From Ruminococcus sp. (GTDB taxonomy: Bacteria; Bacillota; Clostridia; Oscillospirales; Acutalibacteraceae), in assembly GCA_017410265.1 (NCBI GenBank), contig JAFQRC010000003.1, positions 1 to 64,000 of the forward strand: DNA of 64,000 nucleotides. The letters are read 5' to 3'. The position numbers and the translations under genes were made by a program. The notes beneath the pieces are model-generated. The model was not told where the DNA came from. It did no database searches and saw only the letters and a program-made list of their open reading frames with translations. How positions within the stretch are numbered: position 1 is the stretch's first letter; each line of letters begins with the position of its first letter. Shown here piece after piece: positions 1 through 64,000 of this stretch.

Positions 1-105
1 GATGAATTAAACAAATACATTTATTACTACAACAACGAAAGAATTTCCTTAAAACTAAAAGGAATGAGTCCGGTACAATACCGAACTCATTCACTATCAA
101 TTTAA
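1..105 (+). CDS. IS3-family transposase, C-terminal end only
   Basis: The first bases encode 34 residues and a stop in frame 1. The residues YYNNERI, LKLKGMSP and VQYRTHS are the typical end of the IS150-like (IS3 family) OrfB transposase, just after the DDE integrase core. The rest lies left of the window, so intactness cannot be judged. The same-strand IS right end follows 10 bases after the stop, which supports the call. Confidence 0.8.
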   Translation, partial: DELNKYIYYYNNERISLKLKGMSPVQYRTHSLSI

Positions 106-140
106 TATTTTATTTTGTCTAAACTTTGGGGTTCACTTCA
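1..140 (+). mobile_element. Right end of an IS3-family (IS150-like) insertion sequence
   Basis: After the transposase stop, bases 115-140 read TTGTCTAAACTTTGGGGTTC and then ACTTCA. This resembles the terminal inverted repeat of IS150-group elements, which end in CA. The element's left end and target duplication are outside the window. The insertion lies downstream of the SPFH gene (convergent), so it disrupts no gene visible here. Confidence 0.65.
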
Positions 141-169
141 AAAACTCACAGCCTTTAGTTTTTCAGTAA

Positions 170-1075
170 TTATTCAGCTTTTTCAGTATCAGTTGAGAAA
201 ACTTCTTTAATAGTCGTTGCCATTGTAGCAATACCCTGAAGCTCAGACGGAATAAAGATTTTAGTAGCTTTACCATCAGCAATTTTTCCAAGGGACTCAA
301 GACTCTTCAAAGCAATAACCTTATCAGTCGGTGCAGCTTCGTTGAGCATCTTAAGAGCATCAGCGTACGCTTTCTGGACAGCCAGAATAGCCTGAGCTTC
401 ACCGTCTGCTTCGCGGATTTTAGATTCCTTCACAGCGTCAGCTTTCAGAATAGCTGACTCTTTCAGACCTTCAGCAACGAGAATCTGGCTTCTCTTTTCA
501 CCTTCTGCATCGAGGATTCGCGCTCTACGCTCACGCTCAGCCTTCATCTGCTTTTCCATCGCATCCTGAATTTCACGAGGTGGCAGGATATTCTTAAGCT
601 CAACACGGATAACCTTGATACCCCACGCGTCAGTTGCCTCATCAAGAATGATTCTGATTTTATCGTTAATAGTATCACGAGATGTCAAAGTGCTGTCGAG
701 CTCGAGGTCACCGATAATGTTTCTGAGTGTTGTCGCTGTTAAGTTTTCAATAGCTGAAAGCGGACGCTCAACACCATAGGTATAGAGCTTAGGGTCAGTG
801 ATTTCGTAGTATACTACAGTATCAATCTGCATGGTAACATTATCTCGTGTGATAACAGGCTGTGGAGGGAAATCTACTACCTGCTCTTTTAATGATACTT
901 TCTTTGCGATTCTGTCGATGAACGGAATCTTCAAGTGAAGACCTGTGCTCCATGTTGAATGATATGCACCGAGTCGCTCAAGCACGAATGCGTGTGCCTG
1001 TGGCACGATCTTGATATTGCTTATAATAAGAATGAATAAAAATACTACTAAAGCAACGATGATTACAAATTCCAT
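170..1075 (-). CDS. SPFH/Band 7 membrane protein (QmcA/stomatin-like)
   Basis: A 301-aa protein of the SPFH (stomatin/prohibitin/flotillin/HflK) family. Residues 3-20 form one membrane segment. A Band 7 domain follows to about residue 180 (VPQAHAFVLERLGAY, GLHLKIPFID, ITRDNVTMQID). Then comes an Ala/Glu/Lys-rich helix with repeated EGE/ADGEA units (about 185-250) that drives oligomer formation in this family. Length and layout match the QmcA (YbbK) group. It is the second gene of a pair with an NfeD protein 29 bases upstream, the classic partner arrangement. Such pairs organise membrane microdomains or quality control, but no substrate can be deduced. The SD AAAGGATG precedes the ATG. Confidence 0.9.
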   Translation of the reverse strand: MEFVIIVALVVFLFILIISNIKIVPQAHAFVLERLGAYHSTWSTGLHLKIPFIDRIAKKVSLKEQVVDFPPQPVITRDNVTMQIDTVVYYEITDPKLYTYGVERPLSAIENLTATTLRNIIGDLELDSTLTSRDTINDKIRIILDEATDAWGIKVIRVELKNILPPREIQDAMEKQMKAERERRARILDAEGEKRSQILVAEGLKESAILKADAVKESKIREADGEAQAILAVQKAYADALKMLNEAAPTDKVIALKSLESLGKIADGKATKIFIPSELQGIATMATTIKEVFSTDTEKAE

Positions 1076-1104
1076 AAACTTACATCCTTTCAGATAAACT
1101 AATA

Positions 1105-1530
1105 TTACTGTGTAGCTTGTACTACGAGTTTTGCGCCCTCGATAGCTTTAACTACGATTTTACTATCCTTGTCTATTACAGAGCCGTCTGCACTTTTAGC
1201 ACTCCAAACGCTGTAACCAACTTTCACCTGACCTGTAGCAGCTACATTATCAATAGCGATAGTAACAACACCGCTCTTTCCGATATATCTATCAGAGTTA
1301 GTATTTGTGATTTTCACTTCAGTTACTCTCTTTGCAAGTGGTCTGGTGATAACTAATGTAATAAGAGTTACCACAACTGCTACTACAATCTGTATCCACA
1401 AAGTATCTGTGAAAAGAGAAGTGATACATCCGCCGACCGCGCCGATAGCAAACCATATAGAAACAAGCTGAGCTGTGCATGCTTCAAGAACAAACATAAC
1501 TACTGCTAGTATTAACCAAAATATCGACAT
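1105..1530 (-). CDS. NfeD-like short membrane protein, partner of the SPFH protein
   Basis: A 141-aa protein beginning MSIFWLIL. It has two to three N-terminal hydrophobic segments (about residues 1-70) and a C-terminal soluble OB-fold domain of the NfeD family (IGKSGVV, GQVKVGYSVWSA). It lacks the N-terminal ClpP-like protease domain of long NfeD proteins, so it is the YbbL/NfeD1b type. A longer reading frame upstream is rejected because AAGGAG sits 9 bases before this ATG and would overlap the earlier start. It is co-transcribed with the SPFH gene from the promoter at 1553-1581. Confidence 0.85.
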   Translation of the reverse strand: MSIFWLILAVVMFVLEACTAQLVSIWFAIGAVGGCITSLFTDTLWIQIVVAVVVTLITLVITRPLAKRVTEVKITNTNSDRYIGKSGVVTIAIDNVAATGQVKVGYSVWSAKSADGSVIDKDSKIVVKAIEGAKLVVQATQ

Positions 1531-1552
1531 AATTCTCATCTCCTTTGAGAAA

Positions 1553-1581
1553 ATTATATCACCCCTATTAACCCTAGTCAA
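1553..1581 (-). promoter_or_regulatory. Sigma-A type promoter of the NfeD-SPFH operon
   Basis: On the minus strand TTGACT (1576-1581) and TATAAT (1553-1558) are separated by exactly 17 bases, a near-consensus vegetative promoter. It lies just before the NfeD SD and diverges from the DUF4364 promoter about 50 bases away. Confidence 0.85.
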
Positions 1582-1628
1582 TGTGGTTTTGATTAAGAAA
1601 TTGTTAAATTAATATCAAATCGTTTTCT

Positions 1629-1656
1629 TTGACTTTTTATAGCATTGTGGTATAAT
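1629..1656 (+). promoter_or_regulatory. Promoter of the DUF4364 gene
   Basis: TTGACT (1629-1634), 16-base spacer, TATAAT (1651-1656). The predicted transcript start is near 1663, only 10 bases before the first in-frame ATG. This argues for the downstream ATG at 1691 as the translation start. Confidence 0.8.
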
Positions 1657-1690
1657 AAAGCTGGAATAATCTATGAATGGTGGTGCAGTT

Positions 1691-2287
1691 ATGGCATTTG
1701 ATACTTTTGATGAAGGCATCAGCTTAGGCGGTGTAAGAAGTAAAACAGAAATACGAACTCTTATCTGCTATATTTTTGACAGAGTCGGTATTCCGATGAA
1801 AAAAGAAACCATCATTACTGCACTTCAGCAAAAGGGTCTTGCTAACTACTTTGAGTGTAGCTCGAGCTTTGACGACCTGTACAAAAACAACAATCTCGAA
1901 GTGACTGATGAAGAAAACAAGCTTTATTTCATCACTGCTTCAGGTAAGCTTATTGCCAGACAGCTTGAGGACACTCTCGCCTACACTGTTAAAGAAAAAG
2001 CGTGTGAGTGCACTTTAGCTTTACTTGAAAAAGAGCGTGTTGAGAAAGAAAATGTCGTCACTATCACTAAGGCTGATAACGGCTATAATGTTAATTTCTC
2101 TATTTCAGGCGGAGATATGGATTTGCTGAAATTCTCGCTATATGTTCCTGATATAGTTCAGGCGCGTATTGTTAGAAAGAATTTCCACAAAAATCCTCAA
2201 CTTTTCTACAATGTAGTAATCGCTATGCTCACAAGAAACAAAGGTGCTGTTACAGAAGCACTGAAAGATTTGAACTCTATTTTATAA
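1691..2287 (+). CDS. DUF4364 family protein (winged-helix-like)
   Basis: A 198-aa cytoplasmic protein. The N-terminal part (KTEIRTLICYIFDRVG, then 'PMKKETIITALQQKGLANYF') looks like a winged helix, and the C-terminal half is a small mixed domain. This matches DUF4364, a Firmicutes family of presumed DNA-binding proteins with no firmly assigned target. The start at 1691 is favoured because GGTGG lies before it; an in-frame ATG at 1673 would leave almost no leader. It diverges from the SPFH operon and converges, without a gap, on the BofA-like gene. Regulation of either neighbour is possible but unproven. Confidence 0.7.
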   Translation: MAFDTFDEGISLGGVRSKTEIRTLICYIFDRVGIPMKKETIITALQQKGLANYFECSSSFDDLYKNNNLEVTDEENKLYFITASGKLIARQLEDTLAYTVKEKACECTLALLEKERVEKENVVTITKADNGYNVNFSISGGDMDLLKFSLYVPDIVQARIVRKNFHKNPQLFYNVVIAMLTRNKGAVTEALKDLNSIL

Positions 2288-2542
2288 TCAAAGCAATACT
2301 GTAGAGAGCACTAAAAGTGCAACACCGGGTATTCCACCCGCTATAGATGTCATTAATGATAGCTCTGAAATCGGCACAAGAACATTAGTTACAGATGACA
2401 GAACATTCACAGCTATTAATACAAGCGGACCCCATAAAAGTGATAAGAAAGCCCTTTTACAGGGCTTTTTATTTTTGCCCAGATAATGAATGAATGAAAA
2501 CACTAAAAATGTAACAAACGAAATTACTAACAACCTTATCAT
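2288..2542 (-). CDS. BofA-like pro-sigma-K processing inhibitor family protein
   Basis: An 84-aa membrane protein with three hydrophobic stretches. It ends in the GGIPGVALLVL segment typical of the BofA family. In Bacillus, BofA with SpoIVFA holds the site-2 protease SpoIVFB inactive in the outer forespore membrane; in Clostridia its role is less clear. A SpoIVFB-like protease is encoded at 36572-37138. The stop abuts the stop of the convergent DUF4364 gene. The SD is weak, and the secG terminator lies just upstream, so expression depends on readthrough or an unseen promoter. Confidence 0.65.
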   Translation of the reverse strand: MIRLLVISFVTFLVFSFIHYLGKNKKPCKRAFLSLLWGPLVLIAVNVLSSVTNVLVPISELSLMTSIAGGIPGVALLVLSTVLL

Positions 2543-2557
2543 ATTTTATCCCCAAAC

Positions 2558-2587
2558 AAAAAAGACTATCGGAATAATCCGATAGTC
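2558..2587 (-). terminator. Intrinsic terminator after secG
   Basis: A perfect 10-bp stem (GACTATCGGA/TCCGATAGTC) with a 4-base loop spans 2564-2587. On the minus strand it is followed by a run of six T (2558-2563). It separates secG from the BofA-like gene. Confidence 0.85.
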
Positions 2588-2612
2588 AATTTTATGAGAT
2601 AAGTATTCAAAA

Positions 2613-2861
2613 TTATGCTGCGAAGTAAGCGATAATATTGAGGGCAAGTACAACTGCTACAAAGCCAACAGCTATCCACTTAGTGGCCTTAGAGAGCATT
2701 GCGTCAATTGAACGAGCCTTATTCTTTGAGAAGAAAGTATCAGCACCGCCGGATACAACGCCGAGACCCTGAGTATTACCTTCCTGAAGAATAATAACGA
2801 TAATCATAACTAAAGATGCAATGATAAGAAGTGCACCTAAGATATAACCCCATACTGACAT
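2613..2861 (-). CDS. secG: Preprotein translocase subunit SecG
   Basis: An 82-aa membrane protein with two transmembrane helices (about residues 4-24 and 56-80). Between them is the conserved SecG loop (VIILQEGNTQGLG, GGADTFFSKNKA). SecG is the third subunit of the SecYEG channel and assists SecA-driven export. The start MSVWGYIL is set by GAAAGGAAG six bases upstream. It has its own promoter and terminator, so it is monocistronic. It would serve the many exported proteins of this window, as in any cell. Confidence 0.93.
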   Translation of the reverse strand: MSVWGYILGALLIIASLVMIIVIILQEGNTQGLGVVSGGADTFFSKNKARSIDAMLSKATKWIAVGFVAVVLALNIIAYFAA

Positions 2862-2910
2862 ATTTATCTTCCTTTCGTACAAAAGTAATGAAGTCTTTAT
2901 TAACTAGATT

Positions 2911-2939
2911 ATAATAACACAGATATTTCTATAATGCAA
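2911..2939 (-). promoter_or_regulatory. Promoter of secG
   Basis: On the minus strand TTGCAT (2934-2939), 17-base spacer, TATTAT (2911-2916), in the 91-base gap between parC and secG. Confidence 0.65.
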
Positions 2940-2952
2940 GCATTATTTTAAA

Positions 2953-5193
2953 TTATAAAATAGAAAGTTGCTGTGCCTCATCTTCCTCGCTCGGGAGCGC
3001 TCCCAAAGCAGGTAAAGTACGGGTGCGATAACGCGAAGGCTTTGCAAAAGTACCATCGACATATTCTGTGATACCCATAACACGATGGCCCTTTTTGAGC
3101 TTCATTACAGCTACACCCTGGGTTGATTTTGATGTTTTTGCGTTGATTGCTCCGCTATGGAGTAAAAGCTTTCTGCCCGATGACGATAAAAGCACAAACT
3201 CACTGTCAACAGTACAATAGCCGATTCCTGCAAGCGGGGATTTATCCGAATATGCGTTGATGAGCTTTTTGCGGTTAGTCTTAGTCCAGTACGCATTAAG
3301 CGGAACTTTTGCGACTTTGCCGTTTTCAAAAGCAAAGATCAGGTATCCCTCGTAGTTCTTAGTGTTGAGCATAAACACAGCCTGCTCGCCCTCATCCATA
3401 GAAAGTTTTGCAGGAATATAATCACCATAGACACTTGCTTTTGTATCAGCGAATTCGTGGACTTTAGCTTTATAAACCTGACATTTGTTGGTAAAGAACA
3501 ACAGGTCGGTGTTGTTAGTGGTTTCAATAGTTTTGACGATTTCGTCGTTATCTTTGAGCTTCTGCTCTCCGCTCATTCTCAGTGACAACGGAGTAATCTT
3601 CTTGAAGTAGCCGTCACGGGTGAAGAACAGGTGCACAGGATAGTCAGGGATTTCCTCAGAAATATCAACATCAGCCTGAGCATCGTCGATATGAAGAAGC
3701 GGGCATTTACGCTCTTTGCCGTATTTTTCAGCGACTTCTCTGAGTTCTTTGACGATGATTGTTTTGACTCTTCCCTTGCTGGCAAGAATAGCTTCAAGCT
3801 CAGCTATTTCTTCAACAAGCTTTTCGATATCCTTAGTACGCTTTAAGATATACTCACGATTCAAGTGACGGAGCTTAATTTCAGCTACATATTCAGCTTG
3901 AACCTCATCGATACCGAAACCAATCATAAGGTTTGGCACAACCTCAGCTTCTTCGTCAGTTTCTCTGACAATTCTGATAGCTTTGTCAATATCAAGGAGT
4001 ATGAGCTCAAGACCTTTGAGAAGATGGAGTCTGTCACGCTTTTTATTCAAATCATAATAAGTGCGACGGCGGATACACTCAATTCTGAAAGCAATCCATT
4101 CTTCAAGTAGCTCTTTTACTCCGAGCACCATTGGTACTCCGCCGATGAGAACATTGAAGTTGCACGAAAAGCTATCTTCAAGAGTTGTCAGCTTAAAGAG
4201 CTTGAGCATCAATTTATCAGGGTCAGTCTGGCGCTTTAAGTCGATTGTGATTTTCAAGCCCTCAAGACCCGTTTCATCACGGATATCTGCGATTTCCTTG
4301 ACCTTACCCTGTTTTACTAAATCGATGATTTTCTCAATAATAAGCTCGACAGTTGTAGTAGGCGGAATATTAGTAATATCAATGCAATTGTTCTTTTTAT
4401 CGTAAGAGTAGATTGAACGGACTTTTATAGCTCCACGACCTGTGCGGTAAACCTCGCGCATAGCTTCTTCGTTGTAGATAATCTGAGCTCCGCCTGAAAA
4501 ATCAGGTGCAGGAAGGGTAGTCAGAATATCATGGTCGTTGTCACGGATAAGAGAAGCGGTAGTTTCGCAGATTTCTTTTAAGTTAAACGAACAGATATTA
4601 GATGCCATACCAACAGCAATACCTGTATTAGCATTAACTAAAACCGACGGAAAGCTCGCAGGTAAAAGCACAGGCTCTTTCTGAGTGTTGTCATAGTTAT
4701 CAACAAAATCGACTGTGTCTTTGTCAATATCCTTAAAAAGCTCGTTACAAAGAGAATCGAGCTTTGCTTCAGTATAACGGGAAGCAGCCCAAGCCATATC
4801 ACGAGAGTAAAATTTACCGAAGTTACCCTTTGAGTCAACATACGGGTGCAAAAGTGCCTCGTAACCCCTAGAGAGTCGTACCATAGTGTCGTAAATAGCG
4901 GCATCACCATGAGGGTTGAGCTTCATAGTAGCACCGACGATATTAGCAGACTTTGTGCGGGCTCCTGAGAGCAGTCCCATTTTATACATAGTGTAAAGCA
5001 ACTTTCTGTGAGAAGGCTTGAAGCCGTCAATCTCAGGAATAGCACGCGACATAATTACGCTCATAGCGTAAGGCATATAGTTGCTCTCAATAGTATGCGC
5101 TATCTTCTGTTCAACTACATCTCCAGCTCCAGCTATAACGCCATTAGAAAGCGGCTTTACTGTTATATCTTTTTCTTTCTTTTTTCTAGCCAT
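2953..5193 (-). CDS. parC: DNA topoisomerase IV subunit A (ParC-type)
   Basis: A 746-aa type IIA topoisomerase breakage-reunion subunit. The catalytic tyrosine is Tyr140 in AASRYTEAKL, following the winged helix (IDGFKPSHRKLLYTMYKMG). The tower and coiled-coil gate run to about residue 490. A short C-terminal beta-propeller follows (blades with VYKAKVHEF, KVAKVPLNAY, GRKLLLHSG, GVAVMKLKKGHRV). No canonical GyrA box (QRRGGKG) is visible, which favours topoisomerase IV over gyrase. It lies 22 bases after the B subunit, in the order parE-parC. With ParE it would decatenate daughter chromosomes. A gyrase-like role cannot be fully excluded from sequence. Confidence 0.88.
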   Translation of the reverse strand: MARKKKEKDITVKPLSNGVIAGAGDVVEQKIAHTIESNYMPYAMSVIMSRAIPEIDGFKPSHRKLLYTMYKMGLLSGARTKSANIVGATMKLNPHGDAAIYDTMVRLSRGYEALLHPYVDSKGNFGKFYSRDMAWAASRYTEAKLDSLCNELFKDIDKDTVDFVDNYDNTQKEPVLLPASFPSVLVNANTGIAVGMASNICSFNLKEICETTASLIRDNDHDILTTLPAPDFSGGAQIIYNEEAMREVYRTGRGAIKVRSIYSYDKKNNCIDITNIPPTTTVELIIEKIIDLVKQGKVKEIADIRDETGLEGLKITIDLKRQTDPDKLMLKLFKLTTLEDSFSCNFNVLIGGVPMVLGVKELLEEWIAFRIECIRRRTYYDLNKKRDRLHLLKGLELILLDIDKAIRIVRETDEEAEVVPNLMIGFGIDEVQAEYVAEIKLRHLNREYILKRTKDIEKLVEEIAELEAILASKGRVKTIIVKELREVAEKYGKERKCPLLHIDDAQADVDISEEIPDYPVHLFFTRDGYFKKITPLSLRMSGEQKLKDNDEIVKTIETTNNTDLLFFTNKCQVYKAKVHEFADTKASVYGDYIPAKLSMDEGEQAVFMLNTKNYEGYLIFAFENGKVAKVPLNAYWTKTNRKKLINAYSDKSPLAGIGYCTVDSEFVLLSSSGRKLLLHSGAINAKTSKSTQGVAVMKLKKGHRVMGITEYVDGTFAKPSRYRTRTLPALGALPSEEDEAQQLSIL

Positions 5194-5215
5194 ATATATT
5201 CACCTAAATTGTATT

Positions 5216-7204
5216 TTAGCTTACATCGAGGTTGTCTGTGTAATCAGCACCGTTTTCAACAATAAAGTCTTTTCTGCCCTGAAGATTGTCACCAAGAAGA
5301 ATGTCAAAAATCTCAGCAGTTTTCTCCGCATCATCAGGCATAACTTTGATGAGTCTGCGAGTTTGAGGATTCATAGTAGTCAAACTCATCATATCAGGTT
5401 CGTTTTCACCAAGACCTTTGCTTCGTTGAACGGTGAATTTCTTATTACCTATCTCCGAAATATACTGTTCTTTTTCAGCCTCTGTATATGCAAAGTAGAC
5501 CTTATCACCTGAAGTGATTTCATAAAGCGGCGATTCGGCAATAAAGACCTTTCCCGCTTCGATCAAGTCTGGAGTCAAACGATAAATCATAGTAAGCAGC
5601 AGTGTTCTTATCTGGAAACCGTCGACATCGGCATCAGTACAGAAGATAACCTTAGACCAACGCAGGTTGTTGATATCAAAGCTACTTATATCTTTATTAG
5701 ACTTTGACTTCACCTGAACTCCACAGCCGAGCACCTTGATAAGGTCGGTGATAATCTCGGACTTGAAAATGCGGTTATAGTCAGCTTTAAGACAGTTTAA
5801 AATCTTACCTCTGATTGGAATTATAGCCTGAAAATCAGGGTTACGCGCCTGCTTACAGGCACCGAGTGCTGAATCACCCTCCACGATGAACAGCTCGCGT
5901 TCGTCGACATCCTTGCTTCGACAATCGACAAATTTTGCGACACGGCTGGTCATATCCATATTTGAGGTTAAATTCTTCTTTATTCTGACACGGGCTTTTT
6001 CTGCGTCCTCTCGCGAACGCTTGTTAATGAGCACCTGTGCGGCGATTTTATCAGCTTCGAGAGGATTTTCGATGAAATAAATCTCAAGCTGACGACGCAG
6101 AAACTCAGTCATCGCATCCTGAATACCTTTATTAGTTATCGCTTTCTTTGTCTGGTTCTCGTAGGAAGTAACACTTGAGAAAGATGAAATAACGATAACA
6201 AGACAATCCTGAATATCGCCAATAGTTACTTTACTCTCGTTTTTTGTGTATTTATTAGTCTGTTTTAAGTAATTATCCACCATATACACAAAGGCGTTAC
6301 GTACGGCTTTGTCAGGAGCGCCCCCATGCTCCAAATAGCTACTATTGTGATAATACTCAGTAGCATTCACTTTATTTGAAAAAGCAAGAGAAACATTGAT
6401 TTTACATTTATACTCAGGTTTGTCTTCACGGTCGCGCGCTTTCTGCTCAGTCTGCCATGTCTGTACAGTAGTCATACCGGAATCACCGACAAGCTCTTTT
6501 ACATGGTCTTCGATACCGTTTTCATAAAGGTACTCATGAACATCAAAAGATCTGCCATCCTGTTTTCGATAAATAAACTTGATACCTTCGTTAACTATAG
6601 CCTGTCGTTTAATAACGCTCATCATATAGGCAGGGTCAATATCAATATCTGTGAAAACTTCGAGGTCAGGTTTCCACTTAATCTTAGTTCCTGTGTCTTT
6701 TTTAGCGTAGTCCTCCTCTTTGAGACCACCGATATTCTCGCCCTTTTCAAAATGCAGAGTATACCGCTTACCGTTTCTACGGATTTCAGCGTCCATATAT
6801 TCTGAAGCAAATTGAGTAGCACTAAGACCAAGACCGTTAAGTCCTAATGAGTACTCGTAGTTACCACTTTCGTTGTTAGTATACTTGCCGCCCGCATAAA
6901 GTTGACAGAATACAAGCTCCCAGTTAAAGCGTTCTTCGTTTTTATTGTAGCCGACAGGAATTCCACGGCCGTGATCCTCAATCTCAAAGCTGTGGTCTGA
7001 ATACTGAGTGATAGTGATCACCTTACCGTAGCCTTCACGCGCTTCGTCAATCGAGTTAGAAAGAATTTCAAAAACTGAGTGCTGACAGCCTTCGATACCA
7101 TCCGAGCCGAAAATAACCGACGGACGCTTTCGAACCTGGTCGGCGCCCTTAAGCGCAGATATACTTTCTTCATTATATTCAGGTTGTTTCTTAGGTTTAG
7201 CCAT
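5216..7204 (-). CDS. parE: DNA topoisomerase IV subunit B (ParE-type)
   Basis: A 662-aa GHKL ATPase subunit. ATP-binding motifs are visible: NSIDEAREG, IEDHGRGIPVG, QLYAGGKY and GLNGLGLSATQF. The Toprim domain follows with EGDSALGACK and the metal-binding DADVDGFQIRTLLLT, then GRKGLGE-like residues (RSKGLGENEPD). The second Toprim residue set is slightly unusual (EGDSALGAC instead of the common EGDSAGGSA), but the acidic residues are present. It starts 11 bases after uvrB, with parC 22 bases downstream, so the three genes form one transcript unit. Confidence 0.9.
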   Translation of the reverse strand: MAKPKKQPEYNEESISALKGADQVRKRPSVIFGSDGIEGCQHSVFEILSNSIDEAREGYGKVITITQYSDHSFEIEDHGRGIPVGYNKNEERFNWELVFCQLYAGGKYTNNESGNYEYSLGLNGLGLSATQFASEYMDAEIRRNGKRYTLHFEKGENIGGLKEEDYAKKDTGTKIKWKPDLEVFTDIDIDPAYMMSVIKRQAIVNEGIKFIYRKQDGRSFDVHEYLYENGIEDHVKELVGDSGMTTVQTWQTEQKARDREDKPEYKCKINVSLAFSNKVNATEYYHNSSYLEHGGAPDKAVRNAFVYMVDNYLKQTNKYTKNESKVTIGDIQDCLVIVISSFSSVTSYENQTKKAITNKGIQDAMTEFLRRQLEIYFIENPLEADKIAAQVLINKRSREDAEKARVRIKKNLTSNMDMTSRVAKFVDCRSKDVDERELFIVEGDSALGACKQARNPDFQAIIPIRGKILNCLKADYNRIFKSEIITDLIKVLGCGVQVKSKSNKDISSFDINNLRWSKVIFCTDADVDGFQIRTLLLTMIYRLTPDLIEAGKVFIAESPLYEITSGDKVYFAYTEAEKEQYISEIGNKKFTVQRSKGLGENEPDMMSLTTMNPQTRRLIKVMPDDAEKTAEIFDILLGDNLQGRKDFIVENGADYTDNLDVS

Positions 7205-7215
7205 TTCGCTTTCCC

Positions 7216-9177
7216 CTACTTTCCTTGTAGTTTCTTAATCTTATCTCTCAAAAACGCAGCGTGCTCAAATTCAAGAAGCTTTGCTGCAGCGTGCATTTCC
7301 TTTTTTAAGCTGTCTATAAGTTTGTACTTTTCTTCCCTGCTAAGCTTTCTGAAGTCATCAGGGTCTTCTTTTGTATGAGTAGAAATCTCTAGGATATCAT
7401 TTACTTTCTTGCTGATAGTTTTTGGTGTGATGTTATTATCAACATTGTATTTATGCTGAATATTGCGACGACGGTTAGTTTCCGTCAGAGTTTTCTTCAT
7501 AGAATCAGTCACGGAATCAGCGTACATTATAACAGTGCCGTCAACATTTCTAGCGGCACGACCGACTGTCTGAATAAGCGAGCGTTCGGATCTTAGGAAG
7601 CCTTCTTTATCTGCATCTAATATCGCGACTAACGACACTTCAGGGATATCAAGACCTTCTCTTAGTAGGTTAATACCAACCAGAACATCAAATTTTCCAA
7701 GTCGCAAATCCCTGACTATCTCCATACGCTCAACGGTGTCGATATCGTGGTGCATGTATCGCACTTTGATATCAAAGGTTTCAAGGTACGCAGTCAGGTC
7801 TTCAGCCATTTTCTTTGTAAGCGTTGTAACGAGAGTGCGCTGACCTTTATCAATCCGCTTGTTAATTTCAGAAATGAGGTCATCAAGCTGTCCCTCAGTA
7901 GGACGCACTGAAATCTCAGGGTCTAAAAGTCCGGTTGGTCTTATTATCTGTTCAGCGACAACTGAAGATTTATCCAGTTCAAAGTCACCTGGTGTTGCGC
8001 TGACAAAAACTGCCTGTTTTACTCGCTGATAAAATTCATCGAAATTAAGTGGTCTGTTATCATAAGCTGACGGCAAACGAAAGCCGTAATCTATAAGGCT
8101 CGTTTTTCGCGCTCTATCGCCCGCAAACATGCCTCGGACCTGAGGTAATGTTACATGGGATTCGTCAACAAAAAGTACGAAGTCATCAGGAAAATAATCA
8201 AGCAAAGTAAACGGAGCTGAGCCTGGTTTTCTGCCTGATAAGACTCTCGAATAGTTCTCAATACCAGAGCACATACCGATTTCCTGAAGCATTTCGATAT
8301 CATAGCGAGTGCGCTGTTCAATACGCTGAGCTTCGAGCAGTTTACCGTTTTCTCTGAAAAATTCAAGACGCTCTTCAAGCTCACGCTCAAGTTCAGCGAT
8401 AGCTCTGTTCATCTTTTCTCCACCAACGATATAGTGAGAGGCTGGATAAATCGCCGCGTGGCGGATGGTGCCTATGAGCTCTCCAGTAAGTGGGTTAATC
8501 TCGGATATTCTGTCAATCTCATCACCGAAAAATTCAACGCGGATTATTCTGTCTGATGCTGCAGCAGGAAAAATCTCAACAACATCTCCCCGGACTCTGA
8601 ATTTATTACGGATAAAGTTTATGTCGTTTCTCTCATATTGAAGCTCGACAAGCTTTTTAAGAAGCTCGTCGCGGGATTTTTTCATACCCGGTCGCAAGGA
8701 AATAACCATACTGCGGTAATCAATAGGGTCACCCAAAGAATATATGCACGAAACAGATGCCACGATGATAACATCTCTGCGTTCAGAAAGTGCGAGAGTT
8801 GCACTATGCCTGAGCTTGTCTATCTCGTCATTAATAGCACTGTCTTTTTCGATATAGGTGTCGGTTGACGGAATATAAGCTTCGGGCTGATAGTAGTCGT
8901 AATATGACACAAAATACTCGACAGCATTATCAGGAAAAAACTCCTTGAACTCTGAACAAAGCTGTGCGGCAAGAGTTTTATTATGTGCGAGCACCAAAGT
9001 CGGCCGATTCAGCTTTTCTATGATATTAGCCATAGTAAAAGTTTTGCCCGATCCCGTAACTCCAAGCAGGGTCTGCTCTTTGTTGCCGTTGTTTATTGAA
9101 TTTACAAGTGTTTCAATGGCCTGTGGCTGGTCGCCATATGGCTTGTATGATGAAACCAGTTTGAATTTATTTTCCAT
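7216..9177 (-). CDS. uvrB: Excinuclease ABC subunit B
   Basis: A 653-aa nucleotide excision repair helicase. It has Walker A GVTGSGKT (residues 39-46), the damage-probing beta-hairpin ([12 protein letters not shown]), the DESHV Walker B box, helicase motifs V/VI ([23 protein letters not shown]), and the C-terminal UVR motif that binds UvrC ([14 protein letters not shown]). The length is normal. An in-frame GTG four codons earlier exists, but the SD GGAG is better placed for the ATG at 9177. It is the first gene of the uvrB-parE-parC run, 23 bases after the acyltransferase gene. Confidence 0.95.
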
Positions 9178-9200
9178 AAACTTCAGCACTCCGAAAAATT

Positions 9201-10235
9201 CTAGCTTTTTATTTTTGGTTTAGTAATAAGATTGATAAGCAACTCAGCAAGCCAACCAACGAGCACTGAGATACCTAATAATATTAGATAAATATATACT
9301 CTTCTTTCATCGCCGAAAGGCATCAGCTTATATACGCGGATAACCACTACATGCGACACATAGAGGTTGAGTGATATCGATCCGAAAAACGCGAAAACTT
9401 TATTCAGCGGTTTAAAGTTGATAAAATTAAGCACCCAAACGATAACAAATGTAAGCGGAATTCCTCCGACAAGATAAAACCACCTTTTCCACACTCCACT
9501 CAGTACACCGAGTGAAAGCACAAATAACGCTAAAGCGGAAACAACAAAACAAATAAGATAGAGATATTTTGGTGCTGTCTTTTTCTCAAATACAAATTTA
9601 CCAAAATAAGCTCCTAACAAAAACACAGGTAACCTGGTAATTGCTATTTCAACCTTTGCGTAATAATCAGGGTAAATGTACATTATTGAAAGAGTAACGA
9701 GTGCCACAACTAAAAGCATTATTATCAAGCGAACATGTACATTAGAGAATTTAGCTTTAAATAAGAATCCGTAAATATACGGATAAATAACATAAAACAG
9801 AAAAATAGCGGAAACAAACCATATCTGCTGGTCACCTGAAATCCAGAAGTCGAGCAAGGTAAACTTGCTGACAAAGAGCAACAGCGAATCCTTCTGCACT
9901 ATACAAGTGTAAACCCAATATAGCGAAGATATTATAGCAACAGGCCAGAATAGTCGGGCAATTCTTTTTCGCATAAATTCGAATGCATCGCTGTTTCTGT
10001 GATATGAAAAGTACAAAAATATTCCGGAACAAAACAGAAAAATCTCCACACCAATATTACCAAGCCCGATAAGTGTATCAAGAGGCTTCAGAAAATTCGT
10101 ACCTAAAGTGTAGTCAATCCCAAACATAGGATGCGCGTGAAACAGCATTATCCACAAAATACTTATGCCATAAATTTCCGCTTTGTATCTACTTATATCA
10201 ACAAGATTTAATGTCTTGTTTTCTAATTTACTCAT
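9201..10235 (-). CDS. Membrane acyltransferase family 3 protein
   Basis: A 344-aa integral membrane protein with about ten hydrophobic helices. It has the acyltransferase-3 (OafA/YrhL) signature: a catalytic His in helix 1 (LFHAHPMF), [17 protein letters not shown] and a following basic [11 protein letters not shown]. Members transfer acetyl or other acyl groups to cell-surface sugars. The substrate is unknown here and no glycan cluster is adjacent. It lies between radC and uvrB on the same strand with short gaps, so it is probably carried on the same transcript. GAGG precedes the ATG by 7 bases. Confidence 0.8.
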
Positions 10236-10254
10236 AATTAATCCTCACACAAAA

Positions 10255-10959
10255 TTATTCACTATAAAACTGAAATAGTCCCGGTATCGCGTTTGTTTGC
10301 GCTAGCGAAATGCAGTCATTATCGGCAACTATATAATGGTCGAGCAGTGCAACTCCAATAAGACTAAGCGCATTTTTGATATTTATAGTAGCTTCAATAT
10401 CGCCTTTTGACGGTAAAGCAAATCCGCTTGGGTGGTTGTGAGCAATAATCGCTGATTTAGCGTTATAGCGAAGTGCATAGTCAACAATCTTCCTGACAGG
10501 AAGCTCTGTGCTACTAAGAGAACCTTTTGCTACAATACCGCTGAACACTTCTTTACATTTCGAATCAAGTAACATCAGCAAGACATTCTCATTTTCTCTT
10601 CCTATAAACTTTCTGATAATGCTATTGCCAAGTGTTTCATAGTTTACAACTTTATCGCTATTATTATGCTTATCATCTATATATAGTCTGGATAATTCAG
10701 GAATGAGTTTCAAAAGTGTCGCTTGAGTTTCAGTCAATCCGAAATCAAGCAGGGCGTCTAAAGGAGCATCTAAAACGGAAGATATAGAACCAAAAGCATT
10801 AAGCAGGCGATGTGCAAGTTCGCTTGTGTTTTTCATATGAACACAGTAAAACAGTAAGAACTCTAATGCTTCGTGCGTTTCAAAGCTATCAAGACCATTG
10901 AGCTGAAATTTCTTTCTGACCCGCGCTCTATGACCTTCGTGCAAATTATCTGCAGCCAT
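10255..10959 (-). CDS. radC: RadC family JAB-domain protein
   Basis: A 234-aa protein starting MAADNLHEGH, with GAGGAGG just upstream. This rules out the GTG 11 codons earlier. An N-terminal helix-hairpin-helix-like region is followed by the JAB/MPN metalloprotease-like domain with HNHPSG and the downstream D (LLDHYIVAD), which complete the zinc site. RadC proteins were linked to DNA repair, but their biochemical function remains unproven. It is the first gene of the radC-acyltransferase-uvrB-parE-parC series. Confidence 0.9.
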   Translation of the reverse strand: MAADNLHEGHRARVRKKFQLNGLDSFETHEALEFLLFYCVHMKNTSELAHRLLNAFGSISSVLDAPLDALLDFGLTETQATLLKLIPELSRLYIDDKHNNSDKVVNYETLGNSIIRKFIGRENENVLLMLLDSKCKEVFSGIVAKGSLSSTELPVRKIVDYALRYNAKSAIIAHNHPSGFALPSKGDIEATINIKNALSLIGVALLDHYIVADNDCISLAQTNAIPGLFQFYSE

Positions 10960-11102
10960 TATTCTCCCCTCCTCAAAATATCGCAATTTCACATACTAAC
11001 CCAATATATAGAATATTCATATGAATTTTAACACAAGAAGTTGGATTATATATTACTATAAAGAAATTCTAGACAAAATTATAAAAAAATTATAAAAAGA
11101 AA

Positions 11103-11125
11103 AGACCTGAGATAAACTCAGGTCT
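11103..11125 (-). terminator. Terminator at the end of the surface-protein cluster
   Basis: A 9-bp stem (AGACCTGAG/CTCAGGTCT) with a 5-base loop, followed on the minus strand by TTTTCTTTTT. It lies 6 bases after the last gene (signal peptidase) and closes the 20-kb minus-strand cluster. Confidence 0.85.
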
Positions 11126-11131
11126 TAAAAT

Positions 11132-11764
11132 CTATTCGTTTTGATTATCATCATCTTCCGAAGCCAGCTCTTCGGTAGATTTATTATTGTTATTTTCTTT
11201 TTCAGAATTATTTTCAGCATACTCAAGTTCATCTAGCGTCTTGTAAGATACAATAAGAGAAATAAGCTCGTATCCAAACAAAACGACGATTACAAGTATA
11301 AAGACTATCAAGCCGTATGGCTGAAGGAAGAATGTATAAACACTGTCGATAAAAGGAACTTTGCAGACAAACTCGCCCATAAGCTGATCTTCGTACCAAA
11401 GGGGGTCAGGAAGAGCTCCTTCAACGATTCCCTGTGATTCAAAGACATACTTCCCGTCAACCAGCTGAGGTTCTTCTATCATCTTATGTGTGATGAACTT
11501 ATCTGCGAAATCATCGACCTCGCCTTTATATGTAACTATATCGCCTTTGTGTATATCCTCGACATCAGCTTCTCTGACAAGAATGACATCGCCTATCATC
11601 AACTCAGGCTCCATACTTCCCGATGAAACGCGGAATATCTGGTAACCAAACACCGACGGTGCCTCTCCAGAAAGTCGGGCGTTGAACATCACGATAACGA
11701 CTGCAATTAAAATAACAAGCAAAATTGTGCCAAGAATGTTGAATACTTTTTTCAGTTTATTCAC
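11132..11764 (-). CDS. SipW-like (ER-type) signal peptidase I, first copy
   Basis: A 210-aa membrane peptidase. An N-terminal helix (about residues 10-28) is followed by the catalytic serine box SSGSMEPE (Ser50). A histidine stands where bacterial-type enzymes carry lysine (FITHKM, His93), so it belongs to the ER/SipW class. A second helix (about 148-172) and an acidic, Asn-rich cytoplasmic tail complete it. SipW of Bacillus releases TasA-type fibre proteins. Here the enzyme is the last gene of a run of SipW-type substrates, 9 bases after the preceding one. The start is GTG with AAGGTG upstream. A second, divergent copy lies at 27650-28429. Confidence 0.88.
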   Translation of the reverse strand: MNKLKKVFNILGTILLVILIAVVIVMFNARLSGEAPSVFGYQIFRVSSGSMEPELMIGDVILVREADVEDIHKGDIVTYKGEVDDFADKFITHKMIEEPQLVDGKYVFESQGIVEGALPDPLWYEDQLMGEFVCKVPFIDSVYTFFLQPYGLIVFILVIVVLFGYELISLIVSYKTLDELEYAENNSEKENNNNKSTEELASEDDDNQNE

Positions 11765-11773
11765 AGTAACACC

Positions 11774-12355
11774 TTAGCTGTACATCAGATAAACCTGTGA
11801 TGGGTTAAATGTTACTGAGCCTGCATCACATCTGACAAACCATTCTACTATAAGCTGTCCCGGATTCGCATCAGTTTTGATATTCTGAGGAACATAAGCA
11901 TTACGGATAATGTGAATATCAGTTTGTGCAGCAGAATAAGTTCTGCAGGAATTAGTAGGATAAGCAACACATATGCTTGCGCTAGAATTAGCAGCAGGAG
12001 TGAACGACGGTATAAACAGAGAAACAACAGTATCATAGTCTTCACTACTGTTAGTTATAACAGTTTTAAAATACGCATATCCCGGTGTTGATGTATCACC
12101 GGCTGTAGTAGCCGAAACGGTAACATTAGCATTAGCAACAGGAGAAGTTCCGTAAGTGGTTAATTTGTTACCTTTAGTTCCGCTATATGTGGCTATACTA
12201 CAGTTCTGTGCTCTTAATTTAGTATCGTCCTTAAACTCAAGTCCTATACCCTCTTTAACATCAGGTTCAAACCATGAGAAGGAAACGCTGGTCATACCGA
12301 TAACAACTATCAAAACAGCCATAAGTACACAAAGCACTGGTAATATTCTTTTCAT
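11774..12355 (-). CDS. Small secreted protein with SipW-type signal peptide
   Basis: A 193-aa protein. A basic start (MKRILP) and hydrophobic helix end in SVSFSWFEPD (residues 23-32), the [ST]-x-F-[AS]-W-F motif of SipW substrates such as TasA and camelysin. The mature part is beta-rich (AYFKTVITNSSEDYD, QLIVEWFVRCD, YLMYS) with four or five Cys. It resembles a short TasA-like domain and lacks the A-h-R-h and W-h-EG-x-D motifs of its larger neighbours. The SD GGAGG fits the ATG at 12355 better than a GTG three codons earlier. It lies directly upstream of the signal peptidase. Confidence 0.75.
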   Translation of the reverse strand: MKRILPVLCVLMAVLIVVIGMTSVSFSWFEPDVKEGIGLEFKDDTKLRAQNCSIATYSGTKGNKLTTYGTSPVANANVTVSATTAGDTSTPGYAYFKTVITNSSEDYDTVVSLFIPSFTPAANSSASICVAYPTNSCRTYSAAQTDIHIIRNAYVPQNIKTDANPGQLIVEWFVRCDAGSVTFNPSQVYLMYS

Positions 12356-12376
12356 GGTTTTCACCTCCAGTAAAAA

Positions 12377-15300
12377 TTAATAGTCAAAATCAATAAAGCT
12401 ACCTGTGATACCTTCACCTATAGCAGTCGCTTCAAAAACGATATTTCCTATCTCGTCAAATCCATCATTATTCGCAGGAATACCTACTCCAAGTGTTCCG
12501 TATGAATAAATCTCAGTAGAATCATCTACTCCATCAAAGTCATCATAATTATTGGAGAATGTGTTCTTGTTGGAAAGATAGAAGTTAACCTTACTCTGAG
12601 CATTCTGAGGAATAACAGCACGATAGTAATCGGTGTTACCTACTCTTTGCATAGTAACGAAAGTCTTGTTGTTATTACTATTGTCCATAAAGCAGGCACG
12701 GACATTGAACTTAGAAATATCAGAACCCGAGTGGTTATAGAAATATATAACTCTCTCGCCGTTATAGTTGTTAGTACCAAACAAAGTCTTCAATGTCGCT
12801 GTAGCTTTGTGGTTAGCTGAGTCAGATGCTTCAACTTTGAAGTACTTAACACCGTTGTTGATATAGTTTTCTAACAGGAAGCTATTTATATATGCTTCTA
12901 ATGAATCATATTCAGAAATAATAAAGCCTGTAGCCCTGCTAGGAGTGAGTTCTTCATAAGAATTCAGTTGATTAGAATCAGAAATGAAAAGTTTTGCTGC
13001 GTAATTAAGTACTCCACCTTTAACGATAAGGTCAAGCTGGATGTTATTAATTACGGATGATTTGTATATCTTCTGAAGTCCTGTGAAATCTACAATCTCA
13101 AAGCTCTCAACTCTGATGAGATAGTACTTAACAGTAGTTGACACATTAGACTTAACTTCCACTAAAGAATAGCTATAAGTATTCTCGGTTGGTGTGATGT
13201 AAAGCGTACCTTTATTAAACTCGTAGGTAATAGGGTTACCCGAAACGACTCTAGCAGTAAGTATATCGTCACCATAATAGCATGCGTATTCGAATGTAGC
13301 TGCCTCGTCTTTTACAGTAGTACCCTGCTGGATAGAAGTCGCTCTGTCCTTTGCAACATAGTCTGAATAAACAAACTTCCATTCAGTAAGAGTGCCATTA
13401 TTATTCCAGAACGCGTTATTCTCACTCGGCACAGCAGCCTGGTTTGTTTTCTGACTAGTGTTGGATTTATTGTAGAATGTCACATACTTTGCACTGAACG
13501 GAATATCAGCGTAGTAAACGCGCTGGTTCATATCGTTAGTATATTTGTATGTCATTACAATACTGTTGCTTGTAAGATTAGTGTCACCACTTGTTACAGA
13601 AGGGTGAACAGAAACATTGTTATCTCCCCAAGAAGCGTTATCTGTAAAGAAGATTCGGCGTGTACCGTATTCTGTGCCCTGTGTATCCTCATTAAAAGTA
13701 AACTTTGAATCAACAGTAATAGTAGCGGTAGCAGTGGAATCTTGGTAAATCCTGAATGTTGAACCATCAGTTGTGCCGATAGACGCATTGTTTACGAGGA
13801 CATTATTAAGTACAGCACTTGTGTGGTCAGGTTTAACATTAACCGTAAGCTGTGTACCATAGCCGACGGAATCGCCATTGAAGTAGTAGTTACCTAGGTT
13901 ATCAGTTACATAAACCGAACCATACTGTGGCTGAACCATATAAATCTTAGGATTCTCAACAAACTTAACGGTATAAGTCTTATTCTGCCCTGTAAGCACA
14001 ACGCTAAAGGTCGCTTTACCATCTGTACTGATTGTAGCGCTGACATTATTACCGCTGACTAAAGCGTAGCAATTCTCAGGCGGAGTGATAACAACCTCTG
14101 CAGTTGCACCGTAGTTGAGCGGTTTAGGTGTACCGAAAGCTACTGCAGAACCATCAATCGTCATCGAGCCACCTGTAGTAACAGAAGATGTATTATCAAC
14201 ATTAACGGTTACTGTCTTGTTAGCAGTGAGAGTAGCTGTAACAGCACCGACATTTGCGGTTACATTGTTCTTAGTACCTGTTGCTGTAGACGCAGATATA
14301 GCACCCATTGTAACACCTGACATAGTCTGAACATAGTAGCCTGTATTCGGTGTAACAGAGTAAGATATATTTGTACCGTAGTCAATATAATAAGTACCGG
14401 TTGTAGAAACCGTGGTCTCTAAACCTTCACTATAATACTTGAAACTGAATGACGAAGCATTTGTCGGCAACTTTGGCTGTGCATAAGGCTTAACCGCTAT
14501 GCTATACTCGATAGTAACATCGCCTTTAACATGTTCAAGGACTAATTCATCAGTCAAATTGCCATTTAAGTTATTGACGCTCCAGATAGTTGTGCCGTCG
14601 TCTACAGTGATATATTCAAAGTAGCGTGTATTAGTACGCGAAATTGAAAGTGTCAGCGGACTGTTAGATAAAATCTTGTTATTGGTTATAGTAGTACCGT
14701 CTGTCTTGAGAGTAACCGCTGTACTTGACAACGAGCCTTTATTAGTAACAGTGATATCATAGTAAACAGTACTTTGTGTAACTGTGACAATCTGAGAGGT
14801 TGAGTAAACAGTTTCACCTGTTTTAGTGTTAGTTGTCTTAACTCTGAAATAATATGTACCTGTAGTATTAGGTGTCCATGTTGAGCCGGTGATACCAGAG
14901 AAAGTACTGTTATCTGTGCTGACCTGATAAGTCTGAGTAATATAGGCCTTTTCAGCGTCAGCAACACCGTTTACATACGCACCTGATAAAGTCAAGGTGT
15001 CAGCGTCTGTGATTGAGTTTGAGCTTACGCTGAAACCGGTATTCGCAGCGTTTAAGTGACTGAACACCATATAATGAGCAGTTGAGCTGATATTATTCGT
15101 TGAATAATATCCTTCTGTGTATGCCTTAGCATATACTGTATACGACTGATCGACTCCCTTTGTTGAAAGTGAGGGACTGAATGTTTTAGTCGTAGAATAT
15201 GTACCATTTGAAGTTGTAGAATAATGAGCTGTTGCGCCAGTTACTACTGTTGCATTTGCAGTAAGAGTAAACCCACCATTTTCAAATACGATATACGGAT

Positions 15301-16585
15301 TTGATGAAGTACCAGTGCCATTTGTACCCGAAACCACATTAGAACCCGTTAATGTAAGAGCTGATGGCGCATTTGGTCTGAAGTAAGCTTTTACAGTAGC
15401 ACCGTTTGCTGTTGGTGTGAGTGTAGTAGAGGCAGATGTTGTTGAACCAATTGTAGCCTTTGTAAGACCGCTCCATGCAGCAAAGGTATAGCCAGTACTT
15501 GGTGTCGCTTCAATAGACACACTACTGCCAGCTTTTACTGAACCGCTAGTTGGAGAAACGGTACCTCCGTAGCCATGAGTAACTGTGTATGTGTACTTCT
15601 GTTCTTCAACTTTAACATAAATTGTGTTAGAAGTTTTATAAGACGATGAGTAATTCGAGGTAGAACCTTCATAACACCAAGCATAACCCGTATAGGTTGT
15701 AGTGCCCTCAGTAGTGCTTGCAGTGTATGATTTCGTATATGTATTGGAAGTGCCCGACGAAGCTTTAGACGAAGAGCTGTTGATATTCCAACCAAAACCT
15801 TCCATACCAGCGTCATCTTTTGTCGCAGTAAGTTTAATTGAAAACGATGCACCAGGACGAACGATATAAGGGTCAGCGTTGGTACCAGAACCGCTGACTG
15901 CATTTGTTACAGAAGCTGTGACAGATGATGGTGGAACTGCATAAATCTTTGAACTTCTACTTGTACCACCAGCTGTAAATCCATAATAACAGTTTGAAGT
16001 TTCAGAAAAAACAAGGTCACCGGTCTGATTCCAAATATTCTCGAAAGGACCACCAATTGCAGAGTTACGAGTGAAAATAACATTAGTATATGTACCTGCG
16101 TTAGTAACTTTCGCACGGTAAATAGCACCACTCGCACCGGCAGTACCTTCATACAGTTCAAATAAATACGAATGAGTTCCTGCGGTTCCCCCCCACATAT
16201 AAGCGTACGCATAAGAATTATTTAAAATCCATGTTGTTGAACCCCAGCCTGATGGAACAAAGTTTTGTAAATAGATATATTCACCAGATACATAAGTTCT
16301 TGTTGCAGCAGTAGTAGTAACATCAACATTAGCTTTTGTATCAGCTAAATCATTCTTGTTGTTCTGCTTCACAGCGACTGTCTGTATATCAGCAACGAGA
16401 GAGCCACTTTCCCCTGTGTTATCTGATACAAATGCAGAGAAGGTTGTTGAAACTAAACCTAAAATAAGCAGAACGAGTAAAGCGAACACAGTGATGTTAC
16501 GCTGTAATGCTAAAGCTTTCATTCGCTTTTTCTCTTTGATTTGTGCTTTGATTTGTGCCTTTGTAAGCTTTTTATTATGGCTCAT
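12377..16585 (-). CDS. Giant 1402-aa secreted protein with starch-binding-like and InlB-like repeat modules
   Basis: The N-terminus has a Lys-rich helix and a membrane segment ending TTFSAFVSD (residues 47-55), a SipW-type signal variant. A starch-binding-like module follows at about 100-202 (YIYLQNFVPSGW, AYAYMWGG, TNVIFTR, NIWNQTGDL). An InlB-type B-repeat is near 330-405 (GYGGTVSPTSG, STGYTFAAWSG) with further bacterial Ig/InlB-like repeats rich in Thr, Ser and Asn. Two more CBM26-like modules follow (IFFTDNASWGD near 975; VIYFYNHSGSD near 1270). There is no LPXTG, dockerin or cell-wall repeat, so the anchoring mode is unknown. Module limits are estimates. It is the largest product of the cluster and probably contacts substrate. 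Confidence 0.75.
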   Translation of the reverse strand: MSHNKKLTKAQIKAQIKEKKRMKALALQRNITVFALLVLLILGLVSTTFSAFVSDNTGESGSLVADIQTVAVKQNNKNDLADTKANVDVTTTAATRTYVSGEYIYLQNFVPSGWGSTTWILNNSYAYAYMWGGTAGTHSYLFELYEGTAGASGAIYRAKVTNAGTYTNVIFTRNSAIGGPFENIWNQTGDLVFSETSNCYYGFTAGGTSRSSKIYAVPPSSVTASVTNAVSGSGTNADPYIVRPGASFSIKLTATKDDAGMEGFGWNINSSSSKASSGTSNTYTKSYTASTTEGTTTYTGYAWCYEGSTSNYSSSYKTSNTIYVKVEEQKYTYTVTHGYGGTVSPTSGSVKAGSSVSIEATPSTGYTFAAWSGLTKATIGSTTSASTTLTPTANGATVKAYFRPNAPSALTLTGSNVVSGTNGTGTSSNPYIVFENGGFTLTANATVVTGATAHYSTTSNGTYSTTKTFSPSLSTKGVDQSYTVYAKAYTEGYYSTNNISSTAHYMVFSHLNAANTGFSVSSNSITDADTLTLSGAYVNGVADAEKAYITQTYQVSTDNSTFSGITGSTWTPNTTGTYYFRVKTTNTKTGETVYSTSQIVTVTQSTVYYDITVTNKGSLSSTAVTLKTDGTTITNNKILSNSPLTLSISRTNTRYFEYITVDDGTTIWSVNNLNGNLTDELVLEHVKGDVTIEYSIAVKPYAQPKLPTNASSFSFKYYSEGLETTVSTTGTYYIDYGTNISYSVTPNTGYYVQTMSGVTMGAISASTATGTKNNVTANVGAVTATLTANKTVTVNVDNTSSVTTGGSMTIDGSAVAFGTPKPLNYGATAEVVITPPENCYALVSGNNVSATISTDGKATFSVVLTGQNKTYTVKFVENPKIYMVQPQYGSVYVTDNLGNYYFNGDSVGYGTQLTVNVKPDHTSAVLNNVLVNNASIGTTDGSTFRIYQDSTATATITVDSKFTFNEDTQGTEYGTRRIFFTDNASWGDNNVSVHPSVTSGDTNLTSNSIVMTYKYTNDMNQRVYYADIPFSAKYVTFYNKSNTSQKTNQAAVPSENNAFWNNNGTLTEWKFVYSDYVAKDRATSIQQGTTVKDEAATFEYACYYGDDILTARVVSGNPITYEFNKGTLYITPTENTYSYSLVEVKSNVSTTVKYYLIRVESFEIVDFTGLQKIYKSSVINNIQLDLIVKGGVLNYAAKLFISDSNQLNSYEELTPSRATGFIISEYDSLEAYINSFLLENYINNGVKYFKVEASDSANHKATATLKTLFGTNNYNGERVIYFYNHSGSDISKFNVRACFMDNSNNNKTFVTMQRVGNTDYYRAVIPQNAQSKVNFYLSNKNTFSNNYDDFDGVDDSTEIYSYGTLGVGIPANNDGFDEIGNIVFEATAIGEGITGSFIDFDY

Positions 16586-16622
16586 TTCAACACCTCCTTA
16601 TAGTAAATTTGTAATAAATATA

Positions 16623-16678
16623 GCAATCCCTCCGTCAAAATCGGAGATTTTGCCACCTCCCTTTATACAAGGGAGGCA
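16623..16678 (-). repeat. Dispersed intergenic hairpin repeat, copy 1
   Basis: GCAATCCCTCC ... ACAAGGGAGGC with an internal CCTCCCTTTATACAAGGGAGG hairpin and a second stem (TCAAAATC/GATTTTG). The same family recurs at 27418-27516 and as a short form at 28468-28488. Such elements are common between genes in Ruminococcaceae genomes. It occupies the gap between two surface-protein genes and may form a hairpin in the mRNA. Confidence 0.7.
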
Positions 16679-16684
16679 TAATAA

Positions 16685-18979
16685 TTATTCTGTGATGTTG
16701 AAGTAAATACCATTAGCTAAATCATGACCATATGTAAAAACAGCCTCGTTAACACCTGGTCCAGTATATGCTGTCCAACGGTAATTTATCGTAGTCACCG
16801 TTGAATCAAAATCATTTGTATACCAACGATAGTTGTCGAGTTCGTTCATTTCAAAATACGTTGTACCGCCGTCGACTGAATACTCAAGTTTTGAGTTTTC
16901 AACACTTGATAAAACATCATTTACTACATTATCTGCAGAGCCGTCAACAACAACTGCAATGTGCCACTGACCAAGTGAAGTCGTAGCAGCCATATCGGTA
17001 GCATAGAATATAGAGCTTCCGTTTCGTGCTACAGCAGCAGTACCAGAGTTCCATGTGCCAGCATTGCTTGTGCTTGTTAATCTACTAAATCGTTGGAAAG
17101 AAATATAATTACTAGTGGTTGTGCCACTATCTTTCGGAACAAAAGCACCCCAAGTAAGTGCGTTTTTATGTTTAGTCATATAATAGTAACGGCGTGTGCC
17201 ATTAATAATAGCGCTGACCTTATATCTCAAGTCTTTATTCATAGATGCATCTACAAGCTCGGTTGAGAACAGAATCTGCTCAGTTTGCATCCATGTTCCA
17301 ACGCCGGCAGCTTTTGACTGAGAACTAACTAAACCTGTACCCTCGTAACCGAGAGCAGTATAGATTTTCACATCATCGTCATAATATGATTCCGAGTTAG
17401 AAGCTGTCCACTGAACTTTAATTGTTGTATCAGTGTAAGAATCAGTAGATGTGAATGAGTAAATAGGAGTTTCGTTGTCTTCAAACACTTCAAAATAGCC
17501 TTTGAATGTATCAGTTGCTGCATCATAATACATACGAGTAGCTTTAGCTGAAGCGGTAGTAGAATCAGAGAGATAAAGCCTGTTTTGTGTAATCTCTCTG
17601 TTCTCTCCTGCCCTCGTTATAAACTGATAGCCGTATGCGTTATAGTCTTCGTCAGTCGCAGACGATGTCTGGTCTTTAAACTGGAATAATTCGATATCTG
17701 TATCATCCCATACACCGTAACCAACATTTCCTGTGTTATTCTTCAGCACACTTAAAGCTTTGAAGATATAAACATCACCGTCATTTACAGCAGGAGCAGT
17801 TATAGGCCATTTGTATTGCTCGTTTTTAACACCTGTGCCTGCGTTATATGTACCATAGAAGAAGTAGCCGTCAGCTGGATTTGTTGCAAGATGTTTTCTC
17901 ATATCGTCAGAGATACGAGGAGTTGCCTCTCCCTCATCAGATGCTGTAACCCAACGCGTCGCCTCCGTCTGAGAGTCAATCGTGGTCATAGGAACGACTG
18001 ATATAGTCGTGCCTTCCTTATAATAGAAGTAAAGGCTCTTTGTCTGATCTTCCTGAGTGACATGATGACCTTCAAAACCTTCTTTAGTGCTGAAGGTATA
18101 GTCATCAAAGAAGAAAGTCTGGAAGTTAGAAGCAGCGTTAACAAACTGGAGGTTGATTTTCACAGTACAGCCGAGAAGTGCAGTTTTCTGAGCTGCTGTA
18201 AGAGCTGCAAACTGTGCATCTTTCTCCTCGAACCAGATTTTGACATTAACTTTTGTATCATCGCCACCACCTGTTGTTGAGAACACAAACAAGTTGGCGT
18301 TTGTATTAGTCTGGTAATTATATTCACTACCATTAGAAAGTCCGGTTGAAGTTATACTTTTAGTACCTCCGGCTTTTGTATTAACAGCATTATATGTTTT
18401 CGAATCAATAGAGTAAATACGGGTATTTGAAGAAGTTGTACCAGCTGTTACTGAAACACGCATTGCCTTCTCAGCTATAACAAGCATCTCATCTGTGACA
18501 TCAGGATTATCGGATGTGACATCAAAGATATCAGCTTTATTGAAATAATAGTTATATGACTTAGCGGTTTCATTGTGAACCTGAAAGTCGATATTGTAAT
18601 AGCTGGTATTATAGTCAGTAGTATCGCCAAGACGATATGTAGCAGCTCCATCTTTCTTAAAATAGAAGTTCTTAGCATCAGGTGTTGAAGCCTGAGCCAG
18701 CTGATAAAGCGCTGTTGGTCTGAAATATGTGGAGAGATCCACCATATTTGTCGCACCATCTTTAACATCAAAGCGATAATTAATATTAGAATTAATAGGA
18801 AGGTCTTCACCTTTGATTTTAAGCGAGGATGATGACTCAATCCAACTGAATGTGGTAATACAAAGTAAAATAATACACTCAACAAGTGCCACGATAGAGA
18901 GTATTGAATTTTTATTTTTGCCTTTAAAAAGCTTTTCAGTAAGATTATAATTTCTGAGTTTATCTATAATAACTTTCAT
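16685..18979 (-). CDS. Secreted TasA-like domain protein, 764 aa
   Basis: A cytoplasmic basic tail, a membrane helix and the SipW motif TTFSWIESS (residues 42-50). The N-terminal 300 residues carry the domain shared within this cluster: YYNIDFQVHN, KAMRVSV, and KVNVKIWFEEKD as a degenerate form of the W-h-EG-x-D motif. The remaining 450 residues are beta-rich with repeated short strands and Thr/Ser turns (RLYLSDSTTA, NSKLEYSVDGGTTYF). No certain CBM could be delimited, although the C-terminal part resembles the sandwich modules of its neighbours. SD AAGGAGGTG. Cell-surface localisation is inferred from the signal. Confidence 0.7.
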   Translation of the reverse strand: MKVIIDKLRNYNLTEKLFKGKNKNSILSIVALVECIILLCITTFSWIESSSSLKIKGEDLPINSNINYRFDVKDGATNMVDLSTYFRPTALYQLAQASTPDAKNFYFKKDGAATYRLGDTTDYNTSYYNIDFQVHNETAKSYNYYFNKADIFDVTSDNPDVTDEMLVIAEKAMRVSVTAGTTSSNTRIYSIDSKTYNAVNTKAGGTKSITSTGLSNGSEYNYQTNTNANLFVFSTTGGGDDTKVNVKIWFEEKDAQFAALTAAQKTALLGCTVKINLQFVNAASNFQTFFFDDYTFSTKEGFEGHHVTQEDQTKSLYFYYKEGTTISVVPMTTIDSQTEATRWVTASDEGEATPRISDDMRKHLATNPADGYFFYGTYNAGTGVKNEQYKWPITAPAVNDGDVYIFKALSVLKNNTGNVGYGVWDDTDIELFQFKDQTSSATDEDYNAYGYQFITRAGENREITQNRLYLSDSTTASAKATRMYYDAATDTFKGYFEVFEDNETPIYSFTSTDSYTDTTIKVQWTASNSESYYDDDVKIYTALGYEGTGLVSSQSKAAGVGTWMQTEQILFSTELVDASMNKDLRYKVSAIINGTRRYYYMTKHKNALTWGAFVPKDSGTTTSNYISFQRFSRLTSTSNAGTWNSGTAAVARNGSSIFYATDMAATTSLGQWHIAVVVDGSADNVVNDVLSSVENSKLEYSVDGGTTYFEMNELDNYRWYTNDFDSTVTTINYRWTAYTGPGVNEAVFTYGHDLANGIYFNITE

Positions 18980-19012
18980 CGTGACACCTCCTTTTTAGTG
19001 TATTTAAATTAA

Positions 19013-22000
19013 CTAGTTTGTACCAGCGGTACCATTAATATCCCAATATTCAGCCTCGTAAAGAGCAACGTTCATTGTTTCATTATCTTTAAGACCGCCT
19101 GAGATAGTGCTCTGTTTGGTTGCACTCGTGCTTTGGCTGGAAGAACTGCGATATGTCAGACCGTTACGATCCAGACCTACACCGCCGATACCTTTAATAT
19201 CACCGGTTTTATACCCCTTGTCGGAGTTACTGAAAATAACCGCATTATATCGAGATATATCCATAATAACTTTGTACAAGCTGTAACCAGAAGCACCAGC
19301 ACTATGATAAGTCATCACACCACCAGGATATTCTCCGTTACCATTACCATTTGAACCTACATCATCCCAGATATAACACTTAGGGTCACTTCCGTATCCA
19401 CAGAAATCAGTAGACAATTCTAAGAACAAAGTAATCTGGAAATTTTCAATTGAGCAGATATTCTTGCCTACAGTGTTCGAGTACGCATTATTTGTAGAAG
19501 TAGTCGTATCAACAGTCTGCAGTGGCGTTACATCCCATTTATCGTTATGATTACCCGGATTCACTCGTTCTACACGATACTTATAATAACTTCTATTAGA
19601 TGGTACTACGCAAGCGTAGCCGTAACCACCATCGCCCGGAGCATAGTAATTGTTTTTATACAGGTATGTATAGAAGTCATTAGAATTATCAGTACCACTG
19701 CTGTTAGCGTAGAAATGAACCTGCATAAACGCGTTGTCCATTTTTGATTTCGCTATATTCTTAACCTGTACATAGAGCATATCGGAACCCCAATAGCTCC
19801 ACTTGTTACCATCTGAGTCTTCAGTAATCTCATAGAATTTACCATTACAAACTCCTGCATTCCAACTCATATGATATGTAAGCTCATTTTTGTCGGAATT
19901 GAGAGCGTACTTGCCATTAAAGTTGAAGTAACGTTTAAATGTAATCTGATTTTCAGTATTATGGTTAGTACCATCCTTAGAATAAACATTATATGGTACG
20001 AGGAAGTAGTACATACTTTTATCGGCAGCACCTGAGGCTTTATACTCAATTGTCTGAGTAGCTCCGTTAGAATACTTATAGAGGTAATTCATCGTAAGAA
20101 CAGAAGTTGTGCCATCTTTATCAGAATTTTTTATCCACTGACCATTAGTACCATCGTATACGGTGACAGCGTGCAATTCATGATCACCCCAAAGACCACC
20201 ACATGATTTAGCGGGAGCTCCGGTGTAATTTGATCCATCTTCGTTCTTTGCGGTTGTCGGAGCACCGTCAGAAATAGCAGTGAAATAAACAACGCTATCA
20301 ACAACAGCCTCGCTAATACCACTGAATCCGTTAGTGTCCCAATAGTTCCATACTTCGTCTTCTTTCATCGGGTTAACTCGTCGGAACATAATGTGCTCAG
20401 AATTGATGAGGTCTACAGGAGCTCGACACTGCCAGATAGTAGGTTTACCCTCTTCGTCATCATGAACACTCATAAGATAACCTTTATGATTTTCAGCATC
20501 ATAGAGCTGGATAACAGGATTGAACGATACACCTGTATCGGTTGTAACCTTGTCATCAATCCAGTTTTCTTTAGTTTTATCAAGGAACTGATAAGTGTAC
20601 ATCTCCTCACCCACAGAGTCAGGAGTAGCAAATACGAGGTTCATGTCAATGTATTTGCCGGCATAAACATCCTCTGTACAGTCAGGATCAGTACCCTCAA
20701 GCCAGATAATCAAAGATAGCGGCAAAGTCTGACCTGCTTCAATAGTAAACAACGGGTTATTCGAACCATTGTTATAGTCATCTATAGAAGATGCAAAAGC
20801 CGGAATAACGACTTTTGAATCACCTGAATTATCATCGATTTGAATGACAGGTGCGTAAGGACGCTGGAAACCAGTTGATACACCCGGTGAAATAACAGGA
20901 TATGTACCGCCTTCAACAGTGCCAATATAATTTTCCTGTTCCCAACCATACTCGTTATCGCCGGTTGGAGAGCCAATCATATAGATATAGCCATCTTTTA
21001 CAGGATAAATATCACCTGTCTTGACGGCACCACCCTCAGAATTTCCATCGTTGAAGATGATGGAATCATATTTTGAGTTGAAAGTGTAGTAGTAAACAGA
21101 ACCGGAGATGTGAGTCATTGGCTTACCTGGCCAAGCTGAAAGTGATTCATCGTTGTTTCCGTTTTCACGCCAGATATATGCATGTGGTTGTTCCCAGCCG
21201 AGAGTATTGTTGAAATAAACTGTTGTGTAGTTTTCGTCATCAGGAGTAGTAGGAGCCTCAGTAGAGGGTTCTGTACCTGTATTTGAACCACTGCCGTCAA
21301 CCTTAGTACCGCCTTCAATTTCAATGTTTTCTAAAGCCCACGTACCATTACGACCTTCTTCTAGTTTATAAACTCCCAGATCGTAAACATCTAGGTCAAC
21401 AGTCTGGTTTTGATCTCCGTGATAGCTAAAGATAACTTTGTTGCAAGCTGTACTATATGTATACGAAAAAAGACCCGTAGTTGAATCATAAGTCATAACT
21501 ACACCTGGGAAGCTACCATTATTAGTTGTATCTCCCCACACATATGCTCTAACTTGACCTACATCAGTCCAATCAGAAGGAGCGTCAAGATACACCGTAT
21601 ATGTACCGCCAACAGTACCACCATCTTCCGTAGGAGCTTCAGTTGGTTCATCAGTAGGCTCTTCTCCCTCATACTCCTGAGAAAGAAGTGATGAAGTGAT
21701 TTTACCTGATGAGCCATCGTTCTGGTAAAAAGCCATACGGATAGCCTTCGAGTTGACTTCGACATTTGTTTCCGGATCGTAAAGCTTGAAGTAAGATTTA
21801 GAGCTGAGGTAAACAGGCATATCTTCAACACCTGTGTTAGTAAGAGTGAAGTCTACGTTGATATACTTTGAGTTCATATCATTAACAGTAGCTTCACGGA
21901 ACTTAATGTCAGAAGTGTTAATACTATTGAAGGTTCCGGTAGTAGGAATAAAAAGATTGCGGCCATCAAGAGAAGTAACAGGCTCAAACTGGAACTCGTT

Positions 22001-22234
22001 GAGATAGTTCCAGATGTTTACATAGTCTTTATCATCAGCGTCATTGAAGTCAATCTCAAGACCTGAGTCAGGTTCTACCATAATAGTATCAGTGTTAACT
22101 GTATTATTCTCAGCAAAAACAAACCATGCGAAAGTACTCACACAGATAAGGATAAGAACTTCAATGATTGCAACTGCAACAATCAATGGAGAAGTCCTGA
22201 AGATATTCGGTTTTTTGAAGTTAGATAAATTCAT
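19013..22234 (-). CDS. Secreted TasA-like protein with inserted CBM26-like starch-binding modules
   Basis: About 1073 aa. The signal motif is STFAWFV (residues 34-40 counted from the first of two ATGs). The shared domain carries KAIRMAF (164-170) and IIWLEGTDPDC (510-520). Between these two motifs lie Thr/Pro/Glu linkers (EPTDEPTEAPTED) and two CBM26-like modules at about 213-295 (YTVYLDAPSDW, AYVWGD, FPGVVMTYD, NKVIFSYHGDQNQTVDL) and 337-415 (TTVYFNNTLGWEQ, AYIWREN, WPGKPM, DSIIFNDG). A third is near 960-1030 (KCYIWDD, YPGGVMTYH, NAVIFSNSDKGYKTGD). CBM26 binds starch, so this product is the strongest sign that the locus serves starch adhesion. The second ATG has the better SD spacing. No sortase signal is seen. 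Confidence 0.8.
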   Translation of the reverse strand: MNLSNFKKPNIFRTSPLIVAVAIIEVLILICVSTFAWFVFAENNTVNTDTIMVEPDSGLEIDFNDADDKDYVNIWNYLNEFQFEPVTSLDGRNLFIPTTGTFNSINTSDIKFREATVNDMNSKYINVDFTLTNTGVEDMPVYLSSKSYFKLYDPETNVEVNSKAIRMAFYQNDGSSGKITSSLLSQEYEGEEPTDEPTEAPTEDGGTVGGTYTVYLDAPSDWTDVGQVRAYVWGDTTNNGSFPGVVMTYDSTTGLFSYTYSTACNKVIFSYHGDQNQTVDLDVYDLGVYKLEEGRNGTWALENIEIEGGTKVDGSGSNTGTEPSTEAPTTPDDENYTTVYFNNTLGWEQPHAYIWRENGNNDESLSAWPGKPMTHISGSVYYYTFNSKYDSIIFNDGNSEGGAVKTGDIYPVKDGYIYMIGSPTGDNEYGWEQENYIGTVEGGTYPVISPGVSTGFQRPYAPVIQIDDNSGDSKVVIPAFASSIDDYNNGSNNPLFTIEAGQTLPLSLIIWLEGTDPDCTEDVYAGKYIDMNLVFATPDSVGEEMYTYQFLDKTKENWIDDKVTTDTGVSFNPVIQLYDAENHKGYLMSVHDDEEGKPTIWQCRAPVDLINSEHIMFRRVNPMKEDEVWNYWDTNGFSGISEAVVDSVVYFTAISDGAPTTAKNEDGSNYTGAPAKSCGGLWGDHELHAVTVYDGTNGQWIKNSDKDGTTSVLTMNYLYKYSNGATQTIEYKASGAADKSMYYFLVPYNVYSKDGTNHNTENQITFKRYFNFNGKYALNSDKNELTYHMSWNAGVCNGKFYEITEDSDGNKWSYWGSDMLYVQVKNIAKSKMDNAFMQVHFYANSSGTDNSNDFYTYLYKNNYYAPGDGGYGYACVVPSNRSYYKYRVERVNPGNHNDKWDVTPLQTVDTTTSTNNAYSNTVGKNICSIENFQITLFLELSTDFCGYGSDPKCYIWDDVGSNGNGNGEYPGGVMTYHSAGASGYSLYKVIMDISRYNAVIFSNSDKGYKTGDIKGIGGVGLDRNGLTYRSSSSQSTSATKQSTISGGLKDNETMNVALYEAEYWDINGTAGTN

Positions 22235-22272
22235 CATAAATCTCCTAAAAACAGAATGAACGAAAAATAAAC

Positions 22273-23346
22273 TTATGCACCTGCTAAATCAAAGTTAACC
22301 TGGAACTGTCCGCCGGCAATAGCACGGCGAGCTTCAGCGTCGCAGCCCTCAATCCAGATGTTAACCTGTGTTTTGCCGTAATAGTATCCATTTGATTCAT
22401 AAGTTACATCACAGATAGCATCACGGCTAGGGTCAGTCACTGTGCCAATGTAGTTTATATCAATGCCAGTATAACCTCCAGATTCACCAATATTTTCATC
22501 ATAAACATACGAAAAATAATGATGAGTATAGGTGTCACATTGGCTGTTCATACTTTTATCATTAGTGAAGGTATCAATTATTTGATTAGGCTGAACATTT
22601 TGAGAGAGTGTCCACGGATTTAAAGAAGCATTAGTTGTAGAATTCAGGTGGATATCAGGACGAGGTAACCAAAGAAGACGAGCACTATCAGAAAGATTAT
22701 CATGATCTTCGCCTTCAATAAACTGGCTGTAGTTTACAAAAGAAACTCTGACAGCACCAACAACTGCGTCTTTAGAGAAATCACCCTCCGAAGCTTTTCT
22801 GTTATCCCCTGTGTCTTCAGTCTGGATAAGATTACCGTCGCCAGGTGTCTCTTCTATTGCACCTTTAACAAAGGAGCCGCTATCAAGGAAAACTCGACAT
22901 GGATCCTCTGCCTTAAAATACATATCAAAACAAATGTATTCCTTATTAGGCGAAACAGACGTGAAAGTTCCGACATTTCGGTCGATGTCAGTGTTTTTTG
23001 GAAGCATAGACGGACGAACAAGAGTTACACCATCACCTGTGATATCAATAGGGCTGAAATCATGAAGAACATCATAATGAGTCCCTTCAGCAGTGATAAT
23101 GTCACGAAGATTCATATTCTTGGAATACTGTGACATAGTGTACTGATAGCCGTTGACAGATGATTCAAATCCAACAGCCATCTCAAAATATTCAGAACCA
23201 CTGGCTTGTATAATAAGACCATCGGCGTTTACCGGTTTATCAGTAGGAGCAAACCAAGCAAGTGATGCTGCAAAAACCATTACAATTAAAGCGAGCAATA
23301 ACATGATGGCTTTGATAATCAGAGATGTGTTCTGCTTCGACTTCAT
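22273..23346 (-). CDS. Secreted TasA-like protein, 357 aa
   Basis: The signal helix ends in ASLAWFAPTD (residues 27-36), a SipW-type motif. The mature part has the shared beta domain: EYICFDMYFKAED, GAVRVSFVNYS, and near the C-terminus VNIWIEGCDAEA followed by FQVNFDLAGA. The protein stops right after this domain, so it is a single-domain family member and a candidate fibre subunit. AAAGGAG precedes the ATG. It lies 30 bases after the coiled-coil protein gene and 38 bases before the CBM26-bearing gene. Confidence 0.75.
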   Translation of the reverse strand: MKSKQNTSLIIKAIMLLLALIVMVFAASLAWFAPTDKPVNADGLIIQASGSEYFEMAVGFESSVNGYQYTMSQYSKNMNLRDIITAEGTHYDVLHDFSPIDITGDGVTLVRPSMLPKNTDIDRNVGTFTSVSPNKEYICFDMYFKAEDPCRVFLDSGSFVKGAIEETPGDGNLIQTEDTGDNRKASEGDFSKDAVVGAVRVSFVNYSQFIEGEDHDNLSDSARLLWLPRPDIHLNSTTNASLNPWTLSQNVQPNQIIDTFTNDKSMNSQCDTYTHHYFSYVYDENIGESGGYTGIDINYIGTVTDPSRDAICDVTYESNGYYYGKTQVNIWIEGCDAEARRAIAGGQFQVNFDLAGA

Positions 23347-23376
23347 ATTATTGCTCCTTTCGTTATAGTTTGAGTT

Positions 23377-25767
23377 TTAGTCAAGGTAATCCTCGATATT
23401 TTCAAGTTCAAGAATCTTCTCAGGTTTATAGTCGAGTAAGAGAGCCGCTTTCTTAGCGAAAGCTTTAGCTTTCTTCTTGGCTTTCTTGAGATTCTTGTTA
23501 TATTTATCTTCGATTTCTTTAGTAGCAGCTTTAAGCTTAGCTTCATACTTCTGCTGATCAGTGAAGCCTTTAGCAACAGCAATTTCGCCGTCCTTAGCCT
23601 TAAGCTTAGCTTCGTATTCAGCTTTTAATGCTGAAAGCTTCTTTTCGAAATCGGAATTGAGCTTAGCAACCGCTTTCTCACTATTCTTTTCAGCGTTCTT
23701 CATCGCTTTGTCTTTATTAGAAAGCTCTTTGTCCTTTGCTTTCAGATTAGCGATGTGGGTGCTGACAGTTTTGTTAAGCTCATTATACTCAGAACGGGAT
23801 TTAGTGAGTTCGTCCTGAAGTTTATTAGTCTTTTCGTTGTTTTTCTCGATTAAACTATCGCGTTCAACAACCTTAGCTTTTTCTTTAACAAAATCACTCT
23901 TTAGTGTTTTGTAGTCACCTTCTAAGGTAGAAAGCTGAGTAGAAAGATTAGCAATCTGCCCGTTAGCAGTGTCAATCTGAGAAGCCTTTTCTTCGATGTC
24001 AGCCTGCTGTGTAGCAATAGTATTCTCTTGCTGAGAAACAGTTGACTTCAGGTCAGCGTTCTCATTAGTCAGGGTGCTGTTGGCATCTCGAAGTTCAGCA
24101 ACACTTGTATTGAGAATAACAATCTGGGAAGCCTGCTCTTCGATAGTTTTAGCTTGTTTTTCAGTTAAATCCTCAAGTTCAGCAATACGAGCTTTGTGCT
24201 CTTCTATCTCAGCATTAAGGTCACGAATAGTGGTTTCGAGAACAGAAATCTTATCGTTGAGGAAGTCGATATGAGCTTCGAGTTCAGCAATCTTAGCCTT
24301 ACAAGCTTCAACTTCAGCCTGAAGCTGAGCAACCTGAGCTTCAAGTTCAGCAATTTTTGCGTTTAATGTATCAATAAGAGCGTTGAGTTCGACAATCTTA
24401 GCTTCAAGAGCTGCAATTGTAGCAGCCTGAGCAGCGATAGTCTGCTTCTGCTCTTCTACGATGCCTTCGAGTTCAGCGATTCTAGCTTTGCAAACTTCGA
24501 GTTCAGCCTCGAGTTCAGCAACTCTCTGCTGAGCAACTCTGAGTTCTTCTCTGGTTTCTTCAAGTTCTTGCTCTCTGACTTTGAGGAGAGTTTCGAGTTC
24601 TTTGATTCTTAAGTCTTTCTGTCTGACTTTTTCCTTTTCCTGGTCAAGTTCAGCAGTGAGCTGTGCGATAAGTAAATCACGCTCACGAACTTCTTTGAGC
24701 CTTATTGCCATCTCTTCGCGTCGAGCTTCGTAAATCTGCTCTTCAAGCCACTTAGCTTTTTCTTCTTCAGGCTTGTTAGCTTCGGCAGCTCTGCGTTCAT
24801 TTTCAGCGACATAGTCAGCATGGAGCTTATCCTTGAGCGCTTTGTTAGTAGAAATAGTCATAACAAAGTGCTGGAATGCCATTACATCGTAAAGTTCTGA
24901 CTGGGTATCAGCGTCCATTTCGCCGGAGAACTCGTTTGACTCTACAACATAACCGGTCTTACGATAAGCCTCTATAAAAGACCATAACTCATTACATTTT
25001 GAGAAGTTAGGGTTCTTTTTGATACAGTTTGTTTTGTTAATAGGAGAACGAACCTGAATACAACCTTTGAGTGACTGAATGAGGTTTGTGTTAACAAAGT
25101 CATCAAGCATCATACGAATACGAGTAATACGCTCGTAGTCGGTGAGGTTAGAAATATCCTCTTCCTTATCGACCTTATCACGGTCGTGGGATTCAGAAGC
25201 ATAAGTGAGGTTGAACGCAAACATCTGGTTGTTGAGGTTAGCATAACGCTTCATCTCAACACTAGTATAGGAATCGTTCGGGGCTTCTTTCAGCGCACGA
25301 AATCTCGCTTCAACGAAAGAAATAGTTTTAAAAATAAGTGTGTATAAAAATCTGTTTTCATATGTAGCGTAGCTATCTTCACGGTGAGTGTTCAGAAGCT
25401 TTGACGGAGAAACAGAACCGTCAGGGTCCACAGCCTGAATAAGGCTGGTGTGCTGAGTAAGGTGACGAACAGCTTCTTTAGTTACCTGCTTAACCTTATC
25501 AACACGGTCAACTTCTTCATATGTTTCGATAAATCTACGCTCTTCGCGGATGGCTTTATCCATATAAGGCAGAGTTTCTTCAATCTTCTCTACCCACTCC
25601 ATATCGATAACTCGGTTGTAAGCGTTACCGGCTAAGATATCTTTACCAGCATCTGCGTCTTTGAGAGCTCCTGTCAAATATCCTTTTGTAAAGTCCCCTT
25701 CGAGCGTCTGCTTCATTTCAGCATATGCTCTGTAGTATCTACTGTAATCTAACAAGGAACTCACCAT
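23377..25767 (-). CDS. DUF2357/McrC-like protein with long C-terminal coiled coil
   Basis: A 796-aa cytoplasmic protein. Residues 1-315 are globular and carry a stretch resembling DUF2357 (McrC-related) proteins: VRHLTQHTSLI, then THREDSYATYENRF (127-140), and LWSFIEAYRKTGY. Residues about 325-745 are almost continuous heptads (repeated AELEAxxxxCKAKIAELE-type units), and a Lys-rich tail ends at EDYLD. Most DUF2357/McrC proteins end in a PD-(D/E)xK nuclease; none is visible, so the nuclease seems replaced by the coiled coil. It starts 26 bases after the McrB-like AAA+ gene, its expected partner. The start is uncertain: AAAGG abuts this ATG, and a TTG four codons on is possible. The DUF2357 match is by eye. 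Confidence 0.65.
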   Translation of the reverse strand: MVSSLLDYSRYYRAYAEMKQTLEGDFTKGYLTGALKDADAGKDILAGNAYNRVIDMEWVEKIEETLPYMDKAIREERRFIETYEEVDRVDKVKQVTKEAVRHLTQHTSLIQAVDPDGSVSPSKLLNTHREDSYATYENRFLYTLIFKTISFVEARFRALKEAPNDSYTSVEMKRYANLNNQMFAFNLTYASESHDRDKVDKEEDISNLTDYERITRIRMMLDDFVNTNLIQSLKGCIQVRSPINKTNCIKKNPNFSKCNELWSFIEAYRKTGYVVESNEFSGEMDADTQSELYDVMAFQHFVMTISTNKALKDKLHADYVAENERRAAEANKPEEEKAKWLEEQIYEARREEMAIRLKEVRERDLLIAQLTAELDQEKEKVRQKDLRIKELETLLKVREQELEETREELRVAQQRVAELEAELEVCKARIAELEGIVEEQKQTIAAQAATIAALEAKIVELNALIDTLNAKIAELEAQVAQLQAEVEACKAKIAELEAHIDFLNDKISVLETTIRDLNAEIEEHKARIAELEDLTEKQAKTIEEQASQIVILNTSVAELRDANSTLTNENADLKSTVSQQENTIATQQADIEEKASQIDTANGQIANLSTQLSTLEGDYKTLKSDFVKEKAKVVERDSLIEKNNEKTNKLQDELTKSRSEYNELNKTVSTHIANLKAKDKELSNKDKAMKNAEKNSEKAVAKLNSDFEKKLSALKAEYEAKLKAKDGEIAVAKGFTDQQKYEAKLKAATKEIEDKYNKNLKKAKKKAKAFAKKAALLLDYKPEKILELENIEDYLD

Positions 25768-25793
25768 CCTTTAAGAAAAGTTAAAATCTAAAA

Positions 25794-27326
25794 TTACATC
25801 ATCTTCTGAAGCATACGAACATATTCTTTACATTCATTCATATTCTCTCTACCGAAGAGCTGGTCGAGCTGCTGAACAAGACCGTCGATCTCGTCACGGA
25901 TGTAAGAAATATTAAGTGCTTCAAACTTTCTGAATACCTTTTTAGCAAGGCAGTAGTCGATACCGTCAACCTCAGTACCACCGCAACCAACATAAGCAGG
26001 AACGAAGTCCTTCATCTGCTTCATAACACGGTTACCGAAAGCTACACGGAAGTGCTCGATTACGTAGTCGTCAAGAATTTCAATCTTCTTGAGGTTTTCT
26101 TCAGAAATCGGGTTAGCCTCAACAGCGTCAGCAAGGAGCTTTGTGAGGTGTTTGTAGTTAATAAAGATAGGCTCTGTATCAGGAGCTTCGAACGGCTTAC
26201 CCTTTGTATTGATATCGATAGGCAGAGCACGGTCGTAAACCTTATCTGTGATAGCAAAAGTAGAGTCGTCGTTGTTAGCAGTACCAACATACCAGATGTT
26301 GTCAGGAACAGTGATTTTACCGTTATCAAAGTGTGCAGGGTCATCAGGCCATGGAGCTGATACAAGCTCAATAATCCACTCGTCGTGAGCTGGCATTTCG
26401 AGGATTGACAGCATCTCAGCGAAGTAGTACTCGACACGAGCGATGTTCATTTCGTCGAGGATTACTACATAAACATTTTCATTATATGACGCTTCATAAA
26501 GTGCACGGAGAAGTTCGGTTTCGTTGTACTTCTTTGTAAATTCGTTGAAGTAACCGAAAAGCTCAGTACGGTCACGCCATGAAGGCTGAACTGAAGCGAT
26601 AACTGCAGGGTTCTGAACAAACTTACCAAATGCGTATGGAAGAGATGTTTTACCAGTACCGGAAATACCCTGAAGGATAATCAGACGGGTTGAAGCGAAA
26701 CCTGCGATAAAGCAACGGAGAATCTTGATATCATAGAAGAGTCTGAGTCTTGAGCAAGCGAAGTTTCTGAATCTGTCACAGAACTCAGGAAGAGTAACAT
26801 CCCAGTCGTACTGTGGTGGCTGATAATCTGCCCACTCGTTATCAATAGCAATAAGCTTGTTGAAACGACCACCCTTGATTTCTTCTTCGCCGTTGTTGAG
26901 TGCTTCCATCTCCTCGCCTGTAAGCTCGGAAATTTCATTTGGATTAAGACCGATCTGAGAAACCTTCATAGAAAGAATCTTGTCTTTCTCGAGGTTCATA
27001 CGCATAACTTCTTTATTTAAAGCGTTAACTTCATTAACAAGGTCATTAGTGTCCTTGACCTTCTTCTTGAACTTAACGAACTTTTTAACCCACATTACGA
27101 TAAAGAAGACAATGAGGCCGAGTACTGCTGCGAGAAGAATGATAGCGATAATCGCAATTACCCACGCAAGACCTCCTAAAGTTGTGGTATAGTTCTCGAT
27201 AATCTTGACATATTCAGAGAAATTGAACATGCCTACGATTCCCTTAGCAACGCCAACGATAGCGCCCCAGATAGAACCGAAGAACTGACCTAAAAAGTCA
27301 AATAAGAATTTAAAGATGGTATCCAT
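25794..27326 (-). CDS. Membrane-anchored McrB-like AAA+ ATPase
   Basis: 510 aa. An amphipathic N-terminus, a transmembrane segment at about 50-80 and a short coiled coil (90-120) precede the AAA+ domain. Walker A is GISGTGKTS (220-228). SVQPSWRDRTELFGYFN is the McrB/MoxR-clade substrate-side motif. Walker B is VVILDEMN (287-294), sensor 1 is GTANNDD (348-354), and VYDRA (363-367) holds the arginine finger. McrB proteins form hexamers activated by McrC; this one is tethered to the membrane and followed by a McrC-like coiled-coil gene. Its position inside a run of exported-protein genes suggests a role in their export, assembly or positioning. That role is inference. AAAGGAG precedes the ATG. 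Confidence 0.8.
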   Translation of the reverse strand: MDTIFKFLFDFLGQFFGSIWGAIVGVAKGIVGMFNFSEYVKIIENYTTTLGGLAWVIAIIAIILLAAVLGLIVFFIVMWVKKFVKFKKKVKDTNDLVNEVNALNKEVMRMNLEKDKILSMKVSQIGLNPNEISELTGEEMEALNNGEEEIKGGRFNKLIAIDNEWADYQPPQYDWDVTLPEFCDRFRNFACSRLRLFYDIKILRCFIAGFASTRLIILQGISGTGKTSLPYAFGKFVQNPAVIASVQPSWRDRTELFGYFNEFTKKYNETELLRALYEASYNENVYVVILDEMNIARVEYYFAEMLSILEMPAHDEWIIELVSAPWPDDPAHFDNGKITVPDNIWYVGTANNDDSTFAITDKVYDRALPIDINTKGKPFEAPDTEPIFINYKHLTKLLADAVEANPISEENLKKIEILDDYVIEHFRVAFGNRVMKQMKDFVPAYVGCGGTEVDGIDYCLAKKVFRKFEALNISYIRDEIDGLVQQLDQLFGRENMNECKEYVRMLQKMM

Positions 27327-27417
27327 AATGTTCTACTCCTTTATCGATTTAAGGATATATAAAATAATGTAGTGTAAACTACTAATTATTTTCAAGATTA
27401 AGTATGAGGGAAACTTT

Positions 27418-27516
27418 GCAATCCCTCCACCACCATTCGGTGGTCCTTTTTCCACCCTTTTGTCTTTCAGACATTTCCCCTATCAGGGGAATCATTCTTT
27501 GCACAAGGGAGGCAAT
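27418..27516 (-). repeat. Dispersed intergenic hairpin repeat, copy 2
   Basis: It starts GCAATCCCTCC and ends GCACAAGGGAGGC, as in the copy at 16623-16678, but is longer. It contains a CCACCATTCGGTGG hairpin and a 38-base hairpin unit at 27455-27492. The 323-base gap (27327-27649) between the AAA+ gene and the second signal peptidase consists mostly of this element and the related unit at 27599. I see no open reading frame there. Confidence 0.65.
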
Positions 27517-27598
27517 TTTGTGCTATGCACATAGACGATAACAATCGTCACGACATTTATAATTGCGGGACGTCAAGGATGGTACGGCTTTGTCCAGA

Positions 27599-27636
27599 CC
27601 CTTTTGTCCTTCGGACATTTCCCTTATGAGGGAAAT
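27599..27636 (-). repeat. Second copy of a 38-base double-hairpin unit
   Basis: It matches 27455-27492 at 33 of 38 bases. The first small stem differs by a T-A to C-G exchange (TGTCT-TTC-AGACA against TGTCC-TTC-GGACA), which keeps pairing. The second stem (TTTCCCT/AGGGAAA against TTCCCC/GGGGAA) is also kept. This suggests the RNA or cruciform structure is what is conserved. Confidence 0.65.
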
Positions 27637-27649
27637 TTCGTCCCCTACA

Positions 27650-28429
27650 TTATACTTCCTCTTCGGAAGGTGCATCGCTTTGTGATGCCTGAGCATTTTT
27701 TTGTGCCATAAACTGCTTGAACTGCTCGTATTCTTCAGCAGACATCTGAGGAGTATCAGGAGCATTTTTCTCCTTTTCTTCCTGTTCTTTAGCCTTTTTG
27801 TACTCAACAAAGTTGATAACAACCTTGATAAGAACATAAAGGAAGAAGATAATCATTGGTAAAAGAATGCAAAGGAAGAAGCCAAGCTGTGAGTTGATAA
27901 ACTCGTAAACTTTACCTACACCTGCTATCTTTACACCCTGAAAGTCGCTTGTATAGTATTTAGCGACGATAGAATAAGCTGTGATGTACTCCCCTACTTC
28001 ATTCTGATCAGGGAGCATTGAAACAGAGCGATTATCACCCTGAGTCTGGTAAACGATTTCACCGTCACGCTCCTGAACATCTACGATTCTATGGCAGATA
28101 AGCTGTTCACCGAGGTGGTCGTTACCCTGAAGTATCCCCTTGAAAGTGATGATATCGCCCTCTTTATAGGTTTCAGGTGTATCGGTAGTATCGTTTTTTG
28201 TAATTTTGCCGATGATGACATCACCTTTTTTGAAATCGCCACCATCATATTCATCACTACCACCGTCCATAGAATCAGACATAACAACCTGAACAGTGTA
28301 GCCGAAAACATTAGAAATACCGGAGGATTTAGAAGTAAGAGCAAGAACAGCAACAAGTAAGGATACAACTAAAACAAGAACTATTAAAATGTTAATTACA
28401 GTGTTTAATATACTCTTAAATACTTTCAT
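27650..28429 (-). CDS. SipW-like (ER-type) signal peptidase I, second copy
   Basis: A 259-aa membrane peptidase with an N-terminal helix (about 8-32), the catalytic serine in MSDSMDGG (Ser53), and a histidine as general base in LICHRIVDV (His113). QTQGDNRSVSM is the conserved box near the active-site fold. A second helix (about 180-207) and a long charged tail follow. Compared with the copy at 11132, the serine box is VMSDSM instead of SSGSMEP and the inserted loop is longer, so the two may cleave different subsets. It lies between the major-subunit candidate and the AAA+ gene. SD AGGAG. Confidence 0.87.
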   Translation of the reverse strand: MKVFKSILNTVINILIVLVLVVSLLVAVLALTSKSSGISNVFGYTVQVVMSDSMDGGSDEYDGGDFKKGDVIIGKITKNDTTDTPETYKEGDIITFKGILQGNDHLGEQLICHRIVDVQERDGEIVYQTQGDNRSVSMLPDQNEVGEYITAYSIVAKYYTSDFQGVKIAGVGKVYEFINSQLGFFLCILLPMIIFFLYVLIKVVINFVEYKKAKEQEEKEKNAPDTPQMSAEEYEQFKQFMAQKNAQASQSDAPSEEEV

Positions 28430-28467
28430 AAATACTCCTAAGTGGTTTGCAAAAATTTGTTATCTGC

Positions 28468-28488
28468 GCCTCCCCATAAAGGGGAGGC
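28468..28488 (-). repeat. Short form of the intergenic hairpin repeat
   Basis: A perfect 8-bp stem GCCTCCCC/GGGGAGGC with loop ATAAA, in the gap between the major-subunit candidate and the second signal peptidase gene. The T-run on the minus strand is about 10 bases away, so it may act as a partial terminator or mRNA-stabilising hairpin rather than a full stop. Confidence 0.55.
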
Positions 28489-28527
28489 ACGAACAACATT
28501 TAGTTAATAATTTTCAATCGTGAAAAA

Positions 28528-29343
28528 TTATGCTGTAATAGTACCAGCTGTGCTGAACTTAACAGAAATGTTCTTAACGAGATCCTTGAGGTTGTCTACG
28601 TTAGATGTTGAACAGAGATCATCTTCACCATCGAGCCATACATACATTGTGATTGTACCAGGTGTTTTATAACCAACCTCTTTGCTGATAGTAGCAACAT
28701 CACCATTATCGTAAGCATTTGTGTAATCTGTTGCAGAAACAGCTGTTTCTGTGAGGTACTTGTTAGCTATACCGTCAGGTGACCATGTACCAATTACAGT
28801 AGAACCATCAACGAGTGTTACACGAATTGCCTGATAAAGGTTCTTGTTTGTAGCAGCTGATTCGCCTGTTGCTTCTTCGATAGTTACATTACAAGCATTT
28901 ACAGTGATTTTTTCGTCACTGTTAACAGAAGATCTGAGATAAATGATTTCCTGATAACCAGCTGAAGAAGTTGAGATAGCAGCATTAGCATCTTTAGCAT
29001 AGTTTGTCTCAACAGCAGCAGATGTTGTACGGAATACAGCACCAGAAACTGAACAGTCAAGAGAAACAGGAACGCCAAGTGTAACACCTTCAGGGTTAGT
29101 TGTTCCTATAGCAGATGCTTTGAGTACTGTAGAAACGTCGTAGCCTTTACCGAGTGCCTGCTCAGATTCAGAAACAATCTGGAGACCTGCAGAAGCTGTA
29201 GCCTTAAGTGTAAGACCATCTGCGCTTACCTGTGGGTTGGTTGTGAACCATGCGAATGTTGCAGAACCAAGAGCTACGAGAGCAACGAGGAGCATAGCAA
29301 CTGAAGACAATAAAGCCTTCTTTCTAAATGTTGTGTTTTTCAT
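28528..29343 (-). CDS. Candidate major fibre subunit: TasA-like SipW substrate, 271 aa
   Basis: The signal helix ends in SATFAWFTTNPQVSADG (motif at residues 28-36), the most canonical SipW cleavage context in the cluster. The mature protein is Ala/Thr/Ser-rich with few charges. It has YQAIRVTLVDG and, near the C-terminus, ITMYVWLDGEDDLC, the shared motif pair. It ends about 25 residues later. The strongest SD in the cluster (TAAGGAGGA, 7 bases before the ATG), the simple composition and a private structured leader suggest high expression. A start 24 codons upstream lacks an SD and is rejected. It is the best candidate for the polymerising subunit, but fibre formation is inferred. Confidence 0.78.
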   Translation of the reverse strand: MKNTTFRKKALLSSVAMLLVALVALGSATFAWFTTNPQVSADGLTLKATASAGLQIVSESEQALGKGYDVSTVLKASAIGTTNPEGVTLGVPVSLDCSVSGAVFRTTSAAVETNYAKDANAAISTSSAGYQEIIYLRSSVNSDEKITVNACNVTIEEATGESAATNKNLYQAIRVTLVDGSTVIGTWSPDGIANKYLTETAVSATDYTNAYDNGDVATISKEVGYKTPGTITMYVWLDGEDDLCSTSNVDNLKDLVKNISVKFSTAGTITA

Positions 29344-29411
29344 GAGAAATTCCTCCTTAATTTTTATCCCCCAAAAACACACAGGGGATTGTTTAATAAA
29401 TAATATATCGA

Positions 29412-29432
29412 CCATCTAAGTACGCCTTAGAT
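29412..29432. promoter_or_regulatory. Perfect 8-bp inverted repeat upstream of the major-subunit candidate
   Basis: CATCTAAG-TACGC-CTTAGATG, centred about 78 bases upstream of the ATG. No T-run follows on either strand, so a terminator is unlikely. An operator for a dimeric regulator, or a 5'-leader hairpin, fits better. I could not define a convincing promoter next to it; AT-rich TATATT/TATTAT hexamers lie just downstream. Confidence 0.4.
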
Positions 29433-29502
29433 GATAAATACCAAAAGAAGCGTCCGAGTACCGGAGCCTTTTGATTTTCAAAGCGACCGCAACCACGCGT
29501 TA

Positions 29503-29530
29503 AAAATCAAAGATATTTCTCTTTGATTTT
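29503..29530 (-). terminator. AT-rich hairpin with competing partner upstream of the major-subunit candidate
   Basis: An 11-bp stem (AAAATCAAAGA/TCTTTGATTTT) with a 6-base loop. Its AAAATCAA arm can also pair with TTGATTTT at 29471-29478, so two structures exclude each other. It may end transcripts of the upstream gene partially, or act as an attenuator in the 269-base gap 29344-29612. I see no gene in that gap. Confidence 0.35.
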
Positions 29531-29612
29531 AGCAAGTGGTTAAGGAGCAGTAGAAAATCAGAAGAGCAGCGCAGGTAAACGAGGCGTGACATCGCCGTGC
29601 ACAGCACCAATT

Positions 29613-30467
29613 TTAAATCTCTTCACCATCAATATTGAAGAGCCACTGCATCTTAACATAACCGCCCATAATATCGTTAATGCACTCAGGGTCGTTACCT
29701 TCAATCCAAGTAACGATAGTGTACTTGATAGTTTCGTTAGGAGCGATGTCTTCTGTGAGATCATTCAAGATGATGTAGTCTTCAAGGTTCAAATCGTCAG
29801 CACCTTCAACGAATTCGAAGTTGACGATTTCTTCAAGCTGGCTGTTGTCACGATTCTTCTGAGCGTAGATGGTAGGCTCACCGTTTCTGTAAATCATAAT
29901 ACGGAGCGCCTCGTCTGCGTTCTTAGCGATACCTGTGAACTTCAGTGTGCTCTCAAGATCAAGAGTTTCTTTACCATTATTAGTAAGATAGAATGTATAA
30001 GCAAGGTAGTTTTCGCCGTTGTGCTCGCCGTCAGCCTCAGTATCAAGATTAGTCGGGAGCCAGTCATATGTAATATTGGTAACCTCTGTTACATTCTGAG
30101 CTGAAAGCTGAAGTACAGGGTCTTTAGCTGAGCCGTCTTCGTTAAGTGACTCGCTGATGATAATACCCTCTCTTGCTGCGCCGTTTTCGACAGAAATTAC
30201 GAGGTCACCGATAGTAGTCAAAAGCCAGGAGATAATCCACAGAATGATGAGAATTAAAATAGCGATAACAAGTGTTACACCAGCTCTGCGTTTCCATCTA
30301 ACAGTACGACCGATATCCTTACTGTCACGACGAGCCATGAATCTGTCGAAGATGGTCATGTTGCGGGCTTTGTCAACCGCGATATCACCTTTATCTTCGA
30401 GCTTCTTTAACTGTTCAGGAGAGAAAGGCTCGTCAGTATTCACTTTTTTCTTAGAAAACAATGGCAT
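29613..30467 (-). CDS. Membrane-retained TasA-like family member, 284 aa
   Basis: A 60-residue charged cytoplasmic tail (MPLFSKKK, then RRDSK, RWKRR) precedes a membrane helix at about 62-85. The extracellular domain has AYTFYLTNNGKETLD, EALRIMIYRNG and TIVTWIEGNDPEC, ending FNIDGEEI. The helix is not followed by the T-F-A-W-F cleavage motif of its relatives, so the protein is probably not released and could be the basal anchor of a surface structure. GGAGGTGG precedes the ATG at 30467; a TTG five codons earlier is rejected. Second gene of the cluster, 42 bases after the first. Confidence 0.72.
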   Translation of the reverse strand: MPLFSKKKVNTDEPFSPEQLKKLEDKGDIAVDKARNMTIFDRFMARRDSKDIGRTVRWKRRAGVTLVIAILILIILWIISWLLTTIGDLVISVENGAAREGIIISESLNEDGSAKDPVLQLSAQNVTEVTNITYDWLPTNLDTEADGEHNGENYLAYTFYLTNNGKETLDLESTLKFTGIAKNADEALRIMIYRNGEPTIYAQKNRDNSQLEEIVNFEFVEGADDLNLEDYIILNDLTEDIAPNETIKYTIVTWIEGNDPECINDIMGGYVKMQWLFNIDGEEI

Positions 30468-30509
30468 CAAAGCCACCTCCAAAACTATCTATATGTTATG
30501 TATAGGAAA

Positions 30510-31328
30510 TTAAGCAAATGGTGCGTTGTTCTCGTCTGTGCCTGAGAAGAGAAGACGAACGGTCAGGTTAGCACGCTGAACATCGTCGTCACACTGAGGG
30601 TCGTTACCCTCTGCCCAAACGCGGATTGTAACCTTCTTTGGTTCAAGCTCGTTTAAGAAGAAAAGACGAGTGTCATTTGTGTAGTTCATAGGAACTGCTA
30701 AATCGAAGGTTGTCTGACCATTTACTGCGGAGCCAACCTTATTAGGCTCGAAAATCGCAGCAGGTGTAGCACCCTCTTCTTCAAAGCCTACGCGTATAGC
30801 CTGAACAACTTCAGCCCTGAGTCCTGTCTCTGTAGTACTAACAGCTGTGCCTTCAAAATCATTGATATCATCTGAAGAAAGATGAACCCACATATCCTTT
30901 GAAGCGATAAAGTAACAATCAAATTCGAGGAAAGAACCTCTACCTGCAACTCTGGTCGCTCCATGCTCACCCTCGAAAGTAATACCGTTTCGTGTAGTAA
31001 CAGGGTCTAAGAGCTGTTCAGCTAGAGTGTAGTTACCGTTAGCCCTGAGATATGAGTTTATCATCTCGTTAGTGATGGTCTTCTTATATAGCTCGATATC
31101 AGAACCGTGGTTTTCCATATCTACTCTAAGCTCAACGCCGGTAGTAATATCCATCTGGATATTCTCTACACTTGCAAAGCTATTGAGTGTAAACCACGCC
31201 AGAGTTGAAGTAATGAGCACCAAGAGTGCAATAACGCAGAGCATAAAAGTTGTCTTGCGTTTTATTCTAGCCTGGGCTTTGTTAAGTTTTTCGATTTCCA
31301 ACAGGAGCTGCTGTTGATTTTTATCCAT
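30510..31328 (-). CDS. TasA-like SipW substrate, first gene of the cluster, 272 aa
   Basis: It starts MDKNQQQ with a 26-residue amphipathic cytoplasmic tail, then a membrane helix ending STLAWFTLNS (residues 41-50), a SipW-type motif. The extracellular domain shows FLEFDCYFIAS, QAIRVGFEEEG, FFLNELEPKKVTI and RVWAEGNDPQC, followed by LTVRLLFSG. The shared motif pair is therefore complete and the protein ends soon after. It is a candidate minor pilin-like or nucleating subunit. The leader of about 115 nt runs from the promoter at 31450-31478. GGTGA precedes the chosen ATG; a start four codons upstream is possible. Confidence 0.75.
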   Translation of the reverse strand: MDKNQQQLLLEIEKLNKAQARIKRKTTFMLCVIALLVLITSTLAWFTLNSFASVENIQMDITTGVELRVDMENHGSDIELYKKTITNEMINSYLRANGNYTLAEQLLDPVTTRNGITFEGEHGATRVAGRGSFLEFDCYFIASKDMWVHLSSDDINDFEGTAVSTTETGLRAEVVQAIRVGFEEEGATPAAIFEPNKVGSAVNGQTTFDLAVPMNYTNDTRLFFLNELEPKKVTIRVWAEGNDPQCDDDVQRANLTVRLLFSGTDENNAPFA

Positions 31329-31449
31329 AACAATCACCATTAAATATATATATAAATATGTATAAAATAATCACCTTAGAAAATGTTGATAAATCATCAA
31401 CTCTATGCTTACAGACATAGTTATAGCAGGGTAGATTACAACCAAAAAC

Positions 31450-31478
31450 ATTATATACCAAGTTTTGTTAAAATGCAA
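31450..31478 (-). promoter_or_regulatory. Promoter at the head of the surface-protein cluster
   Basis: On the minus strand TTGCAT (31473-31478), 17-base spacer, TATAAT (31450-31455). It predicts a leader of about 115 nt before the gene at 31328. The 390-base region 31341-31730 is otherwise AT-rich, non-coding and divergent. Confidence 0.75.
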
Positions 31479-31506
31479 TAAGAAATATTTAATGAAGTGT
31501 GAACGA

Positions 31507-31570
31507 GATAGACATATTATGGTAATTTGCACCGTTATATTGTGTTCATAGAATTATAGATAGACATATT
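31507..31570. promoter_or_regulatory. Two 12-bp direct repeats upstream of the cluster promoter
   Basis: GATAGACATATT occurs at 31507-31518 and 31559-31570, 52 bases apart (about five helical turns), 29 and 81 bases upstream of the -35 box. A shorter AGACATA lies in the leader near 31413. The layout fits binding sites for an activator on one face of the DNA. Confidence 0.5.
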
Positions 31571-31678
31571 TGGTGTTGTTTTGATTTTGTGTTGTGAAAT
31601 ATGCATAAAAACAAGGGCGATATTTTGGAACATAAGACAGAAATGTATTTCAGCATAAATATTAGTTCATATTTACAC

Positions 31679-31707
31679 TTGAACATACAGCATATTTTCA
31701 ATAAAAT
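31679..31707 (+). promoter_or_regulatory. Promoter of the TIGR01212 radical SAM gene
   Basis: TTGAAC (31679-31684), 17-base spacer, TAAAAT (31702-31707), then GGAGGA 4 bases before the ATG-proximal spacer at 31721. Confidence 0.7.
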
Positions 31708-31730
31708 AGCAAATATAAACGGAGGATGCT

Positions 31731-32621
31731 ATGAAGTACATTTCATTATCTCAATACCTGAAAAACGAATACGGTGAAAAGCACTTCAAGCTTGCACTCA
31801 GCTGTGCTACCACCTGCCCTAATAGAGATGGTGTATGTGGTGACAAGGGTTGCATATTCTGCTCAGCTAAAGGCTCGGGGGATTTTGCACAAAGTGCTCT
31901 GCTCCCTATTGATGTTCAAATTGAAAAAGCCAAAGCTCTTGTAAAAAACAAAACAGACAACGACAGATACATTGCATACTTTCAATCGTTCTCTTCAACC
32001 TATGGAGATATCAGCTATCTCAGGAAAGTTTTCTTTGAAACTATAAATCGTGATGATATCGCTATACTTTCAATTGCAACGCGTCCTGACTGTCTGGGCG
32101 ATGATGTGATTGAATTACTAAAAGAGCTTGTGAATATAAAACCAGTGTGGGTTGAGCTTGGATTGCAAAGTATTCATGAGAGCACTGCTGAATATATCCG
32201 CAGAGGCTACGATACTGATGTTTACTTTAGAGCGGTCAAAAAGCTTAAGGCAATCGGAGTACATATAATTACTCATATCATAATCGGTTTGCCATATGAA
32301 ACTAAAGATATGATGATAGAAACCGCAAGACTGGTCGGAAAGGTTACTGATGGAGTTAAACTGCAGTTGCTACATATACTAAAAGACACCGATTTAGCTG
32401 TTGAATATGAAAACGGGAACTTTGAAGTATTAACATTGGACGAATACGCGGACATACTTTGCGAATGCATAAATGCTCTGCCTGAAAATACTGTTATCCA
32501 CCGATTGACAGGTGACGGAGATAAAAGCACGCTAATCGCACCAATATGGACACGGGATAAAAAGCGCGTATTAAACTACATCAATCATAGAATCGCAACA
32601 TTTGATAGAAAGAACGTTTAG
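31731..32621 (+). CDS. TIGR01212 family radical SAM protein (YtqA-like)
   Basis: 296 aa. The Cys residues sit in ALSCATTCPNRDG and GCIFCSAKGSGDF, the TIGR01212 signature, in which Cys residues bind the 4Fe-4S cluster for S-adenosylmethionine cleavage. A TIM-barrel-like core follows (YFQSFSSTYGD, ATRPDCLGDDV, WVELGLQS, THIIIGLPYE). Length is normal. The family is widespread in Firmicutes; proposed roles in RNA modification are not established for this protein. It is monocistronic, divergent from the surface cluster and followed by a tRNA gene with its own promoter. Confidence 0.88.
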   Translation: MKYISLSQYLKNEYGEKHFKLALSCATTCPNRDGVCGDKGCIFCSAKGSGDFAQSALLPIDVQIEKAKALVKNKTDNDRYIAYFQSFSSTYGDISYLRKVFFETINRDDIAILSIATRPDCLGDDVIELLKELVNIKPVWVELGLQSIHESTAEYIRRGYDTDVYFRAVKKLKAIGVHIITHIIIGLPYETKDMMIETARLVGKVTDGVKLQLLHILKDTDLAVEYENGNFEVLTLDEYADILCECINALPENTVIHRLTGDGDKSTLIAPIWTRDKKRVLNYINHRIATFDRKNV

Positions 32622-32632
32622 TAAAAAAAGAC

Positions 32633-32661
32633 TTGATTTTTTCTATAAGGTTAGTTATAAT
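32633..32661 (+). promoter_or_regulatory. Promoter of tRNA-Ser
   Basis: TTGATT (32633-32638), 17-base spacer, TATAAT (32656-32661), ending 28 bases before the mature tRNA 5' end. Confidence 0.75.
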
Positions 32662-32689
32662 ACAAAAGCACGCTGACGCGTCTTTATAT

Positions 32690-32778
32690 GTAGAGTTGTC
32701 CGAGCGGCCGAAGGAGCAGCACTGGAAATGCTGTGTACCTTTCAGGTACCGAGGGTTCAAATCCCTCACTCTACGCCA
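32690..32778 (+). tRNA. tRNA-Ser (anticodon GGA)
   Basis: A class II tRNA with long variable arm. The acceptor stem is GTAGAGT/ACTCTAC with discriminator G and encoded CCA (32776-32778). The D arm is TCCGAGCGGCCGAAGGA. The anticodon loop is CTGGAAA (anticodon GGA, reads UCC/UCU). The variable arm is GTACCTTTCAGGTAC, and the T loop is TTCAAAT inside GAGGG/CCCTC. Confidence 0.95.
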
Positions 32779-32784
32779 TATGAT

Positions 32785-32812
32785 AAAGGGATATCCAATC
32801 GGGTATCCCTTT
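32785..32812 (+). terminator. Terminator of tRNA-Ser
   Basis: A 9-bp stem AAAGGGATA/TATCCCTTT starting 6 bases after CCA, followed by ATTATTTA. Confidence 0.7.
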
Positions 32813-32870
32813 ATTATTTACCGACTGCGAATAGTGAGGGATTTGAAGGCGAATGTACCTTTTAAAGTAA

Positions 32871-32895
32871 AAAAGCACCCGAAATGGGTGCTTTT
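32871..32895 (-). terminator. Terminator of the lipoprotein gene (symmetrical)
   Basis: AAAAGCACCC-GAAAT-GGGTGCTTTT. A-runs and T-runs flank both sides, so it can act in both directions. It lies 44 bases after the stop of the minus-strand lipoprotein gene. Confidence 0.85.
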
Positions 32896-32939
32896 TTAAA
32901 TTCAGTAAGTTTTCTATCAACTAAGCTAAGAGCAACAAA

Positions 32940-33278
32940 TTACTGCGATCTTGTCAGCTCATGCATATCATCACCCTCGCCGAGAATGAGAGTATCTCCA
33001 TCAACCTGATACTTAGTTTCTGTGAAATCAACAAGATCCTCCATACCCTCATTTGGTACCAGCTTCAGGACCCCGTCTTCAGCTGTGTAGGTAAATGGAA
33101 CTGAAATTATCACTGCAGATAAAACACCTGTGCCGTCTTCATTGAATGACATAGTAATAGCAATTCCATCCTGCTGACCGGTCCAAGTACCAACAAGCTT
33201 ATTAGCACCGCCACCACACGCGCAAAGCATAATTGACAATACCAGTACAACTGCTACTAAAGCGCTTACCTTTTTCAT
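32940..33278 (-). CDS. Small lipoprotein with lipocalin-like domain
   Basis: 112 aa. The signal peptide ends in the lipobox LCAC (Cys at about residue 20), followed by a Gly spacer and a small beta-rich domain beginning NKLVGTWTG, then ITMSFNEDGTG and YQVDGDTLIL. This NKLVGTW start is typical of small lipocalin-like lipoproteins of Firmicutes (DUF5640-like), whose function is unknown. It has its own promoter and terminator. Confidence 0.7.
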   Translation of the reverse strand: MKKVSALVAVVLVLSIMLCACGGGANKLVGTWTGQQDGIAITMSFNEDGTGVLSAVIISVPFTYTAEDGVLKLVPNEGMEDLVDFTETKYQVDGDTLILGEGDDMHELTRSQ

Positions 33279-33344
33279 AAAATAGCCTCCTTTATATTTT
33301 TAATCTGAAACAGCCATCTCCGTTTCAGAAAAGCTTCTACTTTT

Positions 33345-33372
33345 ATTATACATACAAAAGGTTATTTTGCAA
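33345..33372 (-). promoter_or_regulatory. Putative promoter of the lipoprotein gene
   Basis: On the minus strand TTGCAA (33367-33372), 16-base spacer, TATAAT (33345-33350). The -35 box overlaps the end of the HAD gene. An 8-bp inverted repeat TCTGAAAC/GTTTCAGA (33305-33330) lies in the leader. Confidence 0.5.
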
Positions 33373-34075
33373 ACAAAATATCAAAAAAGTCGACATATTC
33401 AGTAATCTGATAGTCGCATAAAGGAGAATCAACAATTTCTCCGTCACGATTGTATCGACATGTAGTAATGCCGGCGTTTCTTCCGCCCTGCATATCAGAG
33501 GTCAAGCTGTCGCCGAGCATAATCACCCGCGATTTATCAGAAACACCGATGCTGTCAAATATATAATCAAAATATGCTTTGTCAGGTTTTGCAAAGCCGA
33601 TCTGCTCGGATATAAACATTCCGTCTATGAAGTCTTTCACGGCAGACTGAGAAAAGCGTCCTGTCTGAGCTTTTGTAAGACCGTTTGTTGCGAGATAAAT
33701 CTTACAGTACTTATGAAGCTCTTTGACAAACTCAGGAGCACCATCAATCATAAAGGTACTGTTTGAAAGATTAGTAAGATATCTGTCATTGACCTCAACA
33801 CAGTCAATTCCGCTCACACCGATTTCACTAAAGAATTTTTCAAAGCGAAGTGTTTTCAGTCTCTCGCGGGTAACTTCTCCCCTTTCGAGCGCTTTCCACA
33901 TCTGCAGATTTATTTCACTATAGCGAGCTAAGCGTTCATCGGTATATTCTATATCAAAGCTTTCGAGCATCTGCTTAAACGAATGTGCCTCGGCTTTTTT
34001 GAAATCAAATATAGTTTCATCAGCATCAAGAAGTACAATATCAAAACGCTGTTTTTGTAGATTAGAATTACTCAA
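33362..34075 (-). CDS. HAD-superfamily phosphatase (YjjG-like nucleotidase)
   Basis: 237 aa. HAD motif I is DADETIFDF (a variant of DxDxT), the helical cap follows, motif II is LATNG, motif III Lys lies in GFAKPDKAYFD, and motif IV is MLGDSLTSD. The set matches the YjjG/TIGR02254 family of 5'-nucleotidases and house-cleaning phosphatases. I chose the TTG start at 34075: GGAGG lies 9 bases upstream, and the start overlaps the previous stop by 8 bases. The longer open frame would run 70 bases into the neighbour. It is the last gene of a five-gene operon. Confidence 0.82.
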   Translation of the reverse strand: MSNSNLQKQRFDIVLLDADETIFDFKKAEAHSFKQMLESFDIEYTDERLARYSEINLQMWKALERGEVTRERLKTLRFEKFFSEIGVSGIDCVEVNDRYLTNLSNSTFMIDGAPEFVKELHKYCKIYLATNGLTKAQTGRFSQSAVKDFIDGMFISEQIGFAKPDKAYFDYIFDSIGVSDKSRVIMLGDSLTSDMQGGRNAGITTCRYNRDGEIVDSPLCDYQITEYVDFFDILFAK

Positions 34076-34727
34076 AAGGTCTTCCCTCCGTATCAAAAAC
34101 ATCAACGCGTGTGATATCGTAGTAAATCTCAACACCATACTTTTCGCTCAGTGCGTTAACAAGCAAAGTTGGGTTGATGTTAGTTGTGCTACCTGCAGGG
34201 AGTGTGACTCTTACTACAATATCATTGTCTGTATCGTAGTGTTTAGCGTCTTTGAAATGCTCTTTGATATCGATTTTCTTAACACCTTTTTTGGTCTTTT
34301 TATCAACCAAAATTTCTTCGCTCTCAAGAAGCTCTTTGAGATTAGAATATAATTCTTCTACAGAAATATCATCTGTTGATAAACGCATTTTAAATTTCGC
34401 GCTATTTATAGCACCGGGCTTACACTTAGGCTCTGTTACATCAAAAACTGTTAGACCGTGTGGCAGGCACTTGTTGAGTTCATCTTTTATTATCTCAAGC
34501 TTTAGGCTATCTTCGAGAATTCGCATATCCATACTTTCGCGTTCTCCCCTGAATCCTAGCGACAACGGAAGAGCGAAAGTAATATACGGGTGGACATTGA
34601 AGCCCTCGGTGTGCCAGATAGGCAGTCTGCTCTTGACAACCGCACGAATCATAACGCGGTTCAGATCAAGATGGGAGATATATCTGCACTCGTCGTCTTT
34701 CTTAAACCATACCCTAACATTTTTCAA
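34068..34727 (-). CDS. TIGR03936/DUF2344 radical SAM-associated protein
   Basis: 219 aa. It begins MKNVRVWFKKDDECRYISHLDL and contains GFNVHPYITFALPLSLG, the hallmark of the DUF2344 family. The family is found downstream of, or fused to, TIGR03960 radical SAM proteins, often with ribosomal or RNase G genes nearby. It overlaps the TIGR03960 gene by 14 bases, so translation is coupled. The pair is thought to act in RNA modification, but the reaction is unknown. Confidence 0.88.
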   Translation of the reverse strand: MKNVRVWFKKDDECRYISHLDLNRVMIRAVVKSRLPIWHTEGFNVHPYITFALPLSLGFRGERESMDMRILEDSLKLEIIKDELNKCLPHGLTVFDVTEPKCKPGAINSAKFKMRLSTDDISVEELYSNLKELLESEEILVDKKTKKGVKKIDIKEHFKDAKHYDTDNDIVVRVTLPAGSTTNINPTLLVNALSEKYGVEIYYDITRVDVFDTEGRPFE

Positions 34728-36561
34728 AGCAGACTCCTCCTTTATGCTTCATCGCACCGCAGTTAGAGCACTTCTCTCTGCAATGTGGTGTTGTTTCGTT
34801 TTCATAAGCTTTTTTGCATTCGCTGACTAAAAACTCCTTAGTAACCGAGTAGTCGATGTGGTCCCATGGAAGAATCTCAGAGAAATCACGACGTCGGTTA
34901 GCGTAGAAATGCGGGTCAATTCCACATTCATCAAACACCTCGAGCCACTTAGAAAGCGAGAAACAATCGCTCCAACCATCAAAACGCATACCTTTTTCGC
35001 AAGCCTTTAGTAACACTTCATTCAGCTTTCTGTCACCGCGGGCAAACACTGCCTCCATAAACGAGGTGTCGGCATCGTGGTAGTTATAGGAAATCTTTTT
35101 GGTTGTTAAATTCTCTCTGATGTGAGTCTGCTTTGAATGGATTGTTTCTATGTCATCCTGTGGCTCCCACTGGAACGGAGTGAATGGCTTTGGTACAAAA
35201 GACGAAGATGAAAGGGTAACTTTCACACCCTTTCCCTTAGGTCTGTTTTCAGCCTGATAGAAGGTATTCACAACCTTCTGACCAAGCTCGGCGATACCTC
35301 TGACATCGTCCATAGTCTCTGTTGGTAAACCAATCATAAAGTAAAGCTTAACGGTAGAATAACCGCCGTTAAAGGCAACAGAGCAGGTATCAAGCAGTTC
35401 ATCCTCTTTGACATTCTTGTTTATAACATCACGCAGACGCTGAGTGCCCGCCTCAGGAGCGAATGTAAGTCCGCTCTTACGAACTGATTTAATCTTAGAC
35501 AGAATGTCATCTGTAAAGCCGTCAACTCGAAGCGACGGCAAGGAGATACTGACATTTTCATTAGATGACCACTGTGAAAGTTTCTCCAAAAGCGGAACAA
35601 TCTGAGAATAGTCACTGGAACTCAGGCTTGAAAGCGAAACTTCATCATATCCTGTGTTACGGCAGAGAGCGTAGCACTGCTCGTTTATACAATCAACAGT
35701 TTTTTCTCTGACAGGTCGATACAAAAATCCTGCCTGACAGAAACGACAGCCTCTGATACAGCCTCTGAAAATTTCCTCAACCGCTCTATCGTGAACAATT
35801 TCGACATTAGGCACAACAAAGTTATCTGGATAGTAGGACTTGTCCATATCCATCATAACTCGCTTTTCGATTTTACTAGGCACGCCGTCACGCTTTGGTG
35901 TAAACGCTTTGATTGTACCGTCTTCGTTATATGTAACATCATAGAGAGATGGTACATACACTCCTTTAATCTGTGAAGCAAGGTACAAAAATTCCTCTTT
36001 TGATTTGCCCTGCTTTTTACATTCTCTGAAAAGCTCAATAACCTCGAGGTCAACCTCTTCACCATCTCCGATAAAGAAGATATCAATAAAATCAGCGATA
36101 GGCTCACCGTTACACGCACAAGGTCCTCCCGCTACAACAATGTTCTTCAGCTCAGTTCTCTCACACGATTTAAGCGGGATATTACCGAGTTTGAGCATAT
36201 TAAGCACATTAGTGTATGACAGCTCATACTGCAATGTAAAGCCGATGAAATCAAACTGGGATATCGGGTCCATACTCTCTAAAGCGTACAGCGGGATATC
36301 GTTTTTTATCATCTGCTCTTCCATATCAATCCAAGGAGCGAAAACTCGCTCACACCAGATGTACGGCTTAGAGTTAAACTGGCTGTATAAAATCTTCATA
36401 CCAAGGTGGGACATTCCGATTTCATAGGTATCAGGAAAACAGAATGCAAACCTGACATCAACCTCGTCTTTATTCTTCACTACTGCGTTAAGCTCGCCAC
36501 CAACATACTTTCCGGGTTTCTGAACTTTAAGGAGTATTTTTTCAAGTTTTGATTTAATCAT
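34714..36561 (-). CDS. TIGR03960 family B12-binding-domain radical SAM protein
   Basis: 615 aa. An N-terminal cobalamin-binding-like region (RFAFCFPDTYEIGMSHLG, YALESMDPISQFD) is followed by the radical SAM core with the cluster Cys in RGCIRGCRFCQAGF, then SLSSSDYS, LTFAPEAGTQRLR and FMIGLPTET. The C-terminal tail holds a Cys cluster (CREKCSNCGAMKHKGG). Length and order match the family. It is translationally coupled to the DUF2344 partner. GGAGGAATT precedes the ATG. Confidence 0.9.
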   Translation of the reverse strand: MIKSKLEKILLKVQKPGKYVGGELNAVVKNKDEVDVRFAFCFPDTYEIGMSHLGMKILYSQFNSKPYIWCERVFAPWIDMEEQMIKNDIPLYALESMDPISQFDFIGFTLQYELSYTNVLNMLKLGNIPLKSCERTELKNIVVAGGPCACNGEPIADFIDIFFIGDGEEVDLEVIELFRECKKQGKSKEEFLYLASQIKGVYVPSLYDVTYNEDGTIKAFTPKRDGVPSKIEKRVMMDMDKSYYPDNFVVPNVEIVHDRAVEEIFRGCIRGCRFCQAGFLYRPVREKTVDCINEQCYALCRNTGYDEVSLSSLSSSDYSQIVPLLEKLSQWSSNENVSISLPSLRVDGFTDDILSKIKSVRKSGLTFAPEAGTQRLRDVINKNVKEDELLDTCSVAFNGGYSTVKLYFMIGLPTETMDDVRGIAELGQKVVNTFYQAENRPKGKGVKVTLSSSSFVPKPFTPFQWEPQDDIETIHSKQTHIRENLTTKKISYNYHDADTSFMEAVFARGDRKLNEVLLKACEKGMRFDGWSDCFSLSKWLEVFDECGIDPHFYANRRRDFSEILPWDHIDYSVTKEFLVSECKKAYENETTPHCREKCSNCGAMKHKGGVCFEKC

Positions 36562-36571
36562 AATTCCTCCG

Positions 36572-37138
36572 CTATTTTAAAAAGAGAATTGCTAAAAGAT
36601 ACAGAGCTATAAGTAATAAACTGTAATTGTATTTTGAAGAAAAGAGCACTAATACCCCTAGTATAAACATAGGGACTAAAAGAACAAATGTAAGTACCCT
36701 GATAATGAGTAAAGAAGTAAAAACTGAAAATTTCCTGCAAAGCAAAAGATACAGTGCATGTCCGCCGTCAAAGGATTCAAGCGGTAGTAAGTTAAATACT
36801 CCGAGCAACAAGTTCATAACAAACATAGTGTAGTCTATGTAATAAAAAACAAAAGCAAAAAGCAAATTAAGCAATGGTCCGCTCAAGGTAATAACAAGGT
36901 CGGCAAAAAAGCTTTTGCCAGAATCAGCATCAATAACTATATCGAATAGCCGAAGCTTAATGCCACGAGGTTTTACAGAAAATATAAACATCGAAAGCAG
37001 ATGACCGCCCTCGTGAATAAGTGCACACAAAAAGCACAAAAGCACCTTATTTGAAGTATCAATAATAATCACTATACTCATAAGAGCAACCGTCAGGAAG
37101 GATACTTCAAACTTTACTCCTGAAAGTTCAGATTTCAT
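36572..37138 (-). CDS. Site-2 protease family protein (SpoIVFB-like M50)
   Basis: 188 aa, five or six membrane helices. The zinc motif is HEGGH in helix 2 (CALIHEGGHLL) and the second motif is LLPLESFDGGH, so both halves of the M50 active site are present. Short S2P proteins of this size include SpoIVFB, which cleaves pro-sigma-K during sporulation. A substrate cannot be named from sequence. It overlaps by 11 bases with the single-helix protein upstream, and a BofA-like protein is encoded at 2288-2542. Together these could form a SpoIVFB-type complex, which is inference. Confidence 0.8.
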   Translation of the reverse strand: MKSELSGVKFEVSFLTVALMSIVIIIDTSNKVLLCFLCALIHEGGHLLSMFIFSVKPRGIKLRLFDIVIDADSGKSFFADLVITLSGPLLNLLFAFVFYYIDYTMFVMNLLLGVFNLLPLESFDGGHALYLLLCRKFSVFTSLLIIRVLTFVLLVPMFILGVLVLFSSKYNYSLLLIALYLLAILFLK

Positions 37139-37484
37139 CGGTTGTCGCTACTTCATCTGCTGTCGCAGGAAAATACTCAGACAAATCTATATCCTCAAAG
37201 GTTTCGTTTGACAAAAGGGTTTTCTCCATTTGCTCACTGTACCAAAGAGAAAGTTCTTTGTAAAAATCGCTATTCATCGCCTTCAGTATAAAAAGAACAA
37301 ATGCAATTAACAGACAAACGATGAGCTGTATTGTAATTAGAGGTAACCTGCGCTTTTCTTTCGGTTTTTCTTCTTTTTCAGGCTTAGCCTCCTCACCTTT
37401 ATTGTTATCATACTGAACAACAGGCTCATCAAAGCGTTGCCAGTTTTCGTCGTAGATAATCTCGTCTTTTCTGAAATCTTCCAC
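37128..37484 (-). CDS. Single-pass membrane protein upstream of the site-2 protease
   Basis: 118 aa with GTG start (GAGGTGA upstream). A charged 47-residue cytoplasmic part (KPEKEEKPKEKRR), one membrane helix (about 48-66) and a 50-residue acidic external part. No family recognised. Position and overlap with the M50 gene recall SpoIVFA, which anchors SpoIVFB, but the LytM domain of SpoIVFA is missing. It is the first gene of the operon. Confidence 0.6.
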   Translation of the reverse strand: MEDFRKDEIIYDENWQRFDEPVVQYDNNKGEEAKPEKEEKPKEKRRLPLITIQLIVCLLIAFVLFILKAMNSDFYKELSLWYSEQMEKTLLSNETFEDIDLSEYFPATADEVATTDEI

Positions 37485-37533
37485 ATAATCACCTCAACTA
37501 AATATATGCTGAGGCGACCATATTTAAAACTTA

Positions 37534-38922
37534 TTAGGCTTCAGTTTCAATATCAAGTTTTTTGAAATCGTGTTTTACAAGGTTGACAAAGAAAAGTATA
37601 GCTACCACTAGTGCAACAGCTTCTGCAATCGGGAACGCGTACCACATAATTTCAAGAGAAACCTGAGCAAGCACGAAAGCCGCCGGAAGCAGTACAACGA
37701 GCTGTCGCAAAATCGACATAAGCATACTGCGGATACCCTTTCCAACAGCCTGAAACAGCGTCGAGAAAGTAATGCCGACAGCAGCCGGAACAAAACACAG
37801 GCTGATAATTTTGAAAGCTGAAACACCAAGCTCTACAGTGAGCTCGTCTGCTTCGAAAAGTGAAAGTAAAAGTTGTGACGCAAACTGGAACAACAAGAAA
37901 CCCAACACCATAATAACAGCAGCAACCATTAAACATATTTTAAGCGCAGAATACATACGCTTTTTGTTTCTTGCACCGTAGTTGTAGCCGATAATTGGAG
38001 ATGTGCCCTGTGACAAGCCGAAAACAGGCATAAACACAAAGCTCTGTAATTTGAAGTAAATACCGAAAACATTGATGTATGCTTCTTTAATCGCAACAGT
38101 TTTAGCAAATATCGAAATAATAGCGTTAATACCACTGACCATAAGAGAGCCGATACACTGCATAATAATTGCAGGAAAACCGACGATGTAGATATTCTTG
38201 AGAACACTAAGCTTCACTCTGAATTTTCTGAAACTGATTTTCACATCGTGCTTTTTGACAACGAGAATAATGATGATGAAGAACATCGAACAAAACTGCG
38301 CTGTTACTGTAGCAATAGCAGCACCGAGCACTTCTAGTCTTGGGAAAATCCAGTAGCCATGAATCAAGAACGGATCAAGGATAATATTAATAACCGCTCC
38401 CAGAAGCTGAGTGAGCATAGGAATAATCATATTACCTGTTGCCTGCAGGGTCTTCTCTCCCATTACGGAAACCATACATCCAAGGGACGCGGTGAGCACG
38501 ACATTCAGGTACTGGGTGCCATAGGTAACAATATTCTTGGTATCAGAAAAAAGTCTGATAAACGGGCCAGAAACAAACAAACCGATAATCACAAATATCA
38601 GCCAGGTAGCAACCGCTATAAACATACCGTGTGTAGCAGCATCGCTCGCTTCATCAAAGCGTTTAGCTCCCAGTCTTCTCGCGATAAGTGAGTTAACGCC
38701 GACACCACTACCAACAGCAAACGATATCATAATCATCTGCAGAGGATAAGCAAGCGACACAGCGTTCAAAGCGGCAGCGCCTATCTGTGATACAAAGATA
38801 CTGTCAACGATATTGTACAGTGCCTGTATCAGCATCGAAAACATCGCAGGCAACGACATTGACATCAAAAGCGGGAACATCGCTTTTGTTCCCATTTTGT
38901 TAAGAGATTTAGTTTCGCTCAA
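37534..38922 (-). CDS. MATE family efflux transporter
   Basis: 462 aa, twelve predicted membrane helices in two homologous halves. Features of the MatE family are visible (MFSMLIQALYNIVDSIFVSQIG, GVGVNSLIARRLGA, FQAVGKGIRSM). Such proteins export drugs or metabolites in exchange for Na+ or H+; the substrate is unknown. The start is TTG with AAGGAAG 7 bases upstream, and it overlaps the stop of the VanZ gene by 4 bases, so the two are coupled. Confidence 0.9.
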   Translation of the reverse strand: MSETKSLNKMGTKAMFPLLMSMSLPAMFSMLIQALYNIVDSIFVSQIGAAALNAVSLAYPLQMIMISFAVGSGVGVNSLIARRLGAKRFDEASDAATHGMFIAVATWLIFVIIGLFVSGPFIRLFSDTKNIVTYGTQYLNVVLTASLGCMVSVMGEKTLQATGNMIIPMLTQLLGAVINIILDPFLIHGYWIFPRLEVLGAAIATVTAQFCSMFFIIIILVVKKHDVKISFRKFRVKLSVLKNIYIVGFPAIIMQCIGSLMVSGINAIISIFAKTVAIKEAYINVFGIYFKLQSFVFMPVFGLSQGTSPIIGYNYGARNKKRMYSALKICLMVAAVIMVLGFLLFQFASQLLLSLFEADELTVELGVSAFKIISLCFVPAAVGITFSTLFQAVGKGIRSMLMSILRQLVVLLPAAFVLAQVSLEIMWYAFPIAEAVALVVAILFFVNLVKHDFKKLDIETEA

Positions 38923-39386
38923 TTTAATACTTCCTTATCTTTTCTTTTTGAATACTTTGTAAAAATGTAAAATATAAAAACGGCTGTGCATACGCCGAAA
39001 AAGTCAAGCAATACATCCGTAAACTGTCCTGACCTGCCAAATGAAAAAAGCTGAATAGTTTCATCAACACAGGCTGTTAAGAATCCGACACAAAGCGGTG
39101 CAAGCAGTCTCTTAATCTGCAAATCAGCAAATGCCCTTGCGGTAAAAAACAGCAATGTGCCAAGCACAAAATACTCAGCAAAATGCGCACATTTTCTCAC
39201 AAAGTTTTCACTCAGAGTCAGGTTGATGTTGAGAGTGCTGAAGATGTTATTTATAAACTGTAATACTCCCATACTTTCTTTTGATGAAGTGTCAGCATCT
39301 AAAGCAGAGTTGATAAAAATAAAAGCTATCATCAAAGCTGTTAAAGTGCAGAGAATACTTCTTTTCAAAACAACAGCTGACTTCAA
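38919..39386 (-). CDS. VanZ family membrane protein
   Basis: 155 aa with four membrane helices. VRKCAHFAEYFVLGTLL and TACVDETIQLFSFGRSGQFTDVLLDFFG are the VanZ-like signature. VanZ confers low-level teicoplanin resistance in enterococci. Most homologues in Clostridia are chromosomal with unknown role, and no other van gene is present here. Translationally coupled to the MATE gene. Confidence 0.85.
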   Translation of the reverse strand: MKSAVVLKRSILCTLTALMIAFIFINSALDADTSSKESMGVLQFINNIFSTLNINLTLSENFVRKCAHFAEYFVLGTLLFFTARAFADLQIKRLLAPLCVGFLTACVDETIQLFSFGRSGQFTDVLLDFFGVCTAVFIFYIFTKYSKRKDKEVLN

Positions 39387-39467
39387 ATAATCACTTCCTA
39401 TCCAGTGTATATTTTATCTCTGAATACACTACATGTCAATTGACGAAATACCTAAAACAAATGGGTA

Positions 39468-39496
39468 TTGAATTAGTTTTTTATTTAGTGTATAAT
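39468..39496 (+). promoter_or_regulatory. Promoter of the COG2426 membrane protein gene
   Basis: TTGAAT (39468-39473), 17-base spacer, TATAAT (39491-39496), about 87 bases before the ATG. The 196-base divergent gap 39387-39582 holds nothing else I can name. Confidence 0.7.
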
Positions 39497-39582
39497 GTTG
39501 TGAAGAAAATTTACTGAATATGTATATATACTCTCTTGTTTGAGTATATAAATTACAGTAATTCACTTAAAGGAGTTACGAA

Positions 39583-40074
39583 ATGAATCTGTATAAATAT
39601 CTCATAATATTTTTAATTTCTATGGTACCTATCATCGAACTCAGAGGCGCCGTTCCTGTAGGTTTAAATCCGGCGTGGGATTTGAATCCTGTTTTAGTTT
39701 ACATCATCTGTATTATCGGTAATATGATTCCTGTACCATTCATCTATCTTTTTGCGAGAAAAATGCTCATCTGGGGCAGTGACAAAAAATATATTGGAAA
39801 GTTCTTCACCTTCTGTCTCGAAAAGGGCGAAAAAGGTGGTAGAAAGCTCGAAGAAAAAGCAAGCAAAAACGGTCTGTTTATAGCGCTTATGCTTTTTGTT
39901 GCCATTCCACTGCCTGGCACAGGCGCGTGGACAGGAACACTTGCTGCGAGTATGCTCGACATTGGCTTCAAACGAAGCACCTTAGCGGTACTTCTAGGTG
40001 TACTCATCGCAGGCGTTATCATGGGACTCGCAAGTATGGGCGTTTTCGGTGGATTAAGCGCTCTGTTAAGTTAA
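39583..40074 (+). CDS. Small multidrug export family protein (COG2426)
   Basis: 163 aa, four or five membrane helices. PIIELRGAVPVG at the N-terminus and AIPLPGTGAWTGTLAAS in the middle are the conserved loops of the Sm_multidrug_ex (PF06695) family. Despite the name, transport has not been demonstrated for most members. AAAGGAG precedes the ATG by 8 bases. Confidence 0.85.
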   Translation: MNLYKYLIIFLISMVPIIELRGAVPVGLNPAWDLNPVLVYIICIIGNMIPVPFIYLFARKMLIWGSDKKYIGKFFTFCLEKGEKGGRKLEEKASKNGLFIALMLFVAIPLPGTGAWTGTLAASMLDIGFKRSTLAVLLGVLIAGVIMGLASMGVFGGLSALLS

Positions 40075-40089
40075 GAGAAATAGTTTGTC

Positions 40090-40118
40090 AAAGGGTAGCT
40101 TTTTTGAGTTACCCTTTT
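40090..40118 (+). terminator. Terminator between COG2426 gene and flavoprotein genes
   Basis: AAAGGGTA and TACCCTTT pair around a GCTTTTTTGAGT loop, followed by TTAT. The T-run is short, so partial readthrough into the flavoprotein genes is possible. Confidence 0.55.
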
Positions 40119-40131
40119 ATAGGTGGAAAAT

Positions 40132-41352
40132 ATGGAAACTATGAAAGTATACGCCGCGATAATCGGCGGTGGTGCAAGCGGGCTAATGTGCGCTTGTGTC
40201 GCTTCAAAAAAGAATAGTGACAAAAGAATAGTCGTTATCGAGCGTGATAACCGCGTCGGCAAGAAAATTATGGTCAGCGGTAACTCAAGATGCAATCTTA
40301 CTAATCTCGATGCAAACATTATACATTACCACACAAGCTTTGACAGCGGAATCAAATATCTGTTAGAGCATTTTACTCCAAGTGATGTGCTCTCGAAATT
40401 CGAGTCAATCGGTCTTTCTACCTATGCAGACAGTGAAAACAGAGTATATCCGCTTTCGCGTCAATCAAGCGCAGTGCTTTCCGTACTTAGAAATGAACTA
40501 AGACGCAGGGGTGTTGAGGAAATTTGTGACACTGAAGTCCTTAGTATTTCCAAGTGTGATTACGGCTATAAGCTCAGCTGTAACGACAAAACCGTCTTCG
40601 CAAAAAAGGTAGTCATCGCGACAGGCGGTAAGAATAACTACGCACAAAAAGTGGTATCAGATACCTATACTGTTTCTAAGAGTATCGGACATAATCTGAC
40701 AGAGCTCTCCCCTTCTCTTTCGCCTGTTAAAGTTGACAGTAAAGTTATCAAATCGCTCAAAGGTATCAGAGCTCAGGGAAGTGTTACTGCAGTTGTAAAC
40801 GGAAAGAAAATCAAAACCGAAAGCGGTGAAATCCAATTTGGAGCAGACTGCTTGTCAGGCATTTGTGTGTTTAATTTATCGCGTATTTTGAACAAAGAGA
40901 AAAGCGGAGAAATTATAGTTAAGTTACTCTGCGATTATTCTTTAGAAGAAATTAACGCTATTCTCAGTAAAAGAGTGGAGCTCACTAAAAACGAAAATGT
41001 TCAAGAAATTTTCACTGGACTTTTTCACAAAAATATAGGCATCGCTCTACTAAAGGAAAGCAAAATTGATACAAACATAAATTCAGACAAGCTCACAAAA
41101 GCGGAGCTAACAAGACTTGCGAACACGATAAATGAGTGGCATTTCAAAACTGCGCCGTCGGGCGATTTTACATCAGCGCAGGTGACAGCGGGCGGTGTTA
41201 AGGGTAGTGAAATAGACCCGAAAACATTTGAGAGCAAAATTGCTGAGAATGTTTATCTTTGCGGCGAAGCGATTGATGTTGACGGCGATTGCGGTGGCTT
41301 TAATCTTCATTTTGCGTTTGCTTCCGGAATGCTGGTGGGTGAACAGCTATGA
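40132..41352 (+). CDS. BaiN/HI0933-like FAD-dependent oxidoreductase
   Basis: About 406 aa. The N-terminal Rossmann motif is IIGGGASGLMCA. The family boxes GNSRCNLTN, IATGGKNN and, at the C-terminus, GEAIDVDGDCGGFNLHFAFASG are present. Members of the HI0933/YhiN (RdsA/BaiN) group are flavoproteins; in some gut Clostridia they reduce bile-acid intermediates, but most have unknown substrates. AGGTGG is placed for the ATG at 40132; a GTG three codons earlier is less likely. Its stop overlaps the next start by 4 bases (ATGA). Confidence 0.85.
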   Translation: METMKVYAAIIGGGASGLMCACVASKKNSDKRIVVIERDNRVGKKIMVSGNSRCNLTNLDANIIHYHTSFDSGIKYLLEHFTPSDVLSKFESIGLSTYADSENRVYPLSRQSSAVLSVLRNELRRRGVEEICDTEVLSISKCDYGYKLSCNDKTVFAKKVVIATGGKNNYAQKVVSDTYTVSKSIGHNLTELSPSLSPVKVDSKVIKSLKGIRAQGSVTAVVNGKKIKTESGEIQFGADCLSGICVFNLSRILNKEKSGEIIVKLLCDYSLEEINAILSKRVELTKNENVQEIFTGLFHKNIGIALLKESKIDTNINSDKLTKAELTRLANTINEWHFKTAPSGDFTSAQVTAGGVKGSEIDPKTFESKIAENVYLCGEAIDVDGDCGGFNLHFAFASGMLVGEQL

Positions 41353-42941
41353 TTCGCATAAATAATGTTAAACTCAGTCTTTCATACACCGACGCTGATA
41401 TCAGAAAAGCTGTTATCAAAGAGCTCAGAACAGACGAAAAATCTATTGATAGCATTTCGCTTTTTCGTCGTTCAATAGATGCACGACACAAAAACGATGT
41501 GCATTTTATCGCAACAATCGACGTCAAACTTAACTGTGATGAAAACAAAGCTGTATCTAAATCAAAAAGTAAGAATGTAACAATACAGGAAGAATATCGC
41601 TACGAGATTCCGTACAACAAGGATCTTAATACCCGTCCTGTTGTAATTGGTTTCGGACCGGCGGGTATGTTTGCATCCCTTATTCTTGCAAAAGCGGGTC
41701 AGCGACCGATAGTTATCGAGCGCGGTGACAAGGTTGATGTCCGAATTAAAAAGGTTAACAACTTCTGGAACAATTCAAAGCTCAATAAAAGCTCTAATGT
41801 ACAATTCGGCGAGGGCGGTGCAGGTACTTTTTCTGACGGAAAATTAAACACAGGTACTAAGGATTTCCGCTCACGAAAGGTTCTTTTAGAATTTGTTTCT
41901 CACGGTGCGCCGAAAGAAATTTTATACAACGCAAAACCTCATATCGGCACTGATAAGCTCAGAGAAACCGTAAAAAACATCAGAGAAGAAATCATCTCTC
42001 TAGGTGGCGAGGTGTACTTTAACACTAAACTTACAGCTATAAATCACAAAAACTCAAAAGTGTGTTCTGTAGAAGTTGAAAACGGCACTTCGAGTAAGCT
42101 TATCGAAACTGACAACGTAGTGCTTGCTATCGGTCACAGTGCGAGAGATACCTTTGAAATGCTCAAAAGTATGAACCTCTTTTTGGAGCAAAAGCCGTTT
42201 GCTGTGGGTGTGAGAATTGAGCATCTGAGAGAAAACATTGACAAAGCACAGTACGGCGCTTTTGCAGATTCTAAGCATTTAGGTGCTGCTGACTACAAAA
42301 TGAACATCCGCTCAAAAAACGGTCGCGGAGTGTTTACTTTCTGTATGTGTCCTGGTGGCTTTGTTGTCGCTGCTCAAAGCGAAGAAAACACAGTAGTAAC
42401 AAACGGTATGAGTAATTTTGCGCGTGATAATGTTAACTCAAATGCAGCACTTTTAGTGAATGTGAATCCAAATGATTTCGGATCAGATGATGTACTCGCA
42501 GGAGTAGAGTTTCAAAGAAGAATCGAAAAGCAAGCCTACATCTGCGGTGGTGGTGACTACAGCGCACCTGTGCAACGCGTCGGCGACTTTTTGAAAAAAA
42601 ACAAAACTACTGCTCTCGGCGAAGTAACTCCATCTTACAAGCCAGGCACTAATTTTTCGAAAGTTGATGATTACCTGCCAAGCTATATCACAGACTCAAT
42701 GCGCGAAGGGGTTTTAGCTATGGACAGAAAGCTTCACGGCTTTGCTCATCCTGACGCGATAATCACAGGAGCCGAAACACGCTCCTCCTCCCCTGTCAGG
42801 ATTACACGCGACGACACTATGCAGAGTGTTACTCTCAAAGGACTATATCCTTGTGGCGAGGGTGCAGGCTACGCAGGAGGAATCATCTCTGCCGCAGTAG
42901 ACGGAATCAGATGTGCTGAACAAATCTTAATAAATGCATAG
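41349..42941 (+). CDS. FAD-dependent dehydrogenase (COG2509)
   Basis: 530 aa. An N-terminal small alpha/beta domain (about 1-90) is followed by the FAD-binding motif VVIGFGPAGMFASLILA, IERGDKVDVR, FGEGGAGTFSDGKLNTG and, near the end, GLYPCGEGAGYAGGIISAAVDG. This matches the COG2509 'uncharacterized FAD-dependent dehydrogenase' family. Its ATG overlaps the stop of the first flavoprotein gene, so the two are probably made in equal amounts. The reaction is unknown. Confidence 0.88.
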   Translation: MIRINNVKLSLSYTDADIRKAVIKELRTDEKSIDSISLFRRSIDARHKNDVHFIATIDVKLNCDENKAVSKSKSKNVTIQEEYRYEIPYNKDLNTRPVVIGFGPAGMFASLILAKAGQRPIVIERGDKVDVRIKKVNNFWNNSKLNKSSNVQFGEGGAGTFSDGKLNTGTKDFRSRKVLLEFVSHGAPKEILYNAKPHIGTDKLRETVKNIREEIISLGGEVYFNTKLTAINHKNSKVCSVEVENGTSSKLIETDNVVLAIGHSARDTFEMLKSMNLFLEQKPFAVGVRIEHLRENIDKAQYGAFADSKHLGAADYKMNIRSKNGRGVFTFCMCPGGFVVAAQSEENTVVTNGMSNFARDNVNSNAALLVNVNPNDFGSDDVLAGVEFQRRIEKQAYICGGGDYSAPVQRVGDFLKKNKTTALGEVTPSYKPGTNFSKVDDYLPSYITDSMREGVLAMDRKLHGFAHPDAIITGAETRSSSPVRITRDDTMQSVTLKGLYPCGEGAGYAGGIISAAVDGIRCAEQILINA

Positions 42942-42958
42942 AACACTGATAACACACA

Positions 42959-42989
42959 AAAAGCTCCCTGATTATTTCAGGGAGCTTTT
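42959..42989. terminator. Bidirectional terminator between converging genes
   Basis: AAAAGCTCCCTGA and TCAGGGAGCTTTT form a 13-bp stem. It ends the two flavoprotein genes (plus) and the DUF4349 gene (minus). Confidence 0.85.
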
Positions 42990-42997
42990 GCTATTTA

Positions 42998-43999
42998 TTA
43001 TTCTTTGTCATCAACCGGTTGAGTTGTTTTCTGTGATTCTCCTGCAGTATTGTACGGTGTGTAATACGCAACAGGTAAAGAGGTATTATTCTTTTTCTTA
43101 TTCTTACTCTTGCGGGCTAAGCGCTTGATAATAACTATAATCGCCACCACAATTATTGCGATGAAGAGTAAATAAGGAAGTGAGCTCACAATAATTACAA
43201 ACAACTCCACTAGGAAATCCCACAAACTTCTGAAGTTATCGGCAAGGTTTGTTCCGATACGCTGCCAGGTTGTCTGTTCATGTACTACAACGGGATGTTC
43301 CACTTCGTCTATTTCTACTGTTATGGATGTATAATCAACAAGATTATCAAATGTACGAAGCTGGGATTCATATCTCTCAATCTCGTAGATTACATCTGTG
43401 AGCATATCTCTGATTTCGATAATTTCAGTTGTTGAAGTCGCAGAGCTAAGAAGTTCTTCAAGCGACTCTTTCTCTACTTTCAAAGCTTTGATGCGGCTTT
43501 GAACATCGACATACTCCAAAGTTACATCTTCAGTATTTATGGTTTTACTTGTTACTGTGGATTTCTCTGAAACAGTATTTGTAAAATCATCAACCTTATC
43601 AGAAGGAATACGGAATGTATAGGTAGCGTAACGAGAGCTTATATCATCATAAGCATTTCCTGAAACATCAGATTGTTCTATGTATCCACCCACTGACAAC
43701 GCCTGTGTTTCAAGAGTAGACACAAACTCGTCAAAGTTCTTTGTCTGAACACGATAGTATATTGTTTCAATAATTTTGCGAGTATCCTTAATGGAAGTGC
43801 TTTCAGAACTCGAACCAGAAGAGTCAGAAGCACTGTCACTGATGTAATCTTCAGTTAAGTAGCCACTTCCTTTTTCAGCAGAGGTATAACCATTATCAAC
43901 AACACTGTCGATATCACTGCCACAGGCACAAAGGAGTGAAGACAAAATGAGAGTCAATAAAACAAATACCAGTATTTTCTGCGTGCATTTATTTTTCAT
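42998..43999 (-). CDS. DUF4349 domain lipoprotein with membrane helix
   Basis: 333 aa. The signal peptide ends in a lipobox (LLCAC). A Ser/Asp-rich linker is followed by the DUF4349 domain (KIIETIYYRVQTKNFDEF, VGGYIEQSDVSG, YATYTFRIPSDK) with a central coiled coil (about 165-215), then a transmembrane helix (about 275-300) and a short charged tail. It is therefore anchored at both ends, with the domain outside. DUF4349 proteins are widespread in Gram-positives and unassigned. A putative promoter overlaps the end of addA upstream. Confidence 0.82.
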   Translation of the reverse strand: MKNKCTQKILVFVLLTLILSSLLCACGSDIDSVVDNGYTSAEKGSGYLTEDYISDSASDSSGSSSESTSIKDTRKIIETIYYRVQTKNFDEFVSTLETQALSVGGYIEQSDVSGNAYDDISSRYATYTFRIPSDKVDDFTNTVSEKSTVTSKTINTEDVTLEYVDVQSRIKALKVEKESLEELLSSATSTTEIIEIRDMLTDVIYEIERYESQLRTFDNLVDYTSITVEIDEVEHPVVVHEQTTWQRIGTNLADNFRSLWDFLVELFVIIVSSLPYLLFIAIIVVAIIVIIKRLARKSKNKKKNNTSLPVAYYTPYNTAGESQKTTQPVDDKE

Positions 44000-44028
44000 A
44001 TAAAAGCCTCCTTACAATTGGTAATTTT

Positions 44029-44057
44029 ATCTTATCATAAAAAAGAAAAATAATCAA
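44029..44057 (-). promoter_or_regulatory. Putative promoter of the DUF4349 gene
   Basis: On the minus strand TTGATT (44052-44057), 17-base spacer, TAAGAT (44029-44034), in the 58-base gap after addA. Confidence 0.45.
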
Positions 44058-47000
44058 TCAGACTTTAATGCTCTGCGAAAGTGACAAAGAGTAAATCAGA
44101 CATTCTTTGACTTTATAGTCAGTACACTGCTCCATCGCATCTTTGTAAATTACAAGCTGATGGTGGTACATATCATAAAGCTCTGAAGCTTCTTTTACTC
44201 TATCGGTTTTATAATCAACAATAACAAGTTCACCATTTTCAACAAAAGCGAGGTCAACAGCACCCTGTAAAACGATTTTTTCATTTTTCAGTGTATCAGG
44301 TAAGCTATCATCGACAAGAGATGCGTCAACCTTAATTGTGAAGCGGTACTCCTTGAAAACCTCATCACTTTTCATACAGCGTGAGATAACATCGCTTTCT
44401 ATGAATTTCTGCGCCCTTGCTCTGTCTATAGATTCAGCCTGCGCTTGTGATATAAAGCCAAATGATAACAACCTCTCAATTTCTGACTCTATATCCTCTT
44501 TAGCTTTAGAAAAATCACAAAACTGCATAAATGCATGAAGTGCTGTGCCCTTCTCAGCGGCGGTAAGAGTGTTGCCGCTCATAAACGCAGGAGTATCCAA
44601 TATTTTGTCAAAAGCCTTATCAGACAGCTTGTGAGATAAATCGGATGCTGCTATTTTTGACGGAAGCTTTGACAATGCAGATTTTTTGTATTCAAAAGAA
44701 ACCCTCTTTTTCAAGGTATCAATAACAGTGTTATCAGTTTCTTTTTGAATATTTTCTGTCACTTCCTCTACCTCACTATCAGCTTCACTGTCAAAAACAG
44801 GAACGATTTTTATATCAATATCAAAACCAGCGTCAAAGTCAGGCTCAATTTCACAGCCAGCTAACTCCCTGAGTTTTTGTCCGTCAGGGTGAATCATAGC
44901 GCACATAGTGAGCCACTGAGAAAGTGTGGTGCAGTTTCTAACGACAAACGGCATAATACTCCTGCACGATGTGAGATTAGAACCGATTTTCTCAAGATAG
45001 CTCTCGAGCTTTTTGTGAGATGATAAAAGAATCAGCTTTTGCTTTGCACGAGTCATAGCAACATATAGCACTCTGAGCTCCTCACTCATTTCGTCTCGCT
45101 TGATAGAAAGCGCAAGCGCTTCTCTAGGCATAGTGTTGAAAGTAGCGTTGAGCTTCTCATCTTTACGTTTCACGGCTATGCCGAACTTTGAATGCAAGAG
45201 CACATTTTCTTTAACATCGGATACGAATTGTCTCCCGGTGTTTGCAACAAAACACACAGGAAATTCCAAGCCTTTACTAGCGTGAATACTCATAACCTGA
45301 ACAACATTCTTAGATGAAGATTTCAGGTCAACAGCACCCGAAATATCAGCGTCGTTTTCTCTTAAACGCTGAAGATAAGATACAAAGCGTGAAAGCCCTT
45401 TAGACTCCCCTGCTTCGAAATTTCTAGCATATTCTTTCAGAAGTCGCAGGTTAGAAAGAGCGATGTCGTTATCATTCACGGCACTTACAATTGACATATA
45501 TCCTGTGCGCTCATAGATTGTGTTAATGAGTGTAGCAACAGGAGTTGTCACGGAAATATCGCGGTAGAACTTAAGCTCTGATAAAAAGTGCTTACATTTT
45601 TCATCACCCGATTCTGCTTTATTCATAACTGCTTTATAGAGCGTAGTATAGCGTGAGTTAGCTCTGATATCAGCTAAATCATCCGCAGTAAAGCCGTAAA
45701 TCGGACTCATAAGTACTGATAGCAATTCTATATCCAGAGCAGGGTTATCAACGACACTCAAAAAATTTGTCATAATCATTATTTCAAAAGCATCTAAAAA
45801 GCTGTGGGAAGAATTACAGTACGCAGGAACACCAAGGGAATTCATGGTATCGACATATGTAGGTGCGTGAGAATTAGCATTACGCATCAGCAAACAGAAA
45901 TCACCGTAGGTTGCGTTGCGATAGACATCTCCATCTTTCACCTTAAAGCCTTCGTGTATCATCTCAGCTATAGTTTTAGCGATGTATTTTGCTTCCTCGA
46001 TATTTGAGTCAGGCTCTTCTACATAGGACAAATCAAGCATATGATAAGCTACCTGAGGGGCATTTGTATCCTCGTATGTAGCACCGCATTTGAGGCGTTC
46101 TGTCTCATCATAAACAATGTCGCCAACGGACTCACTCATAAGCTTAGTAAAGAAGAAGTTAACCGCATCTGTTACGCCTTTTATGCTACGGAAGTTTTTA
46201 TCAAGATAAATCTTCGCAGGGAAAGCGGGATTTTCTTCGCTATACATACTGGAGTTGTTTTTTCTATTCAAAAACAGCTGTGGCATAGCCTGTCTGAAGC
46301 CATAGATACTCTGCTTCACATCACCTACGAAGAACAGGTTTTTCCCGTTATCAGAAAGCGAATTGAAGATTAAATCCTGAGCTTCGTTTGCGTCCTGATA
46401 CTCATCAACCATAATTTCGTCAAAACGGGTTTTAAGCTGTTTTGCAACATCGGTGAGCTCCATAGTCTTTTCATCAACTAACAGCTTGATTGTCCAATGC
46501 TCCAAATCAGGGTAATCGGCAACTTTTTTTGAAGCTTTGAGTTTCTGGTAATTAACACTGAACTGTTTTACGCAGTTATAAAGCTGATTAGATATCACAA
46601 AAAGGTCAGCAATCTGTAAAAGCATCTCTTCCTGAGAATATGAAAGCAAATCTTTCAGCTTTGAGACTGTGTCAGTAAACAAACTGCGATTTTTCTGGAT
46701 TTTTAACTTATAATAATTATCAGTGTAACCCTTGATAGTCGGGAATCGTCCGTTTTCAAAGGAGTTCACAACTTTATCAAGCGGATATTTCTGGGGCTCT
46801 TTGAGTGCTTTTTCCAGATTATCTGCAAACTGCTTATCGCTATTGAGCAGAGGTGTGAGTTTTTCTATCAAAGCTTCTTCACAGTCCATATAGGAATATG
46901 ACGACTTAAGCAAAGCTTTCAAAAACTCAAGCGCTTCAAAAGCATATTCGTTGATAATTTTGAACCATACCGTTTTGCTGACATCCTCGGGGTTTTGTAA

Positions 47001-47606
47001 TGCCGAAAACATCGACAGCATTTTATCAATCCACAAATCAGGATATGGATGAGAACGCAGAAACTCGTGGATTTTAAGTATATTTTTCTGCAGCTGAAGG
47101 TCGTCCTTTGTTGAGCCGAAAGCTTCAACAAGATGGAAAAAGTCAGGCTCCCCGTCTGCATACATAGAATCAAGCGTAAGCTTTAGCGCATCAGCTTTGA
47201 TAAGCTTTAGCTCGCTTTCGTCAGCTATTCTGAAATTTCGCTCAATATCAAGAACATAGAAAAACTCCTTGACTATAGACGAACAGAAGCTGTCGATAGT
47301 GGATATATTAGCTTTAGAAAGCAGAGTCTGCTGACGAAGGAGAGCTTTATTGAACGGGTCGTCTTTCAAGAGTTCAGACAACTTATTGTGCAGACGCTCT
47401 TTGAGCTCTCCTGCCGCAGCTCTGGTGTAGGTTACTATCAGCAATCTGTCTGCATCAATCGGGCTTTCTTTGTCAGTAAGCAGTTTAATAACTCGTTCGA
47501 CAAGGACAGCGGTTTTACCTGAACCCGCTGCAGCAGAAACAATAACCGAACCACCCTTGCAGTTAATCGCCTGCTTCTGGCTTTTCGTCCATTCCCTCTT
47601 CAACAT
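44058..47606 (-). CDS. addA: ATP-dependent helicase/nuclease subunit A
   Basis: 1182 aa, UvrD-like helicase plus RecB-type nuclease. Walker A is AAAGSGKT (residues 25-32). Other helicase motifs include IDSFCSSIVKEFF, MVDEYQDANEAQ, FVGDVKQSIYGFR, VMSIHASKGLEFPV and RVLYVAMTRAKQKL. The C-terminal nuclease motif VIVDYKTDRV is intact. With AddB it resects double-strand ends for RecA and degrades foreign DNA. GAGGAGGTGAG precedes the ATG, which lies inside the end of addB (44-base overlap), so the two subunits are coupled. Confidence 0.95.
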   Translation of the reverse strand: MLKREWTKSQKQAINCKGGSVIVSAAAGSGKTAVLVERVIKLLTDKESPIDADRLLIVTYTRAAAGELKERLHNKLSELLKDDPFNKALLRQQTLLSKANISTIDSFCSSIVKEFFYVLDIERNFRIADESELKLIKADALKLTLDSMYADGEPDFFHLVEAFGSTKDDLQLQKNILKIHEFLRSHPYPDLWIDKMLSMFSALQNPEDVSKTVWFKIINEYAFEALEFLKALLKSSYSYMDCEEALIEKLTPLLNSDKQFADNLEKALKEPQKYPLDKVVNSFENGRFPTIKGYTDNYYKLKIQKNRSLFTDTVSKLKDLLSYSQEEMLLQIADLFVISNQLYNCVKQFSVNYQKLKASKKVADYPDLEHWTIKLLVDEKTMELTDVAKQLKTRFDEIMVDEYQDANEAQDLIFNSLSDNGKNLFFVGDVKQSIYGFRQAMPQLFLNRKNNSSMYSEENPAFPAKIYLDKNFRSIKGVTDAVNFFFTKLMSESVGDIVYDETERLKCGATYEDTNAPQVAYHMLDLSYVEEPDSNIEEAKYIAKTIAEMIHEGFKVKDGDVYRNATYGDFCLLMRNANSHAPTYVDTMNSLGVPAYCNSSHSFLDAFEIMIMTNFLSVVDNPALDIELLSVLMSPIYGFTADDLADIRANSRYTTLYKAVMNKAESGDEKCKHFLSELKFYRDISVTTPVATLINTIYERTGYMSIVSAVNDNDIALSNLRLLKEYARNFEAGESKGLSRFVSYLQRLRENDADISGAVDLKSSSKNVVQVMSIHASKGLEFPVCFVANTGRQFVSDVKENVLLHSKFGIAVKRKDEKLNATFNTMPREALALSIKRDEMSEELRVLYVAMTRAKQKLILLSSHKKLESYLEKIGSNLTSCRSIMPFVVRNCTTLSQWLTMCAMIHPDGQKLRELAGCEIEPDFDAGFDIDIKIVPVFDSEADSEVEEVTENIQKETDNTVIDTLKKRVSFEYKKSALSKLPSKIAASDLSHKLSDKAFDKILDTPAFMSGNTLTAAEKGTALHAFMQFCDFSKAKEDIESEIERLLSFGFISQAQAESIDRARAQKFIESDVISRCMKSDEVFKEYRFTIKVDASLVDDSLPDTLKNEKIVLQGAVDLAFVENGELVIVDYKTDRVKEASELYDMYHHQLVIYKDAMEQCTDYKVKECLIYSLSLSQSIKV

Positions 47607-50600
47607 CGCTCACCTCCTCTGAGTTCAAAATATCAAATACTTCATCTTTTTTCAGTTTAAGGATATCACGGCAATTATCGCCATCTTTATATCCACACAC
47701 AGAAAGATACGGACACCACGCACAGGCATCGTAACTTCCTTTAGCGGGAACAGCGTCGATATCACCATCACAGAGCGACTGAGCCATCTGAGCGATTGAC
47801 TTATCAACCTGTGAAAACAGTGCACCGAATTCTTCGAGTGTTGCTAAACTTCCTGTTCTGTCAACTATAGTATCGCCCTTTAAAGAAACCGGGATGTACA
47901 CGCCCTTAGCATCACTCTCCATACCTTTGATTACTTCTATGTCATCAAGAATGATACCGTGCATTTTTCTGTCTTTATCTGCGTCAGCTATAGCGGCAGT
48001 AAGTCCTTTTGATGACACATTGGCACTTGGTGAAACAGCAGGTACATAAAGCACACCCGCAGGGGTGATATCAGATTCAAAATACTCTTTTCCACCGCTG
48101 TTTATAGCTGACATATAAATAAGCATCTGAAGATTTATACCGTAAAGAACATCGGACAGGCTGTACTTTTTAGTACCTGTTTTGTAGTCAACAACGCGGA
48201 TATATTTCTTCCCGTTTGACTCCATAATATCCACTCTGTCAACACTGCCACGGATTTTGACGCTGATTTCATCACTCACTTTGAGTGTGTAGCAAGGAAT
48301 ATCCTCGCCAATACTTAGCTCAAAATCAGACGGCTTGAACTGTGATTGTGAAAACTCCTCAACAAGTCTTACGATAATACGAACAGCGGTGCGTTTCATA
48401 CGATAGTACAGGTGCAAAAAGCGCTTTGTCTTATCGTCCTTACCGCCTAAATGAGTATTGATATACTGCTCAAAAAGTGAATTAACTTCTGTTTCGATTT
48501 CACTCTCAGTGATTTTTGAGAAATCGTCATTTCTATGCTTTTTGAAAAACTCCTCAAACAGGTAGTGCATAAGTGTACCATATTCAAGTGAGTCGATTTT
48601 AGCCTGTCTGCGCTCTCTGACTCTCAGTCCGTACTTACAGAAATACTCAAACTTGCACAAATGGAAGCTTTCAACCTGAGAAGCTGAGAGCGTCATATCA
48701 GGATTAAACAGTTTTCTGGATAGCTTACGGTCTTGAATTTTAATCGGCTCGTTTTTAAGCGTTTTATCCACCGCTTCAATAGTCGAAGAAAACTGTGGAT
48801 TTTCGCTGAAATATTCGCGCAGTTTTTCAATATCAGGGTCAGAGCTTTTATACCTACTGACAAAGTAATCGAAGGCTGACCTCTCAGACCACAAGCTGTC
48901 AAAAATCGTATTATCAACACTCGAGTTAAGTTCTATATCGCTAAGTATCTGTGGAAGTTGAGTGACAATAACAGACGGCGAGCGTTTTTCTCCGCTTAAT
49001 GAGTAGTTATAGAATGACAAGAAGAGCTTTTCCTTTGCGCTACACATAGCTTTGTAGGCAAGGTACTTCTCAGATGCAACATACTGCTCGACAGTGTCGG
49101 AAAGCTCAAGACCGATACTGCTGAGAATATTTCTCTCATTATCAGAGAAAACTCCGACCTCAGTCGGATTGCTCGGAAATTCGCCATCGATTGCACCTAT
49201 AACAAAGACAGCTTTCTTATTATCAAGTAACGAACGGTCAGCGCAGGCGATATCAACCTGGTCAACTCCTCTCGGAATGAAAGAAATATCGGTGTTGACA
49301 AAATTGATATGTAAAAGCTCGGAAAAACGCTTTGCGCTGATTTTATAGCTTCCGATTACATCAACCATCTTGTCAAGAATAGAAACAAAGATATTATACA
49401 AGCGCACCTGCTCAGCGCTTAACTCAAGCTCATTTTCGCTCTCAAGCACATCGCATAATTCAAGGAGATTTTCTTTACAATGAAGTCTATAAATAAGCTT
49501 CATCAAGGCTTTCGAAATTTCAAGTGCAGTAGTATCTTTAGTGTCAAAATAAAAGCTTTTCAGCGCATCGATAACAGTTTTGCGCGTATTCTCAATAGAG
49601 CTCAGCAACGCTTTGTCGCTGTCGCTCATATCGTCAGCAAAGCCTTTAGGCGACTGAGTGAATTCATCAAAGAACTTTTTACCGCTTATATCCCAGGTGA
49701 AAAGATAGTTTTCAAAATCAGCAACTTCTTCGACTGTAATATCAGTAAGTCCTGTTTTCAAAAGCGAGAGCACATCGTCTTTCTGGAAACCTCCTGTTAT
49801 TACATCAAAACAACTCATAATGAATTTAATCAGCGGTTTTGTATCAATATCCTGAGGTTTGTCCATAAAGTAGTTTATGGAATACTTATCAAATACTGTG
49901 TCGAGTATCCCGATGTACTTATCGCTCTGGCGGGTGATAACAGCGATATCGGAAAATTCATATCCGTCTTCAATAACAAGCTTTTTGATATTACGCGCAA
50001 CAAATTCAGCTTCGTCATAAATACTGTTAGCTTCATAAACCAGAAGACTGTCGCCGTTATACTCACTCTGCTCTTTTTGAAGCCTGAACATATTTTTCTC
50101 AACAGCTTTTATATCTTCGCCCTGCATTCTATGATTATCTGACAAAGTTACGGGCACAGCAATTTTCACGGCATTATTCTTAGCTATTTTTGATAACTGA
50201 GCTTTAGTGTTATCAGACACCATAAACAAATCACCATTAGCTCCGTTTAAGCTGTCAGTTGTAAGAGCTACATACATTTCACTGCTTTGCACCATCAGCT
50301 TTTCAAGTGCATCATACTCCTGAGCAGTAAAACCTTTGAAAGAATCGACAGCTACAGTGTAACCTTCAAATAATCGCTCTTTTTCTATCACATCGACAAT
50401 GTGAGTGAGGCTATCGAGCGGGTCGATGTAGCTCTTGCCTAAAATCGCGTCATATGTATCGTACAAAAGTGCGGTTTCATAAAGCTTTTTTGAAAGGGTG
50501 GTATCTTCAACCTTTTTTGCTGCTTCATAAAGCATAGTAGAAGTAATCGCGCACTTTTTATATTCTTTTACAGAATTAAGCATCAACTCGGTGAGGTCAG

Positions 50601-50940
50601 CTTTATTAGCTCTTTTTGAGAAAAGCTCAAGCTCATCCCCCACCTGCTCAACAGCAACACTCATCACAACATTGCGCACACCCTCGTCCGCAAAGTTTAA
50701 GAACCGATTTCCCGTCTGCTCAAAAACATAATCACATAGTCGTGAAAAACCGAAGACCTTGATATTGCGCGACAGCTTCGGTCCAAGAAGTTCAAGGAAA
50801 GCTTTCTCAGTATTAAACGAGCTCTGGTCAGGAACGATAAACAAAAGTTTCTCGTCCCCCGACTTCGCCTTTTTACACATAAGGTCGTACAGATATTTTG
50901 TTTTTCCGCACCCTGAGGTGCCCAGTACAAAATTCAGCAT
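47563..50940 (-). CDS. addB: ATP-dependent helicase/nuclease subunit B
   Basis: 1125 aa. Walker A GTSGCGKT (residues 7-14), a degenerate helicase core, then the C-terminal nuclease with RVVDYKTGTKK. Four Cys that bind the Fe-S cluster of AddB are visible: one in HLCKFEYF and three in CAWCPYLSVC. Length is typical. TGGAG lies 6 bases before the ATG; a TTG four codons earlier is rejected. First gene of the addB-addA pair. Confidence 0.93.
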   Translation of the reverse strand: MLNFVLGTSGCGKTKYLYDLMCKKAKSGDEKLLFIVPDQSSFNTEKAFLELLGPKLSRNIKVFGFSRLCDYVFEQTGNRFLNFADEGVRNVVMSVAVEQVGDELELFSKRANKADLTELMLNSVKEYKKCAITSTMLYEAAKKVEDTTLSKKLYETALLYDTYDAILGKSYIDPLDSLTHIVDVIEKERLFEGYTVAVDSFKGFTAQEYDALEKLMVQSSEMYVALTTDSLNGANGDLFMVSDNTKAQLSKIAKNNAVKIAVPVTLSDNHRMQGEDIKAVEKNMFRLQKEQSEYNGDSLLVYEANSIYDEAEFVARNIKKLVIEDGYEFSDIAVITRQSDKYIGILDTVFDKYSINYFMDKPQDIDTKPLIKFIMSCFDVITGGFQKDDVLSLLKTGLTDITVEEVADFENYLFTWDISGKKFFDEFTQSPKGFADDMSDSDKALLSSIENTRKTVIDALKSFYFDTKDTTALEISKALMKLIYRLHCKENLLELCDVLESENELELSAEQVRLYNIFVSILDKMVDVIGSYKISAKRFSELLHINFVNTDISFIPRGVDQVDIACADRSLLDNKKAVFVIGAIDGEFPSNPTEVGVFSDNERNILSSIGLELSDTVEQYVASEKYLAYKAMCSAKEKLFLSFYNYSLSGEKRSPSVIVTQLPQILSDIELNSSVDNTIFDSLWSERSAFDYFVSRYKSSDPDIEKLREYFSENPQFSSTIEAVDKTLKNEPIKIQDRKLSRKLFNPDMTLSASQVESFHLCKFEYFCKYGLRVRERRQAKIDSLEYGTLMHYLFEEFFKKHRNDDFSKITESEIETEVNSLFEQYINTHLGGKDDKTKRFLHLYYRMKRTAVRIIVRLVEEFSQSQFKPSDFELSIGEDIPCYTLKVSDEISVKIRGSVDRVDIMESNGKKYIRVVDYKTGTKKYSLSDVLYGINLQMLIYMSAINSGGKEYFESDITPAGVLYVPAVSPSANVSSKGLTAAIADADKDRKMHGIILDDIEVIKGMESDAKGVYIPVSLKGDTIVDRTGSLATLEEFGALFSQVDKSIAQMAQSLCDGDIDAVPAKGSYDACAWCPYLSVCGYKDGDNCRDILKLKKDEVFDILNSEEVSDVEEGMDEKPEAGD

Positions 50941-51001
50941 AATATACTCCAATATTTTAGTATCTATATTCTAAACTTTCAGGTGTACCATAAATCGGAC
51001 A

Positions 51002-51592
51002 TCAATTAAAGACAGAACGAATCTTTTCAAAGTATTCGACAATTTTAAACTTGTACTCTATATCGTCAGATGTAATGACCTCAAACTCGTCTTCTGATAA
51101 ATCCTCACTCATACTCATTTTTGAAGAAGCACCGACGCATAAACTCGGATACATAACGCACCACCAGTTTCTACCTTTTGCTTCTCCTATAGAGATTTCA
51201 AGCGTATCGTACTCCCCCGCAGGCATCGTGAAATCATCGTAGTAGCGGGTGTCAAAGAATTTATTGGTGACTCTAGCTCTGACATCATAGGATGCACCAT
51301 CCTGAGTTAACACGTTTTCAGCGATTTCTTCAATGTAACTGAGATTGTTTTTTGTGATAGCAATTGCATCTTCTTTATTCTCAACCTCATCATATAAAGG
51401 TGAAATTTTTTCAATAACCTCATCCCTGACGCTGAGTTTCAGTTGCTGGTCAAAGGAGGAGTCGGAATTTGCGAGGATATGTAGTCTGAACACATCTTCA
51501 CAAAGCTCAGAGCAAGTGCTCTCAAACGGAACAAGTGTTAAAGTTACCATTAGAATAAAGGTAGAAATCAGCACTTTCATAAATAATTTCAT
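51002..51592 (-). CDS. spoIIR: Stage II sporulation protein R
   Basis: 196 aa exported protein. A signal helix (about 4-20) is followed by the SpoIIR family core: RLHILANSDSSFDQQLKLSVRDEV, MPAGEYDTLEISIGEAKG and NWWCVMYPSLCVG. In Bacillus SpoIIR is made in the forespore, exported to the intermembrane space and triggers SpoIIGA to process pro-sigma-E. Its presence is direct evidence for sporulation genes in this genome. The SD (AAAGGCAGG) lies inside a terminator-like hairpin (51599-51637). A longer start is rejected for lack of an SD. Confidence 0.9.
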   Translation of the reverse strand: MKLFMKVLISTFILMVTLTLVPFESTCSELCEDVFRLHILANSDSSFDQQLKLSVRDEVIEKISPLYDEVENKEDAIAITKNNLSYIEEIAENVLTQDGASYDVRARVTNKFFDTRYYDDFTMPAGEYDTLEISIGEAKGRNWWCVMYPSLCVGASSKMSMSEDLSEDEFEVITSDDIEYKFKIVEYFEKIRSVFN

Positions 51593-51598
51593 ACAAAA

Positions 51599-51637
51599 AA
51601 ACCTGCCTTTCAAGATAACTTGAGTATAGGCAAGTTT
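51599..51637 (-). terminator. Terminator-like hairpin after ispE that also covers the spoIIR ribosome site
   Basis: On the minus strand AAACTTGCCT pairs with AGGCAGGTTT (one G-T pair), followed by a T-run just before the spoIIR ATG. The 3' arm contains the spoIIR SD. In transcripts coming from ispE, the structure would both stop transcription and hide the ribosome site. Confidence 0.55.
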
Positions 51638-51644
51638 TCAGAGT

Positions 51645-52526
51645 TTATACAATTTGACAACCGCCTTTTATAGGCTCGCAGACAAAAAGCTTGTCATAAT
51701 CAGCACTTAATGCTTCTTTACACTTAAGTGCTTTTTTCTCTTCAAGAAAAATACCAAACACAGCTGAACCTGATCCGCTCATGCACGCACCAAGAGCCTT
51801 ATGCTTTATCATACGCTTTTTTATGTCCTGAATTTCAGGTAGCTCCATAACAGCCTCGAACTCGTTATAAAGGCACTGAGAAACTCCTCTCAGGTTGCGT
51901 TTGTAAAGCATCTTTACAACTTCGTCGGTAACTAAAAAGCCTTTTGACGGCTTGCTGTCAGACTTAGAATAAGCTTCAGCGGTGGAAACGCTGACCTGTG
52001 GCTTGCAGATAAGTATATAGCACTTAGTAAGCGGCGCAACTTTTGAAAGTGATGTACCTGTGCCACTAGCAAGCTTTGTGCCACCGACGATACAAAACGG
52101 AACATCTGCGCCGATTTTAGCACCGATAGAACACAATTCTTCCTCACTCAGTTTTGTATCGAAAATACGATTGAGAGCAAGAATCACAGCAGCAGCGTCT
52201 GTACTGCCACCGGCTAAACCTGCCTCATGAGGAATTTTCTTTTCGATGTCAATAGAAATCTTTTTCTGCTCAAGCTTATTATACTCAAAGAACGCTTTAG
52301 CGGCTTTGCAGACAATATTTCTGTCGTCTGTCGGGATACCCTCGACATTACATGAAACCACGCAGTTACTCTGTGTGCTATCATCAACCTCATCAGACAC
52401 AGTGATAGTGTCATAAAGGGATACCGCCTGCATAACCATAGCCACATCGTGGTAGCCGTCAGGACGTTTTCTGACAATATCTAAAGATAAGTTTATTTTA
52501 GCGGGTGCTAAAACTTTCAGTTGCAT
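51645..52526 (-). CDS. ispE: 4-diphosphocytidyl-2-C-methyl-D-erythritol kinase
   Basis: 293 aa GHMP kinase. Substrate motif PAKINLSLDIVRKRPDGYHD at the N-terminus, ATP motif AGLAGGSTDAAA, and the C-terminal motif CMSGSGSAVFG. It phosphorylates CDP-methylerythritol in the non-mevalonate isoprenoid pathway. It starts one base after the aminotransferase gene and is probably co-transcribed with it. Confidence 0.95.
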   Translation of the reverse strand: MQLKVLAPAKINLSLDIVRKRPDGYHDVAMVMQAVSLYDTITVSDEVDDSTQSNCVVSCNVEGIPTDDRNIVCKAAKAFFEYNKLEQKKISIDIEKKIPHEAGLAGGSTDAAAVILALNRIFDTKLSEEELCSIGAKIGADVPFCIVGGTKLASGTGTSLSKVAPLTKCYILICKPQVSVSTAEAYSKSDSKPSKGFLVTDEVVKMLYKRNLRGVSQCLYNEFEAVMELPEIQDIKKRMIKHKALGACMSGSGSAVFGIFLEEKKALKCKEALSADYDKLFVCEPIKGGCQIV

Positions 52527-52527
52527 A

Positions 52528-53697
52528 TCAAAGCTCCTTTAAAAACTCCTCGATAAGTGTGAGTGCTTTTTTCAAATGCTTCAATGAATAAGAATAAGAC
52601 AAACGAACAAAACCCTCGCCACATTCACCAAACGCTGAACCCGGAACTAACGCAACATGCTTAGAATGCAGAAGCTTAGTACAGAATTCTTCTGAAGTTA
52701 GTCCTGTGGACTTAATGCACGGGAAGCAGTAGAATGCTCCCTTCGGCTCAAAACAGGTAAGTCCCATTTTGTTAAGACTGCCGACAACAAGTCTGCGTCG
52801 CATATCATACTGTTCACGCATCATAGCGATATCATCGTCACCGTTTCTGAGTGCTTCAATAGCGGCGTACTGAGCAGTTGTCGGAGCAGACATTATGCAA
52901 AACTGATGGAGCTTAACCATCATCTCCATGACCTCTTTAGGACCACACGCAAAGCCGAGTCGCCAGCCTGTCATAGCAAAGCTCTTAGAAAAGCCGTTGA
53001 TAACAACAGTGCGCTCTTTCATACCTTCAATATTAGCGATAGAAACATGCTTTTTATCGCCGTAGGTAAGCTCGCAGTAAATCTCATCGGAAAGCACCAT
53101 CAAATCGTGCTCAATAACAAGTTTTGAAATAGCCTCTAAATCCTCTTTCTCCATAATCGCACCAGTCGGGTTATTAGGGAAAGGCAGAATCAATAGCTTA
53201 GTTTTATCGGTGATTTTATCTTTTATATCATCTACTGTAAGACGGAAATTGTTTTCAATCTTTGTTTCGATGATAACAGGAGTTGCCTGTGCCATAATAG
53301 TGAGTGGCTCATAGCACACAAACGACGGCTGAGGAATGAGCACCTCGTCGCCTTTCCCAACCAGACAACGGATAGCAATATCGATAGCTTCGCTACCGCC
53401 GACAGTAACTACTACCTCTGATTTCGGATCATATGTAAGGTCACATTTTCGCTTCATATAGTTGCTGATTTCGTTACAAAGCTCCATAAATCCACGGTTA
53501 GGTGTGTACCAGGTTTTTCCTCTCTCTAAAGAATCAATACCTGCTTTTCTGATGTGCCACGGAGTTTTGAAATCAGGCTCACCGATAGACAGCGAAATGA
53601 CATTATCCATCTCGTTGACAATATCAAAGAACTTTCGGATACCTGAAGGCTTGACGTTCTTGATAGAGTCATTGATTTTGCTGTTGTAATCTATCAC
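52528..53697 (-). CDS. Class I/II aminotransferase (PatA/aspartate aminotransferase-like)
   Basis: 389 aa PLP enzyme. The cofactor lysine is in NGFSKSFAMTGWRLGF. Other family motifs are SLSIGEPDFKTPWHIRK, NRGFMEL, FPNNPTGAIM and SDEIYCELTYGD; Arg for the substrate carboxylate is in GFVRLSYSYS. Amino donor and product are not certain. The start overlaps the end of the Lrp-type regulator by 4 bases, so the regulator probably controls, or senses the substrate of, this enzyme. Confidence 0.88.
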   Translation of the reverse strand: MIDYNSKINDSIKNVKPSGIRKFFDIVNEMDNVISLSIGEPDFKTPWHIRKAGIDSLERGKTWYTPNRGFMELCNEISNYMKRKCDLTYDPKSEVVVTVGGSEAIDIAIRCLVGKGDEVLIPQPSFVCYEPLTIMAQATPVIIETKIENNFRLTVDDIKDKITDKTKLLILPFPNNPTGAIMEKEDLEAISKLVIEHDLMVLSDEIYCELTYGDKKHVSIANIEGMKERTVVINGFSKSFAMTGWRLGFACGPKEVMEMMVKLHQFCIMSAPTTAQYAAIEALRNGDDDIAMMREQYDMRRRLVVGSLNKMGLTCFEPKGAFYCFPCIKSTGLTSEEFCTKLLHSKHVALVPGSAFGECGEGFVRLSYSYSLKHLKKALTLIEEFLKEL

Positions 53698-54176
53698 AGT
53701 ACCATTTCCCTTCCGTCTGTCGGTTCTTCAACATCAACAAGTGCTATAGAGCCTTCCTTGTATCTCTTGAGCATAAAATGTGTCGCTGTTGAAACGATGC
53801 CCTCGAGTGCTGACAGCTTTTTAGCAACAAAGGAAGATACATCCTGAATATTCTCACCTTTGACAACAAGTGCAAGGTCGTAGCCACCAGCCATAAGATA
53901 AACAGAAGAAACCTCGTCGAACATCATAACCTTCTCGGCGATTTCGTCAAAACCTTTTTCTTTCTGTGGAGTAACCTTAAGCTCAATAATTGCCATTACG
54001 CCCGCATCAGGAACATTCTCCCAGTTAACCATAGCCTGATAGCCTCGAATTACACCTGAATCCTCGTATTCTTTAATCTGAGCTTTGATATAATCCTCAG
54101 GCTCGTCAAGCATAAGAGCGAGCTGTGCTGTTGTGTAGTTTGAATTTTCAGATAAAATCTTAAGTAGCTTATCCAT
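53694..54176 (-). CDS. Lrp/AsnC family transcriptional regulator
   Basis: 160 aa. An N-terminal winged helix-turn-helix (NYTTAQLALMLDEPEDYIKAQIKEYEDSGVIRGY) and a C-terminal RAM ligand-binding domain (VMAIIELKVTPQ, VYLMAGGYDLALVVKG). These proteins are octamers or dimers that respond to amino acids. It overlaps the aminotransferase gene by 4 bases. GGAGG precedes the ATG. Confidence 0.9.
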   Translation of the reverse strand: MDKLLKILSENSNYTTAQLALMLDEPEDYIKAQIKEYEDSGVIRGYQAMVNWENVPDAGVMAIIELKVTPQKEKGFDEIAEKVMMFDEVSSVYLMAGGYDLALVVKGENIQDVSSFVAKKLSALEGIVSTATHFMLKRYKEGSIALVDVEEPTDGREMVL

Positions 54177-54189
54177 TTTTATACCTCCA

Positions 54190-54675
54190 TTAGGTTGCCT
54201 GCAAAACCAGAGCGTCAGTCGTACAAAGAGAGTCCAGACAAACCGCTGTGGCTATGCTGTGTATTTCATATTTATTATCACTTATATTTATTTCAAGTGC
54301 ATCGTGTGAGGTAGAAAACCTCCTGCAGACACACGAAACAACTGTATTGTCGATATCAAGTATATCGTACGATTTATTAAGCACATCGCCTCTGATATGA
54401 AGAGGTGCACCGTGGTAGGTCACCGACATTTTATCCTTCGGTGTAGCAATAGCAAGGTGAAAAGCACAGTTTTCTCCGGATACATAACAAGCTTTTAAAC
54501 GTGGAAGCTGGGCATCCCTGATTTTAGCAACACACTCTTCTTTTCGCATAATATACACACGGTGCGATGAATGTGCGTGCTTGCCGATGATTTTATAAAG
54601 CTCCTCACCTGTATCAGAGAAAACAATATATCTTGAATTTTCGTTTGATTTATCGCGTTTAACTATAATTTTCAC
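54190..54675 (-). CDS. Conserved protein, possibly LURP-one/tubby-like beta-barrel
   Basis: About 161 aa, no signal peptide. Alternating strands (RYIVFSDTGEELYKIIGKH, RVYIMRKEECVAKIRD, KMSVTYHGAPLHIRG) end with YEIHSIATAVCLDSLC, a pattern like LURP-one-related proteins (a small tubby-like barrel of unknown bacterial function). Seven or eight Cys are notable. The start is probably GTG at 54675 (CGGTGG upstream); a TTG nine codons earlier lacks an SD. It lies between nadE and the Lrp gene on the same strand. Confidence 0.5.
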   Translation of the reverse strand: MKIIVKRDKSNENSRYIVFSDTGEELYKIIGKHAHSSHRVYIMRKEECVAKIRDAQLPRLKACYVSGENCAFHLAIATPKDKMSVTYHGAPLHIRGDVLNKSYDILDIDNTVVSCVCRRFSTSHDALEINISDNKYEIHSIATAVCLDSLCTTDALVLQAT

Positions 54676-54710
54676 TTGTACCACCGAAGTTATTATTAAC
54701 AAAAGGGGGC

Positions 54711-56624
54711 TTACAATTCATTTATGCGCTCAATCCACTGCTTAAACTGCATATCGGAAGGCATCTTCAGATCGCTTCTCGGAGAAAGGCTTATAATACT
54801 CACCTTAGGGCCATCCGGCATACATGAGCGTTTGAACTGCTGGGTAAAGAAACGAATGTAGAATTTCTGCATCATTTTCTTTATTGTGTAGCGGTCGTAT
54901 TCACCCTCAAAAGCCTTGAGTGCCATGTAAAAGATTTTTTCAGGTGAAAAGCCGTATCGCATAAAATAGTACAAAAAGAAGTCGTGGAGCTCATATGGAC
55001 CAACTACCTCTTCAGTAACCTGAGATATCTCGCCACTCTCAGTCGGCGGCAAAAGCTCAGGAGAAACAGGAGTGTTGAGAATATCTTTGAGAATTGCCGA
55101 AATCTCCCCATTCGATTTTTTAGATTCAAAATCAACGAGATATCTGACCATAGTTTTCGGAACAGAGGCGTTGACTCCATACATAGACATATGGTCACCG
55201 TTGTAGGTTGCCCATCCCAGAGCAAGTTCTGAAAGGTCACCTGTACCGACTACCAGTGCTCCGAGCTTATTGGCTATATCCATCAGCACCATAGTGCGTT
55301 GTCGTGCCTGAGAGTTTTCGTAGGTTGTATCAAGCTTGTTTATATCGTGGCCGATATCCTCAAAATGCTGTTTCACAGCTTTAGTAATATCAACTAGTGA
55401 AAAATCTGCACCATAAGAAACAGACAGTTTTTCAGCATTTGTTTTAGTTCGGTTTGTTGTGCCAAAGCACGGCATGGACACAGCGTGCAATCTATTTCTT
55501 TCAAGAGAGAGTATATCAAGTGCTTTAACGCTGACAATAAGAGCGAGTGTGCTATCAAGTCCTCCTGATACACCAACTACCAAGTCCTTTATAGACGCGC
55601 TCTGCATTCGGGATGCAAGTCCCACCGCCTGCATAGTCAGCACATCTTCGCACATACTTTCAATCTCTGCTGTTGTACCAGGAATGAAAGGATGTCTACC
55701 AAACTTTCTGTTTAAGTTAGTTTGCTTTAAGGTAACATCAAAGCTTACCCTCTCAGTTTTTTTGTCAGTACATGTACTTACAAAGTTATTGTTCTTTCTG
55801 CGCTCAAAGACAAGTCGCTCTACATCAATATCAGCGTAAGTAATCCCCTCAGAAAATTTCACCGACTCACCAAGAATTGTACCGTTTTCAGCGATTATAC
55901 TATGAGCTGAATATACAGCGTCAGTTGTACTCTCTCCAGGACCTGCACACGCATAAAGATATGCACAGTTAAGCTTTTCACTCGTGACTTTTACTAAATC
56001 GCGCCTTGAGGATTTTCCTGCGTATTCAGAGCTTGCGGCTAAATTTACGATAACGGTAGCTTTGCCGTTGAGTGCAAGGTGCTGTGACGGTGAATAAACC
56101 GCACAAAGATCCTCGCAGATTTCAACACCGATTTTAAAGTCTTTGAGCTGATTGCACTCAAAAACAACATCGGAATTCAGATTAACTTCATGTCCTGCGT
56201 AGATGATTTTCTTATTTACTCCCTTACCTGAAGTAAAGTAACGCAATTCATAGTGTTCACCGTAGTTTGGCAAATATATCTTCGGGACTAAGCCTAAAAG
56301 CTCGCCTTTATAAATAACAGCTGCACAATTATAGAGTACATCATCAACAGAAACAGGAACTCCGACAACGGCAACTATTCCTAAAGACTTTGTTCTGTTC
56401 ATTATCTGCTCAACAGCAAATTCTGCCTGAGAAAGCAGAAAGTTATGCAAAAACATATCGCCACAGGTATAGCCTGTTACACAAAGCTCAGGAAATACAA
56501 CAAGTGTTGCACCATGCTGAGAAGCAAAAGATATCTGCGAGATAATCTGCTCGCTGTTATACACACAATCTCCGACCTTTATCGAGGGTGTAGCACACGC
56601 AGCTTTTACAAATCCGTAATTCAT
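54711..56624 (-). CDS. nadE: Glutamine-dependent NAD+ synthetase
   Basis: 637 aa fusion of an N-terminal nitrilase-type glutaminase and a C-terminal NAD synthetase. The glutaminase triad is seen as Glu in FPELCVTGY, Lys in VPKIYLPNYGEHYE and Cys in GVEICEDLC. The synthetase P-loop is VVGVSGGLDSTLAL, with GTGDLSELALGWATYNGD further on. It converts deamido-NAD to NAD with glutamine. TGGAGGAA lies before the ATG at 56624, which rejects a start 27 codons upstream. Confidence 0.94.
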   Translation of the reverse strand: MNYGFVKAACATPSIKVGDCVYNSEQIISQISFASQHGATLVVFPELCVTGYTCGDMFLHNFLLSQAEFAVEQIMNRTKSLGIVAVVGVPVSVDDVLYNCAAVIYKGELLGLVPKIYLPNYGEHYELRYFTSGKGVNKKIIYAGHEVNLNSDVVFECNQLKDFKIGVEICEDLCAVYSPSQHLALNGKATVIVNLAASSEYAGKSSRRDLVKVTSEKLNCAYLYACAGPGESTTDAVYSAHSIIAENGTILGESVKFSEGITYADIDVERLVFERRKNNNFVSTCTDKKTERVSFDVTLKQTNLNRKFGRHPFIPGTTAEIESMCEDVLTMQAVGLASRMQSASIKDLVVGVSGGLDSTLALIVSVKALDILSLERNRLHAVSMPCFGTTNRTKTNAEKLSVSYGADFSLVDITKAVKQHFEDIGHDINKLDTTYENSQARQRTMVLMDIANKLGALVVGTGDLSELALGWATYNGDHMSMYGVNASVPKTMVRYLVDFESKKSNGEISAILKDILNTPVSPELLPPTESGEISQVTEEVVGPYELHDFFLYYFMRYGFSPEKIFYMALKAFEGEYDRYTIKKMMQKFYIRFFTQQFKRSCMPDGPKVSIISLSPRSDLKMPSDMQFKQWIERINEL

Positions 56625-56697
56625 AAAGATTCCTCCAAAAAACCGAATACCAGCATTGTTCGATTCATAAAAAACTGAAGTTCTCATAAAAACAAAA

Positions 56698-56723
56698 ATA
56701 TCCATAACTACAGTTATGGATAT
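56698..56723 (-). terminator. Terminator of the O-antigen polymerase-like gene
   Basis: A perfect 11-bp stem ATATCCATAAC/GTTATGGATAT with a 4-base loop. On the minus strand TTTTTGTTTTT follows. It separates the polysaccharide genes from nadE. Confidence 0.8.
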
Positions 56724-56763
56724 TATAACCTATATTCACGATTTTTACAAGCGTTCAGACGAT

Positions 56764-58224
56764 TTATAAAATAGATTTTCTCACCTTTCGTCTGAATAAA
56801 TATACACCTTCCTGATAATCAGGCTCATAATTACACAGAAAACAGCTGACATAACCCATAATCAGCCAGAAGAAAAGCACGGTAAAGGACACATCGTACA
56901 ACAGTGCTTTCTCAAAAAAAGCGTAGACAAGGTATGCACAAAGGAAAGAATACATACACGGAAGAATACTTTCCTTGAGGTTTTTAGCCTTAAAAACATG
57001 GATAGAAATATGCTTTGCAAATCGCAGTCCGAATATTGAAAATAGCACAAACCCGAATATTCCCGAGCACACCAAAATAGTAGCGTAGCCGTTGTGGAAG
57101 TCAGTTGCAAATTTTGATAGTGCTTCGCCGTAAATATCGGAAAAAGCAATACCGTTGTCAAATTTATTCTCGCCGAAATCATAAACATTACCCTTACCGA
57201 TGCCAAACAACGGAAAATCAGAAAACAGCGACGCTGCCTGACGCCAAAGTCTTAAACGACCACTATCAAGATTTTTGTTTATATGGCTGAAGGTGATTCG
57301 CTCAGTAGCGTAGAAAATGTCATCTTCGATTTCTTCATCGTTAAGACTCTGTATACCCACTTCGGCTTTATCTAAAATCTCTGTAAAACCCGCCTGAGTA
57401 AAATATCTGACGAAGAAAGCACTGCCGACAATAAACGCACCTGCTACCACTAAAGCGAGAAGTTTAGTGACAACCTGCTTTTTAGAAAACTCGCGTTCCG
57501 AACCGAACATTTTGTAGAGCACGAAGGTGATAACATAGAATACAAGCAGTACAATCGCACCATTTGAATCACATAAAAACAGACACATTGAGTTAATTGC
57601 AGCAGCACTGAGCAACCAGATTGTAGACACTCTCTCCTGCCCTGACAGCTCAATGAAATTTGATTTAGTCAGCATATGGACACAAAAAAGTGCAACAACT
57701 GACACAAAACCAAGAGTATTAGGGTTAGAATAAATACCCGTGAAGCGGTTTTCATAGATGATAAACTTTATCGACATAACCTCGAAGCTGATACCAGCCA
57801 TAAGACAAGCAAGTCCGAGTACGCCAACGATTGTAGTAGTGTATACGATAAAACGACAAACCCCGTACAGCTCGCGTCTGAAATTCAGATGCTTTTCAGT
57901 ATGCAATGCATAGAAAATAAAGAAGCAAATCGCAACATGGAGCTGGATAACAATATTGTAAAAAAAGTTGTTTTTAATATGTATAACCGCGGTCACTGTG
58001 GAAAATATCAAAAAAACTAAAAGCCACAGTCCAAAGCGGGTTTTAGAAAACACACTTCGCTTTTGCTCGTTATAAATGAGCAGAAAAACGCCCCACAAAA
58101 ACAGAAAAACCAAGCCGACATAGGCAGGAATCTGAACAAAAGATACATTACAGAAAAACAGACAAACTATATAGCTGATTCTGAAATACGAATTATTCGT
58201 AAGCGTAGCTCTCAGCTTATCCAC
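56764..58224 (-). CDS. O-antigen ligase/polymerase-like membrane protein
   Basis: 486 aa, about eleven membrane helices. A large external loop precedes GIGKGNVYDFGEN and ATDFHNGYATILVCSG, the region typical of Wzy_C/WaaL (PF04932) proteins, where conserved His and Gly residues act in glycan polymer transfer. The start is GTG with AAAGGAG upstream. It lies 42 bases after the sugar transferase gene, but no flippase or other glycosyltransferase is nearby, so the pair is a minimal, split polysaccharide set. Confidence 0.8.
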   Translation of the reverse strand: MDKLRATLTNNSYFRISYIVCLFFCNVSFVQIPAYVGLVFLFLWGVFLLIYNEQKRSVFSKTRFGLWLLVFLIFSTVTAVIHIKNNFFYNIVIQLHVAICFFIFYALHTEKHLNFRRELYGVCRFIVYTTTIVGVLGLACLMAGISFEVMSIKFIIYENRFTGIYSNPNTLGFVSVVALFCVHMLTKSNFIELSGQERVSTIWLLSAAAINSMCLFLCDSNGAIVLLVFYVITFVLYKMFGSEREFSKKQVVTKLLALVVAGAFIVGSAFFVRYFTQAGFTEILDKAEVGIQSLNDEEIEDDIFYATERITFSHINKNLDSGRLRLWRQAASLFSDFPLFGIGKGNVYDFGENKFDNGIAFSDIYGEALSKFATDFHNGYATILVCSGIFGFVLFSIFGLRFAKHISIHVFKAKNLKESILPCMYSFLCAYLVYAFFEKALLYDVSFTVLFFWLIMGYVSCFLCNYEPDYQEGVYLFRRKVRKSIL

Positions 58225-58266
58225 TTTTGTTCACTCCTTTATCGACCGGGTTTTCAGTTCAAATTA

Positions 58267-58959
58267 TTAAAAAATAACCTGCTTCACAGTTTCAAACATG
58301 AGATATATATCGCGTCTGAAGCCAAAGCGCTCGATGTATCTGAGGTTGTATACCATTTTCTGAGGAAGAATCTCGGTAAGATAAATCTCATCAATTTTTT
58401 CGGGGTCTTTTACTGCACCGATGATTTCGTCCTCGTCTTTATATTTTATGCTGGCAAGGGAAGTTACACCTGCGGGCATAAGTAAAGTTGCGTACATTTC
58501 GTCTGTGTAGCACTCAACATATCTTGTTACTTCAGGGCGAGTGCCAACGATGCTCATCTTTCCTGATAATACATGGAAAATCTGCGGAAGCTCATCGAGT
58601 CGCATTTTGCGAAGAAGATTACCCACCTTTGTGATTCTGCTGTCGTTTTCAGTAGTTAAAAGTCCTGCTTTATCAGCTCCGACTTTCATAGTGCGAAACT
58701 TCAGAATATCAAACTTCTTTCCGTAGGTTGTGACACGCTCTTGTTTATACAGTACAGGACCTTTTGACGATAACTTTATCATAAGAGAAATAACTAGCAT
58801 CGGGATAATCAGTATGACTATCATTATCAAAGAAAGCACTATATCCATAACACGCTTTACAACTAAGCTTTTACGCTTTTTGTACAGGATATCGTAGTAG
58901 CGCTTAACATCATCATTTTGAAACTCACTGGGCAAATTTTCAAAGGGCTTTAGTATCAT
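58267..58959 (-). CDS. Undecaprenyl-phosphate sugar-1-phosphate transferase
   Basis: 230 aa monotopic phosphoglycosyl transferase. A basic N-terminus and one re-entrant membrane helix (about 38-62) are followed by the catalytic core: YKQERVTTYGKKFDILKFRTM, RMRLDELPQ-like RLDELPQIFHVLSGKMS and VGTRPEV. It starts glycan assembly by loading a sugar phosphate on the lipid carrier. GGAGGA is placed for the ATG at 58959; an in-frame GTG eight to nine codons upstream overlaps the SD. Confidence 0.9.
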   Translation of the reverse strand: MILKPFENLPSEFQNDDVKRYYDILYKKRKSLVVKRVMDIVLSLIMIVILIIPMLVISLMIKLSSKGPVLYKQERVTTYGKKFDILKFRTMKVGADKAGLLTTENDSRITKVGNLLRKMRLDELPQIFHVLSGKMSIVGTRPEVTRYVECYTDEMYATLLMPAGVTSLASIKYKDEDEIIGAVKDPEKIDEIYLTEILPQKMVYNLRYIERFGFRRDIYLMFETVKQVIF

Positions 58960-59006
58960 TAATAAATCCTCCAAAAACACTTTCAAAATTCTTAAAATTT
59001 GAATGT

Positions 59007-59035
59007 ATTATACACCTAAAAAAAGATTTTTTCAA
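59007..59035 (-). promoter_or_regulatory. Promoter of the sugar transferase-polymerase pair
   Basis: On the minus strand TTGAAA (59030-59035), 17-base spacer, TATAAT (59007-59012). Confidence 0.75.
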
Positions 59036-59115
59036 TAGGTTCTAAAAATTTGACAATTATCACGAAAAGTGGTGAATTCTTTACATTTTTGTCAAAAGAT
59101 TATCTATCTTATTTC

Positions 59116-59144
59116 TTGACTAATAGGGATATACAGAGTAAAAT
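59116..59144 (+). promoter_or_regulatory. Promoter of the DUF1292 gene
   Basis: TTGACT (59116-59121), 17-base spacer, TAAAAT (59139-59144), 29 bases before the ATG. Confidence 0.75.
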
Positions 59145-59172
59145 TATTATATACTAAAAAGGAGCTAAGAAT

Positions 59173-59463
59173 ATGGATAAAGAATTTGCACCAGATCTTA
59201 TTACTCTCATTGACGACGAGAATGTTGAACACAACTTTGAAATAATTGACACTATCGAAAACGAAAAGGGTCTTTTCTACGCGTTGTACCCTATCTTCGA
59301 CGACGCCGAAGCCGCTGTTGCTGACGACGGCGAATACTACATTATGGAAGTTATCGAAGAAGATGGCGAGGAGCAGCTCGCTGAAGTTGACGATGACGAT
59401 TTACTCGACGAACTCGCTGAAATTTTCGAAAAGAGGTTCGAGGAGCTTTTTACTGAAGAGTAA
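59173..59463 (+). CDS. DUF1292 family protein (YrzB-like)
   Basis: 96 aa, strongly acidic. ITLIDDENVEHNFEIIDTIE and YYIMEVIEEDGEEQL match DUF1292, a small Firmicutes family of unknown function often found near alaS/yrrK genes. No signal peptide. GGAG precedes the ATG. The structured RNA starts within about 10 bases of its stop and may share its promoter. Confidence 0.82.
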   Translation: MDKEFAPDLITLIDDENVEHNFEIIDTIENEKGLFYALYPIFDDAEAAVADDGEYYIMEVIEEDGEEQLAEVDDDDLLDELAEIFEKRFEELFTEE

Positions 59464-59470
59464 TTATCTT

Positions 59471-59654
59471 CCTGCCTGATTCGCGAATCGGTGAAAATAA
59501 CCCTACAACCTTTAAATCGGGAGTTTTACTCCGTCAGCGGTGTGCAGACCTCCCCTTTCGGGACGAAGGGAGCCTAAAGCTGAAGGGTGGACACCCACCT
59601 GTCACTTCGTAGGCAGGTTATGTTAAGCCGATACGGTCAGGCGGGGCTTTTTTT
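59471..59654 (+). ncRNA. ssrS: Structured RNA with terminator, 6S RNA candidate
   Basis: About 180 bases without a reading frame. The ends pair: CCTGCCTGA (59471-59479) with TCAGGCGGG (59637-59645), then ATCGG with CCGAT. Inside are further stems (GGAG/CTCC, CTCCC/GGGAG, GGTGG/CCACC, CCTAC/GTAGG). GGGGC followed by seven T ends the element. A closed rod of 180-200 nt with internal bulges is the 6S RNA layout, and 6S RNA binds the sigma-A RNA polymerase. The assignment rests on size and shape, so another structured RNA is possible. Confidence 0.5.
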
Positions 59655-59678
59655 ATAATTAATAATAGGAGAACTATA

Positions 59679-60641
59679 ATGAAAATTTCTGTTTTAGGTT
59701 GCGGTCGTTGGGGCAGCTGTATCGCATGGTATTTAGACAAAATCGGTCACGATGTGATATCATGCGGTCTTGAAAGTGCACCTGAGCTGATACAGCTCAG
59801 AGATACACATAAAAATGACTATCTTACATATCCGAAGTCGATTGAGGTTACTTCAGACCTAGAAAAAGCTGTTTCTCACGCTGAAACTATCATCATTTCG
59901 ATTTCATCGCAGTATCTGCGTTCATATATGAATGATATTTCTAAATATCCGCTCGAGGGCAAAAATATTGTTCTTTGTATGAAAGGTGTTGAGGTTGACA
60001 CCGGTTGCAGACTAAGCGAAGTAATCGCTTCTTTTGTTGACCAGAGCAAAACTCCGATTGCTGTCTGGGTTGGTCCGGGTCATCCGCAGGATTATGTCAA
60101 GGGTATCCCTAACTGTATGGTTATTGACTCAGAAAACGAAGAGGTTAAGCAATTGCTCGTTAACGAGTTTTCTTCTGACCTCATCAGATTTTACATAGGC
60201 ACTGACCTTATCGGTAGTGAAATCGGCGCAGCAGCTAAGAATGTCATCGGCATCGCCGCTGGTATGCTCGACGGTATCGGCTACACATCTTTAAAAGGTG
60301 CACTTATGGCAAGAGCACCCAGAGAAATCAGTAGACTTATCGATGCGATGGGTGGTTTTGGAATATCTGCTTATGGTCTTTGTCACCTAGGCGACTACGA
60401 AGCAACACTTTTCTCCCCTTGGAGCCACAACAGACGCTATGGCGAAAGCTACTCAAAGGGTGAAAAATTCGAAAAACTCGCTGAGGGTGTTATGACATCA
60501 AAAGCACTTTACAAATTAAGCTTGAAATATGACGTCGAAATGCCAATCACAACAGCTATTTACAACATCTTATTTGAAAATAAAGACTTTAAAACCGAGC
60601 TTTCCAGACTCTTTGAACGCTCAGTTAAACAGGAATTCTGA
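59679..60641 (+). CDS. gpsA: Glycerol-3-phosphate dehydrogenase (NAD(P)+), GpsA family
   Basis: 320 aa. The nucleotide motif is LGCGRWGSCIAWYLDKIGHDV. The substrate Lys is in GAAAKNVIGIAAG, and KGALMARAPREISRL is the GpsA C-terminal helix region. One oddity is WVGPGHPQDYVKGIPN where most GpsA proteins have GPSFAxE; a divergent subfamily is therefore likely. GpsA makes sn-glycerol-3-phosphate for membrane lipids. TAGGAGAA precedes the ATG. Confidence 0.85.
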   Translation: MKISVLGCGRWGSCIAWYLDKIGHDVISCGLESAPELIQLRDTHKNDYLTYPKSIEVTSDLEKAVSHAETIIISISSQYLRSYMNDISKYPLEGKNIVLCMKGVEVDTGCRLSEVIASFVDQSKTPIAVWVGPGHPQDYVKGIPNCMVIDSENEEVKQLLVNEFSSDLIRFYIGTDLIGSEIGAAAKNVIGIAAGMLDGIGYTSLKGALMARAPREISRLIDAMGGFGISAYGLCHLGDYEATLFSPWSHNRRYGESYSKGEKFEKLAEGVMTSKALYKLSLKYDVEMPITTAIYNILFENKDFKTELSRLFERSVKQEF

Positions 60642-60657
60642 TTTTCATTACATACAA

Positions 60658-60684
60658 AAACACCGTGTGAATCACACGGTGTTT
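60658..60684. terminator. Bidirectional terminator between gpsA and groEL
   Basis: AAACACCGTGTG and CACACGGTGTTT pair with a 3-base loop, followed by ATTTTTGTTTT on the plus strand. It ends gpsA and, in reverse, groEL. Confidence 0.85.
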
Positions 60685-60716
60685 ATTTTTGTTTTATTTA
60701 ATTCTTCAAAAGAATA

Positions 60717-62357
<1,641 letters not shown>

Positions 62358-62642
62358 TTATTCTACAATTGCTAAGATATCGCTCTGGCGTACAATTGTG
62401 TATTCCTCGCCGTCAATCTTAACCTCTGTACCTGCGTATTTTGAAGTGATAACCTTATCACCTACATTAACGTACATTTTAACTTCGTTTCCGTCAACAA
62501 AGCCACCAGGACCAACAGCAACAACATTAGCGTACTGTGGCTTCTCCTGTGCCTGTGATGAAAGAACGATACCGCTGGCAGTAGTCTGCTCAGCATTATC
62601 GAGTTTTAGAACAACTCTGTCAATAAGTGGTTTGATAGTCAT
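62358..62642 (-). CDS. groES: Co-chaperonin GroES (10 kDa)
   Basis: 94 aa. PLIDRVVLKLDNAEQTTASGIVL contains the mobile loop that contacts GroEL, and VGDKVITSKYAGTEVKIDGEEY is the conserved end. First gene of the operon, with GGGAGGA before the ATG. Confidence 0.96.
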   Translation of the reverse strand: MTIKPLIDRVVLKLDNAEQTTASGIVLSSQAQEKPQYANVVAVGPGGFVDGNEVKMYVNVGDKVITSKYAGTEVKIDGEEYTIVRQSDILAIVE

Positions 62643-62671
62643 ATATATCCTCCCGGTAAATTATAAAGAAA

Positions 62672-62698
62672 TTAGCACTCGCGCTTCTCGAGTGCTAA
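62672..62698. promoter_or_regulatory. CIRCE operator (HrcA binding site)
   Basis: TTAGCACTC, 9 bases, GAGTGCTAA: an exact match to the CIRCE consensus. It lies between the promoter and groES, so HrcA represses groES-groEL until heat stress. Confidence 0.97.
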
Positions 62699-62702
62699 TT
62701 AT

Positions 62703-62731
62703 ATTTTAAACCAATTTCTGTAAAAAATCAA
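62703..62731 (-). promoter_or_regulatory. Promoter of groES-groEL
   Basis: On the minus strand TTGATT (62726-62731), 17-base spacer, TAAAAT (62703-62708), directly before the CIRCE element. Confidence 0.8.
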
Positions 62732-62766
62732 GTGCAATTTGTCACTTCACAAATTATTTACATTTG

Positions 62767-63831
62767 TTACTCCATAATCGCGATATCAAGAATATCTCTG
62801 CTGAGTTCTATGTCGAGTTTTTTCATTGCATTTTCATTTATATGCAGATAACACTCGTAAATATACGCAATCGGGGTAGTTGCCGGCTCGGACTTACCTG
62901 TCAGTATATCAAGTGCTATATCGCCCGCCGCACCGCCGATAGACGGATAGTTGATAACACCTGTGGAGAAACAACCTTTTTCAAGCATTGTAAGATTACC
63001 ACAGACAATCGGGATATTATTCTCATAAGAAAAGTCTACGATAGGTTTAATGTTTTTGTTGATATATGCGTCAACAGGAGCATAAATAATCTCTACCCCG
63101 TCTTCTTTCATACTTTCTAAAGCTGCTTCAATCTCATCAGCATCTTTAACAGGATACTTGACATATTCAATGTTAACCTGTTCTGTCTGCGCTTCTTTCT
63201 CACCGATCAACGCCTGAGTTACGGAATTTTCGTTAGTAGCTAAATAAATAGCACCTATTTTCTTCGTGTCAGGGAACATCAGCTTAATTGAATCAATCTG
63301 CTCAAAACACGGAGTATAGTCAGACACGCCGGTTACATTACCACCTGGTGCCTCATTAGATTCAACATAGTCCTCAAGCTCAGGCTCCTGCACCGCTCCG
63401 AAAACAATCGGAATTTCGGTAGTCATAGAAGCTGCAAGCTTTGTAGTAAATGGACCGATAGTGAAAATCAGGTCGTAGTCCTCGTCAATAAACCGCTTTA
63501 TAACTTCCTCGCATTTATCATTATCCTCTTCCAGATTATAGTCGAGGATAATATTATTATTATTTATGTAGCCATTGGCAGCAAGCTCCGCAATAAAACC
63601 CTGATAAACATTATTCGCATTCTCAACATTGGAATGCTGAATGATACCTACAGTGTAAATCTCCTGGGGCTCTGTCGGTGCTTCGTCAACAGTAGCTACT
63701 TCATCTACAGTAGAAACAGGTTGTGTAGCTTCCGGAGCAATTTTCGACGCACGATATACAGCAAAGAAAACACCACCGAGGATAGCTAAAATCAACACAA
63801 TATTCACGATAAGTACAAGATGTTTCTTCAC
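62767..63831 (-). CDS. ABC-type substrate-binding protein (TrpX/PF04392-like), membrane-anchored
   Basis: 354 aa with GTG start (AAAGGATG upstream). One N-terminal membrane helix (about 6-26) lacks a lipobox Cys, so the protein is anchored by the helix. A Thr/Glu/Pro linker is followed by the ABC_sub_bind fold: VGIIQHSNVENANNVYQGF, IIFTIGPFTTKLA-like DLIFTIGPFTTK, GAVQEPELE, NVTGVSDYTP and GAIYLATNENSV. Homologues bind tryptophan or other small ligands. No permease or ATPase gene follows downstream; groES starts there. It may be an orphan receptor. Confidence 0.8.
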   Translation of the reverse strand: MKKHLVLIVNIVLILAILGGVFFAVYRASKIAPEATQPVSTVDEVATVDEAPTEPQEIYTVGIIQHSNVENANNVYQGFIAELAANGYINNNNIILDYNLEEDNDKCEEVIKRFIDEDYDLIFTIGPFTTKLAASMTTEIPIVFGAVQEPELEDYVESNEAPGGNVTGVSDYTPCFEQIDSIKLMFPDTKKIGAIYLATNENSVTQALIGEKEAQTEQVNIEYVKYPVKDADEIEAALESMKEDGVEIIYAPVDAYINKNIKPIVDFSYENNIPIVCGNLTMLEKGCFSTGVINYPSIGGAAGDIALDILTGKSEPATTPIAYIYECYLHINENAMKKLDIELSRDILDIAIME

Positions 63832-63867
63832 AAAATCATCCTTTCCCTATTTATATATATTGCTTGC

Positions 63868-63896
63868 ATTTTACAGTAATAGCACAGATTTGTCAA
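63868..63896 (-). promoter_or_regulatory. Promoter of the substrate-binding protein gene
   Basis: On the minus strand TTGACA (63891-63896), 17-base spacer, TAAAAT (63868-63873). Confidence 0.8.
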
Positions 63897-63938
63897 ACAA
63901 AGACCTATTCTAAGCTAAATTTAAGACGAATAATAAAA

Positions 63939-63962
63939 AAGACACCTGCTAACAGGTGTCTT
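63939..63962 (-). terminator. Terminator of a gene entering from the right edge
   Basis: AAGACACCTG-CTAA-CAGGTGTCTT with TTTTTATTATT on the minus strand. It implies that a minus-strand transcript ends here. Confidence 0.8.
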
Positions 63963-63967
63963 AAAAT

Positions 63968-64000
63968 TCAGTCATCTTTATTCTGTTTGACAGATATTTC
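63968..64000 (-). CDS. Possible C-terminal end of a gene beyond the window
   Basis: The terminator at 63939-63962 implies a minus-strand gene. One frame reads ten codons ending KQNKDD and a TGA at 63968. Another frame ends KMTEF at 63961. The frame cannot be decided, and the product is unknown. Confidence 0.25.
   Translation of the reverse strand, partial: EISVKQNKDD

Follow-up and report, generated by a model that had tools for sequence, protein, structure and literature searches.

Twelve consecutive genes on the minus strand of a Ruminococcus sp. contig very probably constitute a CoCoPALM-type system for SipW-exported proteins. CoCoPALM is a McrBC-derived class to which the main text of Bell et al. 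gives two sentences and which is uncharacterized (Bell et al., 2024, eLife 94800, PMC11090510). A sequence-only reading of the same DNA had held that no described system joins SipW-type secretion to a McrBC-like motor, a claim that must be withdrawn given that this class had already been named. Considering all of the evidence together, we favor, with some reserve, a motor system of this type dedicated to TasA-like surface fibers, in which a membrane NTPase derived from McrB and an activator derived from McrC, its nuclease replaced by a long coiled coil, would serve the making of the fibers.

Gene Content and Layout of the Cluster

The window (the whole stretch of 64,000 nucleotides that was analyzed) contains the cluster at positions 11132–31340, which are filled by genes for two SipW-type signal peptidases, seven substrates with SipW-type signals, one uncleaved relative, an NTPase and a DUF2357 coiled-coil protein. 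All 12 open reading frames listed in the sequence-only reading were found, with the two peptidases, the seven SipW substrates and the McrB-like and McrC-like proteins among them. The order of transcription is Sub276, Memb289, Sub271, SipB, AAA510, CC796, Sub357, Sub1074, Sub764, Sub1402, SubA196 and SipA, and the intergenic gaps are 9–99 bp, except for 323 bp between AAA510 and SipB and 197 bp between Memb289 and Sub271. The features, by ascending coordinate, are as follows.

11102–11126, minus strand: terminator-like hairpin (10-bp stem and T-tract, read 11126–11102), directly downstream of the last gene, SipA
11132–11764, minus strand: SipA, SipW/ER-type signal peptidase, 210 aa, with catalytic motifs SGSMEP and THKM
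11774–12364, minus strand: SubA196, secreted, SipW-type signal peptide (VSFSWF)
12377–16585, minus strand: Sub1402, large secreted protein, SipW-type signal peptide (TTFSAF), divergent InlB B-repeat domain
16685–18979, minus strand: Sub764, secreted, SipW-type signal peptide (TTFSWI)
19013–22237, minus strand: Sub1074, secreted protein with a putative TasA-like domain and CBM26 (STFAWF; IWLEGTDPDC)
21038–21220, minus strand: best CBM26 module of Sub1074, residues 340–400 (CBM26 match)
22273–23346, minus strand: Sub357, secreted, putatively TasA-like protein (ASLAWF; IWIEGCD)
23377–25767, minus strand: CC796, McrC-like, with N-terminal DUF2357 (family match), coiled coil and basic tail
25258–25533, minus strand: DUF2357 match (Pfam), residues 79–170 of CC796
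25794–27326, minus strand: AAA510, McrB-like membrane NTPase (Walker A GISGTGKTS, Walker B LDEMNIARVEYYF, NxD-type motif NNDDST..KVYDRA)
26265–26276, minus strand: NxD(D) GTPase signature motif NNDD of AAA510
27096–27152, minus strand: predicted membrane helix of AAA510, residues 59–77
27650–28429, minus strand: SipB, second SipW-type signal peptidase, 259 aa (profile matches)
28528–29415, minus strand: Sub271, small secreted, putatively TasA-like protein (ATFAWF; VWLDGEDDLC)
29613–30482, minus strand: Memb289, membrane-anchored uncleaved relative (C-terminal WIEGNDPEC, without a cleavage motif)
30510–31340, minus strand: Sub276, secreted, putatively TasA-like protein (STLAWF; VWAEGNDPQC)

The Sub276 reading frame has a possible start at 31340 (276 aa), as against 31328 (272 aa) in the sequence-only reading, and the frame given there as 271 aa (Sub271) has 295 aa when counted from its first start codon. 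Rfam matches were confined to tRNA and 6S RNA elsewhere, with no riboswitch or other RNA regulator in the cluster. In close species the same opposite-strand gene of 294–311 aa adjoins the cluster, showing that its position is kept. Named relatives come mostly from the rumen and gut of herbivores.

SipW-type signal peptides, hydrophobic stretches closed by a motif of the STFAWF kind, are present in 7/12 cluster ORFs compared with 0/35 other long ORFs in the window. SipA matched TIGR02228 at 81.8 bits, above the cut-off, and SipB matched it at 46.2 bits, below the cut-off, and the SipW profile NF046067 at 6e-25. By profile search these are the sole two SipW/ER-type peptidase genes in the genome, a third weak match being a 153-aa ORF far under the cut-off.

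The McrB-Like NTPase and Its DUF2357 Partner

When a profile of the AAA510 family was compared with PDB sequences, E. coli McrB (6hz4) was the sole significant match (3e-8). Walker A, Walker B and NNDDST..KVYDRA are invariant in the family alignment, and NNDD[ST]T..KVYDRA was seen in 31/31 SipW-linked copies, in register with the NMDETT..KVLDRA of 20 other McrB homologs from the phylum. This register agrees with the NxD branch described by Bell et al. (2024); by itself NNDD is also readable as NxxD. Each of the 31 SipW-linked copies has a strong predicted membrane helix around residue 60, which the 20 phylum-level homologs all lack. In our own tree, built without the published reference rows, the SipW-linked NTPases can be placed as one group with only moderate support (74/74), and their neighbor is a small AAA-DUF2357-AAA type without SipW.

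DUF2357 is the N-terminal domain of McrC that activates McrB. It was detected in 14/14 members of the CC796 family (best 1.9e-14), with the window copy scoring 28.3 bits against a Pfam cut-off of 23.3. Beyond the domain the protein runs on as a coiled coil of about 400 residues, which has hardly any Gly or Pro and whose end is mostly basic. The sequence-only reading had set the cluster apart from nuclease-bearing McrBC loci, and this was borne out: no nuclease family, PD-(D/E)xK included, was among the family matches listed for CC796. All 12 genes of the cluster could be given a class, and no nuclease, HEPN or methyltransferase family was found among those scanned. A model of the DUF2357 region (pLDDT 61) gave unrelated helical matches only, and no McrC, in Foldseek and VIA-align, and a PDB sequence search with this region gave no match.

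These features could also suit a scaffold, in which the NTPase pair would localize secretion to a pole or septum, recruiting mRNA, ribosomes or the nucleoid through the coiled coil and basic tail of CC796, while the fibers assemble by themselves. The length and composition of that coiled coil are consistent with such a role, as are the membrane helix and short coiled coil of the NTPase, which are FtsB-like by the brief description of CoCoPALM (PMC11090510), and TasA-type fibers elsewhere need no motor. However, the invariant motifs for NTP binding and hydrolysis suggest active cycling, and we consider the scaffold unlikely.

Linkage of the NTPase to SipW Genes

Relatives of AAA510 were collected at four ranks (genus, family, order and class), and the locus set was defined as those with an NTPase of at least 560 bits. 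This gave 69 loci (about 68 distinct, the L043/L145 pair apparently being the same contig), spanning at least 14 families and several orders of one class. An adjacent DUF2357 partner was present at 69/69 loci, a SipW gene on the same strand and no more than 5 kb away at 67/69 and a Memb289 homolog at 58/69. At the two loci without SipW, the contigs end 1090 and 238 bp upstream. No SipW neighbor was seen at the NTPase matches below 560 bits (0/10; distant or truncated, one being a truncated copy from the genus) or at the phylum-level McrB homologs examined (0/20). The sequence-only reading had named chance as the explanation if the ATPase pair were never linked to the secreted genes; the linkage found, with both exceptions truncated by contig ends, supports the functional coupling proposed in that reading and rules out a chance neighborhood. 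A mobile defense island was also ruled out, by the linkage together with the stable position of the cluster.

Co-occurrence in whole genomes gave a similar picture. Among 35 same-genus genomes, counted by hand, 24 had both NTPase and SipW, eight had neither, three had SipW only and none had the NTPase only (Fisher 7e-6, not corrected for relatedness), with the window genome falling within or beside the 24 depending on G014 (SipB adjacent, low score). In 247 genomes of the order, SipW was present in 25/28 with any NTPase of the family compared with 64/219 without; the three with the NTPase and without SipW have divergent or fragmentary copies only. In the genomes searched, then, SipW systems exist without the motor, whilst the motor without SipW was not found.

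Sister families have a single-domain EAL protein ahead of Memb289 and, in many cases, a GGDEF-EAL protein after SipA. These single-domain EALs have neither the glutamate of the EAL motif nor the DDFG of full-length enzymes, so that they may sense c-di-GMP rather than act as enzymes.

Exported Proteins, Fold, and Cargo

No substrate scanned matched the TasA family in Pfam or NCBIfam at E values up to 1, and Sub276 weakly matched the TapA (YqxM) family (5.6e-4, below the cut-off). When the structure of Sub276 was modeled (pLDDT 66), the top-ranked of 994 PDB chains after re-alignment was the TasA fiber 8aur, at a Z of 6.1 over 139 residues (rmsd 3.9); this Z comes from a modest model and is within the range reached by unrelated folds. 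Other structural matches nearby were TasA 5of1, the Sulfolobus threads 7pnb, the Pyrobaculum bundling pili 7ueg and donor-strand pilins. Sub276 gave no match in a PDB sequence search, and a search of a viral structure library gave none. TasA polymerizes through donor-strand exchange (PMC9674648). The surface fiber proposed in the sequence-only reading thus receives weak but independent evidence from the fold, and the SipW-exported proteins of the cluster probably form TasA-like fibers. These substrates lie outside the TasA sequence family, yet their mode of action appears to be that of TasA.

Of the eight proteins that are exported or anchored, six carry a C-terminal motif of the form W[ILAF]EGxDxxC or close to it (VWAEGNDPQC, TWIEGNDPEC, IWLEGTDPDC), as do relatives. 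The starch-binding modules noted from sequence alone were verified: Sub1074 matched CBM26 (E 1e-26) over three stretches, and CBM26 was found in 16/30 members of its family scanned within the genus and closest kin. Sub1074 matched CBM26 only, with no match to dockerin or cohesin. Across the window genome CBM26 is matched 39 times and dockerin 77 times, as in amylosome-bearing ruminococci. Homologs of Sub764 have Flg_new/InlB-B repeats, with CBM26 in four of them. Cargo in this genus is often starch-binding, which is not a property of the system itself.

Between close species the NTPase is 93–97% identical, compared with 39–71% for the cargo (84% for Sub1402 in one). Within Sub271 the signal peptide is about 91% conserved and the mature part 45%. 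The precursors have cytosolic tails of about 30 residues in Sub276 and 67 in Memb289, and Memb289 is likely the fiber base. We rejected the tails as specially conserved handles for a motor, as they are no more conserved than the ectodomains in either protein.

Fast evolution of the surface cargo is also compatible with defense, where the NTPase/coiled-coil pair would sense phage nucleic acid in the manner of the related CoCoNuTs and an inducible SipW-exported coat would block adsorption or confine infected cells, and the nearest relatives of the NTPase are indeed the McrBC/CoCoNuT restriction systems. However, the lack of nuclease, HEPN and methyltransferase families among the genes scanned does not fit this, the position kept beside the 294–311-aa gene and the spread over many families are unlike typical mobile defense islands, and the CBM26 cargo and EAL neighbors point toward adhesion or matrix, so that defense seems improbable. 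There is similarly little to recommend quality control, in which the NTPase would clear signal-peptide remnants or stalled precursors out of the membrane and keep SipW working: the long cytosolic tails and the conserved Sub271 signal peptide are compatible with it, but the tails show no conservation beyond that of the ectodomains and SipW systems elsewhere work without such an NTPase.

Proposed Mechanism

For a CoCoPALM-type motor dedicated to TasA-like fibers, the reading that we favor, we propose that Sec exports precursors bearing SipW-type signal peptides, and that SipB and SipA cut these between T-x-A and W/A-F, at sites that ordinary signal peptidase would handle poorly. The N-terminal strand freed in this way would allow subunits to join through donor-strand exchange, a step that we infer from the fold. 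Sub276 and Sub271 would be the core subunits, uncleaved Memb289 would anchor the base of the fiber, and Sub1074, Sub764 and Sub1402 would be displayed as cargo, here starch-binding. In the cytoplasm, a ring of the NTPase with a DUF2357 stalk might use NTP to gate, cluster or pull on the precursors, the peptidases or the base, and would thereby fix the site at which fibers are built. Gene content, family membership, motifs, conservation and linkage are results of the analysis, whereas assembly, the anchor and the target of the motor are inferences from them and from the fold.

A direct role of the NTPase in driving or gating export or assembly is plausible, though we place it slightly short of an even chance. 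A bolder version, in which the McrB ring and the DUF2357/coiled-coil stalk power or order donor-strand assembly, is rather doubtful; it would make this the first energized TasA-type fiber, with interchangeable cargo.

Comparison with Known Systems

The cluster resembles CoCoPALM, as briefly described by Bell et al. (2024), in its NxD McrB-like domain with a membrane and coiled-coil part, its DUF2357 partner with a coiled coil and its neighboring signal-peptidase genes. For the class an FtsB-like part is described (PMC11090510); AAA510 has a clear membrane helix, but FtsB homology was not reproduced for it, its N-terminus giving no FtsB/DivIC family match in Pfam. Fiber subunits, SipW type, TasA fold, CBM26 cargo, two peptidases, an EAL partner and linkage statistics do not figure in the main text of that paper, and no follow-up on CoCoPALM after the paper and its preprint was found in the literature library searched. 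What the cluster adds to the class is likely substrates of TasA-type donor-strand fibers, fast-evolving cargo with CBM26 in about half of the genus members, two peptidases and, in sister families, a degenerate EAL protein.

With the TasA/TapA/SipW system of B. subtilis and CalY of B. cereus the cluster shares a SipW-type peptidase, SipW-type signal peptides in which an aromatic residue follows the cleavage site and a probable TasA-like jelly roll. The tapA-sipW-tasA operon of B. subtilis, however, has one peptidase, two substrates and no NTPase, and shows no Pfam-level sequence match to the cluster substrates. The sipW-bsaABCRSD locus of C. perfringens encodes one SipW and several secreted proteins, of which BsaA forms filaments (PMC7395162), and multi-substrate SipW loci were in this respect already known. 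That locus differs from the cluster in its single peptidase and in having a two-component system instead of an NTPase (PMC7395162). Fibers of TasA in Bacillus and of BsaA in C. perfringens form with no NTPase described (PMC9674648, PMC7395162), which speaks against a general need for a motor.

CoCoNuT and McrBC systems likewise have a McrB-like NTPase, a DUF2357 partner and coiled coils, but they have a nuclease and no SipW, and the 20 homologs examined are without the membrane helix. The amylosome of R. bromii also uses CBM26 modules for starch binding, through cohesin docking (PMC5814915), whereas Sub1074 takes a SipW-type route to the surface. This suggests a route of starch adhesion in Ruminococcus beside the cohesin-dockerin amylosome.

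An uncharacterized McrBC-derived class thereby gains concrete probable substrates and a testable function. Across many families of Clostridia from gut and rumen, an NTPase of DNA restriction appears to have been drawn into the biology of the cell surface, and the constant linkage of this McrBC-descended motor to TasA-like export genes suggests that restriction machinery has been recycled for surface fibers.

Variants and neighbors of the NTPase loci

Among loci encoding relatives of the McrB-like NTPase in other genomes, L228-L231 (family f204) carry one NTPase with three to four genes of SipW type (ER-type signal peptidase) nearby and differing small neighbor genes, and are a further variant of the NTPase/SipW system. 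L163, L164, L236 and L237 (genomes G146, G101, G974 and G978) show a related gene order in which the DUF2357 gene lies between two genes for membrane AAA proteins and SipW is absent; they appear to represent a second type of membrane McrBC system. A large protein (1292-1341 aa) adjoins these genes at some of the four loci, with membrane segments at its termini at L163.

At L061/L084 (G023:C8) the NTPase gene is broken up into two frames (217 and 347 aa), reflecting a frameshift, an assembly error or a pseudogene.

At L067, L147, L149, L151, L152, L154, L156, L157 and L158, a gene upstream of the one for the membrane-anchored substrate relative Memb289 encodes a conserved EAL protein of one domain whose catalytic motifs are degenerate, and at several loci GGDEF-EAL proteins lie downstream of the peptidase SipA. 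Control of these loci by c-di-GMP is possible; neither neighbor was seen at loci of the window's genus.

Genomic context

Rfam matches in the window comprised two RNA genes:
32690-32775, + strand, tRNA gene
59466-59651, + strand, 6S RNA

The window's own genome (G000) holds 39 CBM26 and 77 dockerin matches in less than 2 Mb, the profile of an amylosome-type starch degrader.

Follow-up and report, generated by a model that had tools for sequence, protein, structure and literature searches.

Predicted starch-binding modules within a TasA-like domain encoded in a SipW-type operon of Ruminococcus

Introduction

The gut bacterium Ruminococcus bromii and its relatives play a keystone role in the degradation of resistant starch. 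The attachment of this group to starch granules has so far been explained by dockerin-cohesin amylosomes. A gene in the 2.0-Mb genome of a Ruminococcus sp. (GCA_017410265.1) raises the question of whether starch might also be held by modules that interrupt another domain. An earlier note, made from sequence alone, had read its product as a TasA-like domain into which CBM26-like modules on Thr/Pro/Glu linkers are inserted. We examined this reading in a window of 64,000 nucleotides (contig JAFQRC010000003.1, positions 1 to 64,000 of the forward strand). The product is called p1074 here, after its 1,074 residues.

Architecture of p1074 and its operon

The p1074 coding sequence occupies 19013..22237 on the minus strand, as delimited by its open reading frame; the earlier note began the frame at the second methionine, and its residue numbers run one lower than ours. 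An AlphaFold2 model of the full-length protein, built from 57 sequences, reached a mean pLDDT of 79. Together with the Pfam matches it gives a layout that starts with a SipW-type signal, followed by a TasA-like domain split by two CBM26 modules, then three beta domains and a C-terminal CBM26, all features lying on the minus strand. The signal (residues 1-43; 22109..22237) combines a basic N-terminus with one hydrophobic helix (17-43 in the model) containing STFAWF, and its W38 is invariant in the 57 aligned sequences. From alignment and model strands (86-172), the N-terminal half of the TasA-like domain was placed at residues 44-178 (21704..22108), with an A-h-R-h motif near its end (A165-I-R167-M, residues 165-168; 21734-21745). 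The C-terminal half, placed likewise (model strands 458-533), comprises residues 446-545 (20603..20902) and carries the motif h-W-h-EG-x-D (I511-W512-L-E-G-T-D517; 20687-20707).

Four segments separate the two halves. A Thr/Pro/Glu linker (residues 179-210; 21608..21703; EGEEPTDEPTEAPTEDGG), predicted to be disordered with pLDDT below 50 at 178-210, leads to CBM26 module 1 (211-300; 21338..21607), and a second such linker (301-334; 21236..21337; GTEPSTEAPTTPDDEN), with pLDDT below 50 at 316-334, leads to module 2 (335-441; 20915..21235). Beyond the TasA-like domain, the model resolves beta domain D2 (546-660; 20258..20602), present in many relatives, and beta domain D3 (684-800; 19838..20188), to which D2 is related (residues 541-640 against D3, hhalign, 78%). 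Beta domain D4 (808-915; 19493..19816) has no clear family by model, fold search or profile comparison. CBM26 module 3 (925-1035; 19133..19465) lies at the C-terminus in sequence with the other domains and is not inserted. D2 to D4 were also considered as extra CBM26 modules, for which profile comparison gave no support.

The gene lies 35 bp behind p357 (22273..23346) and 33 bp ahead of p764 (16685..18979), all three on one strand. Gene-context comparison identified p357 as an upstream SipW-type protein that regularly neighbors both p1074 and its uninserted relatives, and p764 as a downstream SipW-type protein in the same slot in relatives. The remaining cluster, also on the minus strand, encodes p1402 (12377..16585), a secreted protein of 1,402 residues in which an InlB B-repeat domain (PF18998) is accompanied by long stretches rich in Ser/Thr, and three small proteins whose sequences carry SipW-like signals (p295, p289 and p276; 28528..31340). 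SipW-type signal peptidases are encoded at 11132..11764 (NF046067, E 2e-26; TIGR02228 over its cut-off) and 27650..28429 (NF046067, E 6e-25), both scoring under the NF046067 cut-off of 190 bits. Peptidase genes thus stand beside those of their putative substrates, SipW-type signals being present in p1074 and its operon neighbors. The two peptidases differ from each other and flank the same cluster. A TapA-like match of p276 was weak (19.6 bits, below the cut-off).

The host domain

The uninterrupted core of the R. bromii family member (L047, residues 40-302) was modelled with AlphaFold as one compact domain (pLDDT 80, pTM 0.77). Its best match among solved structures was TasA 5of2 (Z 6.8, 151 of 191 residues, 4.0 A, model residues 24-263), followed by TasA 5of1 (Z 6.4, model residues 21-263), with the next entry at Z 5.4. 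Because the alignment spans model residues 24-263, it covers both sides of the insertion point. Strand order around the insert in the full-length p1074 model (strand 166-172, then strands 458-533) matches the order in the model without the insert. Sequence identity in the structural alignment was 10-11%, and the match is moderate and not decisive, as a Z of 6.8 can be reached by unrelated beta sandwiches. Foldseek alone returned nothing at E 0.001 for the same core. TasA was not listed when the full-length p1074 model was used in the fold search, which was silent on the host domain because CBM modules filled the matches. A sequence search of solved structures with whole p1074 or its alignment gave nothing meaningful.

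PF12389 (TasA/camelysin; Peptidase_M73) had zero matches across the genome, with the B. subtilis control matching, and the host domain is therefore not a member of the TasA family by sequence. When the family profile was compared with that of TasA/camelysin relatives, the alignment was collinear at the last, C-terminal strands but too weak to serve as evidence by itself (hhalign, 5.7%). The SipW-type peptidases, the SipW-type signals and this collinear weak alignment lend weight to the moderate fold match. As modelled, the host domain is TasA-like in fold and setting; the label chosen in the earlier note holds for these two and fails for the PF12389 sequence family.

TasA of Bacillus subtilis builds a fiber through a donated N-terminal strand, that is, by donor-strand exchange (PMC9674648). 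The p1074 family resembles TasA (5OF1/5OF2) in host fold, single SipW-type signal helix, operon-encoded SipW-type peptidase and a disordered but conserved N-terminal stretch. Unlike TasA, p1074 lacks a PF12389 match, is some four times longer and bears inserted and C-terminal CBM26 modules. Residues 43-68 are predicted to be disordered, and conservation across 52-64 is 0.58 versus 0.57 in the core, with G59 and L60 at about 0.9. This segment has the look expected of a donor strand, a likeness that is suggestive and no more.

Polymerization of the host domains by donor-strand exchange, as in TasA, would be the least certain step of the mechanism proposed below for p1074. We give slightly less than even odds to a host domain that is a plain stalk of a surface adhesin and never polymerizes, with the SipW-type signal reflecting export and processing only. 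The C-terminal half of p1074, a row of beta domains with a CBM26 at its end, is what a stalked adhesin would have; no report of a fiber in Ruminococcus was found in the literature searched, and Foldseek with the full-length model also listed Gram-positive pilus adhesins, with poor overlap. The TasA fold match, the operon's pair of SipW-type peptidases and its several small secreted partner proteins, and the conserved, donor-strand-like segment 52-64 argue against a plain stalk. A stalk would be compatible with the rest of our explanation, since it concerns the fiber step only. That p1074 is a fiber subunit whose heads are displayed from a loop is an inference.

The CBM26 modules

CBM26 (PF16738) was the sole family matched in a Pfam scan of p1074, which accordingly showed neither dockerin nor cohesin. 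Scanned piecewise, modules 1 and 2 scored 38.1 and 62.5 bits, above the gathering cut-off of 28.1 bits, and module 3 scored 24.9 bits, below it; hhalign profile-profile comparison nonetheless grouped module 3 with the CBM26 set at 98.7%. The module 2 model has the CBM26 beta-sandwich fold, matching R. bromii Sas6 (7uwu; Z 11.2, rmsd 2.4 over 90 residues) and B. halodurans BhCBM26 (2c3h; Z 9.6), and the structure of an E. rectale CBM26 tandem aligns to the p1074 model over residues 211-478. Among solved structures, R. bromii Amy16 is nearest to module 2 in sequence (E 7.5e-13). The two modules that the earlier note had placed on Thr/Pro/Glu linkers between the motifs thus belong to a CBM family by both sequence and fold. 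Its count of two holds for the inserted modules and falls one short for the protein, the third CBM26 sitting at the C-terminus.

An aromatic triad (Y-x-W ... W), which we take from BhCBM26 to be the binding face, reads Y-W-W in module 2 (Y354-W356-W369), Y-W-F in module 1 and Y-W-Y in module 3. Starch binding by the p1074 modules is likely. It is unlikely that the inserted modules instead bind another glycan, for instance mucin of the host or a polysaccharide of the cell itself, or now serve as structural spacers. Such a change of role would fit the Phe that replaces the usual Trp of WPG in module 1, as well as the loss of triad residues from modules two and three where three are inserted. Against it, module 2 keeps its full triad and is nearest to Amy16, a starch enzyme of R. 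bromii, and nearly all insert carriers retain the triad in at least one inserted module. In the three-module forms (L029-L036, L040 and L041) the triad is intact in the first inserted module.

Relatives with and without the insert

The aligned set of 57 sequences comprised 36 without insert, R. bromii included, and 21 with insert, p1074 included. Anchor residues R167 and W512 were kept in all 57. Spacing between these anchors was 73-89 residues in every one of the 36 uninserted sequences, versus 345 in p1074 and 209-445 across the 21 inserted. With the anchors universally kept and the uninserted spacing fixed, the insertion is not a matter of chance. Spacings of the inserted sequences fell into three groups (209-217, 327-375 and 422-445), which fit the presence of one, two and three modules, respectively, although the CBM26 model used for counting misses a few of the more diverged copies.

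Across the genus, the family was found in 102 of 161 genomes, and 95 best matches covered the domain. Seventy-two of these were uninserted (excess length of at most 45 residues) and 23 inserted, with excess lengths of 140-148 (2 genomes), 249-297 (8) and 362-380 (13). The 638-residue relative in R. bromii ATCC 27255 was identical over 638 of 638 residues to that of a same-genus genome, G032, which places the genome studied here in one genus with R. bromii. Where flanks were compared, inserted and uninserted forms shared one operon slot, between p357 and p764. The host is thus continuous in relatives and broken at one fixed site in p1074. The fixed anchor spacing and the shared slot support the insertion proposed in the earlier note, the flanks of the insert together making up one domain, which relatives have unbroken. 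That the CBM26 pair lies between two separate small domains, with nothing interrupted, is very improbable given the single compact domain modelled for the R. bromii relative, the alignment of its core to one TasA domain across the insertion point and the tight anchor spacing in 36 relatives. An assembly or frameshift artifact was rejected, the same architecture being found in 23 genomes.

In an unrooted tree of the domain without its insert, all carriers fell on one side of a single branch with support of 100/100. Convergent insertions were rejected on this grouping, in a tree whose root is not fixed. The simplest history consistent with the sequences would be that a gene already present in the operon received the insert once and that the number of modules changed afterward. 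Since the tree is unrooted, loss of the insert would be a less simple alternative.

Discussion

With the question of polymerization set aside, p1074 is probably a secreted adhesin for starch that has a TasA-like domain as its base and is displayed from the surface of the cell or from its matrix. In the mechanism that we propose, an operon-encoded SipW-type peptidase would process the exported protein, and the TasA-like domain would seat it among the small secreted partners of the operon, in an assembly at the surface or in the matrix. The inserted CBM26 pair would project from the host domain on flexible Thr/Pro/Glu linkers, consistent with their low pLDDT, and would grip starch through the aromatic triads, tethering cell or matrix to granules. 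A further CBM26 would act at the end of the chain of beta domains. We propose more tentatively, and regard as less likely than not, that the operon makes an undescribed adhesive fiber or matrix in bromii-group Ruminococcus from SipW-processed TasA-like subunits. The subunit of one lineage would carry one to three CBM26 heads in its beta sandwich, and the whole would be a second means of holding starch, alongside the amylosome.

Binding modules within other domains have precedents. CBM4 pairs interrupt the catalytic domain of the GH10 xylanases Xyn10C/Pm25, the copy number ranging from one to three between homologues, and a CBM58 is inserted in the enzyme SusG (PMC7848910). Like these, p1074 holds binding modules within another domain, and copy number varies as in the xylanases; unlike these enzyme hosts, its host is TasA-like and shows no sign of catalysis. 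CBM26 modules of R. bromii amylases, Sas6 and Eubacterium rectale Amy13K are arranged sequentially with modules of catalytic or dockerin type (PMC5814915, PMC9112005). The p1074 modules share family and fold with them, and module 2 the aromatic triad, whereas two of the p1074 modules lie inside a domain, and the protein has no enzyme family match and no dockerin.

With 77 matches to dockerin and 39 to CBM26, the genome is that of an amylosome-type starch degrader. With the R. bromii amylosome (Sca scaffoldins, Sas20 and Doc proteins), p1074 shares genus, the CBM26 binding module and probably the substrate. It differs in having neither dockerin nor cohesin, and its assembly would use the SipW/TasA-like operon. 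As p1074 lacks a dockerin, its route would be parallel to the dockerin-cohesin amylosome and not a part of it. The literature that we searched, with most subscription papers outside it, contained no description of a CBM insertion in a TasA-like protein or of this operon, and nothing joining TasA with carbohydrate-binding modules, camelysin with Ruminococcus, or TasA/SipW with Ruminococcus in this sense. The arrangement in p1074 points to a mode of starch attachment that has not been described and that would exist in addition to the known amylosome. Many species of the genus have the SipW/TasA-like operon, and a single lineage has starch modules built into one of its subunits; this would add a second route of attachment. 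The TasA-like sandwich also appears to tolerate large insertions at one loop, a property that could serve the decoration of protein fibers.

Starch modules occur elsewhere in the operon. In uninserted species, proteins of the p764 slot (L055:5965-9465, L057:7800-11594 and L075:7679-10957) carry a CBM26 near the C-terminus, in sequential arrangement. As these are not inserted, starch modules would have entered the operon by more than one route. The slot of p1074 and its relatives lies behind AAA+ and coiled-coil genes. In the window these occupy 23377-27326, preceding p357-p1074. The AAA+ protein is membrane-anchored and weakly similar to McrB, and the coiled-coil protein matches DUF2357 (McrC-type partner) at its N-terminus. 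Among the genomes of the genus that have the AAA+ gene, identity is 70-95%; the gene also occurs in other families of the order, at about 55-61%.
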